Below are positions 1 through 64,000 of a stretch of 64,000 nt of DNA, piece after piece. Where the stretch lies: the NCBI GenBank assembly GCA_029547185.1, contig JAKPPU010000046.1:1-64000 (forward strand), given 5' to 3'. Within the stretch, counting starts at the first letter, position 1. Each line of letters opens with the position of its first letter. Origin of the DNA: Deltaproteobacteria bacterium (GTDB lineage Bacteria; Desulfobacterota; Desulfomonilia; UBA1062). The translations under genes and the position numbers were made by a program. The notes under the pieces were generated by a model. The model saw nothing but the letters and a program-made list of their open reading frames with translations. It did not search any database and was not told where the DNA came from.

Positions 1-1
1 T

Positions 2-130
2 GCCTTGCGACGTGAGACCAAAGGCTGGGAGCACAACCGCAATATGCGCCAGAAAGGGGTCGATTGGCAATTTACTACTCATGATGCCCGCATCAAACTG
101 AAAAGATTATACCCGCAGTATCATAACTGA
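2..130 (+). pseudogene. 3' end of an IS630-type transposase gene
   Basis: An open frame enters from the window edge and ends at TGA 128-130. Its 42 residues end in the run DARIKLKRLYPQ, which is typical of the extreme C-terminus of IS630-family DDE transposases. Only the end is visible, so it cannot be told whether the copy is intact upstream. It lies next to an AT-rich unknown gene and a small inverted-repeat element, consistent with an accessory, transposition-prone stretch. The family call rests on the C-terminal motif alone. Confidence 0.55.
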
Positions 131-166
131 CAAGGGACTAGGGTTGCAACACATTCTGAATGCTCT

Positions 167-790
167 TCATTTGTTTTTTTCAGATAGATATCCTTTGATG
201 AATTCATCAGTTTCACCTAAACCGCCCCAGGCTTTAGGAAGAAGGAAATAATTTGATGGGCTCAAAAGATTGAAGAAGACTTTCTTTAGTTCTTGGATGT
301 CTATGCTGCTCAGGGAGGAGCGATCATTGAGACCCACTGCTGAAATGTGGCAGAGCTTCCAACCATCTTTGTTGATAGTATATTGACCAAGTGTGCAGTG
401 ATATTTCCTCTGATCCTTTTCTTCCTTTTTATGAGCAAACGAAACGGGGATATTGTCATTTAAAAAGGCTTCTCGTATCTCTGTGATTGTCGGAACGATT
501 CCCATTAGCGCCAAATGACAAACCCATTGAGCGGGTGAGTTATCCGCAGGTATGATTCTTCTGCCTGAAGAATGAATTATCTCCGAACCTCTTACTAATG
601 AGACTTTTCGAATGAGCAGTGGCAAGGAATCGTCATGAGCCCATTCTTTGAGGACTGTATCCCATGCAATAACTATTTCTTTTTTTATCTGTGGACAGAC
701 ATTGCTTTCCGCCCAAAGATTCCCAAGTCTTATCAACAAATCGCTGATGCTTGCAGGTAGTTCATCAGGGCATTGGGGGATATTTTTCAT
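167..790 (-). CDS. Hypothetical protein, 207 aa
   Basis: I do not recognise this protein. It is soluble, has no signal peptide or membrane segment, and is rich in Lys, Glu and Ile. It has no clear catalytic motif; conspicuous segments are NSPAQWVCHLALMGIVPTIT near residue 85 and PKAWGGLGETDEF near the C-terminus. The base composition is visibly more AT-rich than in the metabolic genes downstream. The gene stands alone, between a transposase end and a gene remnant, which suggests horizontally acquired or accessory DNA. The start at 790 is the first Met of a long open frame; no strong ribosome binding site decides it. Confidence 0.55.
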   Translation of the reverse strand: MKNIPQCPDELPASISDLLIRLGNLWAESNVCPQIKKEIVIAWDTVLKEWAHDDSLPLLIRKVSLVRGSEIIHSSGRRIIPADNSPAQWVCHLALMGIVPTITEIREAFLNDNIPVSFAHKKEEKDQRKYHCTLGQYTINKDGWKLCHISAVGLNDRSSLSSIDIQELKKVFFNLLSPSNYFLLPKAWGGLGETDEFIKGYLSEKNK

Positions 791-942
791 TACATTTTCC
801 TGCCACTGGACAGTTTATAAAATGTAAATTTTCTCGTGCAATATTGTTTGTAAAGATTTCTGTCCCCTCTCATATGCATCGTACCTATCAAGAAATGCCT
901 GGAGTCAGTTCATGATGTTAAGCAGCACTCAAATAAATGATA
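791..942. other. AT-rich spacer with no recognisable gene
   Basis: About 150 bases upstream of the 207-aa hypothetical gene, AT-rich, and the likely site of its promoter. I see no convincing open frame, RNA gene or terminator here. Confidence 0.4.
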
Positions 943-1080
943 TCATTCTCTCAGAATGGAATCCATAAGATTATTAAGTGCTTCACAAGCTTGAGTCACC
1001 GTAGGTTTCAGATTCTCCCGAGCTATATTCAGTATGGCGTTAAACATTAAATCAATTCCCCATGTGCCTGTTCGCACCGC
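943..1080 (-). pseudogene. C-terminal gene remnant ending at the inverted-repeat element
   Basis: On the minus strand a frame open from the element boundary ends at TGA 943-945. It encodes about 45 residues with good helical character, including TWGIDLMFNAILNIARENLK. A Met at 1047 would give a free-standing 34-residue peptide, but the frame is open on upstream to the inverted repeat. The simplest reading is the C-terminus of a protein whose upstream part was replaced or cut by the element. No family is recognised. Confidence 0.3.
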
Positions 1081-1279
1081 GTTGGATAACCGGGGGCTCT
1101 GGAGTGGACATTACAGCTCTTTTTGCAAATGCAGCCCAGGTGAAGACTGGAGGGCGCTCAGCCTCGTACTGTTTGAGCTCCTCGAAGAGGAGCGAGTTTA
1201 CGGGGCTGCCCGCAAGGCAAGCCTCGGCTGCTTCAAAAAGGGCTGTCTGGGAACGGAAGAGCCCCCGGTTATCCAACGC
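1079..1279. mobile_element. 201-bp MITE-like element with 22-bp perfect terminal inverted repeats
   Basis: The arms at 1079-1100 and 1258-1279 are exact reverse complements over 22 bases; their core is GTTGGATAACCGGGGGCTCT. The interior has no transposase. A minus-strand frame (1052-1276, 74 codons) is open across nearly the whole element and beyond, but its ends are coded by the repeats themselves, so it is more likely fortuitous or a remnant. Size, perfect arms and lack of a transposase fit a miniature inverted-repeat element or a palindrome family mobilised in trans. The flanks share only TTCG (1071, 1280), so no convincing target duplication is seen. Confidence 0.5.
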
Positions 1280-1317
1280 TTCGTGCAGATTCTTCCGGCA
1301 AGAATGATCAAAACCCC

Positions 1318-1346
1318 CTGGATTCCCGCCTTCGCGGGAACGACAG
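1318..1346. repeat. Dispersed palindromic repeat (CCCGC-CTTC-GCGGG type)
   Basis: The hairpin TTCCCGC-CTTC-GCGGGAA (1323-1340) within CTGGATT...CGACAG is the widespread 'TGGATTCCCGC...GCGGGAATGACG' repeat of many proteobacterial genomes. It lies just past the 3' end of the phenylacetate-CoA ligase gene and may also help end that transcript. Confidence 0.6.
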
Positions 1347-1369
1347 ATGAGACGACAACATATGCATTT

Positions 1370-2659
1370 TTACAATTCCCGCCTGTCGATCACCCGCACT
1401 GCCTTGCCCTGGGCGACCGGGATGCTTCCGGGCTCGCACAGGTCGACTTCGGGCGTGATGAGGATCTCGTCCCTGAGCTCGCGGGTGATCCTCTCCCGCA
1501 GCTTTTCGAGGCTCCTGTAGGCATCGACATTTATGGACGGGTCGATCTCCGCGCGCACGATCATGTGGTCGTTGTTGCCCTTCTGCTCGAGGATGATCTG
1601 GTAGTTGCGGCCCACACCCGGGATGCCGATGAGGATGGCCTCGATCTGCATGGGGAAGATGTTCACGCCTTTGAGGATCATCATGTCGTCGCTCCGGCCG
1701 GAGAAGCGCTCGAGCCGTGCGTGGGTCCTGCCGCAGGCGCAGGAGCCGGGCATGATGGAGGTGAGGTCTCTCGTGCGGTAGCGGATGATGGGCATGACCT
1801 CGCGGTTGAGCGTGGTGAGGAGAAGCTCTCCCTTCGTTCCCTGGGGAAGCGGCTCGAGGGTGTCAGGGTCGACGATCTCGACGAGGAAGGCGTCCTCCCA
1901 GATGTGCATGCCCTTCCTTTCCGGGCACTCAAAGGCCACGCCGGGGCCGTTCATCTCGGAGAGGCCGTAGGAGTTGAAGGCTTCTATGCCGAAGAACTTC
2001 TCGACCTTCTGCCGTGTCTCTTCCGAGTGGGGCTCGGCGCCGAGGATGGCGAACTTGAAGTCCGGGAACTCCTTCTTCGGATCGACGCCTGCGGATTCGA
2101 GCGTATCGGCCAGGTGGAGCGCATAGCTCGGGATGATGTGGATGGCAGTCGTATGGTAGTCCTTCATGAACTTGAGCTGGCGCTTCGTGTTGCCCGGGCC
2201 GCTCGGGATGGTGAGGCACCCGAGCCTCTCGGCGCCGTAGTGGAGGCCCAGGCCACCGGTGAAGAGGCCGTAGCCGATCATGTTCTGGAACACGTGGTTC
2301 TTGCGCAGGCCCATCATGTAGAGGCATCTCGTGACGAGCTCGGTCCAGTTGTCGATATCGTTCGTTCCGTGGTACACGACCGTGGGCGTACCCGTCGTGC
2401 CCGAGGAGGAGTGAAGCCGCACCACGTCGTCGATCGGCGTGCACACCATGCCGTAGGGATAGGCGTCGCGCAGGTCCTGCTTCGTGGTGACCGGAAGCTT
2501 GCGTATGTCGCTCAAGTCCTTGATCGTATAGTCTGCGATCCCCTTTGCCTTGTAGAACGGAGATCCTGCTGCCCTCTTCAGCGTCTGCCGGAGTTTCTGA
2601 AGCTGAACCTCTTCCAGACGTTCCCTCGTGATGCACTCATGATCTTTATTCCAGTACAC
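1370..2659 (-). CDS. paaK: Phenylacetate-CoA ligase (AMP-forming)
   Basis: Adenylate-forming ligase joining phenylacetate or a related aryl acid to CoA, using ATP. The P-loop-like LHSSSGTTGTPTVV, the aromatic-acid pocket region NMIGYGLFTGGLGLH, YGLSEMNGPG and the C-terminal GVNIFPMQIE are all typical of PaaK. I place the start at the GTG at 2659 (VYWNKDHECITRE...), which is preceded by GAGGGGGC and gives 429 residues, the usual family length. A longer frame reaches Met at 2725 but adds an atypical N-terminus. Anaerobes usually pair this enzyme with indolepyruvate or 2-oxoacid:ferredoxin oxidoreductases, and such an operon lies 4 kb away on the same strand. Substrate specificity is inferred from the family only. 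Confidence 0.9.
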   Translation of the reverse strand: MYWNKDHECITRERLEEVQLQKLRQTLKRAAGSPFYKAKGIADYTIKDLSDIRKLPVTTKQDLRDAYPYGMVCTPIDDVVRLHSSSGTTGTPTVVYHGTNDIDNWTELVTRCLYMMGLRKNHVFQNMIGYGLFTGGLGLHYGAERLGCLTIPSGPGNTKRQLKFMKDYHTTAIHIIPSYALHLADTLESAGVDPKKEFPDFKFAILGAEPHSEETRQKVEKFFGIEAFNSYGLSEMNGPGVAFECPERKGMHIWEDAFLVEIVDPDTLEPLPQGTKGELLLTTLNREVMPIIRYRTRDLTSIMPGSCACGRTHARLERFSGRSDDMMILKGVNIFPMQIEAILIGIPGVGRNYQIILEQKGNNDHMIVRAEIDPSINVDAYRSLEKLRERITRELRDEILITPEVDLCEPGSIPVAQGKAVRVIDRREL

Positions 2660-2809
2660 GGCTGCCCCCTCAAGGTGTCCTACGATTATTGGATGTGTTT
2701 CGTCAGCCTTACCACGGACAGGCACGGGATGTCAATTTGTCCGCGGACAGCAGGCGCTGCGACCGGGTTTGCGGGGTAAGAAGGGCGGAGGGCCGAACCC
2801 CTTAAGAAT

Positions 2810-2837
2810 CGACGTGCCCCGGTTTCCCGGGGCACGT
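2810..2837 (-). terminator. Hairpin downstream of secG
   Basis: ACGTGCCCCGG-TTT-CCGGGGCACGT forms a strong stem just past the secG stop. There is no clear T-run, so it may be a transcript end protected by a stem rather than a classical intrinsic terminator. Confidence 0.45.
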
Positions 2838-2872
2838 GAATCAGCCTTCGAAGAGTAAAGAGGGTTTCGCTG

Positions 2873-3262
2873 CTACTTGGCAGGCAGGGCCGGTGCTGCA
2901 GGAGTCTGGCTTGCCGGGGCCGCAGGAGCAGGTGCTGCCGGTGCGGGCATTGCCGGTCCCGGAACTGCCTTTCCCGGAACTGCCGGTGCCGGTGCCGTGA
3001 CCGCGGGTTTGTCCATGATGCTCTGGCTCGGCCGCTTGAAGCTCGAATACCCGAGCGTCAGCGAGGTCAGCATGAACACGACCACGAGGACCCGGGTGGC
3101 TTTGTTGAGAAAATCCGCCGGCCCTGCAGAACCGAAGAGGGCCTGGCTGCCTGCGCCGCCGAAGACAGCGCCGATGTCGGCCCCTTTGCCGGACTGCAGG
3201 AGTACGGCTATGATGAGAAGGACCGATACCAGGATGTGAATTGCTAACAGTGCTCCGTACAT
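2873..3262 (-). CDS. secG: Preprotein translocase subunit SecG
   Basis: Small membrane subunit of the SecYEG translocon. Two hydrophobic helices (about residues 5-22 and 52-72) flank the conserved cytoplasmic loop LLQSGKGADIGAVFGGAGSQ, diagnostic of SecG. After residue 75 the protein has an unusual Pro/Ala-rich tail of about 50 residues made of repeated P-A-A-P units, longer than in most SecG proteins. It is the last gene of pgk-tpiA-secG, 6 bases after tpiA, an order common in bacteria. Confidence 0.93.
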   Translation of the reverse strand: MYGALLAIHILVSVLLIIAVLLQSGKGADIGAVFGGAGSQALFGSAGPADFLNKATRVLVVVFMLTSLTLGYSSFKRPSQSIMDKPAVTAPAPAVPGKAVPGPAMPAPAAPAPAAPASQTPAAPALPAK

Positions 3263-3268
3263 AATTGA

Positions 3269-4024
3269 TCACCTTTTGAAACGTATTATTCTTTCGAACG
3301 ATGCGGGATCGAGGCTCGCTCCTCCTACGAGGGCGCCGTCGATATCGCTTTGTGCCATGAGGGCATCGATATTGTCGCCTTTCACACTGCCGCCGTAGAG
3401 TATCCGGATCTGTTCGGATACTTCCCTGCCGAAGAGATCCGAGAGGATCTTCCGGATGAAGCCGTGGACCTCCTGGGCCATTTCGGGCGTGGCGGTCTTC
3501 CCCGTGCCGATGGCCCACACCGGCTCATAGGCGATCACCAGAGAGGCTCCCTGATCTGCATCGAGGCCGGCAAGGCCCTTCCTCACCTGTGATTCGACGA
3601 CGTCGAAGGTCGTTCCGGCCTCGCGCTCTGCGAGGGTCTCGCCTACGCAGACGATCGGCGTGAGGCTGCCGCGGAACGCTGCATGGACGCGCCTGCCCAC
3701 CGTCTCGTCGGTCTCGCCGAAGAGCTGCCTGCGCTCGGAGTGGCCGACGATCGAGTATTCGGTGCCGATGCTTGCGATCATGGGCGCGCTGACCTCGCCG
3801 GTGAACGCGCCCGAGTCCTCCCAGAAAACGTTCTGGGAGCCGGTCTTGACGGCCGAGTCTTTCAGCGCCTCGATCAGGGGGTGGATGTAGACGTATGGGG
3901 GGCAGATGAGGATCTCGACATCTTTGACATCGGATATGCGCTGTATGATATCTCCGGCATAGCTCAAGACCTCGTCATAGGTCTTGAACATCTTCCAGTT
4001 GCCGGCTATCAGTGGTTTCCTCAT
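3269..4024 (-). CDS. tpiA: Triose-phosphate isomerase
   Basis: Interconverts dihydroxyacetone phosphate and glyceraldehyde 3-phosphate in the cytoplasm. The TIM-barrel landmarks are all present: AGNWKMFKT at the N-terminus (Asn and Lys of the active site), GHSERRQLFGETD (electrophilic His), the catalytic Glu in VIAYEPVWAIGTGKTAT with the flexible loop, and the phosphate-binding ILYGGSVKGDN and GALVGGASL. Length 251 aa is standard. It lies 11 bases downstream of pgk in the same operon. Confidence 0.97.
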   Translation of the reverse strand: MRKPLIAGNWKMFKTYDEVLSYAGDIIQRISDVKDVEILICPPYVYIHPLIEALKDSAVKTGSQNVFWEDSGAFTGEVSAPMIASIGTEYSIVGHSERRQLFGETDETVGRRVHAAFRGSLTPIVCVGETLAEREAGTTFDVVESQVRKGLAGLDADQGASLVIAYEPVWAIGTGKTATPEMAQEVHGFIRKILSDLFGREVSEQIRILYGGSVKGDNIDALMAQSDIDGALVGGASLDPASFERIIRFKR

Positions 4025-4035
4025 CGTATGAGCTC

Positions 4036-5220
4036 CTAGCTTTCGAGAGCCTTCACCCCGGGCAGTTCGATGCCTCCCAGCATTTCGAGGAAGGCTCCGC
4101 CTGCGGTAGATACAAAGCTGACCTTGTCGGACAGGTTGCTCTCATGCAATGCGGCATCTGTATCACCCCCGCCCACGATGGTCAATCCCTTTGATGAAGC
4201 GATCTTTTTCGCGATCTCGAACGTGCCTTTCGCAAAGTCCTTCTGCTCGAAGACGCCCATGGGGCCGTTCCAGACGATCGTGTTGCAGCCGGCGAGCGCC
4301 TCACCGAACAGGGTGACGGACGCAGGGCCGATGTCGAGGCCCATGAGATCGGAAGGGATCTCCTGGATGGTGGTGGTTTCGATACCCTTGGTCGCCTTTG
4401 CGTCCGGAGCGCATACGCAGTCGACCGGCAGGTAGAACTTCACGCCGTTAGCCTTGGCCTTTTCCATGATCTCCCGGGCCTTGCCGATGAGGTCGTCCTC
4501 CACGAGGGACTTCCCGATGTCCTGGCCGAGCGCCTTGACAAAGGTGAAGGCCATGCCTCCTCCGATGACCATCTTGTCCACCTTGGCGATGAGGTTCTCG
4601 AGGATCTCGAGCTTGCCCGATATCTTGGCCCCTCCGATAACGGCGGCAAAGGGGTGTTTCGGCTCCCTGATGGCCTTGTTGATGTAGTTCACCTCGCCCT
4701 GCATAAGGAACCCGGCAGCCTTTTCCTTGATATACCTGCAGATGCCCACGATGGACGCTGCAGCGCGGTGGGCGGTGGCAAAGGCGTCGTCGACATAGAC
4801 GTCGCCCAGGGAAGCGAGCTCCCTGGCGAACTCGGGATCGTCCTTTTCCTCGCCGATGTGGAACCGCAAATTCTCGAGCAGGAGCACCTCGCCGGGTTTC
4901 AGGCTGTCGACCATCTCCTTCACCTCGCCGCCGATGCAGTCCGGTGCCATGTTGACGCTCGTTCCCAGGAGCTCGGAGAGCTTGCGCGCCACGGGGATGA
5001 GGCTCTGCGCTTTGTTCACCTTTCCCTTGGGGCGGCCGAGGTGGGACATGAGGATCACTTTCCCCCCCTGATCGATGGCATATTGAATGGTCGGCATGGC
5101 GGCCTTGATCCGGGAGTCGTCGGTGATGTTGCCGTTCTCATCGAGCGGTACATTGAAATCGACTCGAATGAGCACCCTTTTCGATTTCAAGTCCAGATCC
5201 TTGATGGACTTAATACCCAT
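4036..5220 (-). CDS. pgk: Phosphoglycerate kinase
   Basis: Transfers phosphate from 1,3-bisphosphoglycerate to ADP. The N-terminal VLIRVDFNVPLDENGNITDD, LMSHLGRPKGK and LLENLRFHIGEEKDD motifs bind the substrate; the C-terminal half carries GGGMAFTF, WNGPMGVFE and the nucleotide-binding GGGDTDAAL. The 394 residues are full length. Start ATG at 5220 follows GGAGGAAAGAGA. This is the first gene of the glycolytic operon. No gapA is adjacent. Confidence 0.97.
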   Translation of the reverse strand: MGIKSIKDLDLKSKRVLIRVDFNVPLDENGNITDDSRIKAAMPTIQYAIDQGGKVILMSHLGRPKGKVNKAQSLIPVARKLSELLGTSVNMAPDCIGGEVKEMVDSLKPGEVLLLENLRFHIGEEKDDPEFARELASLGDVYVDDAFATAHRAAASIVGICRYIKEKAAGFLMQGEVNYINKAIREPKHPFAAVIGGAKISGKLEILENLIAKVDKMVIGGGMAFTFVKALGQDIGKSLVEDDLIGKAREIMEKAKANGVKFYLPVDCVCAPDAKATKGIETTTIQEIPSDLMGLDIGPASVTLFGEALAGCNTIVWNGPMGVFEQKDFAKGTFEIAKKIASSKGLTIVGGGDTDAALHESNLSDKVSFVSTAGGAFLEMLGGIELPGVKALES

Positions 5221-5397
5221 TCTCTTTCCTCCTTGTTTTTGTATGAGAGTTTGAATAATGGCGTACCGATAATAAAGGAAGGATATGATAGACGTTTATC
5301 TGATCCAAAATCGGCCCCTTTACAATTACTCAAGTTTCCAAGTAAATACGTGTTTGTATATTATTAAGAATTTAATATATGTCAATGGGATTTCAAG

Positions 5398-6078
5398 ATG
5401 AGCGGAGACCGCACAAAAGGCGCTTTAATGTTCGATCTCTTGAGCGACCAGTTCCTTCTGCTCATGGCCAACCTGATCAAGGGAAACAGGAAGAAGGCCC
5501 TCCAGTTCGCTGATGACATGAGGGTCGACATTGAAAGGTCCGGGCTCGCCATCGTCTCCCAGAACCTCATCGAGAAGCTGGCCCAGGGGCAGGCCGTGAG
5601 GAATTCCCTCATCAACCTGCCCTCGGTGGTCCCCGGGTTCGGCACGATCCTCTCCTTCGGGCTCCTCGGGGTCGAGAACTTCTTTCTCCTCGACCAGTCC
5701 GTGACCCTCATCCTGTCCTTGTGCTCCCTCCACGGTGTGCAGATCGACGACATCGATGCCATGCAGGAGTTCGCCGTTCTGGTCGTGGGCGAGGTGTTCG
5801 GGGTCTCCGGCATCGAGAAGGGTGAGAATTTCCGGTCCATCAGCAGGGAGTACGTCACCAAGACCCTGCCGGGCCAGTACGTGAACACCGGCGTGAGCCG
5901 GGGCGTCCAGAAGATGCTGCGCAGGCTCCTGCCCTTCCGGAAGGGATCGAGGCTGCTTCCTGCTGGCCTGGGCCTCGGCGCTTCCGCCTTGAACGCCTAT
6001 GAAACCATGGTAAATGTCGGGCAGACGACCCTCAAACACCTGCCGGCGCTCCTCACTCCCCGGCCGGAAGAGGATTGA
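5398..6078 (+). CDS. EcsC-like hypothetical protein, 226 aa
   Basis: The central hydrophobic stretch VVPGFGTILSFGLLGVENFF followed by DQSVTLILSLCSLHG resembles the PFVG...-L..Q..L...A.LYG core of the EcsC family, whose role is poorly known and membrane-associated. No signal peptide is seen. It is divergent from pgk and convergent with the ACT-domain gene, so it is likely a single-gene unit. The ATG at 5398 has only a weak ribosome binding site; a second Met at 5428 is possible. Family assignment is tentative. Confidence 0.6.
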   Translation: MSGDRTKGALMFDLLSDQFLLLMANLIKGNRKKALQFADDMRVDIERSGLAIVSQNLIEKLAQGQAVRNSLINLPSVVPGFGTILSFGLLGVENFFLLDQSVTLILSLCSLHGVQIDDIDAMQEFAVLVVGEVFGVSGIEKGENFRSISREYVTKTLPGQYVNTGVSRGVQKMLRRLLPFRKGSRLLPAGLGLGASALNAYETMVNVGQTTLKHLPALLTPRPEED

Positions 6079-6101
6079 TTTCCAGGATCACCCGGGAATT
6101 G

Positions 6102-6530
6102 CTACAGCCGATACAGTTCCTTGTCCCAGAGCTTGACCCAGTTGCGCTTGAGCACCTCGGTTGCGACCGGGGTGTTGTCCACCTCGAGGATCATGATGGG
6201 GTTCGAGGCCCTGCCGATGTAGGGGTACATGGTTATGACGTTGATCTTTGCGTCCCGAAGGGGCTTCAGGACAGCGTTCATTCCGCCGGGATGGTCGGGC
6301 ATTTCCACGGCGAGGACGCCGGTTTCCTGGTACTCGATCGCCTCGGAGGAAAGCGCGTTCTTGGCCTTCTTGGGGTCGTCCACGACAATGGAGATGGATG
6401 AAATCTCGGCAGACTCCTGACCGACCGAGATGGCCCTGATGTTGACGCCGTGCCTGCCCAGCACATCGCTTAAGTTCGAGAGTTTGCCGGATACATTAGC
6501 GGTCTCAAGACGGAATTGTTTGATTGCCAT
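6102..6530 (-). CDS. ACT-domain protein linked to 2-oxoacid oxidoreductase
   Basis: Two ACT domains in tandem (about residues 3-65 and 70-140) with the typical LSDVLGRHGVNIRAISVGQE and MNAVLKPLRDAKINVITMYP segments. ACT domains bind amino acids and act as allosteric modules. It is the last gene of a five-gene operon, 3 bases after the gamma subunit. In many anaerobes such proteins accompany phenylacetate-CoA ligase and indolepyruvate/branched-chain 2-oxoacid oxidoreductases, so sensing of an aromatic or branched-chain amino acid is a fair inference, not shown by the sequence. Confidence 0.85.
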   Translation of the reverse strand: MAIKQFRLETANVSGKLSNLSDVLGRHGVNIRAISVGQESAEISSISIVVDDPKKAKNALSSEAIEYQETGVLAVEMPDHPGGMNAVLKPLRDAKINVITMYPYIGRASNPIMILEVDNTPVATEVLKRNWVKLWDKELYRL

Positions 6531-6533
6531 GAC

Positions 6534-7079
6534 CTATTTCTCCCTTGAAAAAAAATCGTACCCTATCTGCAAGGCTTCGATGTTCTTGTCCTTGAAACGT
6601 TCCTTCCCCTTGCCCAGGATCTCTCCCATGTTGTCGATGATGGTGGAGACCTTGACGAGATGCGTCCGGTTGACGAAGGCGCCGAGCATGATCATGTTCG
6701 CATAGCGCTCACCGACGGTCTTGATGGCGAGCTCGTTCACCGGGATATCCACGACCTCGATATCGCCCCGGACAGGCCTCTGGGTCACGATACTCGTATT
6801 GATGAAAACCTGACCGCCGGAGACGGTCTGGTTCTGGAGCCGCTGCAGCGAGTAGTTGTCCATGATCACGAGGTAATTGGGTGACGAAGCCACGGGAGAG
6901 GCGATCTCCTCATCCGATATGGCAATGGTGCACGAGGCGATGCCGCCCCGCATCTCCGCACCGTAGGAGGGAAGGTAGGTGACGTGGTGGTCTTCGAGCA
7001 TGGCTGCCCATGCAAAGCACAAGCCGGAAAAGAGGATTCCCTGCCCTCCTATTCCGCTCATGATGGTCTTCTGAAGCAT
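6534..7079 (-). CDS. 2-oxoacid:ferredoxin oxidoreductase, gamma subunit
   Basis: Gamma chain of the pyruvate/2-ketoisovalerate/2-oxoglutarate:ferredoxin oxidoreductase family: IMSGIGGQGILFSGLCFAWA at the N-terminus and the conserved YLPSYGAEMRGGIASCTI. At 181 residues it is a free-standing subunit of normal size. It follows the beta gene by 7 bases. The complex oxidises a 2-oxoacid to an acyl-CoA and reduces ferredoxin. Confidence 0.93.
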   Translation of the reverse strand: MLQKTIMSGIGGQGILFSGLCFAWAAMLEDHHVTYLPSYGAEMRGGIASCTIAISDEEIASPVASSPNYLVIMDNYSLQRLQNQTVSGGQVFINTSIVTQRPVRGDIEVVDIPVNELAIKTVGERYANMIMLGAFVNRTHLVKVSTIIDNMGEILGKGKERFKDKNIEALQIGYDFFSREK

Positions 7080-7086
7080 GGTTGTT

Positions 7087-7839
7087 CTATCCTTCTTTTT
7101 TCGTTGTGACGTCTTTCATGACCCCGATGGGGTACTCTTTCTCCATCCTTTCCGCGAGGTAGGTGAAGGAATCGCGGGGGCTCAGCTTCCAGTTGGTGGG
7201 GCAGGGCGAGAGAACCTCCACGAGCGAGTAGCCGATCCCCGCCATCTGGACCTCGAAGCCTTTCTTGATGGCCTTCTTGGTCTCCCGGATCTTGGCAGGG
7301 GTCGCGAGCGAGGTCCTCGTGACATAGGCCGCACCGGGCAGGGTGGCGATGATGTCCGTGATCCTCAAGGGGTAGCCTTCCACCTCCGGCCTCCGGCCGT
7401 AGGGAGAGGTGGAGGTCTTCTGGCCCAGCAAGGTCGTGGGGGCCATCTGCCCTCCGGTCATGCCGTAGACGGCGTTGTTGACGAAGATGCTCGTGATCTT
7501 CTCCCCCCGGTTCGCGGCGTGGAGGGTTTCGGCCGTCCCGATGGCGGCCATGTCCCCGTCACCCTGGTAGGTGAAGATGATCCGGTCGGGTCTGGCGCGC
7601 TTGAACCCCGTGGCGATGGCGCAGCCCCTGCCGTGGGCCGACTCGCACACGTCGAAATCGAAATAGTTGTAGGCGAGCACGGCACAGCCCGCAGGAGGGA
7701 TGCAGATGACCTTTCCCCTTAAAGACATCTCGTCGATGAGCTCGCAGACGAGCCGGTGGATGATCGAATGGCCGCAGCCGGGGCAATAGTGGAAGGGTGC
7801 GGATTTGAGGCATGTGGGTCGTGTATATACCGGTTTCAT
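7087..7839 (-). CDS. 2-oxoacid:ferredoxin oxidoreductase, beta (TPP-binding) subunit
   Basis: Thiamine diphosphate-binding subunit: FHYCPGCGHSIIHRL at the N-terminus (CxxC ligands of a cluster in some members), the TPP/Mg motif TYQGDGDMAAIG with downstream NN (VNNAVYGMTGGQ), and GAAYVTRTS. The 250 residues match the four-subunit type. It lies 3 bases after the alpha gene. Substrate choice among pyruvate, 2-oxoglutarate, branched-chain and aryl oxoacids cannot be settled by eye. Confidence 0.94.
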   Translation of the reverse strand: MKPVYTRPTCLKSAPFHYCPGCGHSIIHRLVCELIDEMSLRGKVICIPPAGCAVLAYNYFDFDVCESAHGRGCAIATGFKRARPDRIIFTYQGDGDMAAIGTAETLHAANRGEKITSIFVNNAVYGMTGGQMAPTTLLGQKTSTSPYGRRPEVEGYPLRITDIIATLPGAAYVTRTSLATPAKIRETKKAIKKGFEVQMAGIGYSLVEVLSPCPTNWKLSPRDSFTYLAERMEKEYPIGVMKDVTTKKEG

Positions 7840-7842
7840 CTC

Positions 7843-8904
7843 TTACAACTCCTTCTGCAGCCAGAAGCGTTCGATTATCCGTGCAACTTCCTGGGGAAGA
7901 GGAACGACACCCCCGGGGCGGCCGTAAAACTCGCATGCAGCCTTTCCCTCGAGGGCGAGGCGGACATCGTCCACCATCTGGCCTGTGCTCATCTCGAAGG
8001 TGAGGAAGATCTTGGTCTTCTTCGCGGCGCTCCGTATGGCTTCACTGGGAAAGGGCCACAGGGTGATGGGCCTGATCATGCCCACTTTCAGGCCCTCGGA
8101 CCTGGCCCGCTTCACTGCGCCCTTTGCAATGCGTGCAGCGGTGCCGTAGGCGATCACGATGAGCTTCGCATCGTCGATGAGATAATCTTCCCATTGGGCA
8201 GACTTCTGCATGAGGTCGTATTTGCGCTTGAGCTTCCAGTTGTGCTCTTCCATCTCGGCGGCGTCGAGGATCAGAGACTTGACGATCCGTGACGGCCTGC
8301 CTTCGGCCCCGTCGAGGATATAGTCCTTCGGTGGAAGCTCGACCTCGGGGCGTTCCTTGAGACAGATGGGCTCCACGATCTGGCCCATCATGCCGTCGCC
8401 GAGGATCATGACCGGCGAGCGGTACAGGTCGGCCACGTCGAAGGCGTGCATGGTGATGTCGTAGAGCTCCTGGACGGATGCCGGGGCGAACACGGGCATC
8501 CGGTAGTCGCCGTGGCCTCCCCCGCGGGTGGCCTGGTAGTAGTCTCCCTGGCTCGGGGCGATGTTGCCCAGGCCCGGGCCTCCCCGGTTGATATTGACGA
8601 TGACTGCGGGGAGCTCGAGTGCGGCCAGGAACGACAGCCCTTCCTGCTTGAGGCTGATGCCCGGGGACGAGGAGCTCGTCATGGCCCTGAAACCGGCCGC
8701 GGCCGCGCCGAGGACCATGTTGATGGAAGCGATCTCGCTCTCGCCCTGGAGAAACACCCCGCCGACTTCCTGCATCCGCCTCGACATGTACTCGGGGATC
8801 TCATTTTGCGGGGTGATGGGATAGCCGAAGTAACACCTGCAGCCTGCACGGATGGCGGCTTCACCGATGGCATCCGTGCCCTTCATGAGGACTTTCTTAT
8901 TCAC
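7843..8904 (-). CDS. 2-oxoacid:ferredoxin oxidoreductase, alpha subunit (VorB-like)
   Basis: Alpha subunit with the pyrimidine-binding CRCYFGYPITPQNEIPEYM, catalytic-region Glu in LQGESEIASINMVLGAAAAG, SSSSPGISLKQEG and the C-terminal transketolase-like domain AYGTAARIAKGAVKRARSEG. It most resembles the 3-methyl-2-oxobutanoate (VorB) branch. Length 353 aa is typical. Its start overlaps the end of the ferredoxin gene by 8 bases, showing translational coupling. Confidence 0.92.
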   Translation of the reverse strand: MNKKVLMKGTDAIGEAAIRAGCRCYFGYPITPQNEIPEYMSRRMQEVGGVFLQGESEIASINMVLGAAAAGFRAMTSSSSPGISLKQEGLSFLAALELPAVIVNINRGGPGLGNIAPSQGDYYQATRGGGHGDYRMPVFAPASVQELYDITMHAFDVADLYRSPVMILGDGMMGQIVEPICLKERPEVELPPKDYILDGAEGRPSRIVKSLILDAAEMEEHNWKLKRKYDLMQKSAQWEDYLIDDAKLIVIAYGTAARIAKGAVKRARSEGLKVGMIRPITLWPFPSEAIRSAAKKTKIFLTFEMSTGQMVDDVRLALEGKAACEFYGRPGGVVPLPQEVARIIERFWLQKEL

Positions 8905-9109
8905 GGAACACCTCGATGGCCACCTCGGGGCACATCACCGCGCACAAGGCGCAGCCCCTGCAGGTGTCCTTGGAATATTCAGCTGGATGGTATCCCTTGT
9001 CATTGAGGCCTTCCGAGAGCCGGATCGCCTCGTCAGGACAAACGGCTATGCACAGCTCGCACGCCTTGCACAGTACCTGATCGATCGTTATCTTCCCTTT
9101 TGCTGCCAT
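8897..9109 (-). CDS. 2-oxoacid:ferredoxin oxidoreductase, delta (2[4Fe-4S]) subunit
   Basis: A 70-residue ferredoxin with two full clusters, CKACELCIAVCP and CRGCALCAVMCP. It takes electrons from the TPP/cluster core of the complex and passes them to free ferredoxin. It is the first gene of the operon reading delta-alpha-beta-gamma-ACT on the minus strand. Confidence 0.93.
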   Translation of the reverse strand: MAAKGKITIDQVLCKACELCIAVCPDEAIRLSEGLNDKGYHPAEYSKDTCRGCALCAVMCPEVAIEVFRE

Positions 9110-9470
9110 ACTTTCTCAGTGCTCTTTCATTGGAGTTGGCCCGTTATTTAGCACCAAAACAAGCTCCTGTACAGAGAAGAGTTTTCACTGAAAATCGTGG
9201 AAGACCTCTTAATTATCCCATTACAAGCACCTTTTCATGAATCATTTCATTCCGGGCTTCGAGGGAAGCCACCGTTGCGAGGAGACGTAATCCTGGCGCA
9301 GTTTTGCACTCAAGCTCGCGGTGACGTACCTCTGTGCTCAAGACATACGCTTTTGCAGGGGCGTCGGCATCACGTGCCTTCCCCCGGCTGACCAGGACCG
9401 GCACGTGGGGCCATGAAAGGGCTTACGGACCTGGTTTTCAGGGAATTTCACGGTATGCGCGGAAACCTCC
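9110..9470. other. Intergenic region between divergent operons
   Basis: About 360 bases between the oxidoreductase operon (minus) and the heat-shock genes (plus). Promoters for both must lie here. Short frames exist on the minus strand (for example 9213-9404) but lack a convincing start signal or family resemblance. No RNA gene is evident. Confidence 0.4.
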
Positions 9471-9498
9471 CTTGAAATTTATTTTCCAGGCCCTACTT
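9471..9498 (+). promoter_or_regulatory. Sigma-32-like heat-shock promoter for the Hsp20 operon
   Basis: CTTGAA (9471-9476), a 14-base spacer and CCCTACTT (9491-9498) match the heat-shock consensus CTTGAA-N13/14-CCCCAT-T closely. Transcription would begin near 9505, giving a short leader before the Hsp20 ATG at 9529. No CIRCE repeat is seen. Confidence 0.6.
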
Positions 9499-9528
9499 AA
9501 AGAAAAAAATCCAGTGGAGGTGAGGGTC

Positions 9529-9966
9529 ATGGCAAGAATCGGCAGAATCGGGTGGAGTTGGGACCCTTTTCGCGAGATGGAACGCATTGAAAGGGACTGG
9601 GCCAATGTCTTTTCAGGATACGTCCGGCCCGGACTTGCAAAGTTCCCGCCGGTTAACGTTCTCACCAGTGAAAACGATGTGATCGTCACATCGGAGCTTC
9701 CCGGTGTCAACCCGGAGGATATCGACATTTCCGTAGCCGGCGACATGCTCACGATAAAAGGGAAACGTCCGCAGCAGGAGCTCAAGGAAGGCCAGTCATG
9801 GCAGCGCAGAGAGCGAAGCGGCGGCTCGTTCTATCGTACGGTCCAGCTTCCTTTCACCGTTGACAGCTCGAAGGTGGAAGCTGACTATACCAAGGGAATC
9901 TTAAAGATCACATTGCCCCGTGCTGAATCCGACAAACCCAAAAAGATCAGCATAAAAGCAGCTTAA
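9529..9966 (+). CDS. Hsp20 small heat-shock protein
   Basis: ATP-independent holdase chaperone. The alpha-crystallin domain spans about residues 40-140, with PPVNVLTSENDVIVTSELPG, LTIKGKRPQ and the C-terminal GILKITLPRAE edge strand. The ATG at 9529 follows GGAGGTGAGG and gives 145 residues; the frame is open further upstream but lacks a start signal. First of three hsp20 genes in a row, 15 bases before the next. Confidence 0.92.
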   Translation: MARIGRIGWSWDPFREMERIERDWANVFSGYVRPGLAKFPPVNVLTSENDVIVTSELPGVNPEDIDISVAGDMLTIKGKRPQQELKEGQSWQRRERSGGSFYRTVQLPFTVDSSKVEADYTKGILKITLPRAESDKPKKISIKAA

Positions 9967-9981
9967 AAGGAGGTCACGAAC

Positions 9982-10392
9982 ATGGAAGCTGAAAAGAGTA
10001 CCGTAGAGGTGAAAAAACAGGGGCCAGAGCAGAATCTGCCCACAGAGAGGATGAAGACGGGCAACGTCTATCTCCCTAATGTGGATATCGTCGAGGACAA
10101 GGACAATATTATTATTACGGCGGATATGCCCGGTGTCGGCGAGGGAGATGCAAACGTGACCCTCGAGAACGACGTCCTCACGATCGAGGGCAGGGTCGGC
10201 CCGGGAGAATGGGGTACCCGGAGGCTCGCCTATACAGAGTACGGCATCGGCGACTACTTCAGGTCCTTCATCATCACCGAGGCGGTCGATCGCGATAAGA
10301 TCCAGGCAACGCTCAAAGACGGCGTGCTACGCATCGTCCTGCCCAAGACAGAGAGTTCCAAACCCAAGCATATCCCCATTCGGGCAGAGTAA
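9982..10392 (+). CDS. Hsp20 small heat-shock protein
   Basis: Second alpha-crystallin protein, 136 aa. YLPNVDIVEDKDNIIITADM opens the domain, LTIEGRV and DGVLRIVLPKTE close it. It differs much from its neighbours in the loop region (GEWGTRRLAYTEYG replaces the usual RRERSGG-type segment), so the three copies are not recent duplicates. Preceded by AAAAGGAGG. Confidence 0.9.
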   Translation: MEAEKSTVEVKKQGPEQNLPTERMKTGNVYLPNVDIVEDKDNIIITADMPGVGEGDANVTLENDVLTIEGRVGPGEWGTRRLAYTEYGIGDYFRSFIITEAVDRDKIQATLKDGVLRIVLPKTESSKPKHIPIRAE

Positions 10393-10422
10393 TAACCTGA
10401 AAAAGAAAAGGAGGTAGACACT

Positions 10423-10926
10423 ATGGCCATGAGATCGTTGTCCCCCTTCAGATGGGGAAGGAGAAATGTTCCCGCAGGTACGGAGCTATCACCGTTCGAT
10501 GCTTTCCAACAGGAGATGAACAGGCTGTTCGATGATTTCTTCAAAGGGTTCGGGTTGAGGTCCTATTCGGAAGCGGGAGGCGCTCTGACCGCGTTCACGC
10601 CTCAGATCGACATGACCGAGGATGAGAAATCGGTGAAGGTGAGCGCCGAGCTCCCGGGCTTGAGCGACAAGGACATCGACATCAACCTGAGCAGGGATTC
10701 CCTCACCATCAAGGGCCAGAAGAAGGAAGAGAAAGAGGAGAAGGGCGAGCAGACCTACTATGCGGAGCGCTCGTTCGGCTCGTTCACGAGGGTGATTCCT
10801 CTCCCCGTCGAGGTGAACCCCGACAAGGCAGAGGCAAGCTTCTCGAACGGTGTCCTCACCATCAACATGCCCAAGGTACACGAAGAGAAGAAGGAGCAGA
10901 AGAAGATCGAGATCAAGAGCTCCTGA
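10423..10926 (+). CDS. Hsp20 small heat-shock protein
   Basis: Third alpha-crystallin protein, 167 aa, with an N-terminal arm of about 50 residues (AFQQEMNRLFDDFFKGFG) that usually drives oligomer assembly. The core has FTPQIDMTEDEKSVKVSAEL, DSLTIKGQKKEEKEEK and GVLTINMPKV; the tail is Lys/Glu-rich and lacks a clear I-x-I. Start follows AAAGGAGG. A good terminator follows. Confidence 0.92.
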   Translation: MAMRSLSPFRWGRRNVPAGTELSPFDAFQQEMNRLFDDFFKGFGLRSYSEAGGALTAFTPQIDMTEDEKSVKVSAELPGLSDKDIDINLSRDSLTIKGQKKEEKEEKGEQTYYAERSFGSFTRVIPLPVEVNPDKAEASFSNGVLTINMPKVHEEKKEQKKIEIKSS

Positions 10927-10954
10927 CACGTTCACTATGGAAGATTCTTTTCGA

Positions 10955-10979
10955 GGGGCTGGCAAGCAGCCCCTTTTTT
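10955..10979 (+). terminator. Intrinsic terminator after the Hsp20 genes
   Basis: GGGGCTG (10955-10961), loop GCAAG, CAGCCCC (10967-10973), then six T. A classical rho-independent terminator separating the hsp20 genes from clpB. Confidence 0.85.
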
Positions 10980-11009
10980 ATGGGAGCACCGCTGTTCATC
11001 AGGTACGAT

Positions 11010-11038
11010 CTTGAAATAACCTGAAAGATTACCTACAG
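11010..11038 (+). promoter_or_regulatory. Possible sigma-32 promoter for clpB
   Basis: CTTGAA (11010-11015) and ACCTACAG (11031-11038) are 15 bases apart and lie 44 bases before the clpB start, just past the terminator. The -35 is perfect, the -10 weaker than that of the hsp20 operon. Confidence 0.45.
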
Positions 11039-11081
11039 AAATAAAAGCATGAATCATTCAAGCGAATAAGAGAGGGTAGGA

Positions 11082-13724
<2,643 letters not shown>

Positions 13725-13733
13725 AATAAACCA

Positions 13734-13755
13734 GCGGGGGGAATTCACCCCCCGC
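13734..13755 (+). terminator. Hairpin after clpB
   Basis: GCGGGGGG-AATTCA-CCCCCCGC forms a very stable stem 10 bases past the clpB stop; the T-run is missing. Confidence 0.55.
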
Positions 13756-13918
13756 GTATGAAAAACCTCCTCTTTGGGCCAGCCAATGCCGTACACCTTA
13801 TGACAGGTTACTGTATTCTCTAATATTTCTTACAGAACATATATTACATTCGTAAACCCAATTATCAAGGGGTGTGAATATTTTTTTCTTTGAAAATGCC
13901 CGAGGGCCGTATGTATTC

Positions 13919-14668
13919 TCAGCTGTTTTCAAGAATGAACGTGTGGATCTTTTCCATGTAGCTCCGTGCGTGCCTGGAGATAAAGGCATCGATGTGGCCC
14001 ACACCGTCGAGGATCATGAGCTCCTTGGGTTCGGATGCCGCCTCGTGCATCCTGATGGAGTGCTCATAGGGCACGACCATGTCGCCGGTGCCGTGGATGA
14101 ACAGCTTCGGGACAGGGCTCAGCGGCAGGGTGTCGAGTGCGGAGAATCCCTCGCTCGGCACCTCGCAGCGCATCTGCGGATACGCCTGCACGAAGAGATC
14201 GTAAAAGGAATAGAGCCCTGCTTCGAGGATCGCCCCTTTGAGCGCGGGAAGGTCGGGAAGGACCCGGCCCAGGGTATACGCCCCCATGGACTGGCCGAAC
14301 CCGAAGATCCTGTCCCCGAATTTTTCCGGCATGCCCAAGACATGGCGGAACACGGCGCGCGCATCGTCCTGGATGCCCGCAAGCGTCGGCGTTCCCTTCG
14401 ACCTTCCGTATCCGGCGTAATCGAAGGTGATGAGGCGGTGGCCTATCTCGGGCAGGAAGAGAGAGCCGGTGACATGGGAGGTCATGTTCTCCGCGTTCCC
14501 ATGAAGGTGAACGACGGCTGCGGGATCGGCCTTCCTGTTCCTGGGCTCGATGAGCCAGCAGTGGAGCCTGTCTTCCACCCAGAAGTCTTCCTTGACGAAG
14601 CCGTGCTCCGACGGGTCGGAATACATGAAGCCGTCCGGATAAAAACAGTTCTCTTCCTGGATGAGCAT
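13919..14668 (-). CDS. Alpha/beta hydrolase
   Basis: Alpha/beta-hydrolase fold protein of 249 aa. The oxyanion HLHGNAENM (HG motif) follows strand 3, the nucleophile elbow is GFGQSMGAY (Ser of G-x-S-x-G), the acid is Asp in HGTGDMVVPYE and the base His in GVGHIDAF. This matches the YqkD/BAAT-like group of cytoplasmic esterases or peptidases. No signal peptide. Substrate unknown. It is divergent from the adjacent SAM hydrolase gene. Confidence 0.88.
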   Translation of the reverse strand: MLIQEENCFYPDGFMYSDPSEHGFVKEDFWVEDRLHCWLIEPRNRKADPAAVVHLHGNAENMTSHVTGSLFLPEIGHRLITFDYAGYGRSKGTPTLAGIQDDARAVFRHVLGMPEKFGDRIFGFGQSMGAYTLGRVLPDLPALKGAILEAGLYSFYDLFVQAYPQMRCEVPSEGFSALDTLPLSPVPKLFIHGTGDMVVPYEHSIRMHEAASEPKELMILDGVGHIDAFISRHARSYMEKIHTFILENS

Positions 14669-14747
14669 GGAGACACTATAAGCGATTCCCTAAGATCATG
14701 CAAGGCTCGCTTGACTTGGGTCATTCGCAACAGCATATAAAGCATAC

Positions 14748-15479
14748 ATGAGCCGCCCGCTGATAACGCTGCTTTCCGATTTCGGTACAGAGGACGCCTA
14801 TGTGGCCCAGGTAAAGGCGAGGATCCTCTCTGCCCTGCCGGATGCGACAATCGTCGACATCACCCACGAGGTCCCCCCGTACGGAGTCCTCTCGGCGGCA
14901 TGGCTCCTCTTCACCTCGTACGGTTATTTTCCTGCCGGGAGCATTCACCTGTGCGTGGTCGATCCCGGCGTAGGCACATCACGGGCGGCCGTTGCGCTTA
15001 AGAAGGACGGACATACCTTCGTGGGCCCGGACAACGGCGTCTTTTCCTTTCTCTATCCTGCAGATGAAGCGACCGAAATTCTCTGGAGGCCGGAAGGTCA
15101 CATCTCCCCGACATTCCATGCGCGGGATATCTTCGCTCCGGCGGTCGGGGAGATCATGAAGGGCGTGCCTCCGAAGCAGCTCGGGCAGCCACTGACCAAC
15201 CCGGTCCGGTTCGACCTTGCGAAGGCCATGGTCGTGCATATCGACCGGTTCGGAACGGTGATCACCAATGTCGACTGCTCGAAATTGAAGCAGGGATGCG
15301 CCGTCCTCGTGGGGAAGACGCGGATCGAAAGGATCGCTCAGACCTTCTCGGACATCCCTCCGGGAGAGCCGGCCCTCGTCTGCGGAAGCGCATCGACCAT
15401 CGAGATCGCCGCAAACCGCATGAGGGCGGCGGACATCCTCGGCGCCGAGGTGGGGATGGAGCTCGTTTTCGAACCGTGA
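14748..15479 (+). CDS. SAM hydroxide adenosyltransferase (DUF62 family)
   Basis: Member of the SAM-dependent halogenase/hydroxide adenosyltransferase family, which converts S-adenosylmethionine to adenosine and methionine. ITLLSDFGTEDAYVAQVKA, VDITHEVPPYGV, VVDPGVGTSRA and VGPDNGVFSF are the family signatures; the catalytic Asp/Arg/His triad regions (SDFG, the R of GTSR, HARDIFAP) are present, which favours the hydroxide rather than the halide enzyme. Length 243 aa is slightly short. Physiological role is uncertain in the family. Confidence 0.9.
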   Translation: MSRPLITLLSDFGTEDAYVAQVKARILSALPDATIVDITHEVPPYGVLSAAWLLFTSYGYFPAGSIHLCVVDPGVGTSRAAVALKKDGHTFVGPDNGVFSFLYPADEATEILWRPEGHISPTFHARDIFAPAVGEIMKGVPPKQLGQPLTNPVRFDLAKAMVVHIDRFGTVITNVDCSKLKQGCAVLVGKTRIERIAQTFSDIPPGEPALVCGSASTIEIAANRMRAADILGAEVGMELVFEP

Positions 15480-15483
15480 TCCT

Positions 15484-16152
15484 TCAGCGCGGATAGCCCC
15501 TCGGGCCGAAGAGCTTCGTTCCGATCCGGACCATGGTGGCTCCCTCCTCGATGGCGATCCGGTAGGAGTCGCTCATTCCCATCGAGAGGTGCCTCATCTC
15601 CACCCCCGGGATGACCATGCCCGCGATTTCATCGAAAAGGGTTTTCGTCGCCCTGAAATAGGGCCTCAGCTTTTCGGGGTCATCGAGGAACGGGCCCATG
15701 GTCATGAGCCCCTGCACCGAGATATGCTCCAGGGCATGGATCTTCTCGATGAGGGCGGCAACGTCTCTCGGCATGACCCCTGACTTTTGAGGCTCTTTAC
15801 CGCTGTTGACCTCGACGAGAACCGGCATGAGCTTGCCGTGTTTTCTCGCATGCTCGTCGATCATCACTGCGAGTTCGTACGAATCGAGAGTCTGGATCAG
15901 GTCGAAGAGCGGCACGATGAGCTTGACCTTGTTCTTCTGGACGTGGCCGGTAAAATGCCACTTTACCCTGCTCCCGACCTCCGGGATCACGGTCCTTGCC
16001 TCCTGAAGATAGTTCTCGCCTATGCATCTGATGCCGGCTTCGACAGCCTCCCGGATCTCCGGGGCGGTGTGGCCTTTTGCCACGGCCACCACATCGACGT
16101 TCTCCGGGATACCCGAGAGGATGCTCCGCACGTTTTCCGCAATCGTTCCCAT
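15484..16152 (-). CDS. YggS-family pyridoxal 5'-phosphate homeostasis protein
   Basis: Single-domain PLP-binding TIM barrel (PLPHP/YggS). The PLP lysine lies in VDVVAVAKGHTAPEI (residue about 26); IGENYLQEA, WHFTGHVQKNKVK, VEVNSGKEPQKSGV and the phosphate-binding LSMGMSDSYRIAIEEGATMVRIGT follow. At 222 residues it is full length. It has no enzymatic role known; it buffers PLP. Convergent with the SAM hydrolase gene, 4 bases apart. Confidence 0.92.
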   Translation of the reverse strand: MGTIAENVRSILSGIPENVDVVAVAKGHTAPEIREAVEAGIRCIGENYLQEARTVIPEVGSRVKWHFTGHVQKNKVKLIVPLFDLIQTLDSYELAVMIDEHARKHGKLMPVLVEVNSGKEPQKSGVMPRDVAALIEKIHALEHISVQGLMTMGPFLDDPEKLRPYFRATKTLFDEIAGMVIPGVEMRHLSMGMSDSYRIAIEEGATMVRIGTKLFGPRGYPR

Positions 16153-16219
16153 GTCCCTATCATTGTCCGGACAGGAACGATCTTGTCAATACGCAATATT
16201 CAGGAATCGCTTCACTCTC

Positions 16220-16248
16220 CTGCCAAGACGGAATATCCGTCCTGGCAG
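16220..16248. terminator. Hairpin between OMP and yggS genes
   Basis: CTGCCAaGACGGA-ATA-TCCGTCcTGGCAG forms a 12-pair stem with one mismatch. It lies just past the outer-membrane protein gene on the minus strand. No T-run; a transcript-end stem is likely. Confidence 0.4.
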
Positions 16249-16259
16249 GATGCTCTCGC

Positions 16260-17054
16260 TTACCACATGACCCCGATCTCGGCGAACGGCCCCTTGAATT
16301 GAGTATTTCGCAGTCTCAGGTCATCCTGCTCGAAATTGTAGTAATCATACCTGTACCCGCCTGAGATCATCAGGGGGCCCACAGGTTTGAGCTTGAGCCT
16401 GCCGACGAGGGACCAGAACTTGTCGCCATTCCAGGAATAACCCCAGATCTCGCCGTCGAGAGAGATCTTTTCCGTCGGCCTGATCTGAACGGCTGCATAG
16501 CCTTCGGGAAAGACGACATTCGCTGTCTGGGCATCGTCGATGACGGAAGAAGTGAGAAGATCATCGGTGGATCTGTTTTCCAGCTCCGCCCTGACGGTTA
16601 TCCATCGTCCACCGGCCCCGATCTCGGCGCTGAAAACGTTGAGGGTTGCCGTTTTGATGAGCGGAATGGGGAAATAGAGGACAGCGTCATAGACATTGAG
16701 GAAGAAGTCGGATTTGATTTCATCGCCCGGGTTGAACAATACGTCCCCGAAAGAAAACTCGAAATCGGTTCCCCCGTTTCCGCCGAATGTACTGAACGAC
16801 ATCGGCACCGCCTGGAGATAGATGCCCGGAAGTGCCGGTGGCTGGCCTTTGAGCCTGAATGTTAGCTGCCATTCTTCGTCGACGCCCGCACCACTCAGAC
16901 CGATGAACTGATTTGGACCATACGGTGCATATGATATCGAGCCGCTCGGATTCACATACCACGCTCCTACTCCGAACTCCAATCCTGCGGACGAGGCTGC
17001 CAAAGGCAGGGCCAGGACCGCAAGGGCGATTGCAAAGGTTTTCCAGTTTCTCAT
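16260..17054 (-). CDS. Outer-membrane beta-barrel protein (TIGR04219-like)
   Basis: Starts with MRNWKTFAIALAVLALPLAA, a clear signal peptide with cleavage near ASSA-GLEFG. The mature part alternates polar and hydrophobic residues and ends with an aromatic strand, AEIGVMW, typical of barrels inserted by Bam. LEFGVGAWYVNPSGSI and the terminal GGYRYDYYNF fit the TIGR04219 outer-membrane family. I chose the ATG at 17054, preceded by GGAGGCAG; an upstream Met at 17114 would bury the signal peptide. Function unknown. Confidence 0.8.
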   Translation of the reverse strand: MRNWKTFAIALAVLALPLAASSAGLEFGVGAWYVNPSGSISYAPYGPNQFIGLSGAGVDEEWQLTFRLKGQPPALPGIYLQAVPMSFSTFGGNGGTDFEFSFGDVLFNPGDEIKSDFFLNVYDAVLYFPIPLIKTATLNVFSAEIGAGGRWITVRAELENRSTDDLLTSSVIDDAQTANVVFPEGYAAVQIRPTEKISLDGEIWGYSWNGDKFWSLVGRLKLKPVGPLMISGGYRYDYYNFEQDDLRLRNTQFKGPFAEIGVMW

Positions 17055-17146
17055 GTCTGCCTCCTTATACTTGAGCTTAATTGCTCCACGATTGAATGAA
17101 AATACAGTGAGCATAAGGAGAAGTCTTATACTCGTGCGCAGAGATG

Positions 17147-18433
17147 CTAAGCGGATGAAGCGCTGACTTCTCTCTCCATGTTTTCGAGACGCCTGATCCT
17201 CTCGACGACGGGCGGATGTGAATAGGTGAACCAGGCGTAGAAAGGATCGGGATGGAGATTGCTCAGGTTGTGGGTGGCGAGCTCCTTGAGCGAGCTTATG
17301 AGCGCATCCGGACTCCCGATCTTGGCATAGGCGTAGTCGTCGGCCTGGCGCTCGAAGTGTCTCGAGATCATTGCGCCGATCGGGCTCAACAGGAAGGCAG
17401 CCGGCTTGGCGAAGATGCTCAGGACAAAAAGGCCGGCATAGAGGGCCATTACAGAGAACCCGAACGATGCATAAAAGAGGCTGCTGTTCACCACGAGATA
17501 TGCCCCATAGAAGAGCACGAGGGAGACGGCGGAGGAAACCACGAGCTGCTTCCAGACATGGCCCAGCTTCCAGTGGCCCATCTCGTGGGCGAGGACCGAG
17601 AGGATCTCATCGGGGGTATGATTCTCGAGGAGGGTGTCGAAGAGCACGATGCGCTTCGACTTGCCGAGGCCTGTGAAGTATGCATTCGAGTGCCTGCTCC
17701 GCTTGAGGGCATTCATCCTGTAGATTCCCTTGACGTGGATGCCGGCGCTTTGTGCCAGGGAGCGTATCCGTTCGCGGAGGTTCTCGTCCTCGATGGGCTC
17801 GAACTTGTTGAACAGAGGAGCGATGAGAACCGGGTAGAGCCAGGACACGAGGAGCTGGAACGAGATGAAGAACAGCCATGACCAGATCCACCACGTTCCG
17901 GGTGCAAACGTGATGAGGCTCAAAAATACTGCGAGGAAGACGCCCATGAGCACGGCCGAGACGAGCAGGGACTTGATGAGATCGGAAACCCAGGTGCCGA
18001 CGGTGATGGTGCTGAAAGAGAATCTCTTCTCTATCATGAAGGTGCTGTAGAGATCGAACGGAATCTCGAAGATCCCCAGGGCGAGGTAGCAGAGGAAAAA
18101 GAAGACGATTCCCGAGATCACGAAGTTCATCCCGAGAGAGGATATCGCTCCGGTGAGCCAGGGAAGTACCCCGGAGAGGACGACCAGGATGAGGAAGAGA
18201 TCGTAGGCGATGTGCTCGGTTATTCCCATGGTGCCCGTCGCAATCGTGTAATCGCGCATCTTCCTCAAGGTCTCCCGGGTGACGACTCCGGCAAACTCCG
18301 GGGGCACCTTGTCGCCTGACTTCTCCAGGCTTCTTCTGTTCAGGATGTACAGAATCAGGCGTACAGCGATTGCCAGGGCATAGAGGGCAAGAAACAAAAT
18401 GAGGATAGTATTCAACCGGACACCAGCAATCAT
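17147..18433 (-). CDS. M48-family membrane metallopeptidase (Ste24/CAAX-protease-like)
   Basis: Zinc protease with several membrane helices before and after the active site. LSVLAHEMGHWKLGHVWK carries HExxH; the third ligand is in ERQADDYAYAKIG. The N-terminal M48_N region is membrane-rich (about residues 8-200), and NAYFTGLGKSKRIVLFDTLL is a family signature. 428 residues, like Ste24 homologues. RBS AAAGGAAAC before ATG 18433. Substrates are unknown; quality control of membrane proteins is the usual proposal. Confidence 0.92.
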   Translation of the reverse strand: MIAGVRLNTILILFLALYALAIAVRLILYILNRRSLEKSGDKVPPEFAGVVTRETLRKMRDYTIATGTMGITEHIAYDLFLILVVLSGVLPWLTGAISSLGMNFVISGIVFFFLCYLALGIFEIPFDLYSTFMIEKRFSFSTITVGTWVSDLIKSLLVSAVLMGVFLAVFLSLITFAPGTWWIWSWLFFISFQLLVSWLYPVLIAPLFNKFEPIEDENLRERIRSLAQSAGIHVKGIYRMNALKRSRHSNAYFTGLGKSKRIVLFDTLLENHTPDEILSVLAHEMGHWKLGHVWKQLVVSSAVSLVLFYGAYLVVNSSLFYASFGFSVMALYAGLFVLSIFAKPAAFLLSPIGAMISRHFERQADDYAYAKIGSPDALISSLKELATHNLSNLHPDPFYAWFTYSHPPVVERIRRLENMEREVSASSA

Positions 18434-18484
18434 CTTGTTTCCTTTGAGCTTATACAGGTCTCTACTTTGCCCTGATAAAAGCGG

Positions 18485-18952
18485 TTATCCCCCGGCGGTC
18501 TGGGGGAATGCCGTATTGGAGTAGAGATATTCGACCTTTTCCTTATGCTTGAGCTCCTCGCTCGCCATTTTCCTGAACATGTCCTTCAGTTCCCCTTCGG
18601 GATGGAGGTCTGCCAGCGCATTGTAGAAATTGCAGGAACTGAGCTCCCTGTGGGCGGCGATGAGATAGACGTCCTTGCTCTCGATGTTGCCCTCGGTATC
18701 GGGCTTTTCCATGTGCTCGGCGATCTTGTAGTCGATCGTCTGGTTCATTCGGAGAGCGTCTTTCCGGTAGCCGCCGTCGCGGTAGCTTTCGAGGAACGCC
18801 TTGTGCTTGAGCTCCTCTCCTGCGAGGAGCTGCAACGCCTCCCGTGCAGCAGGATCATGCACCTTGTTGAAGAGATCCGTGTAAAAATCGTGGGCCTCTT
18901 CTTCCCTCTGGATCGCGATGTCGATGTAATCACCAAGTCTCTTCTCTTCCAT
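18485..18952 (-). CDS. Rubrerythrin/ferritin-like diiron protein
   Basis: Four-helix diiron protein of 155 aa. Two EExxH-type motifs, GEELKHKAF and SEELKHKEK, pair with upstream Glu in REEEAHDFY and AHRELSSCNFY. No C-terminal rubredoxin domain is present. Such proteins often act in peroxide defence or iron handling in anaerobes. The protein is cytoplasmic. Confidence 0.85.
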   Translation of the reverse strand: MEEKRLGDYIDIAIQREEEAHDFYTDLFNKVHDPAAREALQLLAGEELKHKAFLESYRDGGYRKDALRMNQTIDYKIAEHMEKPDTEGNIESKDVYLIAAHRELSSCNFYNALADLHPEGELKDMFRKMASEELKHKEKVEYLYSNTAFPQTAGG

Positions 18953-19045
18953 CTCGTGCCTCCCCGTATCTCTTCATAAACTATAGATAATGATATCTCC
19001 TTTTAAGTCAATCAGCAGCCAAAGGGAATCAAAAAAGAAAGAGGG

Positions 19046-20674
19046 TTACATCATCGTGAACTTCCACAGGATTCCCATTGCCGGCAGGATCACCCACAGC
19101 CCCTGCACGTAGAGGGTGTACATCCGGTTGTCGAAGATGACCTGCTCGTTGTAGAAGTCGATGCCCTTCGCGAGGAAGAAGAGCGAGGGAAGCAGGCCGT
19201 AAGCGAGCGCAGGGGCAACCCTCAAGGGGAAGCTCAGGAAGAGGATGAGCGCGAGCCCCATGATCACGTATTCGAGGGCCAGGATGGAGTGATCTTCATG
19301 GATGTACCGCGCCAGGCTCATGCGGCCGATGATGGCGTCCCTCTCCATGTTTTTGAGCCCGAGGAGGATCTCCGCACCGAGGTAGTGGGTCGTCACAAAG
19401 GCCGCGAGCAGGAGAAGGTTCGGATTCACGGGAGAGGAGGTGAGGCTCAACGGCGTGATGACCGAGATGAGCATGAAGATGACGAGGCCGTAGAGGCTCC
19501 TGATGTAATCCCTCACGCCCCCCACGTCGATGATGGGGCGGAGCAGGGCCACGCCGATCACGAGGAGTCCGCCGATCAGGCCCGAGGTGAGCAGGCATAT
19601 CGAGGTGGCGATGCCGGTCGATATCGCCCACATCGGCCACTGCCGGGACTCCTGATAGGGGCCCGTGCAGGCGAAGGCGAGGAAGAATACGGTGAGGAGC
19701 ACATTCCAGGCATATCCCTGGCCGCAGAAAACGAATGCAGCCATGGCCACCCCGACGCTCCCGAGCGACGGAAGGAGAGGGGTCTTCACGAGGAGATGGA
19801 GCACGGTGTTCTCGAGGCCGGTATGGGTGTGGGAATCTTTCAGGGTGTTGATGCACTCCTCGATCACCCAGTGCGGCGTCGATGCCCCGGCAATGACGGC
19901 GACCTTCGAGGTCTGGGAAATGCTCACGTCACGGAGCTGCTCCGGCGCCTCCACCCGGATGACCTGCCGTTTCTCCTTTGCGCCGATCTCTGCCAGACGC
20001 TTCGTGTTTGCCGAATCCCTGCCCCCGATCACGATGAAGGTGTCGTGGTCTTTTGCGAGGTCCCTCACTTCGTTCTGGCGGTCTACGGTTGACCGGCAGA
20101 TGGTGTCCGAGATGTCCAGGATGCCGGACTTCTCTCTTAAGACATTGACGATGTCCTTGTAGATGGCTACGTCGAAGGTGGTCTGGGCGACCACGGCAAG
20201 CCTGTCCACGTGGGGAAGCTTCATGGCGTCCTCGATGTTCTCCACGAGGACCCCCTTCGAGCCTGCCACACCAAGGTGCGCATCCATCTCCGGATGGTTC
20301 CTGTCGCCCACGATGACCACGAGGTCGGCGCTCTTCGTGGCCTTCTTGATGATCGCCTGAACTTTGAGGACCATGGGGCAGGCGGCATCGATGACCTCGA
20401 TCCCCCGTTCCTGGAGGGCGTTCTTCTTTTCCGGGGATATCCCGTGCGCGCGCACGATGGCGATGTCACCCGAACGGAGCCGCTCGTCGTCGACGTCGTG
20501 GACGATCCCGATTCCACGGCGCTTGAGCGCCTCGATGACCTGGGGATTGTGGATGATCTGGCCTAAAGTGTAGATCTTCTTGCCAGGGTTTTTCTGTCTC
20601 ACCTTGAAGGTGATGTCGATGGCTCTCCTCACCCCGAAGCAGAAGCCCGCGTATCGTGCAATGGTGATCTTCAT
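19046..20674 (-). CDS. ispH: 4-hydroxy-3-methylbut-2-enyl diphosphate reductase fused to a membrane domain
   Basis: Residues 1-285 are IspH, the last MEP-pathway enzyme, making IPP and DMAPP at a [3Fe-4S]/[4Fe-4S] cluster. The three cluster cysteines are in ARYAGFCFGVRRA, DAACPMV and SDTICRSTVDRQ; the substrate-binding GDRNHPEMDAH, GGRDSANTKRL and GASTPHWVIEE are intact. After residue 290 come about 250 residues with seven or more hydrophobic segments. That part holds GLKNMERDAIIGRMSLARYI, faintly like the second Asp motif of UbiA prenyltransferases, but the first Asp-rich motif is absent. The fused domain is of unknown function. Last gene of ispA-dxs-tlyA-ispH. Confidence 0.9.
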   Translation of the reverse strand: MKITIARYAGFCFGVRRAIDITFKVRQKNPGKKIYTLGQIIHNPQVIEALKRRGIGIVHDVDDERLRSGDIAIVRAHGISPEKKNALQERGIEVIDAACPMVLKVQAIIKKATKSADLVVIVGDRNHPEMDAHLGVAGSKGVLVENIEDAMKLPHVDRLAVVAQTTFDVAIYKDIVNVLREKSGILDISDTICRSTVDRQNEVRDLAKDHDTFIVIGGRDSANTKRLAEIGAKEKRQVIRVEAPEQLRDVSISQTSKVAVIAGASTPHWVIEECINTLKDSHTHTGLENTVLHLLVKTPLLPSLGSVGVAMAAFVFCGQGYAWNVLLTVFFLAFACTGPYQESRQWPMWAISTGIATSICLLTSGLIGGLLVIGVALLRPIIDVGGVRDYIRSLYGLVIFMLISVITPLSLTSSPVNPNLLLLAAFVTTHYLGAEILLGLKNMERDAIIGRMSLARYIHEDHSILALEYVIMGLALILFLSFPLRVAPALAYGLLPSLFFLAKGIDFYNEQVIFDNRMYTLYVQGLWVILPAMGILWKFTMM

Positions 20675-20676
20675 TC

Positions 20677-21408
20677 CTATCCTCTGTAGCTCGCGTGGAC
20701 GAGATATTCCTGGTTTCCCTTCATCCCTTTTACGGGGGAAGGGATCGTCCCTAAAACCTCACAGTTCAACGACAAGAGAAACTCTTCCATATCATGAATT
20801 ATTTCCTGTGCAACATGCAAGTCTTTCATGATGCCTCCCTTGCCGACGTGCTCCTTGCCCGCCTCGAACTGGGGCTTGATGAGGGCGATGATGTCGGAAA
20901 AGGGTTTGAGGACTTTGAGCACGGGCGGTATGACGAGCTTGAGCGAGATGAACGATACGTCGAAGGTTGCGATATCGCACAGGTCGTGGATCAGGCCGGG
21001 ATCGAGGGAGCGGGCGTTGATCCCTTCGAGGTTGATCACCCTCTTGTCCGAGCGGAGTTTCCAGTCGAGCTGGCCGTGGCCCACGTCCACGGCATAGACC
21101 TTCAAAGCCCCGCGCTGAAGCATGAGATCGACGAACCCGCCGGTGGATGCCCCGATATCGATGACGATCTTTCCGGAGGCATCGATGTCGAAGGCGTCGA
21201 GCGCCGCCTCGAGCTTGCCGCCCGCCCTGCTCACGTACTTCGGAGACTCCTTCAGGGAGATGTCGGCATCTTCCTCGACCGGGGTTCCCGCCTTCGTGAC
21301 GGGAGCGCCCCGTACGAGCACGCGGCCGGTCATGATCAGACCGAGGGCCTTTGATCTCGTTTCGACGAACCCCCTCTCGACCAGCAGTCTGTCAAGGCGC
21401 ATCTTCAT
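20677..21408 (-). CDS. tlyA: TlyA-family rRNA methyltransferase / hemolysin A homologue
   Basis: N-terminal S4 RNA-binding domain (RLDRLLVERGFVETRSKALG) followed by an FtsJ-type SAM methyltransferase (VIDIGASTGGFVDLMLQRGA, VYAVDVGHGQLDWKLR). TlyA methylates ribosomal RNA 2'-O-cytidines; the hemolysin name is historical. 243 aa, normal length. Overlaps dxs by 4 bases and precedes ispH by 2, a linkage with isoprenoid genes seen in many bacteria. Confidence 0.93.
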   Translation of the reverse strand: MKMRLDRLLVERGFVETRSKALGLIMTGRVLVRGAPVTKAGTPVEEDADISLKESPKYVSRAGGKLEAALDAFDIDASGKIVIDIGASTGGFVDLMLQRGALKVYAVDVGHGQLDWKLRSDKRVINLEGINARSLDPGLIHDLCDIATFDVSFISLKLVIPPVLKVLKPFSDIIALIKPQFEAGKEHVGKGGIMKDLHVAQEIIHDMEEFLLSLNCEVLGTIPSPVKGMKGNQEYLVHASYRG

Positions 21409-23255
21409 AAGAGCCTGTTGATCGCCTTCCGGATTCCCTCAGGATCGAGCCCCAGGAACTTTTTCAGATCGCACAGAGAGCCGTGCTCGACAAAGGCATC
21501 GGGCAGGCCCAGGAGATCGAACCGCAAGGGGTACGCGAGGTCCCGGAGCGATTCGACGACTGCCGATCCCACTCCTCCCTGCGTGCACCCGTCTTCGACC
21601 ACGATGAACCTGCCCCGGCAGGCTTCCACTATCCTGCATACGGTCTCCCTGTCGAGAGGCTTTGCACAGACGAGGTCGACGACGGCAATGTCGTCCATTC
21701 TCTTTACGGCTTCGAGAACGTCATAGCACAAAGGCCCGACACAGAACACGGCGAGCCGCGTTCCTTCCCGTAGGACCTCTGCCTTTCCCGATTTTACATT
21801 GCCGGGCTTGAGCGGACTGGCAACGATCTTGTCCCTGGGATACCGGATGGCGACCGGCCCCTGAATCCTGACGGCGTGCACGAGCATCCGCTCGAGCATG
21901 AGGTGGTCTCTGGGTGCGAGGACCGTCATATTGGGGATGCTCCTGAAATAGGCAAGGTCGAATACGCCGTGGTGAGTCGGGCCGTCGGCCCCTACGAGGC
22001 CTGCCCTGTCTACGGCGAAGATCACCGGAGCGTTCTGCAGGGCCACGTCATGGATGATCTCGTCATAGCTCCTCTGGAGGAAGGTCGAGTAGATGGCCAC
22101 TACCGGCCTGAGGCCGTAGAGCGCCATACCTGCAGCCATCGTGACAGCGTGTCCCTCGGCAATGCCTACATCGAAGAACCTGTCCGGATAGCGTGCGGCG
22201 AAATTCTTCAAGCCCGTGCCCGCGGTCATGGCAGCGCTGATCGCAACGATGCGCGGGTCTCTCTTGGCAATCTTCACGAGGGCCCTGCCGAAGACATCCG
22301 AGTAGGTTACGGCATTGGGCTCGGTCTTCAGGTCGCCGTTTTCGAGCTCGAACTTGCCCACGCCGTGGAAGTGCTCGGGGTCTTTCATCGCGGGTCTGTA
22401 GCCGTTGCCCTTCCTCGTGACGACGTGGAGAAAGATGGGCTCGTGCATTGTGGAGACGTTCCGGAACGCCTGGATGAGGTGATCGAGCCTGTGGCCGTCG
22501 ATGGGGCCTACGTACCTGAACCCCAGCTCCTCGAACAGGGTGCCTTCGGTCACCGCGCCCTTGAGGTTTCCCTCGATGTATTTCGCGACCCGGTAGATCG
22601 TGTCCCCGCCCAGAGGAATTCGCTTGAGGAGGCCCTTTATCTCATCCTTGACCTCGCGGACCTTTCTCGATGTCATGATCCTGCTCAGGTAATCGGCTAC
22701 GGCCCCGACCCGGGGGGAGATGAACATCTTGTTGTCGTTCAGGACCACGATGAGCTTCTGCTTGTTCGTACCCACGAAGTTCAGTCCCTCGAAGGTGAGC
22801 CCGTTCGAGAGCGATCCGTCGCCGATGACCGCGATCACCCGGTTCTTGCAGTCCGCCTTGGCCATTGTTTCGCAGATCCCGCTCGCGGCCGGGATGGCAT
22901 TGCCGGTATGGCCCGATACGAAGGGATCGTACGGGCTCTCCTTGGGGTTGATGAAGGCGCTCACCCCTCCTGTCTGCCTTAAGCTCGCGAAATTATCCTT
23001 TCTCCCGGTGAGGATCTTGTGGGGATAGGCCTGATGCCCGACGTCCCAGAGGATCTTGTCGTGGGGGGCGTTGAAGACATAGTGCATGGCCAGTGTGAGC
23101 TCGACGGTGCCGAGGCTGGATGCCAGGTGCCCGCCGGTCCGGCTCACGTTCTCGATGATGAACTCGCGGATCTCCAGCGCGAGGGCCTCCAGCTCGTGCA
23201 GGCTCAGCCGTTTGATATCCTTGGGTGAAGATATGGTTTCCAGTATGTTCTGCAT
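21405..23255 (-). CDS. dxs: 1-deoxy-D-xylulose-5-phosphate synthase
   Basis: Joins pyruvate and glyceraldehyde 3-phosphate, first MEP-pathway step; TPP-dependent. Signature stretches: SRTGGHLASSLGTVELTLAM, LWDVGHQAYPHKILTGR, TPP motif AVIGDGSLSNGLTFEGLN with the downstream NDN, YVGPIDGHRLDHL, and the second-domain DRAGLVGADGPTHHGVFD. The C-terminal transketolase domain carries VVEDGCTQGG. Length 616 is standard. 4 bases after ispA. Confidence 0.97.
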   Translation of the reverse strand: MQNILETISSPKDIKRLSLHELEALALEIREFIIENVSRTGGHLASSLGTVELTLAMHYVFNAPHDKILWDVGHQAYPHKILTGRKDNFASLRQTGGVSAFINPKESPYDPFVSGHTGNAIPAASGICETMAKADCKNRVIAVIGDGSLSNGLTFEGLNFVGTNKQKLIVVLNDNKMFISPRVGAVADYLSRIMTSRKVREVKDEIKGLLKRIPLGGDTIYRVAKYIEGNLKGAVTEGTLFEELGFRYVGPIDGHRLDHLIQAFRNVSTMHEPIFLHVVTRKGNGYRPAMKDPEHFHGVGKFELENGDLKTEPNAVTYSDVFGRALVKIAKRDPRIVAISAAMTAGTGLKNFAARYPDRFFDVGIAEGHAVTMAAGMALYGLRPVVAIYSTFLQRSYDEIIHDVALQNAPVIFAVDRAGLVGADGPTHHGVFDLAYFRSIPNMTVLAPRDHLMLERMLVHAVRIQGPVAIRYPRDKIVASPLKPGNVKSGKAEVLREGTRLAVFCVGPLCYDVLEAVKRMDDIAVVDLVCAKPLDRETVCRIVEACRGRFIVVEDGCTQGGVGSAVVESLRDLAYPLRFDLLGLPDAFVEHGSLCDLKKFLGLDPEGIRKAINRLL

Positions 23256-23259
23256 TCCC

Positions 23260-24138
23260 TCACATTACCCGCTTGAGCATCCACCGGGCGATTTCCTTCA
23301 AGGAGGAGGATGCGCCGTTGTCCGGATGATCGATGCTCGAGACTGCCCTGCTCGTCATTTCCCCGGCCCACAGGCGCGCTCCGTCCAGCCCGAGGGCCTT
23401 CACGACCGTGGCCTTGCCCTGGACGAGGTCCTTGCCCGAGCTCTTGCCCAGGATCTCCTCGCTCGACGTCATATCGAGGATATCGTCGATCGCCTGGAAG
23501 GCAAGGCCGAGGTATGTCCCGTACCGGACGAGGCGTCCGATCTTCTCGGCATCCGCACTCGCTACCCGTGCGCCTGCATACATGCAGAGCTCGAAGAGAC
23601 GGGATGTCTTCTTCCGGTAGATGTCCTCGATCTCATCGAGGGAAAGGTCTTTGCCTTCTGCCACGACGTCCCGGTATTCACCCTGGACGAGGCCTTCAAC
23701 GCCGCAGACATCCGAGATGCACTTCAGGATGTCGAGCTTGACGTCCTCCTGGTATGGAGAGGAATTGATCACGGACAGTGCCTGGAATATGAGGGCGTCC
23801 CCCGCGAGGATGGCCGTCGCCTCACCGAACTTTGCATGGCAGGTTGGACGCCCTCTCCTCAGGTCGTCGTTGTCGAGGGCGGGCAGATCGTCATGGATGA
23901 GGCTGAAGGTATGGATCATCTCGATGGCGAGGCCTGCCGGCAGGGCATCGCTTTCCTTTCCGCCCATGCATTCGCACGCGAGCATCGTCAGGATGGGACG
24001 GAGCCGCTTGCCTCCTGCCGTGAGGCTGTAGGAAAAGGCCTCGAAGATCCCCGAGCCGGAATCTGCGCGAGCCAGATATGATCGGAGAAAATCCTCGAAT
24101 ATCTTCTTTTTTCCCGCTGTGAGCCTGACAATATCCAC
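23260..24138 (-). CDS. ispA: Polyprenyl (farnesyl) diphosphate synthase
   Basis: Chain-elongating trans-prenyltransferase. First Asp-rich motif SLIHDDLPALDNDDLRRGRP (DDxxxxD, short-chain bacterial type) and second FQAIDDILDMT. Also GGKRLRPIL, GRPTCHAKFG and the KDLVQGKAT loop. The start codon is GTG at 24138 after GGGGAACC, giving 292 residues. It heads the operon with dxs, tlyA and ispH and supplies C15/C20 precursors. Confidence 0.95.
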   Translation of the reverse strand: MDIVRLTAGKKKIFEDFLRSYLARADSGSGIFEAFSYSLTAGGKRLRPILTMLACECMGGKESDALPAGLAIEMIHTFSLIHDDLPALDNDDLRRGRPTCHAKFGEATAILAGDALIFQALSVINSSPYQEDVKLDILKCISDVCGVEGLVQGEYRDVVAEGKDLSLDEIEDIYRKKTSRLFELCMYAGARVASADAEKIGRLVRYGTYLGLAFQAIDDILDMTSSEEILGKSSGKDLVQGKATVVKALGLDGARLWAGEMTSRAVSSIDHPDNGASSSLKEIARWMLKRVM

Positions 24139-24355
24139 AATGGTTCCCCAAATTTCCGAATAGCATGCAGAGAGGGATTCTTCAAGGCCGGATCTGCGGC
24201 CGGGTCAGGTCTTGCCTTGTGCTGCCTTGAGAAGCGGGGAGGATCATACCGCTTTCCAGATATTCTGTGCCGGGACGATCGGCAGGAAGCAAGACTTGTC
24301 CCCATTCATTCGAGAGGCTTGACTTGCCCTTCCCGGCATCATAAAAGCTGGTTTC

Positions 24356-25690
24356 ATGAAGAGGCTCTTGATCGCGAACCGCGGAGAGGTCGTTTTACGG
24401 GTGCTGAGAACTGCCAAGGAGATGGGGCTCGAGACCATTGCCGTGTATTCCGAGGCCGATGCGAACATGGAATACCTCTCCTATGCCGACGAGGCGGTCC
24501 AGATCGGTCCGGCCCAGCCTTCGAAGAGCTACCTCAACATCGAGGCGATCATCAGCGCTGCTGTCGGGTGGAAGGCCAATGCCATTCATCCCGGCTACGG
24601 ATTCCTCTCCGAGAACCCCAATTTTGCCGCCATATGCGAGCAGAACGGGATCGCGTTCATCGGCCCCTCCAGCGCCACGCTCAGGACCATCGGCAACAAG
24701 TCGAGGACCAAGGAAGTGGCCCAGTCCTTAGGCATACCGACCATTCCCGGCTCCTACGGCGTGATCTCGGATATCGACCAGACGGTCGTCCTGGCCCGGC
24801 AGCTCGGGATGCCGGTGATCCTGAAATCCCTCTACGGCGGCGGGGGCAGGGGCATGAAGGTGGCCTACAACGAAGAGCAGCTGCGGCAGCAGTTTGCCGG
24901 CGTGAGCAGTGAAGCGAGCGCAGCCTTCGGCCGCAACGAGGTTTACCTGGAGCACTATATCGAGTCTCCGCGCCACCTCGAGGTTCAGGTCCTCTCCGAC
25001 GAGCACGGAGGCATACAGATTCTCTCCGACCGCGAGTGCTCGATCCAGAGGAGGCACCAGAAGATCATCGAAGAAGCCCCGATCCCCAACATCGATGAGA
25101 GGGTGCGGGAGGATCTCTGGAGATGGTCCGGGATGATCATCCGCGCCATCCGGTTCAAGGGGCTCGGCACGGTCGAATTCCTCATGGACCAGGCCGGAGA
25201 CATCTATTTCCTCGAGATAAACGGCAGGCTGCAGGTGGAGCATCCGGTGACCGAGATGATCACCGGGATCGATCTCGTGAGGGAGCAGATCATGGTGGCA
25301 GCCGGCGCCCGGGTGGGAACAGAGAGCCCCGTCATCAAAGGCCATGCCATCGAATGCAGGATCAATGCGGAGAATACGGCCAAGAACTTCATGCCTACGA
25401 CCGGAACCATCACCTCTCTGCACCTCCCGGGAGGCCCGGGGGCGCGGATCGATACCCATATCTTTCCCCAGTGCGTCGTCAGCCCTTACTACGATCCGCT
25501 CCTCGCGAAGCTCATCGCGCACAACAGCTCCCGCAACGGAGCGCTGAGAAGGATGAACCGGATGCTCAAGGAGACGAGGATCGAGGGGCTCATCACCAAC
25601 ATCGATCTTCTCCTGAAGCTGCTTGCCAACGAGAAGTTCCTCTCCGGAAACGGCGACACCTCGCTCGTCATGCAGCTCGTGAAGAAATAG
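24356..25690 (+). CDS. accC: Biotin carboxylase (acetyl-CoA or pyruvate carboxylase subunit)
   Basis: ATP-grasp biotin carboxylase: KRLLIANRGEVVLRVLRTAK N-domain, the Gly-rich lid KSLYGGGGRGMKVAYNEEQL, the DRECSIQRRHQKIIEEAP signature, and FLEINGRLQVEHPVTEMITG with catalytic residues. Biotin-loop EAMKM is absent, so the biotin carrier is a separate protein not in this window. 444 aa, normal. Alone on its strand; no accB or carboxyltransferase nearby, so an AccC or PycA role cannot be told apart. Confidence 0.9.
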   Translation: MKRLLIANRGEVVLRVLRTAKEMGLETIAVYSEADANMEYLSYADEAVQIGPAQPSKSYLNIEAIISAAVGWKANAIHPGYGFLSENPNFAAICEQNGIAFIGPSSATLRTIGNKSRTKEVAQSLGIPTIPGSYGVISDIDQTVVLARQLGMPVILKSLYGGGGRGMKVAYNEEQLRQQFAGVSSEASAAFGRNEVYLEHYIESPRHLEVQVLSDEHGGIQILSDRECSIQRRHQKIIEEAPIPNIDERVREDLWRWSGMIIRAIRFKGLGTVEFLMDQAGDIYFLEINGRLQVEHPVTEMITGIDLVREQIMVAAGARVGTESPVIKGHAIECRINAENTAKNFMPTTGTITSLHLPGGPGARIDTHIFPQCVVSPYYDPLLAKLIAHNSSRNGALRRMNRMLKETRIEGLITNIDLLLKLLANEKFLSGNGDTSLVMQLVKK

Positions 25691-25692
25691 CG

Positions 25693-26703
25693 CTACGACC
25701 GGAAAATCTTGACGATCTCGTCGGCCGGGAATTCCGGGAGAAGCCTGCGCGTTCCGTTTTCGACGAGGATCATCTCCGGCCCTGGCGTGATCCTGCCGAT
25801 GAGGCTCCCCTCGATGCCGTTTTCCCTCCATGCCGCAAGGATGGCCTCGGCGCTTTCCTCTCGGCAGCAGACCACGAGGGACCCCGAGGCAAGGGTGCCC
25901 AGGGGATCGATGGAGAACCTCGGGAGGATCTTTTCGGCAAGCTCGAGGACCGGGATGCGGTCCCGCTCGACCTCGATGCCGCAGCCTGCCGCCAGGGCCA
26001 GCTCCTTGAGCCCCGTTGCCAGGCCCCCTTCGGTGGGGTCGTGCATGGCGGTGACGCCGCCCGTCTCCCGGGCGATGGCCGCCTCCTTCTGGATGCCGAT
26101 GCCCGGATGATAGAGGAGATCCCTGGCTTCCTCGATCGTCTTCCTGTCGAGGCCGAGCTTGCCGGGCACCTCGGAGGCAATGACGGAGACGGCCTCGATG
26201 GGGATGCGTTTCGAGAGCAGAACGGCGTTCCCGGGCTTTGCCCCGGACGGTCTGATGAGCTCCCTTCCTTCGAGCGTACCGATCATGAATCCTGCTGCGA
26301 TGGCCCGATCTATCCCGTAGGTGATCTCGGTATGACCGCCGACGAGCTCGATGCCGCTTGACCTGCAGGCGTTTTCGAGGTCTTTGAACAGGGACTCGAC
26401 ATTCGCCGGCGTGGTTTTGCCCTCGGGGAGGAGAAAGGTCGCCAGGAGGTAGCGGGGCGTCCCGCCCATGCACGCGATGTCGTTCGCGTTCACGGTGACG
26501 AGGTACCGGGAGATGTTCCCGCTCGTGAAGGTGATGGGGTCTGTCTTGAACACGAGGGTCTCTTCCCCGAACCTGATCACTGCCGCATCGATGCCGATGC
26601 CAGGCCCTGCAAGGACATCCGGGTTGCCTGCAGGGATGGTTTTGAGGAGCTTTTCGAGCAGGGACAGGGGGAGCTTTCCGACCGGAAGGATATCCCTATC
26701 CAT
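25693..26703 (-). CDS. AIR-synthase-related (HypE/ThiL-like) protein
   Basis: Two-domain PurM-fold ATP-binding protein. GIGIDAAVIRFGEETLVFKT and the N-terminal VTVNANDIACMGGTPRYLLA are shared by HypE, ThiL, SelD and PurM; HDPTEGGLATGLKELALAAG resembles HypE most. It lacks the C-terminal PRIC tail of true HypE. The ATG at 26703 overlaps the folE2 end by 8 bases; the frame extends upstream without a credible start. Probably a phosphotransferase of unknown substrate; annotated elsewhere as hydrogenase-maturation-like, but no hydrogenase is present here. Confidence 0.8.
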   Translation of the reverse strand: MDRDILPVGKLPLSLLEKLLKTIPAGNPDVLAGPGIGIDAAVIRFGEETLVFKTDPITFTSGNISRYLVTVNANDIACMGGTPRYLLATFLLPEGKTTPANVESLFKDLENACRSSGIELVGGHTEITYGIDRAIAAGFMIGTLEGRELIRPSGAKPGNAVLLSKRIPIEAVSVIASEVPGKLGLDRKTIEEARDLLYHPGIGIQKEAAIARETGGVTAMHDPTEGGLATGLKELALAAGCGIEVERDRIPVLELAEKILPRFSIDPLGTLASGSLVVCCREESAEAILAAWRENGIEGSLIGRITPGPEMILVENGTRRLLPEFPADEIVKIFRS

Positions 26704-27484
26704 GGGTCTCACTCTCGATATAGGCGTAGGCGCTGTGGTTGTGGATGCTCTCGAAGTTCTCCGCCTCGACCGAGTACCAGGAGAACTCGCTCTTCGTGCT
26801 GAGCGTTGAGGCGACCTGGCGGACGACGTCCTCCACGAACATGGGGTGCTCATAGGCGTATTCGGTCACGTATTTTTCATCCGGCCGCTTGAGGATGGGA
26901 TACACCGGGCTCGAGGCGCACCCCTCGATGAGCGAGATGAGGTCCTCGATCCAGAAGAACTTCTCGTAGCGGACAATGACCGTCACCAGCCCCCGCTGGT
27001 TGTGGGCGCCGAATTCGCTGATCTCCTTCGAGCAGGGACACAGCGTCTGTACGGGGACCCTCACCCCCACCTTGAACTCCCGTCTCTTCCCGACAGTGCC
27101 CATGAGCGAGCACCGGTACTCCATCAAGCCCACGGAACCGGTGACCGGGGCCTTCTTTTCGATGAAGTACGGAAAGTCGATCTCCATGTGGGCGCTCTCG
27201 GCCTCGAGCGCAGAGCGGATCTCGTTGAGGACGTGCTCGAAATTCCTGATGTGGACATGGTCCTTGTACTCGTTCAAGACCTCGATGAACCGGCTCATGT
27301 GGGTTCCCTTGAACACCTTCGGGAGGTCGACGTAGAGGTTGATCGAGGCCACGGTGTCCTGCGTGCCTTTGAGCTTGTCGGCCACGACTATGGGATAGGA
27401 GATTCCCTTGACCCCGACCTTCTGGATGTCGAGGGGATTGTCAGGCCTCTGTCTCTGCACGTCCTTCATGGCTTGCATCCTCAT
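26696..27484 (-). CDS. folE2: GTP cyclohydrolase FolE2
   Basis: Type IB GTP cyclohydrolase I, making 7,8-dihydroneopterin triphosphate for folate and queuosine. QRQRPDNPLDIQKVGVKGI at the N-terminus, the catalytic Cys/Glu region VQTLCPCSKEISEFGAHNQR, and the C-terminal NFESIHNHSAYAYIE are typical. The ATG at 27484 overlaps the queD TGA (ATGA), giving 262 residues as usual. With queD it forms the first part of pterin/queuosine synthesis. Confidence 0.94.
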   Translation of the reverse strand: MRMQAMKDVQRQRPDNPLDIQKVGVKGISYPIVVADKLKGTQDTVASINLYVDLPKVFKGTHMSRFIEVLNEYKDHVHIRNFEHVLNEIRSALEAESAHMEIDFPYFIEKKAPVTGSVGLMEYRCSLMGTVGKRREFKVGVRVPVQTLCPCSKEISEFGAHNQRGLVTVIVRYEKFFWIEDLISLIEGCASSPVYPILKRPDEKYVTEYAYEHPMFVEDVVRQVASTLSTKSEFSWYSVEAENFESIHNHSAYAYIESETHG

Positions 27485-27858
27485 GGTGCGTAGGAGACGC
27501 AGCTCGCATCGTTCTCCCATACGGTGACTTCAAAGAGCCGCACCGGCTCTTTGATGAGGGGAGAGAGCGTTTCGAACAGGTGCTTTGCGATGTTTTCCGC
27601 AGAGGGATTCCGCTCGTTGAAGGGGGCAAGGTCGTTCAGGTACTGGTGGTCGAGCTCGTGAAGGACACCTTTGAGGAGTTTTTTCAATTCCCTGAAATCC
27701 ATGACGATCCCCTGCTCATCGAGAGAAGGGGATGAAACGACGACCTCAATACGGTAGTTGTGTCCATGGAGCCTCTCGCAATCTCCCTGATACTCGCGGA
27801 GCCTGTGGGCTGCGCTGAATGAATCCACGACCTTTGCTTTGAACATGAGACCGTACAT
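27481..27858 (-). CDS. queD: 6-carboxy-5,6,7,8-tetrahydropterin synthase / PTPS family
   Basis: Small zinc enzyme of the T-fold superfamily. Zinc ligands lie in SFSAAHRLREY and RLHGHNYRIEVVV; the catalytic Cys is in GDCERLHGHN; the substrate Glu in TVWENDASC. The start is uncertain: Met at 27858, 27846 or 27882 are all possible and none has a clear ribosome binding site; I give the middle-length choice beginning MYGLMFKAKV. Directly upstream of folE2, which makes its substrate. Confidence 0.9.
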   Translation of the reverse strand: MYGLMFKAKVVDSFSAAHRLREYQGDCERLHGHNYRIEVVVSSPSLDEQGIVMDFRELKKLLKGVLHELDHQYLNDLAPFNERNPSAENIAKHLFETLSPLIKEPVRLFEVTVWENDASCVSYAP

Positions 27859-28075
27859 AGTACACAAAAATTTCGAGCGCAATATAAAGAATGCCAGAGA
27901 TATTCAGATGCTCGCATGCCGCGAGACGAAAATTTGCGCGCGAGAGATTTCACGAATTCCCTGTGCGTTTGCCGGTACTTGGAAAGGGGTGCCGAGCGAA
28001 GAGGGCCTTGTTTTTCCATGTGTTTTGATATATCAGAACTTGTATGAGACAGATCAAAAAGCAGAATGGTTTTAA

Positions 28076-29032
28076 ATGCCCAGTGTAGAATTTTCTGATC
28101 CATACGTTTTGCGTCAGCTCGCAGGAGACAGCTGCTCCCACCTGAAGATCCTCGAAGACTCCATCGGGGTGAAGTGTTCGCTCAAGGGCAACACGGTCGA
28201 GCTTTCCGGCGAGGACTTCGACGTGCAGCTTGCCGAGCATGCGCTCAAAGACCTGTATCGGCTCGTCAAGAACGGGTTTCCGCTCTATCCCGACGATGTG
28301 TGGTATGCCGTACGCATGCTCGCCAAAGACCGGAACGTCAACCTCGAAGAGGTGTTCAAGGACAGCATCTACATCTCCTCGACGAAAAAGGTCATCGTTC
28401 CGAAGAGCCTCCAGCAGAAGCGCTACATCGACTCGATGCGGTTCAAGGACATCCTCTTCGGGATAGGCCCGGCAGGGACCGGCAAGACCTACCTCGCGCT
28501 CGCCATGGGCGTATCCTATCTCCTGAAGAAGAAGGTGGAGAGGATCATCCTCACGAGGCCGGCGGTCGAGGCGGGCGAGAGGCTGGGCTTCCTCCCCGGC
28601 GACCTCCTCGAAAAGGTCAACCCTTATTTGAGGCCTCTCTACGACGCCCTCTACGACATGCTCGAGCACGACCACGTGCTGAGGCTCATCAGCCGCGACC
28701 AGATCGAGATCGCGCCCCTGGCGTTCATGCGGGGCCGCACCCTGAATGATGCCTTCATCATCCTCGACGAGGCCCAGAACACCACCTCCGAGCAGATGAA
28801 GATGTTTCTCACGAGGCTCGGCTTCAACTCGAAGGCGGTCATCACCGGCGACGTCACCCAGATCGACCTGCCCTCCGGGGTGAGATCAGGGCTCAACGAG
28901 GCCGTGCAGATCCTGCAGAACATCGAGGAGATCGGGTTCGTCCATTTCAGCGAGGACGACGTGGTGCGCCACAAGGTCGTGGCAAAGATCATCAAAGCCT
29001 ACGAGAGGTATTCCCCCAATGGTCGTCATTGA
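28076..29032 (+). CDS. phoH: PhoH-family ATPase
   Basis: P-loop NTPase of the PhoH/PhoL type. Walker A GIGPAGTGKTYLALAMG, Walker B AFIILDEAQNTTSEQMKMF, sensor region VITGDVTQIDLPSG and the KH-like N-terminal half (residues 1-110). 318 residues, typical. It overlaps ybeY by 14 bases; this pair is conserved across bacteria and links the ATPase to ribosomal RNA handling. Lacks a strong ribosome binding site (AGAATGG). Confidence 0.93.
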   Translation: MPSVEFSDPYVLRQLAGDSCSHLKILEDSIGVKCSLKGNTVELSGEDFDVQLAEHALKDLYRLVKNGFPLYPDDVWYAVRMLAKDRNVNLEEVFKDSIYISSTKKVIVPKSLQQKRYIDSMRFKDILFGIGPAGTGKTYLALAMGVSYLLKKKVERIILTRPAVEAGERLGFLPGDLLEKVNPYLRPLYDALYDMLEHDHVLRLISRDQIEIAPLAFMRGRTLNDAFIILDEAQNTTSEQMKMFLTRLGFNSKAVITGDVTQIDLPSGVRSGLNEAVQILQNIEEIGFVHFSEDDVVRHKVVAKIIKAYERYSPNGRH

Positions 29033-29462
29033 GGTCCAGAACCTCCAGGAGCGCGTACCCATAGACGATCTTCCGATCGGCGAGTGGGCCACAAGGGCCC
29101 TTGCCCTGCTCCACATCGAAAATGCGGAGCTCTCGGTGGTGGTCCTCGACGACGACCAGATCCGGGAGCTCAACAGGACCTACCTCGAGAGGGACAAGCC
29201 CACGAACGTGATCTCCTTCCCGCAGCAGGAGGGGGACGGCCCCCTCGGGGAGCACCTGGGCGACGTGGTGATCTCTGCCGAGACGGCGGCCCGGGAGGCA
29301 CAGGATGCTGGGATGAGCGCGAGGGAGAGGATGCTTGAGCTCCTCGTGCACGGCATCTGCCATCTCACCGGGTACGACCACGAGCGGGGAACTGAAGAGG
29401 AGGCGCGGGAAATGGAAGAGGCCGAAGAGCGCCTGGTCAGGGAGATCAGAGAGCAGGCGTGA
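29019..29462 (+). CDS. ybeY: Endoribonuclease YbeY (16S rRNA maturation)
   Basis: Metal-dependent RNase with the zinc motif LLVHGICHLTGYDHERG (HGxxHLxGYDH). KPTNVISFPQQEG and LGDVVISAETA are family signatures. 147 aa, normal. Last gene of the phoH-ybeY pair. Confidence 0.95.
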   Translation: MVVIEVQNLQERVPIDDLPIGEWATRALALLHIENAELSVVVLDDDQIRELNRTYLERDKPTNVISFPQQEGDGPLGEHLGDVVISAETAAREAQDAGMSARERMLELLVHGICHLTGYDHERGTEEEAREMEEAEERLVREIREQA

Positions 29463-29616
29463 GTTTTTTAAAAGCACAGGAGAAGAGGGAAGGGACCGGC
29501 AGGAGAATCCCACGTGGCGGCAGCGTTCATACGCTGGGGAAGTTAAGCGATAAAAGCATCATAAATTATAAATAATCCGGACAGTTAACAGGCAGGAAAC
29601 CCGGGAGAAAAAGTTC

Positions 29617-29645
29617 TTGCCATTCCATATACCCTCTGCTATATG
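29617..29645 (+). promoter_or_regulatory. Sigma-70 promoter of the tRNA cluster
   Basis: TTGCCA (29617-29622), 17 bases, TATATG (29640-29645). Initiation near 29652 would put the first tRNA almost at the transcript start. Confidence 0.6.
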
Positions 29646-29654
29646 GCTCGTCTA

Positions 29655-29733
<79 letters not shown>

Positions 29734-29746
29734 GCAGGTTGGATGG

Positions 29747-29820
<74 letters not shown>

Positions 29821-29833
29821 TGCCGGAGCGTGT

Positions 29834-29910
29834 GGTGAGTGTAGCTCAGTTGGTAGAGCGCAGGATTGTGGCTCCTGTGGCCGAGGGTTCGATCCCCTTC
29901 ACTCACCCCA
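29834..29910 (+). tRNA. tRNA-His(GTG)
   Basis: Acceptor GTGAGTG/CACTCAC with the extra G at position -1 (29834) opposite C73, as expected for tRNA-His; anticodon stem CAGGA/TCCTG, loop TTGTGGC, anticodon GTG. CCA encoded. Confidence 0.95.
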
Positions 29911-29925
29911 ATTTTTATGATATAT

Positions 29926-29999
29926 GCGCCCGTAGCTCAGTTGGATAGAGCGTCGGACTTCGAATCCGCAGGCCGGGCGTTCGAGTCGCCCCGGGCGTA
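29926..29999 (+). tRNA. tRNA-Arg(TCG)
   Basis: Acceptor GCGCCCG/CGGGCGT (first pair G-U), anticodon loop CTTCGAA with anticodon TCG, T-loop GTTCGAGTC. One T-C mismatch at the top of the anticodon stem. CCA not encoded. Confidence 0.92.
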
Positions 30000-30015
30000 C
30001 TCGCAGTAAGAACAT

Positions 30016-30091
30016 GGGCCATTAGCTCAACAGGTAGAGCAACTGACTCTTAATCAGTAGGTCGTAGGTTCGAGCCCTACATGGCCCACCA
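30016..30091 (+). tRNA. tRNA-Lys(CTT)
   Basis: Acceptor GGGCCAT/ATGGCCC, anticodon stem ACTGA/TCAGT, loop CTCTTAA, anticodon CTT, T-loop GTTCGAGCC. CCA encoded. Confidence 0.96.
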
Positions 30092-30092
30092 A

Positions 30093-30311
30093 TTAAAAGA
30101 GGGACTCGGCAGATGATGCCGGGTCCTTTTTCTTTATAGGGTGGCTTAATTTGTATGGAGGCCATATCCGGAACATCTTCCCGAAAGGTTTGGGGATGGA
30201 GATGGTGTCATAATTTACATGGCAGGCAAGGCATAAATCTCTGAGATCTTCATCCGAGTGGACCCTGCCGATACCGTTTGCCTTGAAGCCCTGCCAGACG
30301 GAGAAATGATT
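30093..30311 (-). pseudogene. Remnant of a c-type cytochrome gene
   Basis: A minus-strand frame runs from just after an in-frame stop (30312-30314) to TAA at 30093-30095. It has no start codon and codes SVWQGFKANGIGRVHSDEDL then LCLACHVNY, a CxxCH haem site. This looks like the C-terminal part of a multihaem cytochrome. Its end passes through the tRNA terminator, so the true 3' end is also lost or replaced. It sits exactly at the border between core DNA and the AT-richer redox island. The call rests on one haem motif and the general look of the segment. Confidence 0.45.
30102..30131 (+). terminator. Intrinsic terminator of the tRNA cluster
   Basis: GGACTCGGC (30102-30110), 7-base loop, GCCGGGTCC (30118-30126), followed by five T. 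Nine pairs with one G-U. Confidence 0.85.
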
Positions 30312-30350
30312 TTACAAATTTGAAGTTTACAGTTGTGTTAAAATTTAACA
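30311..30350. promoter_or_regulatory. TTTACA repeats and a 15-bp inverted repeat
   Basis: TTTACA occurs at 30311 and 30326, and TGTTAAAATTTAACA (30336-30350) is a perfect inverted repeat around a central A. They lie 76-115 bases upstream of a sigma-54-like promoter, the usual place for enhancer-binding activator sites. Similar TTTACA repeats occur before the gene at 41133. Confidence 0.4.
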
Positions 30351-30425
30351 TTCTAAAAAGTTCACATGAAATACTATTTCTCTAGCTTGCTGTAATATAA
30401 GCATAAATATAAGAATCTTCACTGA

Positions 30426-30441
30426 TGGCATCCTTTTTGAT
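30426..30441 (+). promoter_or_regulatory. Sigma-54-like promoter upstream of the flavoprotein operon
   Basis: TGGCATCCTTTTTGAT aligns with TGGCACG-N4-TTGCW: the -24 GG/CA is perfect, the -12 has GA instead of GC. The first 13 bases are identical to a second site at 40935, and a sigma-54 activator is encoded nearby. The imperfect -12 keeps confidence moderate. Confidence 0.4.
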
Positions 30442-30628
30442 GTTGTCTGTCCCATATGAAAAAAGAGTTATTTGATGCATCGAGGTCTGTCTCTTTGTGC
30501 AGGATATTCAAATGCTTTCAAAATGGCTTGCTGAAAGAGAGCATTACGTTCTTGAGCGATCAATCAACCGGCACAGAGAACAAGGAACCGGAATGAACAA
30601 CCACAGAGGAAACGGGGCAGGAGGTTAT

Positions 30629-32188
30629 ATGAAGCATCCAACACAACGTCGATACGATGCGGTCGTTATCGGTGCAGGTAACGGTGGTATGGCAGCTGCC
30701 TGTCAGATCGCCGTGAAGGGTAAAAAAGTACTCCTGCTGGAGCAGCATAATATCATCGGTGGATTCTCCACGAGCTTCGTCCGGGGGCGATTCGAATTTG
30801 AAGCATCCCTCCATGAGCTTTGCGAGCTTGGGCCGGCCAGCGATAAAGGCATACTCCGGAGGATGTTAGACGAGCTTGGCGTGGAGGTGGACTGGATTCA
30901 TGTTCCAGAGGCATACAGACTGATCGTTGCTTCACAGGGCATCGATGTCGTCCTCCCCTTCGGGGTGAATGAATTCATAGATGCGATGGAAGGGTATGTC
31001 CCAGGCTCAAAAAAGGCGGTCCGACTTTTCTTTGACTTGGCACAAGAGGCGTGCGAGGCCATGTATCATGTCCAGGACCTTCAGACTCGAGTAAGGGATT
31101 TAAGCAAGCCCTACATGCTACGAAACTATCCAAACTTCCTGAAGACGGGAGCCTATTCTGTTGAAGAGGTCTTCGAGGCGGTCAAAATGCCCCAGAGGGC
31201 CAGAGACATACTCAGCGCATACTGGTGTTATTTGGGTGTTCCTCTGACCCGCATGGATTTCTCCTTTTACGGATACATGGTTTACGAATACATCAGGAGA
31301 AAGGCGGCAATTCCTCGCTACCGCTCCACCGAGATAGCATTGGCATTCGGAAAGAGGATACAGGAGTGCGGTGGAGAAATCGAGTGTAACACCCGGGTGG
31401 AAAAGGTGCTCGTGGAGAATGGTCAAGTCAAGGGGGTAAAAACATCATTAGGTGAGACCATCCTGACCACCCAGGTGATATGTAATGCATCTCCCTATCA
31501 TCTCTACCAGCATATGATCGAACCGTCCTCAGAGGTTCCAAGAAGGGCTCTCCAGGAATTATCCGGGCGCAGGAAAAGCATATCGGGTTTTATCGTATTT
31601 CTTGGACTCGACAAGTCTCCGCAAGAACTAGGACTGAAGGACTACTCCTATTTCATCTATGACATCATGGACACGGAGAAGCTCTATAACGATCTCCACC
31701 TCCCCGGAAGGCCGACAATGCAGGCCACGGTCTGTTTGAACAATGCTCTCCCGGATTGCTCACCTCCCGGAACGACGATTCTCTCCATGACTGTTCTCCC
31801 GAAACCGGAGGCCTGGAAAGGTGCCACAGCGGAAAATTATTACTCCATGAAAAGCGAGACAGCAAAGGCAGTCATAGAAAGTTTTGAAAAGGGGACAGGC
31901 ACCTCTGTCAGTGAACACATTGAAGAGATCGAGATTGCTGCACCCCACACATATGCAAGATATGCAAATTCCTACCAGGGACTCATCTACGGTTACGAAA
32001 CCTATGGGTGGGATGGTGTTATTCCCCGAGTCATGATGATGGAGGCGGACCAACTGATCAGAGGCTTGAGAATCGCCAGTGCATATGGCGCGAGATCTTT
32101 GGGTTACAGCAGCGCCATGCTCAATGGAAGAACAATGGCACTGTACGCTTTGGAAGAAATGGGAAGGAACCCGGGGGCGCACGCATGA
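30629..32188 (+). CDS. Phytoene-desaturase-like FAD-dependent oxidoreductase
   Basis: Flavoprotein of the CrtI/NAD(P)-binding Rossmann family, 519 aa. The dinucleotide fold is YDAVVIGAGNGGMAAACQIA, then LLEQHNIIGGFSTSFVRGRF, a hallmark of carotenoid-desaturase-like enzymes; the C-terminus has GLRIASAYGARSLGYSSAML in place of the usual GGG...P.S motif. No carotenoid gene is nearby, so the substrate is open. ATG 30629 follows GCAGGAGGTTAT; a Met at 30593 with AAGGAACC is also possible. The stop overlaps the next start (ATGA), coupling it to the reductase. Base composition is AT-richer than in the core genes. Confidence 0.85.
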   Translation: MKHPTQRRYDAVVIGAGNGGMAAACQIAVKGKKVLLLEQHNIIGGFSTSFVRGRFEFEASLHELCELGPASDKGILRRMLDELGVEVDWIHVPEAYRLIVASQGIDVVLPFGVNEFIDAMEGYVPGSKKAVRLFFDLAQEACEAMYHVQDLQTRVRDLSKPYMLRNYPNFLKTGAYSVEEVFEAVKMPQRARDILSAYWCYLGVPLTRMDFSFYGYMVYEYIRRKAAIPRYRSTEIALAFGKRIQECGGEIECNTRVEKVLVENGQVKGVKTSLGETILTTQVICNASPYHLYQHMIEPSSEVPRRALQELSGRRKSISGFIVFLGLDKSPQELGLKDYSYFIYDIMDTEKLYNDLHLPGRPTMQATVCLNNALPDCSPPGTTILSMTVLPKPEAWKGATAENYYSMKSETAKAVIESFEKGTGTSVSEHIEEIEIAAPHTYARYANSYQGLIYGYETYGWDGVIPRVMMMEADQLIRGLRIASAYGARSLGYSSAMLNGRTMALYALEEMGRNPGAHA

Positions 32189-33492
32189 GTACACAAAGAG
32201 GATCAAAAATAACATCCATAATGGAACGGTTGGGATTTCATGTAAAGGGAAACATACAGGATCTCGTGGCATTTTTAATGCTTGTCCCCAAGAGAAAATA
32301 TTTTCTGAGAAGATTATCTGTTCAGAATATCGAAGAACCCTACATCAACATCCTTAGTGACAAGCTCCATCCTGTTATACAAAATTTAAAAATAGCTGAG
32401 ATAATCAACGAGACAAAGACAACGAGGACGTATCGTCTCATGGCTGATAAGGCCAAGGGAACGCAAGCCTTGGCCTATTTTCGGGCAGGTCAATATATCA
32501 GCATAAAGGAAAGGATTAATGACCATGCTGTATCCAGACCTTACTCAATAGCCTCTTCTCCACAGGATGCCCTGGATGGATTCTATGATATTACCATCAA
32601 GAGGCTTGAGGGCGGATTCCTCACCACCCATATCTGGGAGACCTGGAAAGCGGGATACCCGGTGTCTGCTTCAGGGCCTTATGGATTAATGTATCACGAG
32701 CCCCTGAGGGATTCCGGAACAGTCGTGGGTCTGGCTGGAGGTTCCGGCATCACGCCTTTCAGATCTATGGTACGAGAAATGGCTGCAGGAAAGCTCAACA
32801 TAAAGTTGAAACTCATCTATGGGTGCAGCGACGGCCAGGACATCATTTTTTTTGATGAACTCAATAAATATGCCAGGGAAATGCCTGACAGATTTCGGAT
32901 AGTCTATGTCTTCAGCGGCTGTTTGCCGCGCAAAGATTGTCCCGATCCCATCGAAGAGGGATTCATTACCGCTGACATTATCAACAGGCACAGTGATCCC
33001 TCGAAGGATAGCTATTTTATCTGCGGCCCTGCGGTCATGTATGACTTCGTTGCCGGTGAACTGGAGAAACTCAGCATACCCAGGAAACGTATTCGCATGG
33101 AGGCTTATGGAGAGATAAAAAACCCGACTCTCTTTAAGGACTATCCTTACGAGGCTCAGGGCAAAACTTTCACCATCAAGGTACATGATGGGAAAGATAC
33201 CATAACTATTCCTGCTCTTGCTTCAGAATCCGTGCTCGTAGCTTTGGAGCGGGGGAAGCTGTCACCGCCGTCGGTCTGCAGATCGGGAGAGTGTCAGTTT
33301 TGCCGGACCAGACTCATAAGCGGCAAGATTTGGGTATCACCCAAGAATGACGGTAGAAGGCAAGCTGACAAATTATTTGGATACATGCACCCTTGTGCCA
33401 GCTTCCCGGTATCAGATCTTGAACTGGCACTCCCGTTAAACACTGGCCGCAGCTGCAATAAGTACTCGGATACACGATCGACCCCTGGATAA
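32185..33492 (+). CDS. Ferredoxin-NAD(P)H reductase with C-terminal [2Fe-2S] domain
   Basis: Electron-transfer flavoprotein, 435 aa. After a hydrophilic lead of about 65 residues come the FAD site (VSRPYSIASSP, residues about 112-122), the NAD(P) site VVGLAGGSGITPFRSMVREM, and the ribose/C-terminal part SYFICGPAVMYDFV. Residues about 330-425 form a plant-type [2Fe-2S] ferredoxin with CRSGECQFC and a fourth Cys in YMHPCASF. The domain order is that of oxygenase reductases and HmpA-like proteins. It probably transfers electrons between NAD(P)H and the upstream flavoprotein with which it overlaps. Confidence 0.9.
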   Translation: MSTQRGSKITSIMERLGFHVKGNIQDLVAFLMLVPKRKYFLRRLSVQNIEEPYINILSDKLHPVIQNLKIAEIINETKTTRTYRLMADKAKGTQALAYFRAGQYISIKERINDHAVSRPYSIASSPQDALDGFYDITIKRLEGGFLTTHIWETWKAGYPVSASGPYGLMYHEPLRDSGTVVGLAGGSGITPFRSMVREMAAGKLNIKLKLIYGCSDGQDIIFFDELNKYAREMPDRFRIVYVFSGCLPRKDCPDPIEEGFITADIINRHSDPSKDSYFICGPAVMYDFVAGELEKLSIPRKRIRMEAYGEIKNPTLFKDYPYEAQGKTFTIKVHDGKDTITIPALASESVLVALERGKLSPPSVCRSGECQFCRTRLISGKIWVSPKNDGRRQADKLFGYMHPCASFPVSDLELALPLNTGRSCNKYSDTRSTPG

Positions 33493-33587
33493 ATATTAGA
33501 CCCCGAGACAGATTTTTTAAGAGAGGTGCACCGGTCGTCAGGAAAGCATGGGTTTTTTAACAGGATGAAAACGAGTGGGGAACGATA

Positions 33588-36263
33588 ATGAGATCAAAGA
33601 TAATGAGGCTTGCAAACAAAATCAGCATTGAGTCAAAAACCTGTGTGGTATTAAAAACCTCGGATCCGGAGTATCGAATTCTGGATCCTGTTGTTACAGA
33701 CGAAATGGCTGAAGTGGCACTGGCGCTGAAGGTTCGCAAACCTAGAACTGCTGAAGAAGTCGCCTCCAGGTGCGGTAGAGGTTTGGAGGAAACAACTAAA
33801 CTTCTTTGGGAATTGGCTGTTGCCGGGGTTTGCTTTGTTACCAAAATCAATGGCGTTGATAAATTCTCCTTGGAAGTATGGGCTCCGGGCATTATGGAAG
33901 CGATGGTCAACAACCAGGAAAATGTAAAAAAATATCCTCAAATTGCCGAGTGCTTTGAAGAATTCACAAGAAGAAGGGTGGCTATATTAGCACCTAATAT
34001 TACTGTGGGTAAGGGTCTTATGCGCGTCATCCCAGTCGATGAGGCCATTTCGAGTGAGAACAGGGTAGCATCTTATGAGCAACTTTCCAAATATATCAAT
34101 GAAGCAGAAATAATCTCGGTTTCGGATTGTTCTTGCCGCATCACAAGAGAAAGCATGGGAGAAGGCTGCGGTCACTTGAAGGAAGATATGTGCATACAAT
34201 TTGGGGGGTTCGCTGAATTCTATATACGCACAGGCAGAGGGAGAAGGATTACCCGGGAAGAAGCTTTTACAGTCATCAAAAAAGCCGAAGAAAACGGCTT
34301 CGTGCATCAGATAACTAATATTGACGAGGTCGGGAAACCGTGGGCGGTTTGTAACTGCTGCGGATGTTCATGTTTTGGATTAAGAGTTGCTTCGTATTTT
34401 AACACTCCTGATATGGCACGTTCGAATTATGTTGCACGGGTGGATAAAAATAAATGTGTTGCTTGCGGAGCATGTGTTGAAAATTGTCAGATTAACGCAG
34501 CGAAGTTGGGGCAGAAACTTTGCGCTAAAACCCCCATTGTCGAGAAAAAACGTGATCTTCCCTATGATACCCTATGGAGCAAGGATAAATGGAATCCCGA
34601 TTATCGCACAAACAGGAAAAATGTCGTCGACAGCGGCACAAGTCCTTGTAAAACAGAATGTCCTGCTCATATAGCCATTCAAGGCTACATAAAGCTGGCC
34701 TCACAAGGAAGATATAGAGAGGCGCTTGAACTTATCAAGCACGAAAATCCGTTTCCTGCAGTATGCGGACGTATCTGCCCGAGAAACTGTGAATCTGCCT
34801 GCACGAGGGGCGATATCGATGATCCTATCGCCATCGACGAGATCAAGAAGTTCATAGCCGAGCAGGACATGAACACGGATCATCGATACATACCGAAACG
34901 CCGAAATGAATATGGAAATAAAATTGCAATCGTAGGTGCAGGTCCTTCCGGGCTTTCTTGCGCTTACTATCTAGCTGTTGATGGTTATAAGGTAACAGTA
35001 TTCGAAAGGAGCAATGCACTCGGCGGTATGTTGACGTTCGGAATTCCTTCTTTCAGGCTCGAAAAGAATGTAATCAATTCGGAAATCGATATCCTGAAGG
35101 AAATGGGCGTCGAGTTCAAGACAGGCGTCGATGTTGGTAGAGACGTCAGCCTTAATGATTTAAGAGGCCAAGGATATGAAGCATTTTACCTTGCGATCGG
35201 TGCTCAAGCTGGCAGGAAACTCAATATTGAAGGTGAAGATAACGATGGCGTTGTCACTGGTGTTGATTTCCTCCGTAACGTTAACATGAGCAATGATGTC
35301 AACCTCAAGGGAAATGTGGTTGTAATCGGTGGTGGTAACGTTGCCATCGACGTTGCGAGAGTCGCAGCCAGAGTCGGCTCTTCAAAAGTTGACATGTACT
35401 GTCTCGAAAGCCGTAGTGAAATGCCTGCTCTTGATGAAGAAATTGAAGAAGCAATGTCAGAAGGTATTACCATCAACAACTCTTGGGGCCCGAAACGTAT
35501 GATTGCCGAAAATGGCAGGGTTGTCGGCGTAGAATTCAAGAGATGCGTTTCTGTATTTGATAAAAATGGTAAGTTTAACCCCGTATATGATGACCGTGAC
35601 ACAAAAGTTGTCGATGCTGATAGCGTGTTGGTTTCAGTGGGGCAGGCGATAGATTGGGGAAACTTGATCGCAGGCAGCAAGATTGAACTCAACCCTGACA
35701 AAACGATCAGAGCTGATCTTCTCACGTTACAAACCGGAGAGCCGGATGTATTTGCCGGCGGTGATGTTTTGACCGGGCCGAAGTATGCTATCGATGCTAT
35801 TGCCTTGGGTAAAGAAGGCGCAATTTCGATTCACCGTTATGTACATCCCGGACAGAGCCTTGTTCTCGGTCGCAACAAGAGAGAGTATCGTGCGTTTGAT
35901 AAAGAGAACGTTGATCTGAAAGGATATGATACTCTTCCGAGACAGGGAACGAATCGTTTTGACGGAAACAAGTCTATAGAGTCGTTCAAAGATTTACGTG
36001 GCACTTTTACAGAAGAGCAAATCAGGAAGGAAACAGAGCGCTGCCTTGGCTGTGGCGTTACATTTGTAGATGAATATATGTGTGTGGGATGCGGCATCTG
36101 TACGACCAAATGTAAGTTCGATGCCATTTCACTTTTCAGGAGATATGATGAAGCCAATGTAGAGTGGGAAAGATTGTTACCTACTGTTGTTGTCCCGACT
36201 ATGATGAAGCGTGCAGTTAAAATAACAGCTAAAAAGGTGAAGGGTCTGATGCATGGGAAATGA
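33588..36263 (+). CDS. GltD-like iron-sulfur flavoprotein with N-terminal ferredoxin domains
   Basis: A multidomain soluble redox protein, 891 aa. Residues about 35-90 look like a winged helix (KPRTAEEVASRCGRG). Residues 180-300 are cysteine-rich (CSC, CNCCGCSC) and end in a [4Fe-4S] ferredoxin, CVACGACVENC. Residues 350-410 match the N-terminal cluster domain of glutamate synthase small subunit/NfnB (CPAHIAIQGYIKLASQGRYR, CGRICPRNCESACTRG). FAD binds at IAIVGAGPSGLSCAYYLA (about 448), NAD(P) at VVVIGGGNVAIDVARVAA. A second ferredoxin, CVGCGICTTKC, is near the end. No large GltB-like partner is present, so glutamate synthesis is unlikely; a bifurcating or ferredoxin:NAD(P) role is possible. 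Codons are AT-rich, unlike core genes. Confidence 0.85.
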   Translation: MRSKIMRLANKISIESKTCVVLKTSDPEYRILDPVVTDEMAEVALALKVRKPRTAEEVASRCGRGLEETTKLLWELAVAGVCFVTKINGVDKFSLEVWAPGIMEAMVNNQENVKKYPQIAECFEEFTRRRVAILAPNITVGKGLMRVIPVDEAISSENRVASYEQLSKYINEAEIISVSDCSCRITRESMGEGCGHLKEDMCIQFGGFAEFYIRTGRGRRITREEAFTVIKKAEENGFVHQITNIDEVGKPWAVCNCCGCSCFGLRVASYFNTPDMARSNYVARVDKNKCVACGACVENCQINAAKLGQKLCAKTPIVEKKRDLPYDTLWSKDKWNPDYRTNRKNVVDSGTSPCKTECPAHIAIQGYIKLASQGRYREALELIKHENPFPAVCGRICPRNCESACTRGDIDDPIAIDEIKKFIAEQDMNTDHRYIPKRRNEYGNKIAIVGAGPSGLSCAYYLAVDGYKVTVFERSNALGGMLTFGIPSFRLEKNVINSEIDILKEMGVEFKTGVDVGRDVSLNDLRGQGYEAFYLAIGAQAGRKLNIEGEDNDGVVTGVDFLRNVNMSNDVNLKGNVVVIGGGNVAIDVARVAARVGSSKVDMYCLESRSEMPALDEEIEEAMSEGITINNSWGPKRMIAENGRVVGVEFKRCVSVFDKNGKFNPVYDDRDTKVVDADSVLVSVGQAIDWGNLIAGSKIELNPDKTIRADLLTLQTGEPDVFAGGDVLTGPKYAIDAIALGKEGAISIHRYVHPGQSLVLGRNKREYRAFDKENVDLKGYDTLPRQGTNRFDGNKSIESFKDLRGTFTEEQIRKETERCLGCGVTFVDEYMCVGCGICTTKCKFDAISLFRRYDEANVEWERLLPTVVVPTMMKRAVKITAKKVKGLMHGK

Positions 36264-36577
36264 ACAGGGGCCTATTTCACTACAATCAGGCATAATGAAT
36301 GCCAAATTTTATTGATTATAATAATGATTAATTTCATAGAGTTCCAATTTGCCTTGTTTGTACTGTAAAAGCTATAATTGTGTAAATTACGCATGTGCTG
36401 TCTGCGGCAAGACTATCTTCATGGTCCCCCTGTTCATAATCTGGTGAGACAAAACATCCATGGAAACCGATTTGATCAGGTTGTTTCTGTGAGCAGGTAA
36501 ATGAAGGTATACGATATGATTGTCAAATGATAATATTAGTCTGAGGATGAAAAGACCGAACAGAAGGTAGATTTATT
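36264..36577. other. AT-rich intergenic region before the sensor kinase
   Basis: About 310 bases with no gene. TGTAAA occurs at 36364 and 36381, the reverse complement of the TTTACA motif found before 30629 and 41133. No terminator with a T-run and no clear promoter were found. Confidence 0.35.
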
Positions 36578-39073
36578 ATGGCCAAACCTGTTTCGGAGAA
36601 AAACAAATCGAGAAAAGGGAGCGGAGAAAGCTCCTCTTGTTCGAGTGTACAATCCCGAGCTTCGCTCAAAGACGTGGAAAAGAACCCTCTGCAGATTCTC
36701 GATTCAATCAAGATAGCTACCTTTATACTCGATGCTGAGCACCACGTGATTTATTGCAACAAGGCCTATGAGAAGATTACTGGGATAAAACGCGAAGATA
36801 TAGTTTTCAGCAACAGACAGTGGATGCCTTTTTATACGGAGGAGAAACAGACACTTGCAGATCTTGTGGTCGACAAGTCGACTCTGACGAAAATCAAGGA
36901 GAGCTATGGCAGCAGCGCACGCAAGGTGGATCATGTTGATGGTGCATATACTCTTGAAATTCATTTCCCTCATCTTAGCGAAAATGGCAAATGGATCTTT
37001 TGTACCGCCACACCCCTTTATGATGAGAACGGGGAGATAATCGGTGCAGTTCAGACGCTTCAGGATCTCACAGAATTCAAGAACGTCGAAGACGCCCTTT
37101 TCAAATCAGAACAGAAAACAGAAACCATCCTCGACCAGATCATAGACGGGTATTACGAGGTCGACCTGTACGGGAGGTTTATATCGGTCAACAAGGCCCT
37201 CTGCAGGATTCTCGGATATCCGGAAAGGGAGATCCTCGGCAAATCGTATAAAGTGCTGGGAAGCGTCCAGCAGTCACTGGAAATGAAAAAGATATTCAAC
37301 AGCGTTTTTTTGGATGACGTGCCCATCCAGGCTGTCGAGATGCACGTCGTGAGACCTGATGGATCGGCAAAGGTGATTGAGCTCTCCGTTTCGTTGGCAA
37401 AGGATGCAAGAGGTGTCCCCACGGGATTCCACGGCATTGTCCGGGACATCACGGAGCTTCGGGCAGCCGAAAGAGAGGTGATGAAATACAGGAGTCATCT
37501 TGAAGAACTGGTGCGCATCAGAACGGATCGTTTGAGGAAAACGAACAGGAGATTGAGAAAGGAGATCGAGGAGAGGAAGACGGTCGAGCAGAATCTGCTG
37601 AAGGAGAAAAAATTCTCGGAAGACGTTGTCGAAGCGATACCCTCGGTCTTCTATGTCGTTGATGAAAACTACCGCCTGATAAAACACAATAAAACTTTCG
37701 AGCAGAAGCTCGGATATTCCTCCAGGGAGCTCGAGGGTTTCAACGTGCTGAATTTTTTCAGAGATGATGCAAGGGCCGTGGAAGAGGGGATACGGGAAGT
37801 CTTTTCGATGGGCAGGTCGAGCGTCCACGCCACGGCTTTCACGAAAGACGGATCTGCCATTCCCTTTTTCCTGACCGGGGTAAAGACCATCATCAATGAC
37901 GCCTACTATCAGGTCGGAGTTGGCATAGATAGTGCAGAACTTGAGCTTGCACGAAAGGCGTTACAGGAGAGCGAGGGGAGGGTAAGGGCTATCCTGAGGG
38001 CTGTGACCGACGCCATGATGATAATCGACAGGGAGTGGTCCATAGTGTGGGCGAATGAGCATGCCATGAACCTGTTCGGAGAAGATCTGGAGAATGCGAA
38101 GTGCTACTCTGTTTTTTTCGGGCGCTCCGCGCCGTGCAGACCGTGCATCGGAATGCAGTGCATGAAGCAGGGAAAAAGCAGGGAGCGGGAAGGGCAGCTC
38201 GTCAGGCGTGACGGGTCTCGTATGGATTACTGGAATACCGTGAGCCCAGTGAGCAGAAACGAAAAGGGATCGCCGGAGATGATCCTCACGCTTTTCAGGG
38301 ACATCACGGATAAGAAAGCATACCAGGCAGAGGCCGTGCGTACCGGTCAACTGGCGTCATTGGGCGAACTCGCAGCAGGTGTGGCGCACGAGATCAACAA
38401 CCCCATCAACGGAATCCTGAATTATACGCAGATACTCCTCGATCGGGCCGACGGTCGGCAACACGGAAGACTTATCCTGGAAAGAATCGCCAAGGAGGGA
38501 GAGAGGGTAGCGAGCATTGTCGACAAGCTTCTTTCTTTTGCACGGGAGAGAAAGGACGAGTACACATCTGTCCCGCTTCACTCCATCTTGGACGATACCC
38601 TGGGTCTGGTCGGAGAGTTGCTGAAAAAAGACGGAATACATCTGAAGATTGACATCCCTTCCCGGCTTCCGAGGATCCATTGCAACGGTCAGCAGATACA
38701 ACAGGTCTTTCTCAACATTTTCAGCAATGCTCGTTATGCTCTGAACAAAAAGTACCGTGGTACCCATAAGAACAAGATCATTGAGATCAAGGCCTGGGAA
38801 ATTCGAATTGGGAGGAAAAAAGGTGTAAGGGTCCTCTTCTGCGATCATGGGACGGGTATCCGGGGGACGATCATGGATAAGATCTGCTCGCCGTTCTTTA
38901 CCACCAAGCCGCTCAACGAAGGGACAGGCCTCGGGCTGCATATCTCCCACGGCATCATAAAGAACCATGCAGGCAGACTCTCTTTTGAGAGCACATTCGG
39001 ACAATATACCAAGGTCGCCATCGACCTTCCGGCAAAAGGCAGGGATGGGTACGAGAATGCAAGAAATAAGTAA
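36578..39073 (+). CDS. Multi-PAS sensor histidine kinase
   Basis: Cytoplasmic sensor kinase, 831 aa, without membrane segments. Four PAS domains are visible: about residues 45-165, 170-300 (IIDGYYEVDLYGRFISVNKA), 345-460 and 470-590. A Lys/Arg-rich coiled coil (about 305-345) separates the second and third. The last PAS has CRPCIGMQC, which could bind a metal or sense thiols. The H-box is LGELAAGVAHEINNPINGIL; the ATPase domain has the N-box NIFSNARYAL, G1 DHGTGI and G2 GTGLGLHI. The next gene overlaps its end and codes the partner regulator. The cue is unknown but must be cytoplasmic. Confidence 0.93.
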   Translation: MAKPVSEKNKSRKGSGESSSCSSVQSRASLKDVEKNPLQILDSIKIATFILDAEHHVIYCNKAYEKITGIKREDIVFSNRQWMPFYTEEKQTLADLVVDKSTLTKIKESYGSSARKVDHVDGAYTLEIHFPHLSENGKWIFCTATPLYDENGEIIGAVQTLQDLTEFKNVEDALFKSEQKTETILDQIIDGYYEVDLYGRFISVNKALCRILGYPEREILGKSYKVLGSVQQSLEMKKIFNSVFLDDVPIQAVEMHVVRPDGSAKVIELSVSLAKDARGVPTGFHGIVRDITELRAAEREVMKYRSHLEELVRIRTDRLRKTNRRLRKEIEERKTVEQNLLKEKKFSEDVVEAIPSVFYVVDENYRLIKHNKTFEQKLGYSSRELEGFNVLNFFRDDARAVEEGIREVFSMGRSSVHATAFTKDGSAIPFFLTGVKTIINDAYYQVGVGIDSAELELARKALQESEGRVRAILRAVTDAMMIIDREWSIVWANEHAMNLFGEDLENAKCYSVFFGRSAPCRPCIGMQCMKQGKSREREGQLVRRDGSRMDYWNTVSPVSRNEKGSPEMILTLFRDITDKKAYQAEAVRTGQLASLGELAAGVAHEINNPINGILNYTQILLDRADGRQHGRLILERIAKEGERVASIVDKLLSFARERKDEYTSVPLHSILDDTLGLVGELLKKDGIHLKIDIPSRLPRIHCNGQQIQQVFLNIFSNARYALNKKYRGTHKNKIIEIKAWEIRIGRKKGVRVLFCDHGTGIRGTIMDKICSPFFTTKPLNEGTGLGLHISHGIIKNHAGRLSFESTFGQYTKVAIDLPAKGRDGYENARNK

Positions 39074-40817
39074 AATAAAAAGAAACAGGGTATTGGTCGT
39101 TGACGACGAGGAGAGCATACGGTTTACCTTTACCCATTTCCTCCAGGAGGCAGGCTTCGATGTGGTCACTTCCCCGAGCCTCGCTTCGGCCAAGAAGCTG
39201 ATATTCGCCTCCCCGGTTGATCTCGTTTTTCTCGATCTCATGCTCAAGGGTGAATCCGGCATGGACCTCCTCAAGGAAATCAACAAGCTTACTTCGAACT
39301 GCCCGGTTATTATCATTACCGGAAAGCCGACTCTCGGAAATGCCACCGAGGCCCTCAGACATGGGGCTTTTGATTTTTTGATAAAACCCGTTCGAAAGGA
39401 CGACCTCCTTCACGCAACCGGGCTTGCCATCAACCACAAAATGCTTCTCGATGCAAACGAGAGGATCACGCTCGAAAAAGAATCCTACAGAGCCAATCTT
39501 GAGGCTATCTTCCAGAGCGTGGGAGATGCCATCATTACGGTTGATGAAAATCTAAAGGTCATAGAGGTAAACAACCAGGTGGAAACCCTGTGCGGCATCC
39601 AGAAGAAGTGCATTCAAGGAAGGCATCTGGAAGAATGTCTGAAAACCTGCGGCCACGGCTGCATCGATGTCATCTCAAAAACGCTCCTTACCAGGAAGCC
39701 GGTAAAAGATGTCCCCATTCAGTGCCTCCGGCAGGATGAGACCCGGCAGGTCGTAAATGTATCTACCTCTCCGCTCATCAATAAAAATGAAGAGTTCAAG
39801 GGTGTGGTGTGCGTGATCAGGGACATCACAAGGCTCCATGACCTTGAGGAGGAGCTCAAGGAACGGAGCCATTTTCACAACATTGTGGGCCGGAGCAAAA
39901 GAATCCAGAACATCTTCAGTCTAGTAGAGGCCCTTTCTGATCTCGACACTATGGTATTGATCACGGGTGAGAGCGGCACCGGCAAAGAGCTTGTGGCGAA
40001 TGCCCTCCATTATTCAGGAAAGCGTTCAAGCAAGCCCTTCATAAAGGTAAACTGTGCTGCACTGGCGGAGAACCTGCTGGAGAGCGAGCTGTTCGGGCAT
40101 GTCAAAGGGGCCTTCACCGGGGCGCTCAAAGACGTGACAGGACGCTTCGAAATGGCAAAAGATGGGACGATCCTGTTGGATGAAATCGGTGACATTTCCC
40201 ACAGAATACAGGTGAAGCTCCTTCGCGTGCTCGAGGAAAAGAAATTTGAGAAGGTCGGCGATTCGAAGCCCAGGAAGGTCAAAGCCAGATTGATCGCAAG
40301 CACGAACAAGGATCTGAGAGAGCAGGTACGGCGGGGAGAGTTCAGGGAAGACTTGTACTATCGACTGAATGTCGTCGAGATAGAGCTCCCCCCCCTGAGG
40401 GAGCGCCGGGATGATCTTCCCCTGCTCGTTGAGCATTTCAGGAACATGTTCGAGACAACGTACAAGAAAACCCTGAATGATATCTCAGAAGAGGTCTTGG
40501 ATCTCTTTATGAACTACCACTGGCCCGGTAATATCAGGGAGCTCATGCACGTGATCGAACACGCCTTCGTGGTATGCAACGATGGAATCATAAAACCGGA
40601 ACACCTTCCCCCATATCTTGGGACACACTCGCACAGGAACGTGCATGCGCATACAGTGCCTCCCGGTAAGGAAAACAAACATGAACTCATGGTCCGCATC
40701 CTCGAGCAGACCGACTGGAATATCGCCAAGGCAGCACGTATTCTTAATATGAGCCGTCCAACCCTTTACAAGAAAATCCGCGAGCACAAGCTCACAAGAA
40801 AGGGTATGGGAACCTGA
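39045..40817 (+). CDS. Sigma-54-dependent response regulator with PAS domain
   Basis: NtrC-type activator, 590 aa: receiver (VLVVDDEESIRFTF, phospho-Asp in LVFLDLMLKGESG, Lys in FLIKPVRK), a PAS domain with a Cys-rich loop (CLKTCGHGC), the AAA+ core with GESGTGKE, the sigma-54 contact GAFTGA, Walker B GTILLDEIGDIS and the R-finger region FREDLYYRLNV, then a Fis-type HTH (WNIAKAARILNMSRPTLYKK). It overlaps the kinase gene by 29 bases. Met at 39057 is an alternative start. It should act on sigma-54 promoters such as those proposed at 30426 and 40935. Confidence 0.95.
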   Translation: MGTRMQEISKIKRNRVLVVDDEESIRFTFTHFLQEAGFDVVTSPSLASAKKLIFASPVDLVFLDLMLKGESGMDLLKEINKLTSNCPVIIITGKPTLGNATEALRHGAFDFLIKPVRKDDLLHATGLAINHKMLLDANERITLEKESYRANLEAIFQSVGDAIITVDENLKVIEVNNQVETLCGIQKKCIQGRHLEECLKTCGHGCIDVISKTLLTRKPVKDVPIQCLRQDETRQVVNVSTSPLINKNEEFKGVVCVIRDITRLHDLEEELKERSHFHNIVGRSKRIQNIFSLVEALSDLDTMVLITGESGTGKELVANALHYSGKRSSKPFIKVNCAALAENLLESELFGHVKGAFTGALKDVTGRFEMAKDGTILLDEIGDISHRIQVKLLRVLEEKKFEKVGDSKPRKVKARLIASTNKDLREQVRRGEFREDLYYRLNVVEIELPPLRERRDDLPLLVEHFRNMFETTYKKTLNDISEEVLDLFMNYHWPGNIRELMHVIEHAFVVCNDGIIKPEHLPPYLGTHSHRNVHAHTVPPGKENKHELMVRILEQTDWNIAKAARILNMSRPTLYKKIREHKLTRKGMGT

Positions 40818-40818
40818 A

Positions 40819-40862
40819 TTTACACATGTGATTTTTTACAGATGTGTCAGGATTTTACATTC
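40819..40862. promoter_or_regulatory. Repeated TTTACA-n-ATGTG elements (candidate activator sites)
   Basis: TTTACACATGTG (40819-40830) and TTTACAGATGTG (40835-40846) are direct repeats 16 bases apart, differing in one base; TTTTACAT follows at 40853. They stand about 90-115 bases before a sigma-54-like promoter, as expected for binding sites of the activator encoded just upstream. Confidence 0.45.
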
Positions 40863-40934
40863 CGATAACACCCCGGGGCGGCTCTCTTTCAGCTAACATA
40901 TTGTAATACAATCATAAAAAGCTGATCATTCGCT

Positions 40935-40950
40935 TGGCATCCTTTTTTCT
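40935..40950 (+). promoter_or_regulatory. Sigma-54-like promoter upstream of the GMC-like gene
   Basis: TGGCATCCTTTTTTCT: -24 element perfect, -12 TTTCT instead of TTGCT. Thirteen bases are shared exactly with the site at 30426. It lies 183 bases before the next start codon, leaving a long leader. Confidence 0.4.
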
Positions 40951-41132
40951 ATTTTCTCTCCATCGTACATAAGGAGCGGTTGACTGTAATGAAGTTCATG
41001 TCTGTTGGTGAGGAAATCTACAGGAGCTCTCCTCGCGGTCTTCGGTGCGAGAAACGTTGTCGGCATGAGCGCCCCAGCCGCCCGAGCAAGGGATATCAAA
41101 TACACTAAAAGCAGGACAGGAGGGGAAGAACT

Positions 41133-42452
41133 ATGGGTAACCTGGGAAGCGTCGTTGCAAGGGATAACTATGATGTGATCGTGGTGGGAACAGGGCCTGG
41201 CGGGGCAACCGTTGCCAGGGACATGGCCAGGAAGCAGAAAAAGGTTCTCATGCTCGAGTGGGGGCCGGGTAATGCCCCGAACGGCGGCGTCGTACAGTCG
41301 GTTATGGAGATGCTGATACCTTTCAAGAGCCTGCTCCTGACGCCACAGGTACTGGGGATGGTTCGCGGTATCTGCACCGGAGGCAGCTCGATCTACTATT
41401 ACGGAACCTCCTATCCCATACCGTTCGAGATGTTCAAGGCCAAGGGTGTGGATCTCAAAGAGGCAGACAACGAAGTGCGCAAGGAGCTCCCTTTCATCGG
41501 CCCCCTGAAAGAACACATGATAACGACGATGGCCAAGACGATGCGGGAGAGCGCCCAGGACTTAGGATATAACTGGAAACCCCTTGACAAGTACATCATT
41601 CAGGACAAGTGGTCACCGGATTACAAGTGGGGCGTCAACGATCCGAGGGACATCAAATGGAGTTCGCTGATGTGGGTCAGAGATGCACTGAAGGACGGGG
41701 CCACGCTTCTCAATCACGCCAAGGTGGTGAGGGTCCTCCTGGAGAACAAGAAGGCGGTGGGCGTCGAGTTCAAGATGAAGGGTACCATGTACCGGGCCTA
41801 TGGCTCAACCGTCGTCCTTGCAGCAGGCGGAATCGGGTCGCCGTGCATCCTCAGGGCCACGGGCATCAAGGACGTGGGGAATGATTTCTTCTTCGATCCT
41901 CTCATTACCGTTTGCGGAGAGCACAAGTATATCACCAAGGAAAACGAAATGCCCATGCAGTGCGGCTGTGCCTTCCCGGACGACGAATACCTCATGACCG
42001 ACATGGCCCTCCCCCTGTGGCTCCATGAAAACATTTTCGCCACAGAGGTCTTCCGGTTCGACCAGCTCTTCAAGGGCAAGAAGACGTTCAGGATTATGGT
42101 CAAATCGAAAGATGCCCTGGGTGGAAGGCTCACGGACGGCGGACAGGTTCTCAAGATACTCGGAAGCAAGGAGAAGAAAAAGCTCCTGCATGGCAAGGAG
42201 AGAGCAAGGAAAATCCTCGAACATGCCGGTTGCCACAGTATCTATGGAACATACTATTTTGCAGCCCATCCGGGCGGTACCGTGAAGCTCGGCGAGTTCG
42301 TGGACTCGAACCTCAAGACACAGTTCGACAACCTCTATGTCTGCGACTGTTCAGTGATCCCGGAGGCATGGGGGCTGCCGCCCGTCCAGTCGATTCTGGC
42401 ACTGGGAAGGTATCTGTCGAAAAACCTGCTCGGCGAGACGAAGAAGAAATAA
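41133..42452 (+). CDS. GMC-like FAD-dependent oxidoreductase
   Basis: Flavoprotein of the glucose-methanol-choline superfamily, 439 aa. FAD-binding YDVIVVGTGPGGATVARDMA, the second signature GGSSIYYYGTSYP, VVLAAGGIGSPCILRATG, and the C-terminal YVCDCSVIPEAWGLPPVQSI, which replaces the usual D.SV.P....NP motif with no catalytic His-Asn pair evident. The start follows ACAGGAGGGGAAGAACT. It likely oxidises or reduces an alcohol/alicyclic substrate; related proteins occur in anaerobic aromatic and alicyclic pathways, but that is inference. Confidence 0.82.
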   Translation: MGNLGSVVARDNYDVIVVGTGPGGATVARDMARKQKKVLMLEWGPGNAPNGGVVQSVMEMLIPFKSLLLTPQVLGMVRGICTGGSSIYYYGTSYPIPFEMFKAKGVDLKEADNEVRKELPFIGPLKEHMITTMAKTMRESAQDLGYNWKPLDKYIIQDKWSPDYKWGVNDPRDIKWSSLMWVRDALKDGATLLNHAKVVRVLLENKKAVGVEFKMKGTMYRAYGSTVVLAAGGIGSPCILRATGIKDVGNDFFFDPLITVCGEHKYITKENEMPMQCGCAFPDDEYLMTDMALPLWLHENIFATEVFRFDQLFKGKKTFRIMVKSKDALGGRLTDGGQVLKILGSKEKKKLLHGKERARKILEHAGCHSIYGTYYFAAHPGGTVKLGEFVDSNLKTQFDNLYVCDCSVIPEAWGLPPVQSILALGRYLSKNLLGETKKK

Positions 42453-42466
42453 CAAAGGCACGGGAA

Positions 42467-42504
42467 GGGGAGAGAGGCAGGCCAGGCGCCTGCCTTCTCT
42501 CCCC
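42467..42504 (+). terminator. Long hairpin after the GMC-like gene
   Basis: GGGGAGAGAGGCAGG pairs with CCTGCCTTCTCTCCCC around a 7-base loop, with one bulged base; no T-run follows. It probably marks a transcript end or attenuates reading into the dehydratase cluster. Confidence 0.5.
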
Positions 42505-42548
42505 TGAAAAACTCTGTGGAAGCTACTCACATTTCCGGGAAGGGGAGC

Positions 42549-42725
42549 ATGGATAAGGTGCTGGGGACTATTCAACGTTACGGAAATTCAATTCATGGCT
42601 GCTCCCGCCTTTGCAGCGTACTCGATGCCGTATCGACATATCGCATTGACTGTCTGTACGAGAGATGCATCCATCCCATCTTCTCCAGGAAGGGTGCTTC
42701 ACATTGCAGACAACGAGAAGCATAA
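42549..42725 (+). CDS. Possible small protein, 58 aa
   Basis: The ATG at 42549 follows GGGAAGGGGAGC, a good ribosome binding site, and opens a 58-residue frame with five cysteines (HGCSRLCSVLDAV, CLYERC). No family is recognised. An overlapping frame (42595-42813) is also open, so codon preference does not decide. It lies between a hairpin and the helical-protein gene. Weakly supported. Confidence 0.25.
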   Translation: MDKVLGTIQRYGNSIHGCSRLCSVLDAVSTYRIDCLYERCIHPIFSRKGASHCRQREA

Positions 42726-42799
42726 AAACAGGGTCGGCATAATGGGGCCAGCCGTATGGTGTCTGGGAGCTGAAGCAGCTCATGAGGAGGATCTCGGGC

Positions 42800-44080
42800 A
42801 TGATCACCAGTAAATATCAGGAACAGATTATTGATACGATAGGACGTATCGCGGGAAAAGTCATACGGACCGAGGGAAAGGGACGTCTGATATCCTCCGT
42901 GATCCGGAATTTCCTGGATCAATGGTCGGGAGGCAGCAGATTCAAGAAAACGATCGCGTCTCCGGTCATTGGCCTTCTTTCCAGGGGAATATACCATGAG
43001 CCGCCGGATGACTCCGGATCGATTGCAGCCGACGTAGGGCGCCTCATCACGCTGTTTGCGGCATCGGTCAATGAAAACCGCACCCTGTTTCCCGGGATAC
43101 ACGATGATGTGAGAGGAAATTCCATACGGGATTTCATCGCGAACACCGATTTCGGAGAGATCCGGGAGATGGTCGAAGGAAGCGATCAAGGCGTACTGAA
43201 GACCATAGAAGCCTTCAATGAGCATCTCTGGAGATATCCCGCCAAGGTCGGTACACTTGTCGCAACACTGATTCCCCTCGCCAATACCTGCGTAAGGACC
43301 TTGCGGGAGGTTCTGGTTCCCATCGAAAAGACCATCGGCCCCGACCTGTTCGCCGACATCATCCTCTCCCTCGTCAAGGGAATGAACGGCGCAGAAACGG
43401 CAAAGCTCGTTAATACGGTTAAAGAGGTCTACAGGAGACTGCATACAGGGAGCCTCCTGGTCGGAAAAGGGAGTAAGTCCCTCCTCCAGATATATTTCAC
43501 CGATCTCATGGGAGCGTATTTCAGGGAGATCGATCCGGAACTCGTGAGAAAGACCCGCATCATGCTTGCTGAAGACAAGGAAGCTCTGGCAAATGCTTAT
43601 GCTGAAGCTGTTTCTGCGAATCCCCGGGTTCTGGTATCCCTGATCGCATCCTTGGGAGCAGCGAAAAGCTCGCACATCAAAGCCACGAGCCGCAGGCTTT
43701 CCCTCATCGAGAATCTGGATGAAAACAGCCTGAAGGCAGCAGTATCCGAAAGCGTGACGGATCTGGATACATTTGAGGTTGCAGAGCTGATCAATACCGC
43801 CTGCAGGGTCATCAACAGGATTCATGATGCAAAACCCGACTTTGTTGCCAGTCTCATCAGCGGTGCCGTTGACTCCATAAGGACCGAGGATATCTCGAAG
43901 ACTGCCGAGTGGCTTGTAACTGATCTGGCAGAGGCGCTGAAGCCCCTTGCCTCAGCCCTGATGCCCGTCCTTGCGAGGGGTATCTCCGAATTGACAGGCA
44001 ACGGCGGGGACACGAGCAGTGACAGGTATAGGGGCGAATTGAAGTCTGTAGGCGATATGCCGTCTTCTTCGGGGGTGTGA
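42800..44080 (+). CDS. Hypothetical helical protein, 426 aa
   Basis: Not recognised. The protein is almost entirely amphipathic helix with recurring units of the type LVSLIASLGAAKS and FVASLISGAVDSIRTEDISK, suggesting an alpha-solenoid or a membrane-surface protein. It has no signal peptide and no cysteine cluster. The ATG at 42800 follows AGGAGG by nine bases; a Met at 42782 lies before that site. Its stop is one base before the first dehydratase subunit, so it is most likely co-transcribed with the dehydratase module and may be a partner or scaffold of it. Confidence 0.7.
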   Translation: MITSKYQEQIIDTIGRIAGKVIRTEGKGRLISSVIRNFLDQWSGGSRFKKTIASPVIGLLSRGIYHEPPDDSGSIAADVGRLITLFAASVNENRTLFPGIHDDVRGNSIRDFIANTDFGEIREMVEGSDQGVLKTIEAFNEHLWRYPAKVGTLVATLIPLANTCVRTLREVLVPIEKTIGPDLFADIILSLVKGMNGAETAKLVNTVKEVYRRLHTGSLLVGKGSKSLLQIYFTDLMGAYFREIDPELVRKTRIMLAEDKEALANAYAEAVSANPRVLVSLIASLGAAKSSHIKATSRRLSLIENLDENSLKAAVSESVTDLDTFEVAELINTACRVINRIHDAKPDFVASLISGAVDSIRTEDISKTAEWLVTDLAEALKPLASALMPVLARGISELTGNGGDTSSDRYRGELKSVGDMPSSSGV

Positions 44081-44081
44081 A

Positions 44082-45215
44082 ATGATTGGAAAGGTCGAGG
44101 GTATTGTGGATACCCTGTACAATGAATATGTACAGAAATATAAGGCTGGCGGGGGAAAGGTCGTCGGATATTCATGCACCTTCATCCCTGAAGAGATACT
44201 CCATGCGGCCGGGGTACTCCCTTTCAGGTTGAGGGGTATCGGTATCAAGTCGCTTTCCATAGGGGATTCCTACTTCGGACCGGTTAACTGCAGCTTTCCC
44301 AAATGTATGGTCCAGCTCGCAGGCCAGGGCTCGTACAGCTTTCTTGATGGTGCCGTCATCACGAACGGGTGTGATTCCATGCGGCGCCTGTATGAGTGCT
44401 GGAGGAAGGCAAGCGAGGACCATCCCGGAACTCTGCCGCCATACTTCGAGTATTTCTCCGTGCCTCATAAATCCGTGGACTACAGCATAGATTTCTATGA
44501 GGGAGAGTTGCGCAACTTTATACACTCACTTGAGAAACACTTCGAGGTGGAGATCCAGCATAAAAATATCAAGGAGGCCGTCAAACTCTATAACGAAGGG
44601 AGAATGCTCCTCCAGAAACTCGATGCCGTGAGGTACAGCGAACATACCCCTATCTCGGGTGAGGATGCGATGGCTGTCCTGATAGCAGGCCATGCCATGC
44701 CTCGTAAGCAATTCAATTCCATACTTAAAAAGCTCATCACGGGGCTCGATCAGGCCCAAAATGTCTCTGATGGGAAAAAGCGACTGCTTCTCGTTGGAAG
44801 CGCAAGCGACGATCTCGACTTCATCCGGGTCATTGAGGAGGCAGGTGCCGTTGTCGTTGCCGAAACCGTGTGCTTCGGCTCACGTTCCTATGCAACCCTC
44901 GTGGATGAGACGGGAGACCCGGTCCGCGCCCTTGCCTCCCACTACCTCAAGAGCAGCGTCTGTCCCCGCAAGCTCGGATATTACAAGGAACGCAGGTCCT
45001 ATATCCTTGATATCGTGAAGAAGGCCCGCATTGATGGCGTCGTTCTCCAGAACATCAGGTTCTGTGATCTCCACGGGTCTGAAAACGGGGTACTTGAGCG
45101 GGATATGGAGGCGGCCGGGATTCCCTGTATGCGGCTGGAAAGGGAATACGGCCCCCTGGTGGAAACCGGAAGGATCAGGATGCGCATCGATGCATTCATC
45201 GAGCGCATCTCGTAG
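44082..45215 (+). CDS. 2-hydroxyacyl-CoA dehydratase / benzoyl-CoA reductase small subunit (module A)
   Basis: HgdB/BcrC-type subunit, 377 aa, binding a [4Fe-4S] cluster for radical or ATP-driven reduction of a CoA thioester. KVVGYSCTFIPEEILHAAGV with Cys32, ITNGCDSMRRL with Cys97 and QNIRFCDLHGSEN with Cys328 are the three conserved cluster cysteines; REYGPLVETGRIRMRIDAF is the family C-terminus. The substrate cannot be told: the family covers 2-hydroxyglutaryl-CoA, phenyllactyl-CoA and benzoyl-CoA. It begins module A, followed by a small protein, the larger subunit and two activases. Confidence 0.88.
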   Translation: MIGKVEGIVDTLYNEYVQKYKAGGGKVVGYSCTFIPEEILHAAGVLPFRLRGIGIKSLSIGDSYFGPVNCSFPKCMVQLAGQGSYSFLDGAVITNGCDSMRRLYECWRKASEDHPGTLPPYFEYFSVPHKSVDYSIDFYEGELRNFIHSLEKHFEVEIQHKNIKEAVKLYNEGRMLLQKLDAVRYSEHTPISGEDAMAVLIAGHAMPRKQFNSILKKLITGLDQAQNVSDGKKRLLLVGSASDDLDFIRVIEEAGAVVVAETVCFGSRSYATLVDETGDPVRALASHYLKSSVCPRKLGYYKERRSYILDIVKKARIDGVVLQNIRFCDLHGSENGVLERDMEAAGIPCMRLEREYGPLVETGRIRMRIDAFIERIS

Positions 45216-45274
45216 ACCACGCCCACCTACGTTTCAGTTAGGCGGTTTGGAGAGAGAATCAAAGGAGGTTTGAG

Positions 45275-45514
45275 ATGTGCCAGATTGATAGAAATTCCAT
45301 TGCCGTGGAGGTCCTGCGCGATATCGCCCTGGATGAAGGCAGGATGGTGGCGGAGAGACAGCGGGCCATTGATGCGCTGACCCTCTTCCCGGCAACGGCG
45401 GTTGCAGCGCTCGAGTATATCTCACGCAAGGCCGGCCTTGATGTCTTAAAAGAAAGGGCGGAGCTCTACGTCAAGAGGATAAAATCCGGGGCTGTTCTCA
45501 ACATGTCGGCTTAA
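45275..45514 (+). CDS. Small helical protein between dehydratase subunits, 79 aa
   Basis: Not recognised. Begins MCQIDRNSIAVEVLRDIALD after the strong site AAAGGAGGTTTGAG. It is predicted helical, with one Cys at position 2 and no cluster motif. Its position between two subunit genes, with gaps of 59 and 13 bases, suggests an accessory subunit or assembly factor of module A. Module B has no equivalent. Confidence 0.7.
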   Translation: MCQIDRNSIAVEVLRDIALDEGRMVAERQRAIDALTLFPATAVAALEYISRKAGLDVLKERAELYVKRIKSGAVLNMSA

Positions 45515-45527
45515 CACCGGGGGTGCC

Positions 45528-46934
45528 ATGAAGAAAGAAACTCGTGAATATAATTACGACTGGATGCTGTGGAGCCTTTTCGATGCAGGCAGTAAGGTTA
45601 CCGACGGCACGAAGAAGGAATTTGAGGGACTGCTGAGTGTCCTGCCGAGCTTCAGTAAGGTGCTGGTCACGATCCTCAGGCATGGTGAATCGGGCAGGCT
45701 GTTTCTGAAGATGTTTTCCGAGTACCTCGGAGATGTCCTCACAGCTCACGCGATGGGCAAGAAGCTCTGCCTCGGCACCTTCGTGACGGCCAAGCACATC
45801 ATGTACGCCTTCGACAATGTCGTGCCGGTGTGGGCGGAGCCCATGACCGTGTTCGGGACCCTTGCGTTGAGGAAGGCTACTTCCGAATACATGGACTACT
45901 GCTGCGAGCTGGGGTTCACCGAGACCTCGTGCTCAGCGCAGCGGGGGTCGCTCGGAGCCTACCTGGCGGGCCTTGCAGAAATGCCTGATTTCATGGTCTG
46001 CGGAGCGCCGGGCATCTGTGACACCAACGCAAATGCGATTCAGTTCATGTCCTCCTATCTCGATATTCCCCTCTTCCAGCTCAATTTCCCTGCTACCCTC
46101 ACCGAAGAAAGGGTTATCGACTACCACCGCAAGGATCTCAGGGCGCTCATCTCGTTCGTAGAGGAGCAGGCAGGGAGCAAGATCAACGAGGACAAGCTCA
46201 GGGGAGTCCTGGAGGAACAGAAGATCCAGGATGAGCTGAGCATCGAGTTCTACGATTACATGAGGCTCAAGCCGTGCCCCGCTCCCCCCATTTTCCAGTT
46301 CTTCTACTATGCGGGAAGGCTCACCATGCCCGGCAGGAAGGTCTATACCGAGCTGCTCCAGGCCATGATGAAGGTCGTCAGGAAGAATGCAGCGGCAGGG
46401 ATTGCCGGGACCTTCTCGGGCAGAGAGCGAGCCCGCCTCATGATGTGTTATATAGAACACTACACCTCGGACGGGCGTTTCTGGGAATGGCTCGATACCC
46501 AGGAAATCAGTCTTCTCCCATCACTCATCTTCACCTTCTGGCACGAGGGGGCCTGCTACACCGAAGGCCGGGAGGCCGAGACCTACCGTATCGATACATC
46601 GACCCTGGATTCCATGATCGATACCCTTGCCGACCTCAACTCCCGCATGCCCATGGTCAAGCAGCTCAGGGGGCCTTACGACGCGCCGCACATGTGGCTC
46701 GATGATCTGAGGGGCCTGGCCAGGATAAACAAGCCCGACCTCCTCGCATATATCGGCAGCATGGGGTGCAGAAACAGCTGGGGCGCCAACAAGCTCATCC
46801 AGCGGGACATGGAGCGGGAAGGGGTGCCGACCATGCTTCTCTTCGCTGATGCCTTCGACGATCGGGTCGTCTCCTGGGAGTCTTGTGTAGAGAAGCTGAA
46901 TGAGTTCATGCACGTAAGGAGGATCATGGCATGA
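45528..46934 (+). CDS. 2-hydroxyacyl-CoA dehydratase / benzoyl-CoA reductase large subunit (module A)
   Basis: HgdA/BcrB-like subunit, 468 aa. Cysteines in FTETSCSAQRG (135), CGAPGICDTNAN (158, 164) and GSMGCRNSWGANK near residue 410 occupy the places of the family's cluster ligands. ILRHGESGRLFLK and HMWLDDLRGLARI are seen in homologues of this size class. It should pair with the 377-aa subunit to make the catalytic heterodimer. The stop overlaps the first activase start by four bases. Confidence 0.83.
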   Translation: MKKETREYNYDWMLWSLFDAGSKVTDGTKKEFEGLLSVLPSFSKVLVTILRHGESGRLFLKMFSEYLGDVLTAHAMGKKLCLGTFVTAKHIMYAFDNVVPVWAEPMTVFGTLALRKATSEYMDYCCELGFTETSCSAQRGSLGAYLAGLAEMPDFMVCGAPGICDTNANAIQFMSSYLDIPLFQLNFPATLTEERVIDYHRKDLRALISFVEEQAGSKINEDKLRGVLEEQKIQDELSIEFYDYMRLKPCPAPPIFQFFYYAGRLTMPGRKVYTELLQAMMKVVRKNAAAGIAGTFSGRERARLMMCYIEHYTSDGRFWEWLDTQEISLLPSLIFTFWHEGACYTEGREAETYRIDTSTLDSMIDTLADLNSRMPMVKQLRGPYDAPHMWLDDLRGLARINKPDLLAYIGSMGCRNSWGANKLIQRDMEREGVPTMLLFADAFDDRVVSWESCVEKLNEFMHVRRIMA

Positions 46935-47713
46935 TCGCCGCTGGATGTGACGTAGGATCGCTGACGACCAAGGCGGTCATTCTCAACAACACCAGAATCA
47001 TAAGCCAGGCAGTGGCAAAGTCGTCGTTCAACCCCGAGGATTCCGCAAGGGAGGTCATGCAGAACGCATTGACGGCAGCAGGCCTCGGTATGGGAGATAT
47101 AGGCTTCTGTGTGGGCACAGGCTATGGCAGGGAGAGGATCCCCTTCGTGGGCAAGGCCGTTTCCGAAATAGCCTGCCATGCCAAGGGCGCCCATTGGCTG
47201 CTGCCAACGGTCAGGACCATTATCGACATCGGAGGCCAGGACTGTAAGGCCATTCGCCTTGATGCAAAGGGAAACGTTGTCAAGTTCATCACCAACGACA
47301 AATGTGCATCGGGCACGGGCAGGTTCCTCGACGTCATGGCGAAGGTGCTCGGGGTGGGAATAGATGAGCTGGGCGGCCTGTCCGCCCGGGCCGCCGATCC
47401 CGTCGTCCTTGCCGCAACCTGCACGGCCTGGGCGCAGGCCGAGGTCATCGTACACCTGAATGCGGGGACGTCCAGAGAAGATATTGCCGCAGGCATCAGT
47501 GATGCCATGGCTGCACGGGTGGCCATCCTTGCCAGGGCGGTGAGCATCGAGAAGGACGTGTGCATGAGCGGCGGTGTGGCGAAGAATACCGGAGTGCTCA
47601 AGTCATTGGAAAATCAGCTGAATGTTCCCATGCGCAGGCTCAGGATAGATCCGCAGGTGGTCGGCGCGCTGGGCGCTGCCATATTCGCCAGGGAAAAGAT
47701 GGAGGGCAGGTGA
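46931..47713 (+). CDS. CoA-dehydratase/reductase activase (BcrA/D-HgdC family), copy 1
   Basis: ATPase of the BadF/BadG/BcrA/BcrD family, 260 aa, of the ASKHA fold. GCDVGSLTTKAVIL binds phosphate, FITNDKCASGTGRFLDVM carries the first cluster Cys (125) and the second Cys is 164. The segment after Cys164 reads CTAWAQAEV instead of the usual C..FAESE, an unusual change. The dimer holds one [4Fe-4S] and passes an electron to the dehydratase on ATP hydrolysis. Paired with the next gene, it may form a heterodimer like BcrA/BcrD. Confidence 0.92.
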   Translation: MIAAGCDVGSLTTKAVILNNTRIISQAVAKSSFNPEDSAREVMQNALTAAGLGMGDIGFCVGTGYGRERIPFVGKAVSEIACHAKGAHWLLPTVRTIIDIGGQDCKAIRLDAKGNVVKFITNDKCASGTGRFLDVMAKVLGVGIDELGGLSARAADPVVLAATCTAWAQAEVIVHLNAGTSREDIAAGISDAMAARVAILARAVSIEKDVCMSGGVAKNTGVLKSLENQLNVPMRRLRIDPQVVGALGAAIFAREKMEGR

Positions 47714-48501
47714 TGTACGTTGCAGGATGCGATATCGGCTCTTTGAGCGCCAAGGCAGTCATCATGGAGGATGAACGGATTGTATCGACGCATGTGATCT
47801 TTGCCAAGCCCGAACCGGACGAATCAGCCCGTGAGGTGATGGGTGAGGCCCTGAAGAAAGCCGGCATCACCCGCGAGGATATCTCATTCTGCGTTGCCAC
47901 GGGGTACGGCAGGAACAACATATCCCTGGCCGATTCAGCGGAATCGGAGATCGCCTGCCACGGCAAAGGCGCGCAGTGGCTCATGCCCGATGTGCACATG
48001 GTAATCGACATCGGGGGCCAGGATGCCAAGGCCATACGGCTCGATTCTTCAGGCAACGTGGTCCGGTTTGCCTACAACGACAGGTGTGCCTCGGGAACGG
48101 GAAGGTTCCTCGAGGTCATGGCGGGGGCGATGGGTATCGGGGTCGAGGACATGGGAGATATTTCATCCGGCTCGAAAAATTCTGTTTCCATCTCAAACCA
48201 GTGTGTAGTTTTCGCCGAGACTGAGATCATCTCCCTCATCAACGCGGGAAAACAGCTTCCGGACATCGTGAAGGGTCTCCACAATGCCCTGGCCCACAGG
48301 GTAGCGGCGCTTGCCAGGGGGATCGAGCTGGATAAGGAGATTACCATGACCGGCGGTGTGGCGAAGAATAACGGGATGTTCACAGCCCTCCAGGAGGCTC
48401 TCGGGCAGAAGATAAGGAAGATGGACACCGACCCGCAGATCGTAGGCGCGCTGGGTGCGGCGCTTTTTGCACGCCAGATCGCTCAGGACACGAAGCGCTA
48501 G
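47713..48501 (+). CDS. CoA-dehydratase/reductase activase (BcrA/D-HgdC family), copy 2
   Basis: Second ASKHA ATPase, 262 aa, sharing one base with the previous gene (TGATG). GCDIGSLSAKAVIMED, YNDRCASGTGRFLEVM (Cys125), SNQCVVFAETEI (Cys164) and the ADP-site TMTGGVAKNNGMFTAL are all normal. The tandem of two different activases is the hallmark of class I benzoyl-CoA reductase and favours that comparison over HgdC, which is a homodimer; this is inference. Confidence 0.93.
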   Translation: MYVAGCDIGSLSAKAVIMEDERIVSTHVIFAKPEPDESAREVMGEALKKAGITREDISFCVATGYGRNNISLADSAESEIACHGKGAQWLMPDVHMVIDIGGQDAKAIRLDSSGNVVRFAYNDRCASGTGRFLEVMAGAMGIGVEDMGDISSGSKNSVSISNQCVVFAETEIISLINAGKQLPDIVKGLHNALAHRVAALARGIELDKEITMTGGVAKNNGMFTALQEALGQKIRKMDTDPQIVGALGAALFARQIAQDTKR

Positions 48502-48509
48502 GGGTTGAT

Positions 48510-49250
48510 GTGGAACTCTTTGAAAAGATCATCACCCCAGTGCTCTCATACACCGAAGAACAGCCGGACAGGCGGTGTTGGTCTGCTGACACGGACATGC
48601 AGTGGCCGGCAGGCGGTTACGGGAGAATCGTATTGAAGGAGGACATGGGGCTCGAACTCGGCAGTCCGGAGAAGGAATCCCTCTCCTGCCTGCTGTGGAC
48701 CGAAAACCTCACCCTCATCACGGACAGCAGAATTACCCTGGTCGGTCCGGATTTTTCTGAGAGTATCGGCCAAAGTCTTCCTTTCGGCAAGGTTGTTCTC
48801 GTGGGGGTGACGGGATTCGACGAAGACAACGCTTATGAACGGCATAAGGAACTCGATTTCCTGAGGTATGACATCGATCTCACGGGTTTCATGATGAGGG
48901 CTGTCTCCCAGTATATGAAAGAATGGTGCAGGGTCAATCATGAGGCAGTAGCAAATGGCTTCTCCGCGAAGGTTCTCGGTTCATCTCTGATAAGGCTCCT
49001 CCGGAAAAAGCCTTATGTGGTGTCCGCAGAGGTGATTTTCTTCACATCCAGCACGGAGGCAGTGCGCAGGCTCAGAGAGATAACGGCCCCGACAGAGAAG
49101 ATCGTTTCAGCAATGGATAAAATGGCGGCGGAAATGGACTTCGAATGCGAGAGTTGTGATTACCAGGAGGTTTGCGAAGAGGCAGACGGCCTCAGGCTCA
49201 TGAGGGACAAGCTCATGGCCGGAAAGAAGGAGGCGGCACCGTATGGCTGA
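48510..49250 (+). CDS. Stand-alone domain resembling the acetyl-CoA synthase beta subunit (CdhC) N-terminal part
   Basis: 246 aa, start GTG at 48510 after TAGGGG. The order VLKEDMGLELGSPEKES, RITLVGPDFSE, SLPFGKVVLVGVTG, then RHKELDFLRYDIDLTGFMMR and EVIFFTSSTEAV follows the CdhC/AcsB segment that precedes the A-cluster. It ends in FECESCDYQEVC, spaced like the first three [4Fe-4S] cysteines of the A-cluster (212, 215, 222), then stops: the rest of the A-cluster, including the nickel-binding Cys-Gly-Cys, is missing. Hence it cannot be a complete acetyl-CoA synthase. It overlaps the CooC-like gene by 8 bases. Its role is unknown; a metallocentre assembly or docking protein is one guess. Confidence 0.6.
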   Translation: MELFEKIITPVLSYTEEQPDRRCWSADTDMQWPAGGYGRIVLKEDMGLELGSPEKESLSCLLWTENLTLITDSRITLVGPDFSESIGQSLPFGKVVLVGVTGFDEDNAYERHKELDFLRYDIDLTGFMMRAVSQYMKEWCRVNHEAVANGFSAKVLGSSLIRLLRKKPYVVSAEVIFFTSSTEAVRRLREITAPTEKIVSAMDKMAAEMDFECESCDYQEVCEEADGLRLMRDKLMAGKKEAAPYG

Positions 49251-50013
49251 TACCACGATTCTGGCTCTGTGCGGCAAGGGCGGCGTCGGCAAGACCTCAA
49301 TCGCTGCCCTCATGGTAAAGCTGCTGTCTGAAAGGAACGATCGGAAGATCCTTGCCATCGATGCGGACCCGGCCGTCGGTCTGGCATCGGCACTGGGCAT
49401 GACGGTGAGGAAGACCGTCGACGACATCAGGAAAGAGCTCATCGGCAACATTCGGAAGAGTGCATCTCCGGGGCAATTGGAAACGTTGAAATCCCTTGAC
49501 TATGAAATGCTCGATGCCCTTGAGGAGCAGGGCAGATTTGCCCTGCTGGCTATCGGCAGGTCTGAGGACGAGGGGTGCTTCTGCCGGATAAACAATCTTC
49601 TCAAGGATATCATCAATGACCTGGCAGACAAATTCGACATCGTGCTCATCGACGGTGAGGCAGGCATCGAACAGATCAACAGGCGGGTCATGAAGACCGT
49701 TGATCAGCTGGTCCTCGTTTCCGACACCTCTGCGAAAGGAATAGGGGTAGCCAACACCATCGCACATGTCGCTCATGAGAAGAAGGCCGTCGATTTCAAG
49801 AGCATGGGGCTCGTTCTCAACAGGGTGAGAACCCAGGCCGAGGTGGATGGCATCAGAGCCAGGACGCGCATCCCCATCTATGGATGGATACCCGAGGATG
49901 ATCTGGTCAGGGAGTATGATTACAAAGGCCGATCTCTGACAGGGATGTCCAGTGATTCTTCAATGCTCTCTGCCCTTGCCGGTATGCTGGAGAGGATGGT
50001 GAAGCCTGCGTGA
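49243..50013 (+). CDS. CooC-like nickel-insertion/activation ATPase
   Basis: Deviant Walker-A ATPase of the ParA/Mrp group, 256 aa. ALCGKGGVGKTSIAALMVKL, IDADPAVGLASALGM, the GCFCRINNLLKDII segment typical of CO dehydrogenase maturation proteins, and VLIDGEAGIEQINRRV. CooC/AcsF proteins use ATP to insert nickel into CODH or ACS. No CODH lies here, so in this cluster it may serve the adjacent ACS-like domain or another metallocentre. Translation is coupled to the preceding gene. Confidence 0.85.
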   Translation: MADTTILALCGKGGVGKTSIAALMVKLLSERNDRKILAIDADPAVGLASALGMTVRKTVDDIRKELIGNIRKSASPGQLETLKSLDYEMLDALEEQGRFALLAIGRSEDEGCFCRINNLLKDIINDLADKFDIVLIDGEAGIEQINRRVMKTVDQLVLVSDTSAKGIGVANTIAHVAHEKKAVDFKSMGLVLNRVRTQAEVDGIRARTRIPIYGWIPEDDLVREYDYKGRSLTGMSSDSSMLSALAGMLERMVKPA

Positions 50014-50029
50014 AGACCTTTGTCTACAA

Positions 50030-50049
50030 GACGGTTTGCCGTCCCTTTT
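50030..50049 (+). terminator. Weak hairpin between modules A and B
   Basis: GACGG-TTTG-CCGTC followed by CCTTTTC, 17 bases past the CooC-like stop. Short stem, so at best partial termination. Confidence 0.3.
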
Positions 50050-50151
50050 CGTTATCAGGGTTATGTGCGTCGTTTTCTCCCAAGTTCCAATCGAGCCCTC
50101 TCCCCCTGGTGCCGGGGGCGGGGGCCGTTCTTTTCAAAGGATGAGGGCATT

Positions 50152-51294
50152 ATGGACGTAAAGAGAGATGGCATTTTCAAAGAAATGGAAGGTATCCTGG
50201 CAAGTCCGCAAAACCACCTCCTGGAGAAGGCAGTCAAAGCCGGACGCATACCCATCGGATACACGTGCAGTTTTGTACCCGAAGCCCTTCTCATGGCAGA
50301 TGCCCTCGTTCCGGTCCGCGTGAGGGCTCCCGGGACTGCAGGAACGGAGATAGCAGACAACTATCTTTCAAACTTCATATGCTCTTATACCCGAAGCCTG
50401 CTCGAATCCGTCGTGGCCGACAGGTACGATCTGATACGCGGCTGGGTGTTCGTGCCGTCGTGCGCCCACATGCAGCGGCTCATCGACAACGTGCATTATC
50501 TGAAAAAACTCGAATTCAGCCATGTGCTGGATGTCCCTCATAAAAGCACCGCCATGCATGTCGAATGGCTGACGGAAGAGTATGCCGTCCTCGCAGACAA
50601 GCTCTCGTCTCATTTCGGAGTCGATCTGAGCGACGAGGCCCTTGCCAAGGCCGTTGGAGGGTGGAATGAGTTCGTGGAGGTGATGAAATCCATCGGAGAG
50701 CTTCGGAAAAGACCCGAATCGCCCATTACCGGAACCGAATTTCATCTCCTTCTCATGGCCGCCCAGGTGTCTCCGAAAGACATGATCCTTCCCTATCTCC
50801 TCGAAGCGAAGGAAAAGCTTGAGGAGAGGGGCGGCAGTGGCAGGAAGGTGCGTGCTCGCCTGATGCTCATCGGGGGAGAGCTCGATGATCCCGAATATAT
50901 CAGGGTCATAGAATCGCAGAACGCCGTCGTGGTCGCGGATCGCACCTGCACCGGATCGATCCCGGGGCTGACTCCAATAGAACTGAACGGCGGTCCTCTA
51001 ATCAAGACGCTTGCCGAGCACTCCTTCAAGAAGACGCTCTGCCCCAGAATGATGGAAGATTTCGATCGCAGATTGCAGATCATTCTCGATACCGTACGGG
51101 AGTACCGGGTGGATGGGGTAGTGATCGAGGTCATAAAATTCTGCGATCTCTGGGGTGTGGACATGGTCCCGATGGTGAAAGCCATCAGGAGTGAAGGCAT
51201 ACCGGTTCTGAAGCTGGAGCGTGAATACCGTTTGAGCGGAGAGGGCCAGATAAGAACCAGGGTCCAGGCCTTCATAGAGAGCATGGGGAAATGA
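50152..51294 (+). CDS. 2-hydroxyacyl-CoA dehydratase / benzoyl-CoA reductase small subunit (module B)
   Basis: HgdB/BcrC-type, 380 aa, parallel to the module A subunit. PIGYTCSFVPEALLMADALV (Cys39), FVPSCAHMQRLI (Cys104) and EVIKFCDLWGVDM give the cluster cysteines; LEREYRLSGEGQIRTRVQAF is the C-terminal signature. ATG 50152 follows AGGATGAGGGC; the open frame reaches 50020 but lacks a start signal. It heads module B. Confidence 0.88.
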   Translation: MDVKRDGIFKEMEGILASPQNHLLEKAVKAGRIPIGYTCSFVPEALLMADALVPVRVRAPGTAGTEIADNYLSNFICSYTRSLLESVVADRYDLIRGWVFVPSCAHMQRLIDNVHYLKKLEFSHVLDVPHKSTAMHVEWLTEEYAVLADKLSSHFGVDLSDEALAKAVGGWNEFVEVMKSIGELRKRPESPITGTEFHLLLMAAQVSPKDMILPYLLEAKEKLEERGGSGRKVRARLMLIGGELDDPEYIRVIESQNAVVVADRTCTGSIPGLTPIELNGGPLIKTLAEHSFKKTLCPRMMEDFDRRLQIILDTVREYRVDGVVIEVIKFCDLWGVDMVPMVKAIRSEGIPVLKLEREYRLSGEGQIRTRVQAFIESMGK

Positions 51295-51310
51295 CCGGCT
51301 GGAGGGAAGG

Positions 51311-52843
51311 ATGGATATACAGGGCATGATAACCCGTTCAAGAACCTTGGCCATGGGGATTCCGTCCAAGATGAAGGCGTTTTTTCAGAACTCTGTCGCC
51401 GGGTTCCTGATCGAATCGAAAAACATCGGTGATTCGGCGATCTATATCAAATACTGGGCGCTCACATGGGCTGCCATCTTCAAGCTCATCCTCAAGCTGC
51501 TCTTCAAGAAGGGGCCTGTCGTTCTCGTCCGCGAGCTCATGCATTACCCCTGGCTGTTCGTCTTCCTCAGGGCGACCGGCCTGATGCGTCGGTTCACCCG
51601 GGGGAGAAAGGGGCACTACCTCGAATCGACATGCCTGATCGTTTACTACATCGCCCTTACGGTCGTCCAGATCATGGAGAACATCTTCTATCGTCCCGAG
51701 CGTGTGATCATCGGCGAGGACCTCGTTACACCGGAGATTCCTTTCGCCATGGGTCTTCATACCTGGCAGCTCGAGGACTTCGGCATACTGCTGCCGTTCA
51801 TCTATCCCGAGTTTGCCCAGAAATACATAGACGCATCGGAGAACGAAGGCATCAATCCCGATGCCTGCAGCTTTGTGAAAAACGCCGCGGGAATGATCCT
51901 CAAAGGCCACATGCCCAAAGGGGTTGCCATCATAAGCTCCAATATGCCCTGCGATGCGGGCGCCACTATATATTCCTTCGTTCAGAGGGAATATAACGTC
52001 CCGATATACCGCCTCGATGTACCGTACAATTTCTACAACGACCGTGCAGAAGATCTGTTCACCAAGGACCTCAAGGAAATGGTCAAGTGGCTGGAGCAGC
52101 ACACACCGGGACGCATGGACTGGAACCGGCTCAGGGAAGTCTGTAAGGCGCGCAACCGCATGATGGAGCTCGAGCTCGAGCTGTGGGAGATGCTGAGGAT
52201 CAAGCCGGCCCCTCTTGCCGCCGAGGCCATGTACTTGAGTCATATGTGGTTTTTCTATGTCGTTCCCGGGGACAAGTTGTCCGTCAGTTTGTTTGAAAAG
52301 CTGGTAGATCTTGCACGAAAGAATCTGAAATCGGAGGCGCATGCCGTAGAGCCCGAGAGGTACCGGGCGGTGCTCTGGAACCCCCCGTTCCCCCATTATC
52401 CGTACATCATCAACGACATGGAACGTGCATACGGAATTACGCTCATCATGGACAGCATGACCTACAACCGGCACAAATTCATTGACACATCCACTCCGGA
52501 TTCCATGCTAAAAGGACTGGCTCATATCATGATGCAGGGTCCGATGGTGCGCCATACCCGTGGGCCTGCCGAAAACTATCTCGACGACATCTTCCGCATC
52601 TACAAGCAATTCGATCTCGATATGGTGTGGATCGCCAACCATGTAGGCTGCAAGAGCGGTCAGGCAATGAACGGTATACTCCGGGAAAAATGCCGCGAGA
52701 TGAAGATCCCCCTCCTCATACTCGATTACGATCTCATCGATCCCCGCATAGTCTCACACGAAGGTATGGTCAGGCAGGTCGACTATTTCATGGAGAACGT
52801 GATGAGGGCGAAACGTCTCGAAGGCCGGATTCAGGAGGGTTGA
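51311..52843 (+). CDS. 2-hydroxyacyl-CoA dehydratase / benzoyl-CoA reductase large subunit (module B)
   Basis: Large subunit, 510 aa, longer than its module A counterpart by about 40 residues at the N-terminus, where a hydrophobic segment occurs (YWALTWAAIFKLILKLLFKK, residues 48-67). Cysteines in INPDACSFVKN (186), SNMPCDAGATI (214) and NHVGCKSGQAM match family ligands. A membrane-associating stretch in such a subunit is unusual. Start ATG 51311 follows GGAGGGAAGG. Confidence 0.83.
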   Translation: MDIQGMITRSRTLAMGIPSKMKAFFQNSVAGFLIESKNIGDSAIYIKYWALTWAAIFKLILKLLFKKGPVVLVRELMHYPWLFVFLRATGLMRRFTRGRKGHYLESTCLIVYYIALTVVQIMENIFYRPERVIIGEDLVTPEIPFAMGLHTWQLEDFGILLPFIYPEFAQKYIDASENEGINPDACSFVKNAAGMILKGHMPKGVAIISSNMPCDAGATIYSFVQREYNVPIYRLDVPYNFYNDRAEDLFTKDLKEMVKWLEQHTPGRMDWNRLREVCKARNRMMELELELWEMLRIKPAPLAAEAMYLSHMWFFYVVPGDKLSVSLFEKLVDLARKNLKSEAHAVEPERYRAVLWNPPFPHYPYIINDMERAYGITLIMDSMTYNRHKFIDTSTPDSMLKGLAHIMMQGPMVRHTRGPAENYLDDIFRIYKQFDLDMVWIANHVGCKSGQAMNGILREKCREMKIPLLILDYDLIDPRIVSHEGMVRQVDYFMENVMRAKRLEGRIQEG

Positions 52844-52959
52844 GAGGGAACCCTTGCAGCATTCGCGCTTCCTCCGGATGGCCGGAATGGACGGCAAGGG
52901 ATGGTTTCTCGAGTTCCGGGCTCATACTTGAAGAAGAAATAAAGAAGAAAGGAACCGCT

Positions 52960-53751
52960 ATGAAATTTTTCGGTGGATGCGACGTGGGATCAACGACAGG
53001 CAAGGCCGTTATCATGAACGGGAGCACAATGGTTGCATCAGCCATCATCCCGAGCGAGATCGATCCTGAAGAAACAGCGGTGTCGGTATTGGAAAAGGCC
53101 TGTTCGCAGGTTCAGGGACTCAGCTCGTACAAGGATCTCGCTTACCTTGTGGGAACGGGATACGGCAGGAACGAGGTTCCATTCGCCCATGAGAACATCT
53201 CCGAGATCAGCTGCCATGCCATGGGTGTCTTCCACTGCAATGCCGAGATCAAGACCATCGTCGATATCGGAGGGCAGGACATGAAGACGATCACGGTCAA
53301 TCATGACGGATCGGTCCTCGAGTTTGCCATGAACGACAAATGCGCCGCCGGCACGGGGCGTTTCTATGAGGCCATGGCACGGGTCTTTCGCATGGACTTG
53401 GACCGGTTCTCCGCGCTCTCCCTCCAGGCGCGCAATGTCATCCCGGTGACTTCCCAGTGCAGCGTTTTTGCCGAGAGCGAGGTGATCAGCCTTCTTGCGA
53501 AAAGGAACCCTCCCGAGGATATCGCAGCGGGCATCCAGGCGGCTGTATCGAAACGGTGCTTCACTCTCCTCAAGCGGATAGGCATGAAGCCGCTGGTGAC
53601 GGTGACAGGCGGGTGTGCCAAAAACCAGGGGCTCATCAAGTCTCTTTCCAGGATCATCAATATGCAGGTGACGCCGCTGCCCATCGATCCGCAGATCATC
53701 GGGGCGCTCGGCGCAGCAGTGTTTGCAATGCGCAAGGGGTTGTCTTCATGA
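52960..53751 (+). CDS. CoA-dehydratase/reductase activase (BcrA/D-HgdC family), copy 3
   Basis: ASKHA activase of 263 aa. GGCDVGSTTGKAVIMNG, the cluster Cys128 in AMNDKCAAGTGRFYEAM and Cys167 in TSQCSVFAESEV are canonical; VTVTGGCAKNQGLIKSLS has an extra Cys next to the Gly-rich loop. RBS GAAAGGAACC before ATG 52960. As the only activase of module B it may act as a homodimer, in contrast to the pair in module A. Confidence 0.93.
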   Translation: MKFFGGCDVGSTTGKAVIMNGSTMVASAIIPSEIDPEETAVSVLEKACSQVQGLSSYKDLAYLVGTGYGRNEVPFAHENISEISCHAMGVFHCNAEIKTIVDIGGQDMKTITVNHDGSVLEFAMNDKCAAGTGRFYEAMARVFRMDLDRFSALSLQARNVIPVTSQCSVFAESEVISLLAKRNPPEDIAAGIQAAVSKRCFTLLKRIGMKPLVTVTGGCAKNQGLIKSLSRIINMQVTPLPIDPQIIGALGAAVFAMRKGLSS

Positions 53752-53789
53752 CGGCCCATAAAAATACCAAGAAGGAGAAAGGAGTTGCA

Positions 53790-55475
53790 ATGAAACATCA
53801 GAACAAGCCCTGGCTCTCATCGTATGCCCCCGGCGTCCCCGCGAGCATCAATTTCGAGACCTTGTGCCTGCCAGACTTCCTGGAGAGAACGGCGCGTGAG
53901 TTTCCGGAGCATATGGCGCTCAATTTCATGGGATGCACTTTGACCTTCAGGGAACTGAAAGACATGGTAGACCGCTTCGCGAGCTGTCTTCTGGAGTTCG
54001 GCATACAAAAGGGAGAAAGCGTCGCCATCATCCTGCCGAACACCATCCAGTGCGTGGCTGCGTATCAGGCCATTCTGAAGATCGGGGCCATCGCCGTCAT
54101 GAACAATCCCCTCTACTCGGACAAGGAGCTTCTGCACCAGTTTACCGATTCCGGGGCCAGGGCACTCATAACCATAGATCTCATCGCAAACAGGATGATC
54201 GACCTGAGGCCGAAGACCGATATCAGGCAGATCGTCGTAGCCTCGATAGGCGACTATCTCCCATTTCCAAACAACCTTCTCTTCCCCCTTGTGGCCAAGA
54301 AGAAAGGACTTGCCGCCGATGTGAAGAAGGCCGAGCAGGTATACCGATGGAAGGATCTGATCTCACGATCCAGGCCAAGGAGTATACAGGCGAAGCTCTC
54401 CTTGGATGACATTGCCCAGTACCAGTACACCGGCGGGACGACGGGGGTCTCGAAGGGCGTGGAGCTTACTCACGGGAATCTGGCCAAGAACGTCCAGCAG
54501 CTCGCCGCGTGGTTCCCGAACCTCCAGCGGGGCAGGGAGGTGATGCTGGGGGCGTTGCCCCTGTTCCATGTATTCGGGCTGACCGTAGCGATGAATTATC
54601 CGATCTTCATGGGATGGGGGAGTGTGCTCGTGCCGAGGCCTCAACCCCAGCAGCTCTTCGAGGCACTCTCCAAGCACAAGCCGACGTTCCTGCCCATGGT
54701 TCCGACCATGTACATCGGTCTGCTCAGCCACCCCAAGATCAAAGAGCTCGACCTGAGCAATGTGACGGGATGCTTTTCGGGGAGCGCCCCTCTTCCCGTC
54801 GATGTGATCAAGAAGTTCGAGGAGATGACCGGCAGTGTCATCTGCGAAGGGTTCGGCATGACGGAATCTTCGCCGGTCACGCACATCAATCCCTTCGGAA
54901 AGGGGAAGACCAAGCCGGGGAGCATAGGGCTTCCGATATCGAATACCGAGTGCCGGCTCGTGGACATCAATGACCAGCAGACCGACGTAGCACCGGGAGA
55001 ATCAGGAGAGCTCATCATACGGGGACCGCAGGTCATGAGGGGGTACAAAGACAAGCCTGAGGAAACCCAACAAGCGCTCCGCGACGGATGGCTTCATACG
55101 GGTGATATCGCAACGATGGACGAAGACGGATATTTCTATATCGTTGACAGGCTCAAGGATATGATCATTTCGGGCGGATACAATGTCTATCCCCGGGACA
55201 TCGACGAGGTGATCTATCAGCATCCCAAGGTCCTGGAGGCATGTACGATAGGCGTCCCGCACTCCAGCCGCGGAGAGTCCGTCAAGGTGTTTGTGGTTCT
55301 CAAACAGGGACAGCAGGCAACTGCTGAAGAAATCATCGGCTTCTGCAAGGATAAGCTCGCCAAATACAAGTGGCCGGAGGAAATCGAGTTCAGAGAGACG
55401 CTCCCCAAGAGCACGGTGGGCAAGATCCTCCGAAAGGACCTCCGGTCAGAAGAGCTGGCCCGGAGGACAGCATAG
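53790..55475 (+). CDS. Acyl-CoA synthetase (AMP-forming)
   Basis: Adenylating ligase of the FadD type, 561 aa. P-loop YQYTGGTTGVSKGVELTHGN, CEGFGMTESSPVTHINP, the YKDKPEET...GWLHTGDIATMDEDG hinge region, and the catalytic Lys in PKSTVGKILRKDL. Starts at ATG 53790 behind AAAGGAG; another ATG at 53748 overlaps the activase stop. FadD-like sequence suggests a fatty or alicyclic/aromatic acid substrate. It supplies the CoA thioester for the neighbouring reductase modules, by inference from position. Confidence 0.92.
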   Translation: MKHQNKPWLSSYAPGVPASINFETLCLPDFLERTAREFPEHMALNFMGCTLTFRELKDMVDRFASCLLEFGIQKGESVAIILPNTIQCVAAYQAILKIGAIAVMNNPLYSDKELLHQFTDSGARALITIDLIANRMIDLRPKTDIRQIVVASIGDYLPFPNNLLFPLVAKKKGLAADVKKAEQVYRWKDLISRSRPRSIQAKLSLDDIAQYQYTGGTTGVSKGVELTHGNLAKNVQQLAAWFPNLQRGREVMLGALPLFHVFGLTVAMNYPIFMGWGSVLVPRPQPQQLFEALSKHKPTFLPMVPTMYIGLLSHPKIKELDLSNVTGCFSGSAPLPVDVIKKFEEMTGSVICEGFGMTESSPVTHINPFGKGKTKPGSIGLPISNTECRLVDINDQQTDVAPGESGELIIRGPQVMRGYKDKPEETQQALRDGWLHTGDIATMDEDGYFYIVDRLKDMIISGGYNVYPRDIDEVIYQHPKVLEACTIGVPHSSRGESVKVFVVLKQGQQATAEEIIGFCKDKLAKYKWPEEIEFRETLPKSTVGKILRKDLRSEELARRTA

Positions 55476-55603
55476 TCACAAGATCAAACGATTGGAGATT
55501 TTTCAGGGAAGCCGTGAAGGCAGGAGCCCCGATGAAGGAAGTTCCTCGCCCGGCTTTAAGGATGAAAGAAAGGGGTATCCTGTAATCGGATAAAGGAGGC
55601 GGC

Positions 55604-57568
55604 ATGGGCAGAGGGTACATGGGGAGGATCTTGAAGGTTGATCTCGGGAGAGGCACTATCGCCGAGGAGGAAGTCCCGGATGAGATGTATGAGAGGTATC
55701 TCGCCGGGATGGGACTGGCAGCTCATATTCTGTATGACGGGATCCCCCCCGGCGCCGACCCGCTCGGCCCGGACAACATCCTTGCCTTCGTCTCGGGCCT
55801 TCTGACCGGAACAGGGAGCCTTTTTTCCGGACGGTGGACCGCGGCGGCAAAGTCGCCGCTCACCGGAGGATGGGGCGATGCGAACTGCGGCGGAACGTTT
55901 TCACCTGCCATAAAGCGCTGCGGGTACGATGGGATCTTCTTTTCCGGGATAAGTGAGAAACCCGTACTGCTCTATGTGAAGAACGACAGGGCCGAATTGA
56001 GAGATGCCTCGCATCTCTGGGGAAGGGATACGACAGAAACAGAAGACATGCTGAGAGCAGACTACGGTCCTCATGCAAGCGTGGCGGTGATAGGCCCGGC
56101 AGGCGAGAGGCTCTCGCTGATTTCCGGCATCAGCAACGATAAGGGAAGGCTCGCCGCACGGTCCGGCCTCGGGGCGGTCATGGGTTCCAAGAGGCTCAAG
56201 GCGGTCGTGCTCGACGGTAAAAAACGCATCAGCGTGCACAACCGGGAGGAGGTGCACCGGCTCAGCAGGATCTGCAACCGATGGGTGCAGTTTCAGATCC
56301 CTTTGGGCCCCAGCCCCGTCTTGGCATATCTGGGAGCGCTCCTCCGCATACTCCCTACTGCCATGGCCATGGACGGCATGATCTACAAGTTCATGCTCAG
56401 GCAATGGGGAACCGCCGCCATGAACCAGATGTCGCCGGAGTGGGGGGATTCGCCGGTAAAGAACTGGAAGGGAAGCAACAAGGACTGGAACATGGTGAAG
56501 TCCAAATCTGCGGACCCGGATATGATCAAGCGCCACGAGATCGTGAAATACCACTGCTATTCCTGCCCGCTCGGATGCGGGGGCATCTGTTCGTATCCGG
56601 GTCAGTACAAGGAGAGCCACAAGCCCGAGTACGAGTCAGTCCTCGCCCTTGGCGGATTGTGCATGAACGAGGACACAGACAGCCTCTTCTATCTCAACGA
56701 ATACCTCAACAGGGCCGGGATGGATACCATCTCGGCCGGCGCAACGGTGGCGTTTGCCATGGAGTGCTATGAAAAGGGGATCATTACAAAGAAAGACACC
56801 GGGGGTATTGAGCTGACCTGGGGAAATGCCAAGGCAGTGACCGAGCTCATCCACAAGATGGTGAACCGTGAAGGGATCGGGGACGTGCTGGCAGACGGAG
56901 TAAAGATGGCGGCGGAGAAGATCCGCAAGGGTTCTGAAGCATACGCCATCCATGCCGGTGGACAGGAGCCGGCCATGCACGACGGCAGGATGGACCCCGG
57001 ATTCGCTGTGCATTACTCGGTTGAGCCCACACCGGGGAGACACACCATAGGCGCCCAGCTGTACTATGAAATGTTCCAGCTCTGGAAACGGGTCAAGGGC
57101 ATACCGAAGAAGATCCCCTTCCAGATCTATACGAAGAACGGCCGCTACTCCCCGGACGAGAAGAAAGCCCAGGAAAATGCCGCGTGCAGCAAATACATGA
57201 ATATCGTGAACGGATCCGGACTGTGCATGTTCGGCACCTTCCTCGGGATTACGAGAACCCCTACGTTCGACTGGCTCAATGCAGTTACGGGATGGGACAA
57301 GACACCGAACGACTACATGGATATTGGCGAGCGCATCCAGACCATTAAGCAGGCCTTCAACATCAAGCAGGGGATTGACCCAAAGGCCAACAAACTGAGC
57401 GGCCGGGCACTGGGCATGAAGCCCATGAAGGAGGGTGCCAACAAGGGAAGAAGCGTGAATATCGAGACGATGATGGGCAACTACTGGGAGCAATTCGGAT
57501 GGGATCCGAAAACGGGCGTGCCTACCAGGGAACGTCTTGAGCGGTTCGGTATACGTCCCTGGCGATGA
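55604..57568 (+). CDS. Aldehyde:ferredoxin oxidoreductase family protein (BamB-like)
   Basis: Tungsten- or molybdenum-bispyranopterin enzyme of the AOR family, 654 aa. GRILKVDLGRGTIAEEEVPD, AKSPLTGGWGDANCGGTFSP and ARSGLGAVMGSKRLKAVVLD are family motifs; the [4Fe-4S] ligands are CYSCPLGC (318, 321, 325) and Cys541 in GSGLCMFG. Such proteins include BamB, the active-site subunit of class II benzoyl-CoA reductase, and plain aldehyde oxidoreductases; by eye I cannot choose. Directly followed by a polyferredoxin, as BamB is by BamC. Confidence 0.88.
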   Translation: MGRGYMGRILKVDLGRGTIAEEEVPDEMYERYLAGMGLAAHILYDGIPPGADPLGPDNILAFVSGLLTGTGSLFSGRWTAAAKSPLTGGWGDANCGGTFSPAIKRCGYDGIFFSGISEKPVLLYVKNDRAELRDASHLWGRDTTETEDMLRADYGPHASVAVIGPAGERLSLISGISNDKGRLAARSGLGAVMGSKRLKAVVLDGKKRISVHNREEVHRLSRICNRWVQFQIPLGPSPVLAYLGALLRILPTAMAMDGMIYKFMLRQWGTAAMNQMSPEWGDSPVKNWKGSNKDWNMVKSKSADPDMIKRHEIVKYHCYSCPLGCGGICSYPGQYKESHKPEYESVLALGGLCMNEDTDSLFYLNEYLNRAGMDTISAGATVAFAMECYEKGIITKKDTGGIELTWGNAKAVTELIHKMVNREGIGDVLADGVKMAAEKIRKGSEAYAIHAGGQEPAMHDGRMDPGFAVHYSVEPTPGRHTIGAQLYYEMFQLWKRVKGIPKKIPFQIYTKNGRYSPDEKKAQENAACSKYMNIVNGSGLCMFGTFLGITRTPTFDWLNAVTGWDKTPNDYMDIGERIQTIKQAFNIKQGIDPKANKLSGRALGMKPMKEGANKGRSVNIETMMGNYWEQFGWDPKTGVPTRERLERFGIRPWR

Positions 57569-57586
57569 AGGGCACGGAGGTGTGAC

Positions 57587-58018
57587 ATGGCATTCCAGAT
57601 AACCGGAAAGTGCAACGGATGCGGAGCCTGCAGCAGAATCTGTCCTGTCGGGGCCATATCCGGGGAAAAGAAGAAGGTCCACAAGGTTGACGAACGGCAA
57701 TGCATCGAATGCAGCGCATGCGGAAAGGTGTGCTCCCAAGGCGCCGTTCAGGACAGGTTCGGAGTGATCCGAAAGATGGAGAAGCGGGCTCTATGGCGAA
57801 AACCCGTCTTCACGCATGAAAGGTGCATGTCCTGCACGATCTGTGTGGAGGCCTGCCCGGTGAACTGCCTGGCCTTGTCGCAGCAGCGGGGGCCTTCCGA
57901 TCCTCACACGTACCCTTTCCTGAAAGACGAGAAGGCATGTATCGGGTGCGGATTCTGCTCTATAGAATGCCCTGTCGGATCGGTTCGCATGGAGGTGCCG
58001 GATCAGTCTGCACCTTGA
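57587..58018 (+). CDS. Polyferredoxin, four [4Fe-4S] clusters
   Basis: 143 aa with four cluster motifs: CNGCGACSRICP, CIECSACGKVC, CMSCTICVEACP and CIGCGFCSIECP. Each is complete except that Cys groups 2 lacks the final Pro. No signal peptide. 18 bases after the AOR gene, so it is likely its electron-transfer subunit, analogous to BamC or the AOR ferredoxin. Confidence 0.93.
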   Translation: MAFQITGKCNGCGACSRICPVGAISGEKKKVHKVDERQCIECSACGKVCSQGAVQDRFGVIRKMEKRALWRKPVFTHERCMSCTICVEACPVNCLALSQQRGPSDPHTYPFLKDEKACIGCGFCSIECPVGSVRMEVPDQSAP

Positions 58019-58048
58019 CTCCCCCGGGCTTGAGAAGGAGGGCGCCGG

Positions 58049-58882
58049 ATGGATATCACGATAGTGTATTTTTCTCAGACGGGAAACACCAAGAAAGTGG
58101 CTCTGGCCATGGCGGATGAGTTCCAGGAACAGGGGCATAAGGTAAACGTCACGTCATGGAAGGACGTGCGGCTTTCCGATATCGCCGGATGCAGCGTTCT
58201 GGGAATGGGATCACCGTGTTTCGAGAGCCAGGCCCCCGCTCCCGTCAAGGCATTCCTCAAGGGACTGCCTCTGTTGAAAGGAAAAACCGCCTTCGTTTTT
58301 GCAACCTGTGGAGGGGCCCCGGGAAGGATTCTCATTGATCTGTCAAAAGGACTGAAGAAAAAGAAAGCCCGGGTTATCGCCGGATTCATGTGCCATGGAG
58401 AGGTCCATCATCCGGCCCCCTGTCTGAAAGGACGGTTGCCGGGACGTCCCGGCGAGGAAGACCTCACCCTTGCCAGAGATTTTGCTCGAGCCATTGTCAC
58501 GAACACTGCAGCGGGATGTACAGCGCCCCTTTCTGGTGAATGGAGCGACTTGCTGAAACCCGGCTTGAGCTTCTATCACCTGGTGTCATTCATAGCAAAG
58601 CCGCCTCTGGTGAGGATTCTCCTTCCAAAGCCCACACTCGTTGCCTCCCGTTGCAACAGGTGCGGGCTCTGTGCACGGGAATGCCCTGCAGGGTGCATCT
58701 CTTCGGAGCAGGAACCAGTTCCCGGAAGCGCCTGCATCAGGTGCTATCGCTGCCTCAAGGTATGTCCGAAAACAGCTTTCCGTGTTTCATGGTGGTACGG
58801 AAATCTCGTGATATGGGCGCTCTATAATAAGCTCTTCTCGCGGCTTTTCGGCGATCTGAAGCCGGATGAACGCATATATTGA
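58049..58882 (+). CDS. EFR1-type flavodoxin-ferredoxin fusion
   Basis: 277 aa. Residues 1-165 are flavodoxin-like, with the FMN phosphate loop YFSQTGNTKKVALAM and FATCGGAPGRI; residues about 200-245 hold two [4Fe-4S] sites, CNRCGLCARECPAGC and CIRCYRCLKVCPKTA. The domain order is that of EFR1 family proteins common in anaerobes. It probably links the polyferredoxin or the activases to cell electron pools. Confidence 0.9.
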   Translation: MDITIVYFSQTGNTKKVALAMADEFQEQGHKVNVTSWKDVRLSDIAGCSVLGMGSPCFESQAPAPVKAFLKGLPLLKGKTAFVFATCGGAPGRILIDLSKGLKKKKARVIAGFMCHGEVHHPAPCLKGRLPGRPGEEDLTLARDFARAIVTNTAAGCTAPLSGEWSDLLKPGLSFYHLVSFIAKPPLVRILLPKPTLVASRCNRCGLCARECPAGCISSEQEPVPGSACIRCYRCLKVCPKTAFRVSWWYGNLVIWALYNKLFSRLFGDLKPDERIY

Positions 58883-58921
58883 TTCGTAGATTATTCCTTT
58901 GCCAAAAAAAGGAGGTAATAC

Positions 58922-59653
58922 ATGAAACAGCTAATGGTGGTGTTGTGCTCGTGTGGTTTATTGATGTTATCCCATCCGCTCTTATCCGCTGATCTTATGT
59001 TTCAGGGAAACGATCTTTTCAACTCCGGTAAACAGAACATAGAAAATTATCGGACGTCCGGAGATCTGTTCGTGAAAGAGACCCAGGCAAATCCGAGAAA
59101 TTATGAAGCGGCATGGAAAGCTGCTCGTTCATACAGGTATTATGCTGACGAGACCAAGAAAAAGAACGTGGCGAACTGGAAGGCGATCTGCAAAGAATAC
59201 GGGAAGCTTGGTATGATGTATGGGGAGAAGGCCATTGCTCTGAATCAGAATGGCGTGGAGGGCAATACCTGGTTCGGCTTCTCGGTTGCAAGCTATGCAG
59301 ATAGCGTAAGTGTTCTCACGGCCCTAAAAGAAGGATTAAAGGACAAGACGCAGAAAAGCTTTGAAAAGGCGTACTCAATCAATAAGAAGTATGAGAATGG
59401 CGGACCTATAAAGGCCCTGGGTCGGTTCTGGTTCGTCCTGCCATGGCCCCTCCAGGATAAGAAGCTCTCGCTGAAGTATATGAAAGAATTTCAGGCCCTC
59501 TATCCAGATGATCCTGAAGGCCTGGTTTACCTTGCAGAAGTCCTCATAAAGACAGGATCTAAGGAAGAAGCCAGGTCCGTACTCCTTAAGACAGTGAATT
59601 CAAATGATAAGTATTATGCAGACTGGGCAAAAAGACTTCTGGCAGATCTGTAG
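58922..59653 (+). CDS. Secreted TPR protein (TRAP-associated T-component-like)
   Basis: 243 aa, with a signal peptide MKQLMVVLCSCGLLMLSHPL (cleavage near LLSA). The mature protein has helical repeats: NPRNYEAAWKAARSYRYYAD, YGEKAIALNQNGVEGNTWFG and YPDDPEGLVYLAEVLIKTGS, typical of TPR units and of the T-component of TRAP transporters. Cys 9 and 11 lie in the signal peptide, so lipidation is unlikely. It follows AAAGGAGG. A periplasmic scaffold role is probable. Confidence 0.75.
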   Translation: MKQLMVVLCSCGLLMLSHPLLSADLMFQGNDLFNSGKQNIENYRTSGDLFVKETQANPRNYEAAWKAARSYRYYADETKKKNVANWKAICKEYGKLGMMYGEKAIALNQNGVEGNTWFGFSVASYADSVSVLTALKEGLKDKTQKSFEKAYSINKKYENGGPIKALGRFWFVLPWPLQDKKLSLKYMKEFQALYPDDPEGLVYLAEVLIKTGSKEEARSVLLKTVNSNDKYYADWAKRLLADL

Positions 59654-60120
59654 GGCCCTGTAAGAATCCGGATTCTTAACAGCAGGGATTCAGGGCATTG
59701 AAGGATATGAATGCAGAATCACGAATCGGTGTTTTTCATGGCACCGGCTGATTGTCCGTGAAAAGGAGATCCGAAATCCAAGCTCAAACGGATTGAAGAG
59801 ATATTAAGCAGACATATGAAACTGCCATGAGGGAAATTAAAAGAACGAATCCCAGGTTAAGCAAAGGGGCTTCCATGAGGAGAGCATATTGGCGAAGGAA
59901 GCTGCAAAGCGGAACAAACAAAGATAACTGACCGAATATTGATGGATTCAATGAAAAAGATGCGAGATGTTCATAACGTCTTGAGTAGGGGGTCCAAAGC
60001 CTCGATCAAAGAGATGCTGTCCGAAGACCTTTGCTGAGGATGATTTTAACCTGAATCACCCGCCTTTTAATACTAAATTAATGGCAGGAACGTCTTGAGA
60101 TTAATATCATGACCGTACAT
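59654..60120. other. Non-coding stretch with an 18-bp palindrome
   Basis: Nearly 470 bases with no credible gene on either strand. TAAGAATCCGGATTCTTA (59661-59678) is a perfect palindrome just past the TPR gene and may be a terminator stem or a protein-binding site. The rest is AT-rich and contains broken short frames, perhaps the ghost of a gene. Confidence 0.4.
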
Positions 60121-60152
60121 ATATACTTTTAAGTAAGTATATTTAAATATAC
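60121..60152. promoter_or_regulatory. Palindromic operator upstream of the ArsR-type gene
   Basis: ATATACTT (60121-60128) and AAGTATAT (60135-60142) are inverted, and GTATATTTAAATATAC (60137-60152) is a perfect 16-bp palindrome ending 4 bases before the ATG. This suits autoregulation by an ArsR-family repressor. Confidence 0.55.
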
Positions 60153-60156
60153 AAGT

Positions 60157-60456
60157 ATGAGGTATAAGCCTGTGACAAGGTATGAGCAGTTTGCTTCCTA
60201 CCTCTTTGCCCTTGGCCATCCAATGAGGATCGAGATAGTCCTCGAGCTTCTCAAGGGGCCGAAAAATGCCGGTGATGTGGGGCGTTCGGTGAATCTCAGC
60301 CAGGCAAACACATCACAGCATCTCTCCAAATTGAGAATCAGCGGAATCGTTCAAAGCGCGAGGAAGGGAAATATCAAGGTATATTCTCTCAAGGAGCCGG
60401 GAAAAATTCAGCGAATCATGAATGCGCTCGAGGAAAGTAATCAAGAGGAGCGATGA
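60157..60456 (+). CDS. ArsR-family transcriptional regulator
   Basis: 99-aa winged-helix protein: LFALGHPMRIEIVLELLKGP, recognition helix SQANTSQHLSKLRISGIVQS and the wing KGNIKVYSL. The metal-binding CxC of ArsR/SmtB is absent, so it responds to another signal. Adjacent palindromes make autoregulation likely. Confidence 0.9.
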   Translation: MRYKPVTRYEQFASYLFALGHPMRIEIVLELLKGPKNAGDVGRSVNLSQANTSQHLSKLRISGIVQSARKGNIKVYSLKEPGKIQRIMNALEESNQEER

Positions 60457-60563
60457 CAAGCAGGTATCGGTAAGAGGATGGAACAGCTTCTCGTGCGGAG
60501 GCATTTTAAGAACCCCATCTGCACAGGGGTTCAGCAATTGGTTTGATATAAGGGGTGACCGGA

Positions 60564-61277
60564 ATGAAGAAAACGGCCGTGCTCTTTTTCAGCGCTCTCG
60601 TTTTCCTGACGGTAAATACCGGAATATGTGCGGCAACAAGGCTGCTGCACGAGACCTTCGACGATCAGGTTCTCGACAGCAGGCTCCGGGTTCGTGTCTA
60701 CGGTGCGGTAGCCACGCCCCCGCAGTATGCCTTTGCAAGCCAGGGCAGGGACGGGACCGGCCACTGCTTCTCATCGGGCACTGTTAGTGCGACATGGCTC
60801 CAATGGCCTTCGGAAACCATGCTCAGGCCATGGCCTTCGGATGAGTTGTACGTATCCTTCTGGATGCGCTATCCCACGTTCACGAGGACCGATCCGAACG
60901 AGAACATCAAGTTTTTCTACCCCCACTGGAACGGGACGTCGAGCTATGTGCACTACTGCATGTACGATCCGGACCAGGTCTATTACTCTGCCCAGGGGAT
61001 GGGTGCGGTCCTGGCGGCCGGTGTATATTTGAGGTGTCCGAACCAGACCGATGGAAGATGGCACCGCTATGAGTTCTATGTGAAGTTTTCGGAAGGCATC
61101 AGCAGGTTCTGGTATGACGGTGTAAAGAAGCTCGACCAGACGTACGGTCCGGGGGTGTGGTCGAACGATATCCTCGCCATCGACGCGCCCTCCTTGGACG
61201 GTGAAGAGCCCGGCATCTTCTCAAGAACGGTCGACGATCTGGACATATGGGACGGTATGCCCGACGGGAACAGATGA
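60564..61277 (+). CDS. Secreted lectin/glucanase-like protein
   Basis: 237 aa with signal peptide MKKTAVLFFSALVFLTVNTG (cleavage near CAATR). The mature part alternates beta strands with aromatic residues, YVSFWMRYPTFTR, GRWHRYEFYVKFSEG and DDLDIWDGMP, as in concanavalin-like jelly rolls of polysaccharide lyases or LamG-type domains. No catalytic motif is recognised. ATG 60564 follows AGGGGTGACCGG. Overlaps the convergent gene below by 57 bases. Confidence 0.65.
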   Translation: MKKTAVLFFSALVFLTVNTGICAATRLLHETFDDQVLDSRLRVRVYGAVATPPQYAFASQGRDGTGHCFSSGTVSATWLQWPSETMLRPWPSDELYVSFWMRYPTFTRTDPNENIKFFYPHWNGTSSYVHYCMYDPDQVYYSAQGMGAVLAAGVYLRCPNQTDGRWHRYEFYVKFSEGISRFWYDGVKKLDQTYGPGVWSNDILAIDAPSLDGEEPGIFSRTVDDLDIWDGMPDGNR

Positions 61278-61532
61278 CTTCCTCAAAGGCTTATCGACTC
61301 TCTTTCGGGATATCGTGGTCGCATGATGTGACAGCTGCATCTTCAATTCAACGATGCATGTATCGCCGCATAAAACATATGTCCCCACATCGATGCCGAC
61401 GTCTTTCATGGTAAGGCCGGCGCCGGATACCGTATCCTCTATATCGCCGAGGCACTGGGCAAACAGACTGGAGATTTTCGATCTTATGTCCTCGATATCA
61501 ACACGACCAACGCGCTGCTCCTCGGTTTTCAT
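61221..61532 (-). CDS. Hypothetical protein, 103 aa
   Basis: Not recognised. Starts MKTEEQRVGRVDIEDIRSKI at ATG 61532 after GGGGGAG, a good site; a longer frame to 61601 lacks one. Has a beta-rich centre, VGIDVGTYVLCGDTCIVELK, and a basic C-terminus. The 3' end overlaps the convergent secreted-protein gene. Confidence 0.45.
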   Translation of the reverse strand: MKTEEQRVGRVDIEDIRSKISSLFAQCLGDIEDTVSGAGLTMKDVGIDVGTYVLCGDTCIVELKMQLSHHATTISRKRVDKPLRKSSVPVGHTVPYVQIVDRS

Positions 61533-61787
61533 ATGCTCCCCCGTAATTAGAGATGAACGTGATCTGTTCCATACAACGACAATGCCAGCGTAAATGACCA
61601 ATAATAGCTTGAGGTTGTATAGCCGGTAATCCTGGAAGTCGGCGAAAAATGTAAACGTGCCGACAAAATTGGAAGGCTTCCCGCAGCGACCTCTTCCATG
61701 GTGTCGGATCGGTCCGGTTTCCCGTGGAAGGCCGGCCTGGAAAGGCCTGCATCGCCGTCCGGAAGCACGATACGGTCATGGCAGGCC
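61533..61787. other. Spacer without recognisable features
   Basis: About 255 bases. Minus-strand frames here are short and unconvincing; no RNA or repeat was seen. Confidence 0.35.
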
Positions 61788-62414
61788 TTATTCCTTCTGC
61801 TCCCTTCGCTCCTCGTCTTGGTCCTCTTCCCCCTCGAGCTGCTCCTGCTCCGATAAGGGCATCACTTCCGTATCAGGGCCGACCCCGATTTCTTCGCCCT
61901 GCTCGGGATTGTACCAGATGTCAGGGGCGGAGGTCTGGTTGTACCACCACCTCACGTGGTCCATAAGCTCGTCAACGGTCTCGATCCTGATACCCTTGAT
62001 GTCGTCGAATGCACGGTTGTCGCCGTCGGTGAAATAGTCCACGGCAATGTGCAGGATATCCCAGAGGTCACCCAGATTCTCGCCTTCGAGGGCTTCGGCG
62101 ACAATGTCCTCGGGCAGGTATTCCTCGAGCATCTCCCTCAAGTCTTCCCTGCCGATTTCCTCGCCGGTCGCTTCGTGCATGCCACCGCCCAACTGCCGCA
62201 TCTTTTCGACGAGCTGGTCCACGCTTTTCACTTCCACGTCATGAACGGCATCGAGGGCCTGCCGGTTCCCGTCGGTATAGTAATCGACGGCGGCGTAGAG
62301 GACGTCCCACAGGTCATTGACGACCCTGTTTTCGAGCATGTCGGAAATGATATTCATGGGGATGAAAGGCTTCAGCTCTTCCATGATCGTTTCCCTGTCG
62401 ACCTTGTCAGCCAT
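61788..62414 (-). CDS. Internally duplicated acidic hypothetical protein
   Basis: 208 aa, very acidic, no signal peptide. Two copies of a domain of about 65 residues, roughly 8-73 and 89-154. The cores are LWDVLYAAVDYYTDGNRQAL (35-54) and LWDILHIAVDYFTDGDNRAF (117-136), each followed by a D..K/H..I/V..VD.LV/M segment. The C-terminal 50 residues are a Glu/Gln/Asp-rich tail. Start ATG 62414 follows AAAGGAGGGAGCG. Function unknown; not seen in a named family. Confidence 0.75.
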   Translation of the reverse strand: MADKVDRETIMEELKPFIPMNIISDMLENRVVNDLWDVLYAAVDYYTDGNRQALDAVHDVEVKSVDQLVEKMRQLGGGMHEATGEEIGREDLREMLEEYLPEDIVAEALEGENLGDLWDILHIAVDYFTDGDNRAFDDIKGIRIETVDELMDHVRWWYNQTSAPDIWYNPEQGEEIGVGPDTEVMPLSEQEQLEGEEDQDEERREQKE

Positions 62415-62530
62415 GGCGCTCCCTCCTTTTTCGTGACGGAATACATATTAGAGGATGGACCCGGCAAGGATGGATTCATCCCTGAAAATGATCAGAGGAT
62501 GCAGAAGGCTTGCTTGAAGGCGGATGAAGA

Positions 62531-62574
62531 CCCCTCACCCGGCCCTTTCCTGAAGAAAGGGGCGGGTGAGGGGG
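62531..62574. repeat. Long near-perfect hairpin (CCCTCACCC...GGGTGAGGG)
   Basis: CCCCTCACCCGGCCCTTTC pairs with GAAAGGGGCGGGTGAGGGG around CTGAA with one mismatch. It resembles dispersed intergenic palindromes. It lies 11 bases past the membrane-protein stop (minus strand) and may act as a bidirectional terminator. Confidence 0.55.
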
Positions 62575-62584
62575 AAAAGACGGA

Positions 62585-63217
62585 TTAAATCCAGTGAAGC
62601 ACGCCCATGAACACGATGAGGCACAGGAGGTCGATTCCCAGGAGAGTGCCCACGGTGATCACCTTCGAGCGGATGGTCTTCATGTCATAGACCCAGAAGG
62701 CAATGGCGAAGAACCAGAAGTATCCGGCGATCCAGATGAACCAGGGATTCCTGGCGCTCCACCACGAATAGTCCCATGTGAGGGCGCCAATGGCGTTGAG
62801 GATGACCTCCACGATCACGGCGAGCGTGGTGAAGGCAATGATGTAAAAGAGCCTGTTCGGAATGCCCAGGACCTTCATCTTCTTGTCTTCGGGGAGAACG
62901 ATCGAGGTGGCAACGCCCATGATGGCGAACATCATGGTGATCTCGATGTTGAGCCCGATGAGGATGAGGTAGGCGGTCTTCGCCGGCGCTCCCCAGACAG
63001 GCGCGTACTGGGTGAAGTGGAACACGAGGGCGTTCCAGATCTCGTTGAACCAGTCGGCGCCCCACAGGGCCAGGCCTGCAAAAACGGCGTTCCAGTTCTT
63101 GAGCTGCACCTGATTGTGGTAGACATAGATGACAACGAGAAGCAGGGGGATGACATACCACTGAAACTGTGAGGGATCCCTGAGAATGGATAAAGCCTGA
63201 GCAGATGATGCCGTCAT
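62585..63217 (-). CDS. Hypothetical multi-pass membrane protein
   Basis: 210 aa with about six or seven hydrophobic helices, including YVIPLLLVVIYVYHNQVQL, YLILIGLNIEITMMFAIMGV and GTLLGIDLLCLIVFMGVL, and many Trp residues. No family is recognised. I start at ATG 63217 (MTASSAQ), 8 bases after AGGAGG; a Met at 63241 precedes that site. Divergent from the TetR gene across a palindrome, so it is a likely TetR target. Confidence 0.75.
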   Translation of the reverse strand: MTASSAQALSILRDPSQFQWYVIPLLLVVIYVYHNQVQLKNWNAVFAGLALWGADWFNEIWNALVFHFTQYAPVWGAPAKTAYLILIGLNIEITMMFAIMGVATSIVLPEDKKMKVLGIPNRLFYIIAFTTLAVIVEVILNAIGALTWDYSWWSARNPWFIWIAGYFWFFAIAFWVYDMKTIRSKVITVGTLLGIDLLCLIVFMGVLHWI

Positions 63218-63333
63218 GATTCGTACCTCCTCTCTGTCCAAAGTATGAAAGTGCTACAATCGATGAGAAACCCTTGCTGCTTGGCTTATAAAGTAATATT
63301 CATACAGTACGAAGTCAACGATAAATTGAAATA

Positions 63334-63350
63334 ATGAACATGATGTTCAT
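63334..63350. promoter_or_regulatory. TetR-type operator palindrome
   Basis: ATGAACATGATGTTCAT, two perfect 8-bp arms around one G, lies between the divergent membrane-protein and TetR genes. Confidence 0.5.
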
Positions 63351-63447
63351 ATATTCACTATTCCCCGCATATCCTGAGAAGAGAATGAATTGCTATTGAC
63401 ATCGGATAACTGAGATGCAAGATCAAGGTAACTACGCTGGGTGGCCT

Positions 63448-64000
63448 ATGAACAGAGAAGAAAAGCTTGCCGCAATCTATGAAGCGGCCCTGAGAGTTTT
63501 TGCGCGCTACGGATTCAGGAGGACGCGGGTCGAAGATATTGCCGACGAGCTCGGCATGACAAAAGGGAACCTCTATCTCTATGTCAAGAACAAGAAGGAC
63601 CTCTATGAGAAGGCCGTCGCCCACGGCCTGCTGCGCTGGCAGGACATGGTGGGGAAGTCCATAGAGAAAATCGAGGACATCGAGGAGCAGTTCCTCGTCA
63701 TGTGCAGGAAGAGCTACACCTACCTTTCCCGCGACGTCTCACTGCGGACCGTGCTCATAAATGATCCGTCGATCTTTCCCCTCTCGAGCAAAGAAGACCC
63801 GTTTTACGAGATCAACCACGCCTCCATGCGCATGCTCCGAAGCGTCCTCGAGAAGGGCATAGCGCAGGGCAGGTTCCGAGAGGTGGACGTCGACCACGTC
63901 ACCGAGCTCCTTTACTCTATTTATGTCATGTTCATCATCAAGACCTATGTGAAGTCAGAGGGCAAATCCACCCAGAAAATGTTCGAGCAGGGCCTCGATA
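63448..64000 (+). CDS. TetR/AcrR-family transcriptional regulator (partial)
   Basis: N-terminal helix-turn-helix: ALRVFARYGFRRTRVEDIAD then GMTKGNLYLYVKNKKDLYEK, classical TetR. The ligand-binding domain follows and runs off the window after about 184 residues, so the end is not seen. Start ATG 63448, weak ribosome binding site. A palindrome 98 bases upstream is a likely operator, and the divergent membrane gene a likely target. Confidence 0.92.
   Translation, partial: MNREEKLAAIYEAALRVFARYGFRRTRVEDIADELGMTKGNLYLYVKNKKDLYEKAVAHGLLRWQDMVGKSIEKIEDIEEQFLVMCRKSYTYLSRDVSLRTVLINDPSIFPLSSKEDPFYEINHASMRMLRSVLEKGIAQGRFREVDVDHVTELLYSIYVMFIIKTYVKSEGKSTQKMFEQGLD

Follow-up and report, generated by a model that had tools for sequence, protein, structure and literature searches.

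A conserved cluster of two predicted double-cubane HGD-D modules encoded with a stand-alone acetyl-CoA synthase middle domain and a CooC-type ATPase

The stretch of DNA analysed here (the window, 64,000 nucleotides) comes from an uncultured anaerobic bacterium, and the cluster under study spans positions 44082–58882 with every gene described on the + strand. Start sites were corrected by a gene caller and by homology, and the open reading frames listed at 47560, 50020, 52627 and 53457 were found to be overlong. The two small-plus-large HGD-D pairs (S1-L1 and S2-L2) and the three activases which a sequence-only reading of this DNA had proposed are indeed present (44082–53751). The first module contains the small subunit S1 (44082–45215; PF06050, E 1.1e-86), the large subunit L1 (45528–46934; PF06050, E 4.4e-41) and activases 1 and 2 (46931–47713 and 47713–48501, the start of the latter set to 47713), both matching PF01869 and TIGR00241 (242.2 and 254.1 bits, cut-off 125.4). 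The fold of activase 1 is presumably that of an ASKHA-type ATPase. A 79-aa ORF (45275–45514), identified by its coding score and conserved, lies between S1 and L1 and matched no family above cut-off. The second module contains S2 (50152–51294; PF06050, E 6.3e-80), L2 (51311–52843; PF06050, E 2.8e-53) and activase 3 (52960–53751; PF01869/TIGR00241, 223.4 bits). Between the modules are encoded a stand-alone acetyl-CoA synthase middle domain, designated ACSm (48510–49250; PF03598, E 3.9e-12), and a CooC-type P-loop ATPase with a C-x-C motif (49243–50013), for which the best PDB match was CooC itself (3kje, E 1.2e-19). ACSm, CooC and the 79-aa ORF were absent from the sequence-only reading; ACSm and CooC are the oddest genes of the cluster.

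Upstream of S1 are a short GMC-type FAD oxidoreductase of 439 aa, considered accessory (41133–42452; PF00732, E 1.5e-14), and an all-helical protein of 432 aa (42782–44080), which had no Pfam or NCBIfam match and whose AF2 model (pLDDT 75.4) matched no PDB fold at E ≤ 0.001. Downstream, an AMP-forming CoA ligase (53748–55475, overlapping activase 3 by 4 bases) is followed by a protein of the AOR (aldehyde:ferredoxin oxidoreductase) family (55604–57568; AFOR_C, E 9e-103), a ferredoxin with several 4Fe-4S motifs (57587–58018; Fer4, Fer4_7 and related) and an EFR1-type flavodoxin-ferredoxin (58049–58882; NF038196, 104.8 bits, cut-off 75), a set that had also been recognized correctly beforehand. 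As the intergenic gaps from 42782 to 58882 measure only −8 to 138 bases, the genes fit a single operon. A search with the sigma-54 promoter pattern gave 28 matches where 24.3 were expected, and thus no signal.

The ligase is of the fatty-acid type, with its best scores to long-chain fatty-acid ligase models (PRK06710, 583 bits, below the cut-off of 1116), and for benzoate-CoA ligase it stayed below cut-off, at 235.5 of 375.25 bits. The AOR protein scored 343.6 bits to the plain enzyme 1aor and 212.8 bits to BamB (4z3w), and its homolog (62%) at locus L096 adjoins an acyl-ACP thioesterase gene. The combination of class I and class II parts in one cluster which had been suggested is supported for the class I/HGD-D modules and not supported for the BamBC-like parts, and we rejected a class II (BamB) reading of the locus, the AOR being nearer to plain AORs by about 130 bits.

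Both small subunits carry all six double-cubane cysteines, S1 aligning as CCCCCC with BzdN positions 36/73/100/263/293/327 and S2 likewise at the same six positions, and both large subunits carry three cluster cysteines of the BzdO type (C135, C164 and C414 in L1; C186, C214 and C447 in L2). Among full-length small subunits from ACSm neighbourhoods the six cysteines were present in 42 of 42, and these 42 form one clade (support 97/92); as they were picked for their proximity to ACSm, the clade is tested only against the four references and five window-genome paralogs in the tree. Position by position, the BzdO-type cysteines occurred in 61, 61 and 57 of 61 large subunits, a set which includes three window-genome paralogs from outside ACSm clusters. 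In three ACSm-linked large subunits (one in L099, two in L101) His replaces the third cysteine and a conserved Glu is absent. A possible nickel site was looked for in the aligned subunits, and no invariant cysteine was seen in S or L beyond the Fe-S ligands. Left out of the alignments were three called pieces of small subunits in L102 and L103 (each shorter than 330 aa), a single large subunit from L034 (shorter than 380 aa) and everything in L042–L045, L001 and L002. The six-cysteine signature has its own limit as a class marker, in that three of the six are missing from MbdN, although it too belongs to a class I reductase.

Neighbourhood conservation was then compared across genomes, the spread being assessed within the phylum. 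Of 395 genomes sampled across the phylum, 28 contained ACSm, and its 39 neighbourhoods (9 kb) included a large HGD-D subunit in 36 cases, an activase in 36, a small subunit in 32 and CooC in 31. In the synteny check proposed earlier, the arrangement is thus conserved in other genomes. Ten families are represented among these neighbourhoods. For comparison, the regions within 9 kb of HGD-D clusters make up about 3% of the window genome. A related-locus search of genome contigs returned 2 loci only; these, together with the ACSm hits G042:C234 and G081:C103, are not among the 39. Homologs of the 432-aa protein occurred in 18 of the 39 neighbourhoods and those of the 79-aa ORF in 14, and 2 had an AOR within the 9 kb. 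The ligase, the AOR and the polyferredoxin are outside the conserved core. EFR1 homologs (52–57%) are found inside the core next to S2 in L028, L034, L092, L093 and L095, GMC homologs stand beside the core in L096 (47%), L098 (45%) and L100 (36%) and beside an S1 module in L126 (34%), and relatives have a pair of ACAD genes upstream.

Among 24 genomes of the order there were 22 S1-type places (at least 53% identity), with ACSm on the same contig in 13; seven were on contigs which end before the ACSm position, and two had room and no ACSm (G007:C50, and G009:C173, whose genome encodes ACSm elsewhere, on two contigs). All nine S2-type places (at least 62% identity) were on an ACSm contig. A five-gene unit ACSm-CooC-S2-L2-activase 3 was observed in L105, L107 and L108. 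CooC was missing near ACSm in 8 of the 39 neighbourhoods, of which L039, L099 and L100 have just 2–4 kb on one side, and in G008 and G009 it is on another contig. In L094 the ACSm gene is accompanied by CooC and two activases, and no HGD-D subunit lies within 9 kb.

ACSm (246 aa) corresponds to the middle domain of AcsB/CdhC alone, the N-terminal and C-terminal (A-cluster) domains being missing. All 23 Foldseek matches with E ≤ 0.001 were CODH/ACS chains (top match 9c0s_E, E 6.7e-11). Its C-terminal motif C-x2-C-x5-C, with the cysteines present in 36 of 36 aligned ACSm, falls where the A-cluster of true ACS starts. An interaction of the ACS middle domain with CoA has been proposed, according to the sections available of PMC12289521. 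The CooC protein has the deviant Walker A motif GKGGVGKT and the C-x-C motif of the CooC nickel insertase, the latter in 28 of 28 aligned CooC sequences (the L042 CooC was omitted from the set, A2, because of a stop); the excerpted text of PMC6006190 deals with the role of CooC Cys112/114, the metal-binding C-x-C. Excerpts of PMC13056359 tie CooC to CODH operons, and a search of its text gave no match for dehydratase, activase, benzoyl or double-cubane.

The cluster genes have neither the full A-cluster domain nor the CODH partner of a CODH/ACS system. With models other than the archaeal-type ones, CODH was over cut-off in 4 of the 24 order genomes and in 2 of the 18 that have ACSm, while a Prismane-family (PF03063) protein was present in 23 of the 24 and over the CODH cut-off in those four genomes only; the proteins under the CODH cut-off were taken for putative hybrid-cluster proteins. 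ACSm and a cluster-type CooC thus persist in 16 order genomes where no CODH exceeds the cut-off (12 of these genomes are 90% complete or better), and for this reason they probably serve the HGD-D reductase system. A role as CODH helpers was disfavoured on the same count, and the CODH contig of G000 carries two CooC homologs of its own (33–34% identity). That ACSm and CooC merely remain from a CODH/ACS operon and lie beside HGD-D genes by chance is hardly credible: both are homologous to CODH/ACS parts and two S1 modules with room have no ACSm, but the large subunit recurs beside ACSm across ten families, the cysteines of both proteins are invariant and the pair persists in the 16 genomes noted above.

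Judged by their ligands, the S-L pairs look like class I-type reductases and not dehydratases. We propose, with confidence evenly balanced, that the locus encodes two related ATP-driven double-cubane radical reductases (class I BCR/HAD/DCCP superfamily) with a metal-handling pair of their own. Low-potential electrons would reach the activases from EFR1, the ferredoxin or an HTH-Fer4 protein found in relatives. Activases 1 and 2 may form a heterodimer that serves S1-L1 in the way BzdPQ serves BzdNO, and activase 3 a homodimer for S2-L2. At the expense of ATP they would pass electrons into S, with its predicted [8Fe-9S] double cubane, and on to L, where a predicted catalytic three-Cys [4Fe-4S]-OH2 cluster would reduce an acyl-CoA-type substrate; both clusters are predicted from the conserved ligands. 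CooC and ACSm would have been recruited from the CODH/ACS world as chaperone and client. CooC would load a metal, most likely nickel, on the ACSm Cys triad, and ACSm would dock on the reductase, where it would donate metal, act as an additional redox subunit or serve as an adaptor that binds CoA. A nickel role for the pair is possible, at somewhat less than even confidence. Only tentatively, and with some doubt, do we suggest a nickel-dependent branch of the BCR/DCCP family in which CooC would put nickel into the ACSm site and ACSm would work with the ATP-powered double-cubane reductase as one enzyme system. As substrate, an acyl-CoA (long-chain or otherwise hydrophobic) or a lipid seems likelier than benzoyl-CoA; the lipid-side context consists of the fatty-acid-type ligase, the ACAD pair of relatives and, in L096, the acyl-ACP thioesterase next to the AOR.

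The two modules could instead be new class I benzoyl-CoA-type reductases of aromatic-acid degradation, for which the CoA ligase would activate the acid. BzdN gave the best PDB score for S1 (142.1 bits, HadC 141.5) and for S2 (109.5 against 81), the large subunits have the BzdO-type cysteines, and S1-L1-activase 1-activase 2 agrees in gene content and order with what we take to be the order of bzdNOPQ. The ACADs of relatives could act on alicyclic acyl-CoAs, their best NCBIfam model being cyclohexane-1-carbonyl-CoA dehydrogenase (98.4 of 650 bits). Compared with the known BzdNOPQ (PDB 8s02), the likeness thus extends to six-Cys S subunits, three-Cys L subunits and the two adjoining activases of module 1, whereas the added ACSm and CooC, the replaced His131 and the lack of a benzoate-type ligase set the cluster apart. 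No bzd/bcr NCBIfam equivalog was over cut-off, scores being far below it (S1 146.6 of 453.8 bits for BzdN, L2 40.7 of 448.6 for BzdO; activases 1 and 3 204.8 and 166.7 bits for BzdQ, cut-off 380.2). In the alignment the residue three after the second cluster cysteine is N in 31, G in 21 and another in 9 of the 61 large subunits and never H, so that none of them keeps the His131 of BzdO; the class is not settled by this, because MbdO, also a ring reductase, lacks the His too. The ring hydrolase BamA/Oah exceeded its cut-off in none of the 24 order genomes, and also in none of the 14 controls, hence without a positive control, and no benzoate-CoA ligase was over cut-off in the window genome, the sole order genome searched (1 of 14 controls was positive). 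A benzoyl-CoA pathway was not supported by these negative searches, nor was the path from acid to reduced ring that the sequence-only reading had thought plausible, and an aromatic role is unlikely. The 'Magic' cluster of anaerobic benzene degradation was also considered and, from the accessible text of PMC13101534, is a different gene set; that text had no CooC, CdhC, acetyl-CoA synthase, BcrAD, GMC or UBA1062.

A split, multi-subunit relative of PlsA/Ger, which would convert lipid esters to (vinyl) ethers or make fatty aldehydes or alcohols for lipids, is quite unlikely. Validated Ger proteins, in the portion of PMC13274423 consulted, have two activase domains in one chain, which may be compared with activases 1 and 2, and the fatty-acid-type ligase, the thioesterase by the AOR in L096 and the ACADs of relatives would suit such a role. 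PlsA-like proteins, however, are multi-domain chains that join activase and HGD-D-type domains; here the subunits are separate, and the longest HGD-D frame in G000 is 521 aa (a comparison by layout only). With Desulfatibacillum Ger, E. coli produced ethers, and the available part of PMC11150832 mentions no CooC or ACSm partner.

Very unlikely are 2-hydroxyacyl-CoA dehydratases (HgdABC/HadABC/FldABC-like) removing water from a hydroxyacyl-CoA. They belong to the same superfamily, S2-L2-activase 3 has a single-activase layout, HadB was the best NCBIfam model for L1 and L2 (40.6 and 49.9 bits, far under the cut-off of 750), and S1 scored almost equally to HadC and BzdN. Yet HadC of 2-hydroxyisocaproyl-CoA dehydratase (HadBC), which shares superfamily and activase with the cluster proteins, reads PCCACC, so that Pro and Ala stand in place of two of the six cysteines which the 42 small subunits all have, and HadC and one HadC-like window-genome paralog branch elsewhere on long branches. 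The subunit placement called for by the earlier reading accordingly puts the small subunits apart from HadC, by Cys signature and tree, and the full six-Cys signature led us to disfavour dehydratases.

Of the NCBIfam models, that for DCCP (NF040772) scored best with both small subunits (182.2 bits for S1, 150.4 for S2), below its cut-off of 350. DCCPs (PDB 6eno/7yyl) also have the six cysteines, and they are homodimers according to the available text of PMC11971306, whereas the S subunits here are encoded with a three-Cys L; a DCCP over cut-off (448 bits) is encoded elsewhere in the window genome. A parallel for nickel chaperones beside a reductase is offered by the putative isoprene reductase operon isr, in which, from the part of PMC10134865 seen, HypA/HypB genes adjoin a non-hydrogenase reductase; the present cluster differs in its chaperones and in the kind of reductase. 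The MCR activation complex, where ATP drives electrons to nickel, was set aside as a precedent, no HGD-D or activase kinship being apparent in the excerpts of PMC12176620. Among the titles and abstract openings listed in a literature search that lacked most subscription journals and bioRxiv preprints, no HGD-D/CooC or HGD-D/ACS-domain cluster was described, and '2-hydroxyglutaryl-CoA dehydratase' and 'nickel insertion' were not found together; among the matches listed, PMC4148979 and PMC2996986 mention both CooC and benzoyl-CoA reductase.

Some of the hardest one-electron reductions known in biology are the work of the BCR/HAD/DCCP family, and the recurring ACSm and CooC partners hint that it has a branch which has gone unrecognised and may depend on nickel. 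The five-gene unit of the L107/L108 type is small enough to be expressed and tested. If the proposal is true, a CooC-type protein, with a predicted nickel role and encoded here with HGD-D reductases, would gain a client other than CODH/ACS, and two ancient metal-enzyme worlds would be linked.

The cluster in the window comprises 16 genes, all on the + strand, between positions 41133 and 58882, with intergenic gaps of -8 to 138 bases across 42782-58882. Pfam and NCBIfam matches gave the order GMC oxidoreductase, a 432-aa protein without family, small HGD-D subunit S1, large HGD-D subunit L1, two activases (act1, act2), ACSm (a stand-alone acetyl-CoA synthase (ACS) middle domain, 48510-49250), a CooC-type ATPase (49243-50013), S2, L2, a third activase (act3), a CoA ligase, AOR, a ferredoxin and an EFR1 protein; the labels S1, L1, ACSm and so on were coined in this analysis. 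A 79-aa ORF, conserved as well, sits between S1 and L1. The two HGD-D subunit pairs and three activases described in the sequence-only reading were recovered with these models, while ACSm and CooC, which had been overlooked in that reading, were found exactly between both modules.

Immediately upstream of the cluster (36578-40817) are a PAS histidine kinase and a sigma-54-type response regulator; there was no excess of the -24/-12 (sigma-54-type) pattern within the window. Five tRNA genes (29655-30091) are followed by a drop in G+C from about 0.58 to 0.46-0.48 over 30001-38000, which is a possible island edge. The 891-aa protein at 33588-36263 contains a GltD-like NAD/FAD part and Fer4 motifs, its N-terminal part distantly resembles the HTH-Fer4 proteins of relatives, and its size and make-up are reminiscent of the putative isoprene reductase IsrA described in PMC10134865. 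A phytoene-desaturase-like flavoprotein is encoded at 30497-32188, and four tandem homologs of it (22-25% identity) adjoin activase 3 in another neighbourhood (L034:8969-15770).

The 246-aa ACSm protein matched the ACS middle domain, and its AlphaFold2 model (pLDDT 89.5) gave 23 Foldseek matches at E <= 0.001, all of them CODH/ACS chains. A C-terminal C-x2-C-x5-C motif was invariant (36/36). MAFFT placed the first two cysteines of this triad against the first cysteines of CTLCQSFAPSHVC, the segment with which the A-cluster begins; the comparison was with true ACS sequences from the sister family (L061-L072). In our reading the third cysteine, which has the same V-C context and was not aligned by MAFFT, would correspond to that segment too. 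The C-x-C motif of CooC was present in 28/28 sequences and the P-loop lysine in 27/28; in CooC1, the dimer interface is described as the site where the two cysteines of this motif bind zinc and nickel (PMC6006190).

ACSm matches were obtained in 19 of the 24 genomes of the window's order (E <= 0.001), although the match in G019 (E 4e-4) is probably an ordinary ACS since it lies in a long frame beside CODH, leaving 18 genomes. At E <= 1e-20 ACSm was present in 28 of 395 sampled genomes of the phylum (11 from the order of the window, the other 17 spread over nine further families). Besides the window, we took 39 ACSm neighbourhoods: every one of the 19 from the order and, of 22 beyond it, 20. 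The synteny is conserved in other genomes: of these 39, 36 have a large HGD-D subunit no more than 9 kb from ACSm and 36 have an activase there, while small subunits occur at this distance in 32, CooC in 31 and the 432-aa protein in 18. By a hand calculation, stretches no more than 9 kb from an HGD-D cluster make up about 3% of the window genome. Activases were absent in L039, L040 and L101. The large subunit was absent in three neighbourhoods, two of which have ACSm 0.4 and 1.2 kb from a contig end (L040, L104). The third, L094, genuinely departs from the pattern: ACSm and CooC lie with two activases (5222-9377) and no HGD-D subunit is nearby, and the neighbours are a thiolase, a CoA ligase, parts of a biotin-dependent carboxylase and an acyl-CoA dehydrogenase (ACAD).

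Starting from the subunits, S1 was found at 22 places at >=53% identity in the 24 order genomes, 13 of them sharing a contig with ACSm. Among the other nine, seven contigs stop within or before act2 and hence before the ACSm position, and ACSm was missing despite room on the contig at two (G009:C173 and G007:C50). S2-type places at >=62% identity in these genomes were on an ACSm contig in 9/9 cases, one being a contig-end fragment. The fullest order in relatives, a composite from several loci, was ACADa-ACADb-helical-helical-TetR-432aa-S1-79aa-L1-act1-act2-ACSm-CooC-EFR1-S2-L2-HTH/Fer4-act3, and the smallest unit was ACSm-CooC-S2-L2-act3 (L105, L107, L108). The window genome has a second, divergent S1 module with ACSm and CooC (C27:30000-49000); genes for two ACADs, for helical proteins and for TetR lie upstream of it, and S2-L2 is absent from the stretch. 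At G007:C50 the 432-aa protein, S1, the 79-aa ORF and L1 are accompanied by a single activase; ACSm and CooC are missing, and homologs of AOR, GMC and ACAD (30-34% identity) lie on the flanks.

The ligands of the [8Fe-9S] double cubane in the class I benzoyl-CoA reductase subunit BzdN are given as Cys36/73/100/263/293/327, and those of the catalytic [4Fe-4S]-OH2 cluster in BzdO as Cys95/128/380 (PMC11971306). All six double-cubane cysteines were present in 42/42 small subunits of >=330 aa from ACSm neighbourhoods, including S1 and S2, whereas in the dehydratase HadC two of these positions are occupied by Pro and Ala, and MbdN lacks three. Across 47 aligned small subunits the sole failure was a HadC-like paralog encoded at another place in the window genome. 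In large subunits the three cluster cysteines were found in 61, 61 and 57 of 61; the third is replaced by His in three ACSm-linked sequences (L099, two in L101) and one more is cut short. A Glu 31 residues before the first cluster cysteine was present in 58/61; BzdO Glu65 stands 30 before Cys95, a match by spacing only, and BzdO H131 was not kept in any of the 61. In a tree of 51 rows the 42 ACSm-linked small subunits formed one clade (support 97/92) excluding BzdN, MbdN, the double-cubane cluster protein (DCCP) and five window-genome paralogs. HadC also fell outside. Since the sequences were chosen for lying near ACSm, the references sit on long branches and the DCCP row is incomplete, the tree shows kinship among the 42 and not that all members of the branch have ACSm. 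S1 and S2 scored below cut-off for the curated bzd/bcr and DCCP families, and the small subunits appear to form a separate branch of double-cubane reductases. A double-cubane protein is encoded elsewhere in the window genome (C215, L024:11173-12357; NF040772, 448 bits vs cut-off 350).

CODH was over cut-off in 4 of the 24 order genomes and, among the 18 with ACSm, in the window genome and G011 only; ACSm is thus retained without CODH over cut-off in 16 genomes, 12 of them >=90% complete. Cluster-type CooC (>=53% identity) occurs in the same 18 genomes, the G014 copy being interrupted by one stop, and also as a piece at a contig end in G018. The CODH contig of the window genome (C195) carries a separate pair of CooC homologs (33-34% identity). 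On the strength of this retention and of these separate homologs, ACSm and CooC most likely serve the HGD-D system. No further invariant cysteine was found in the small or large subunits, and for this reason the ACSm triad would be the likeliest extra metal site. By analogy with BzdNO, electrons would pass from ferredoxin-type carriers to the activase, and ATP would drive them into the double cubane of the small subunit, then the cluster of the large subunit and then the substrate. ACSm would be loaded with nickel by CooC, as for CODH, and would dock on the reductase; ACS likewise receives nickel from CooC. A partial precedent is the isr operon, described with nickel chaperone genes beside a reductase (PMC10134865).

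The AOR had been proposed as a BamB-like class II part, which its scores do not bear out (343.6 bits to aldehyde:ferredoxin oxidoreductase 1aor vs 212.8 to BamB 4z3w). AOR adjoins the core in L096 and L099 and GMC in L096, L098 and L100, with two neighbourhoods counted for each within the 9-kb limit around ACSm. A second AOR, 74% identical to that of the window, lies on a contig without an HGD-D match (C12:88433-89593, window genome). The CoA ligase scored 235.5 bits against the benzoate-CoA ligase model (cut-off 375.25), and its top NCBIfam models were long-chain fatty-acid ligases, with scores below their cut-offs. As no BamA was over cut-off in genomes of the order and no benzoate-CoA ligase in the window genome, benzoyl-CoA is disfavoured as substrate. 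Acyl chains are suggested by the ligase being of fatty-acid type, by the ACAD pair and TetR gene that relatives carry, and by the acyl-ACP thioesterase that adjoins AOR in L096.
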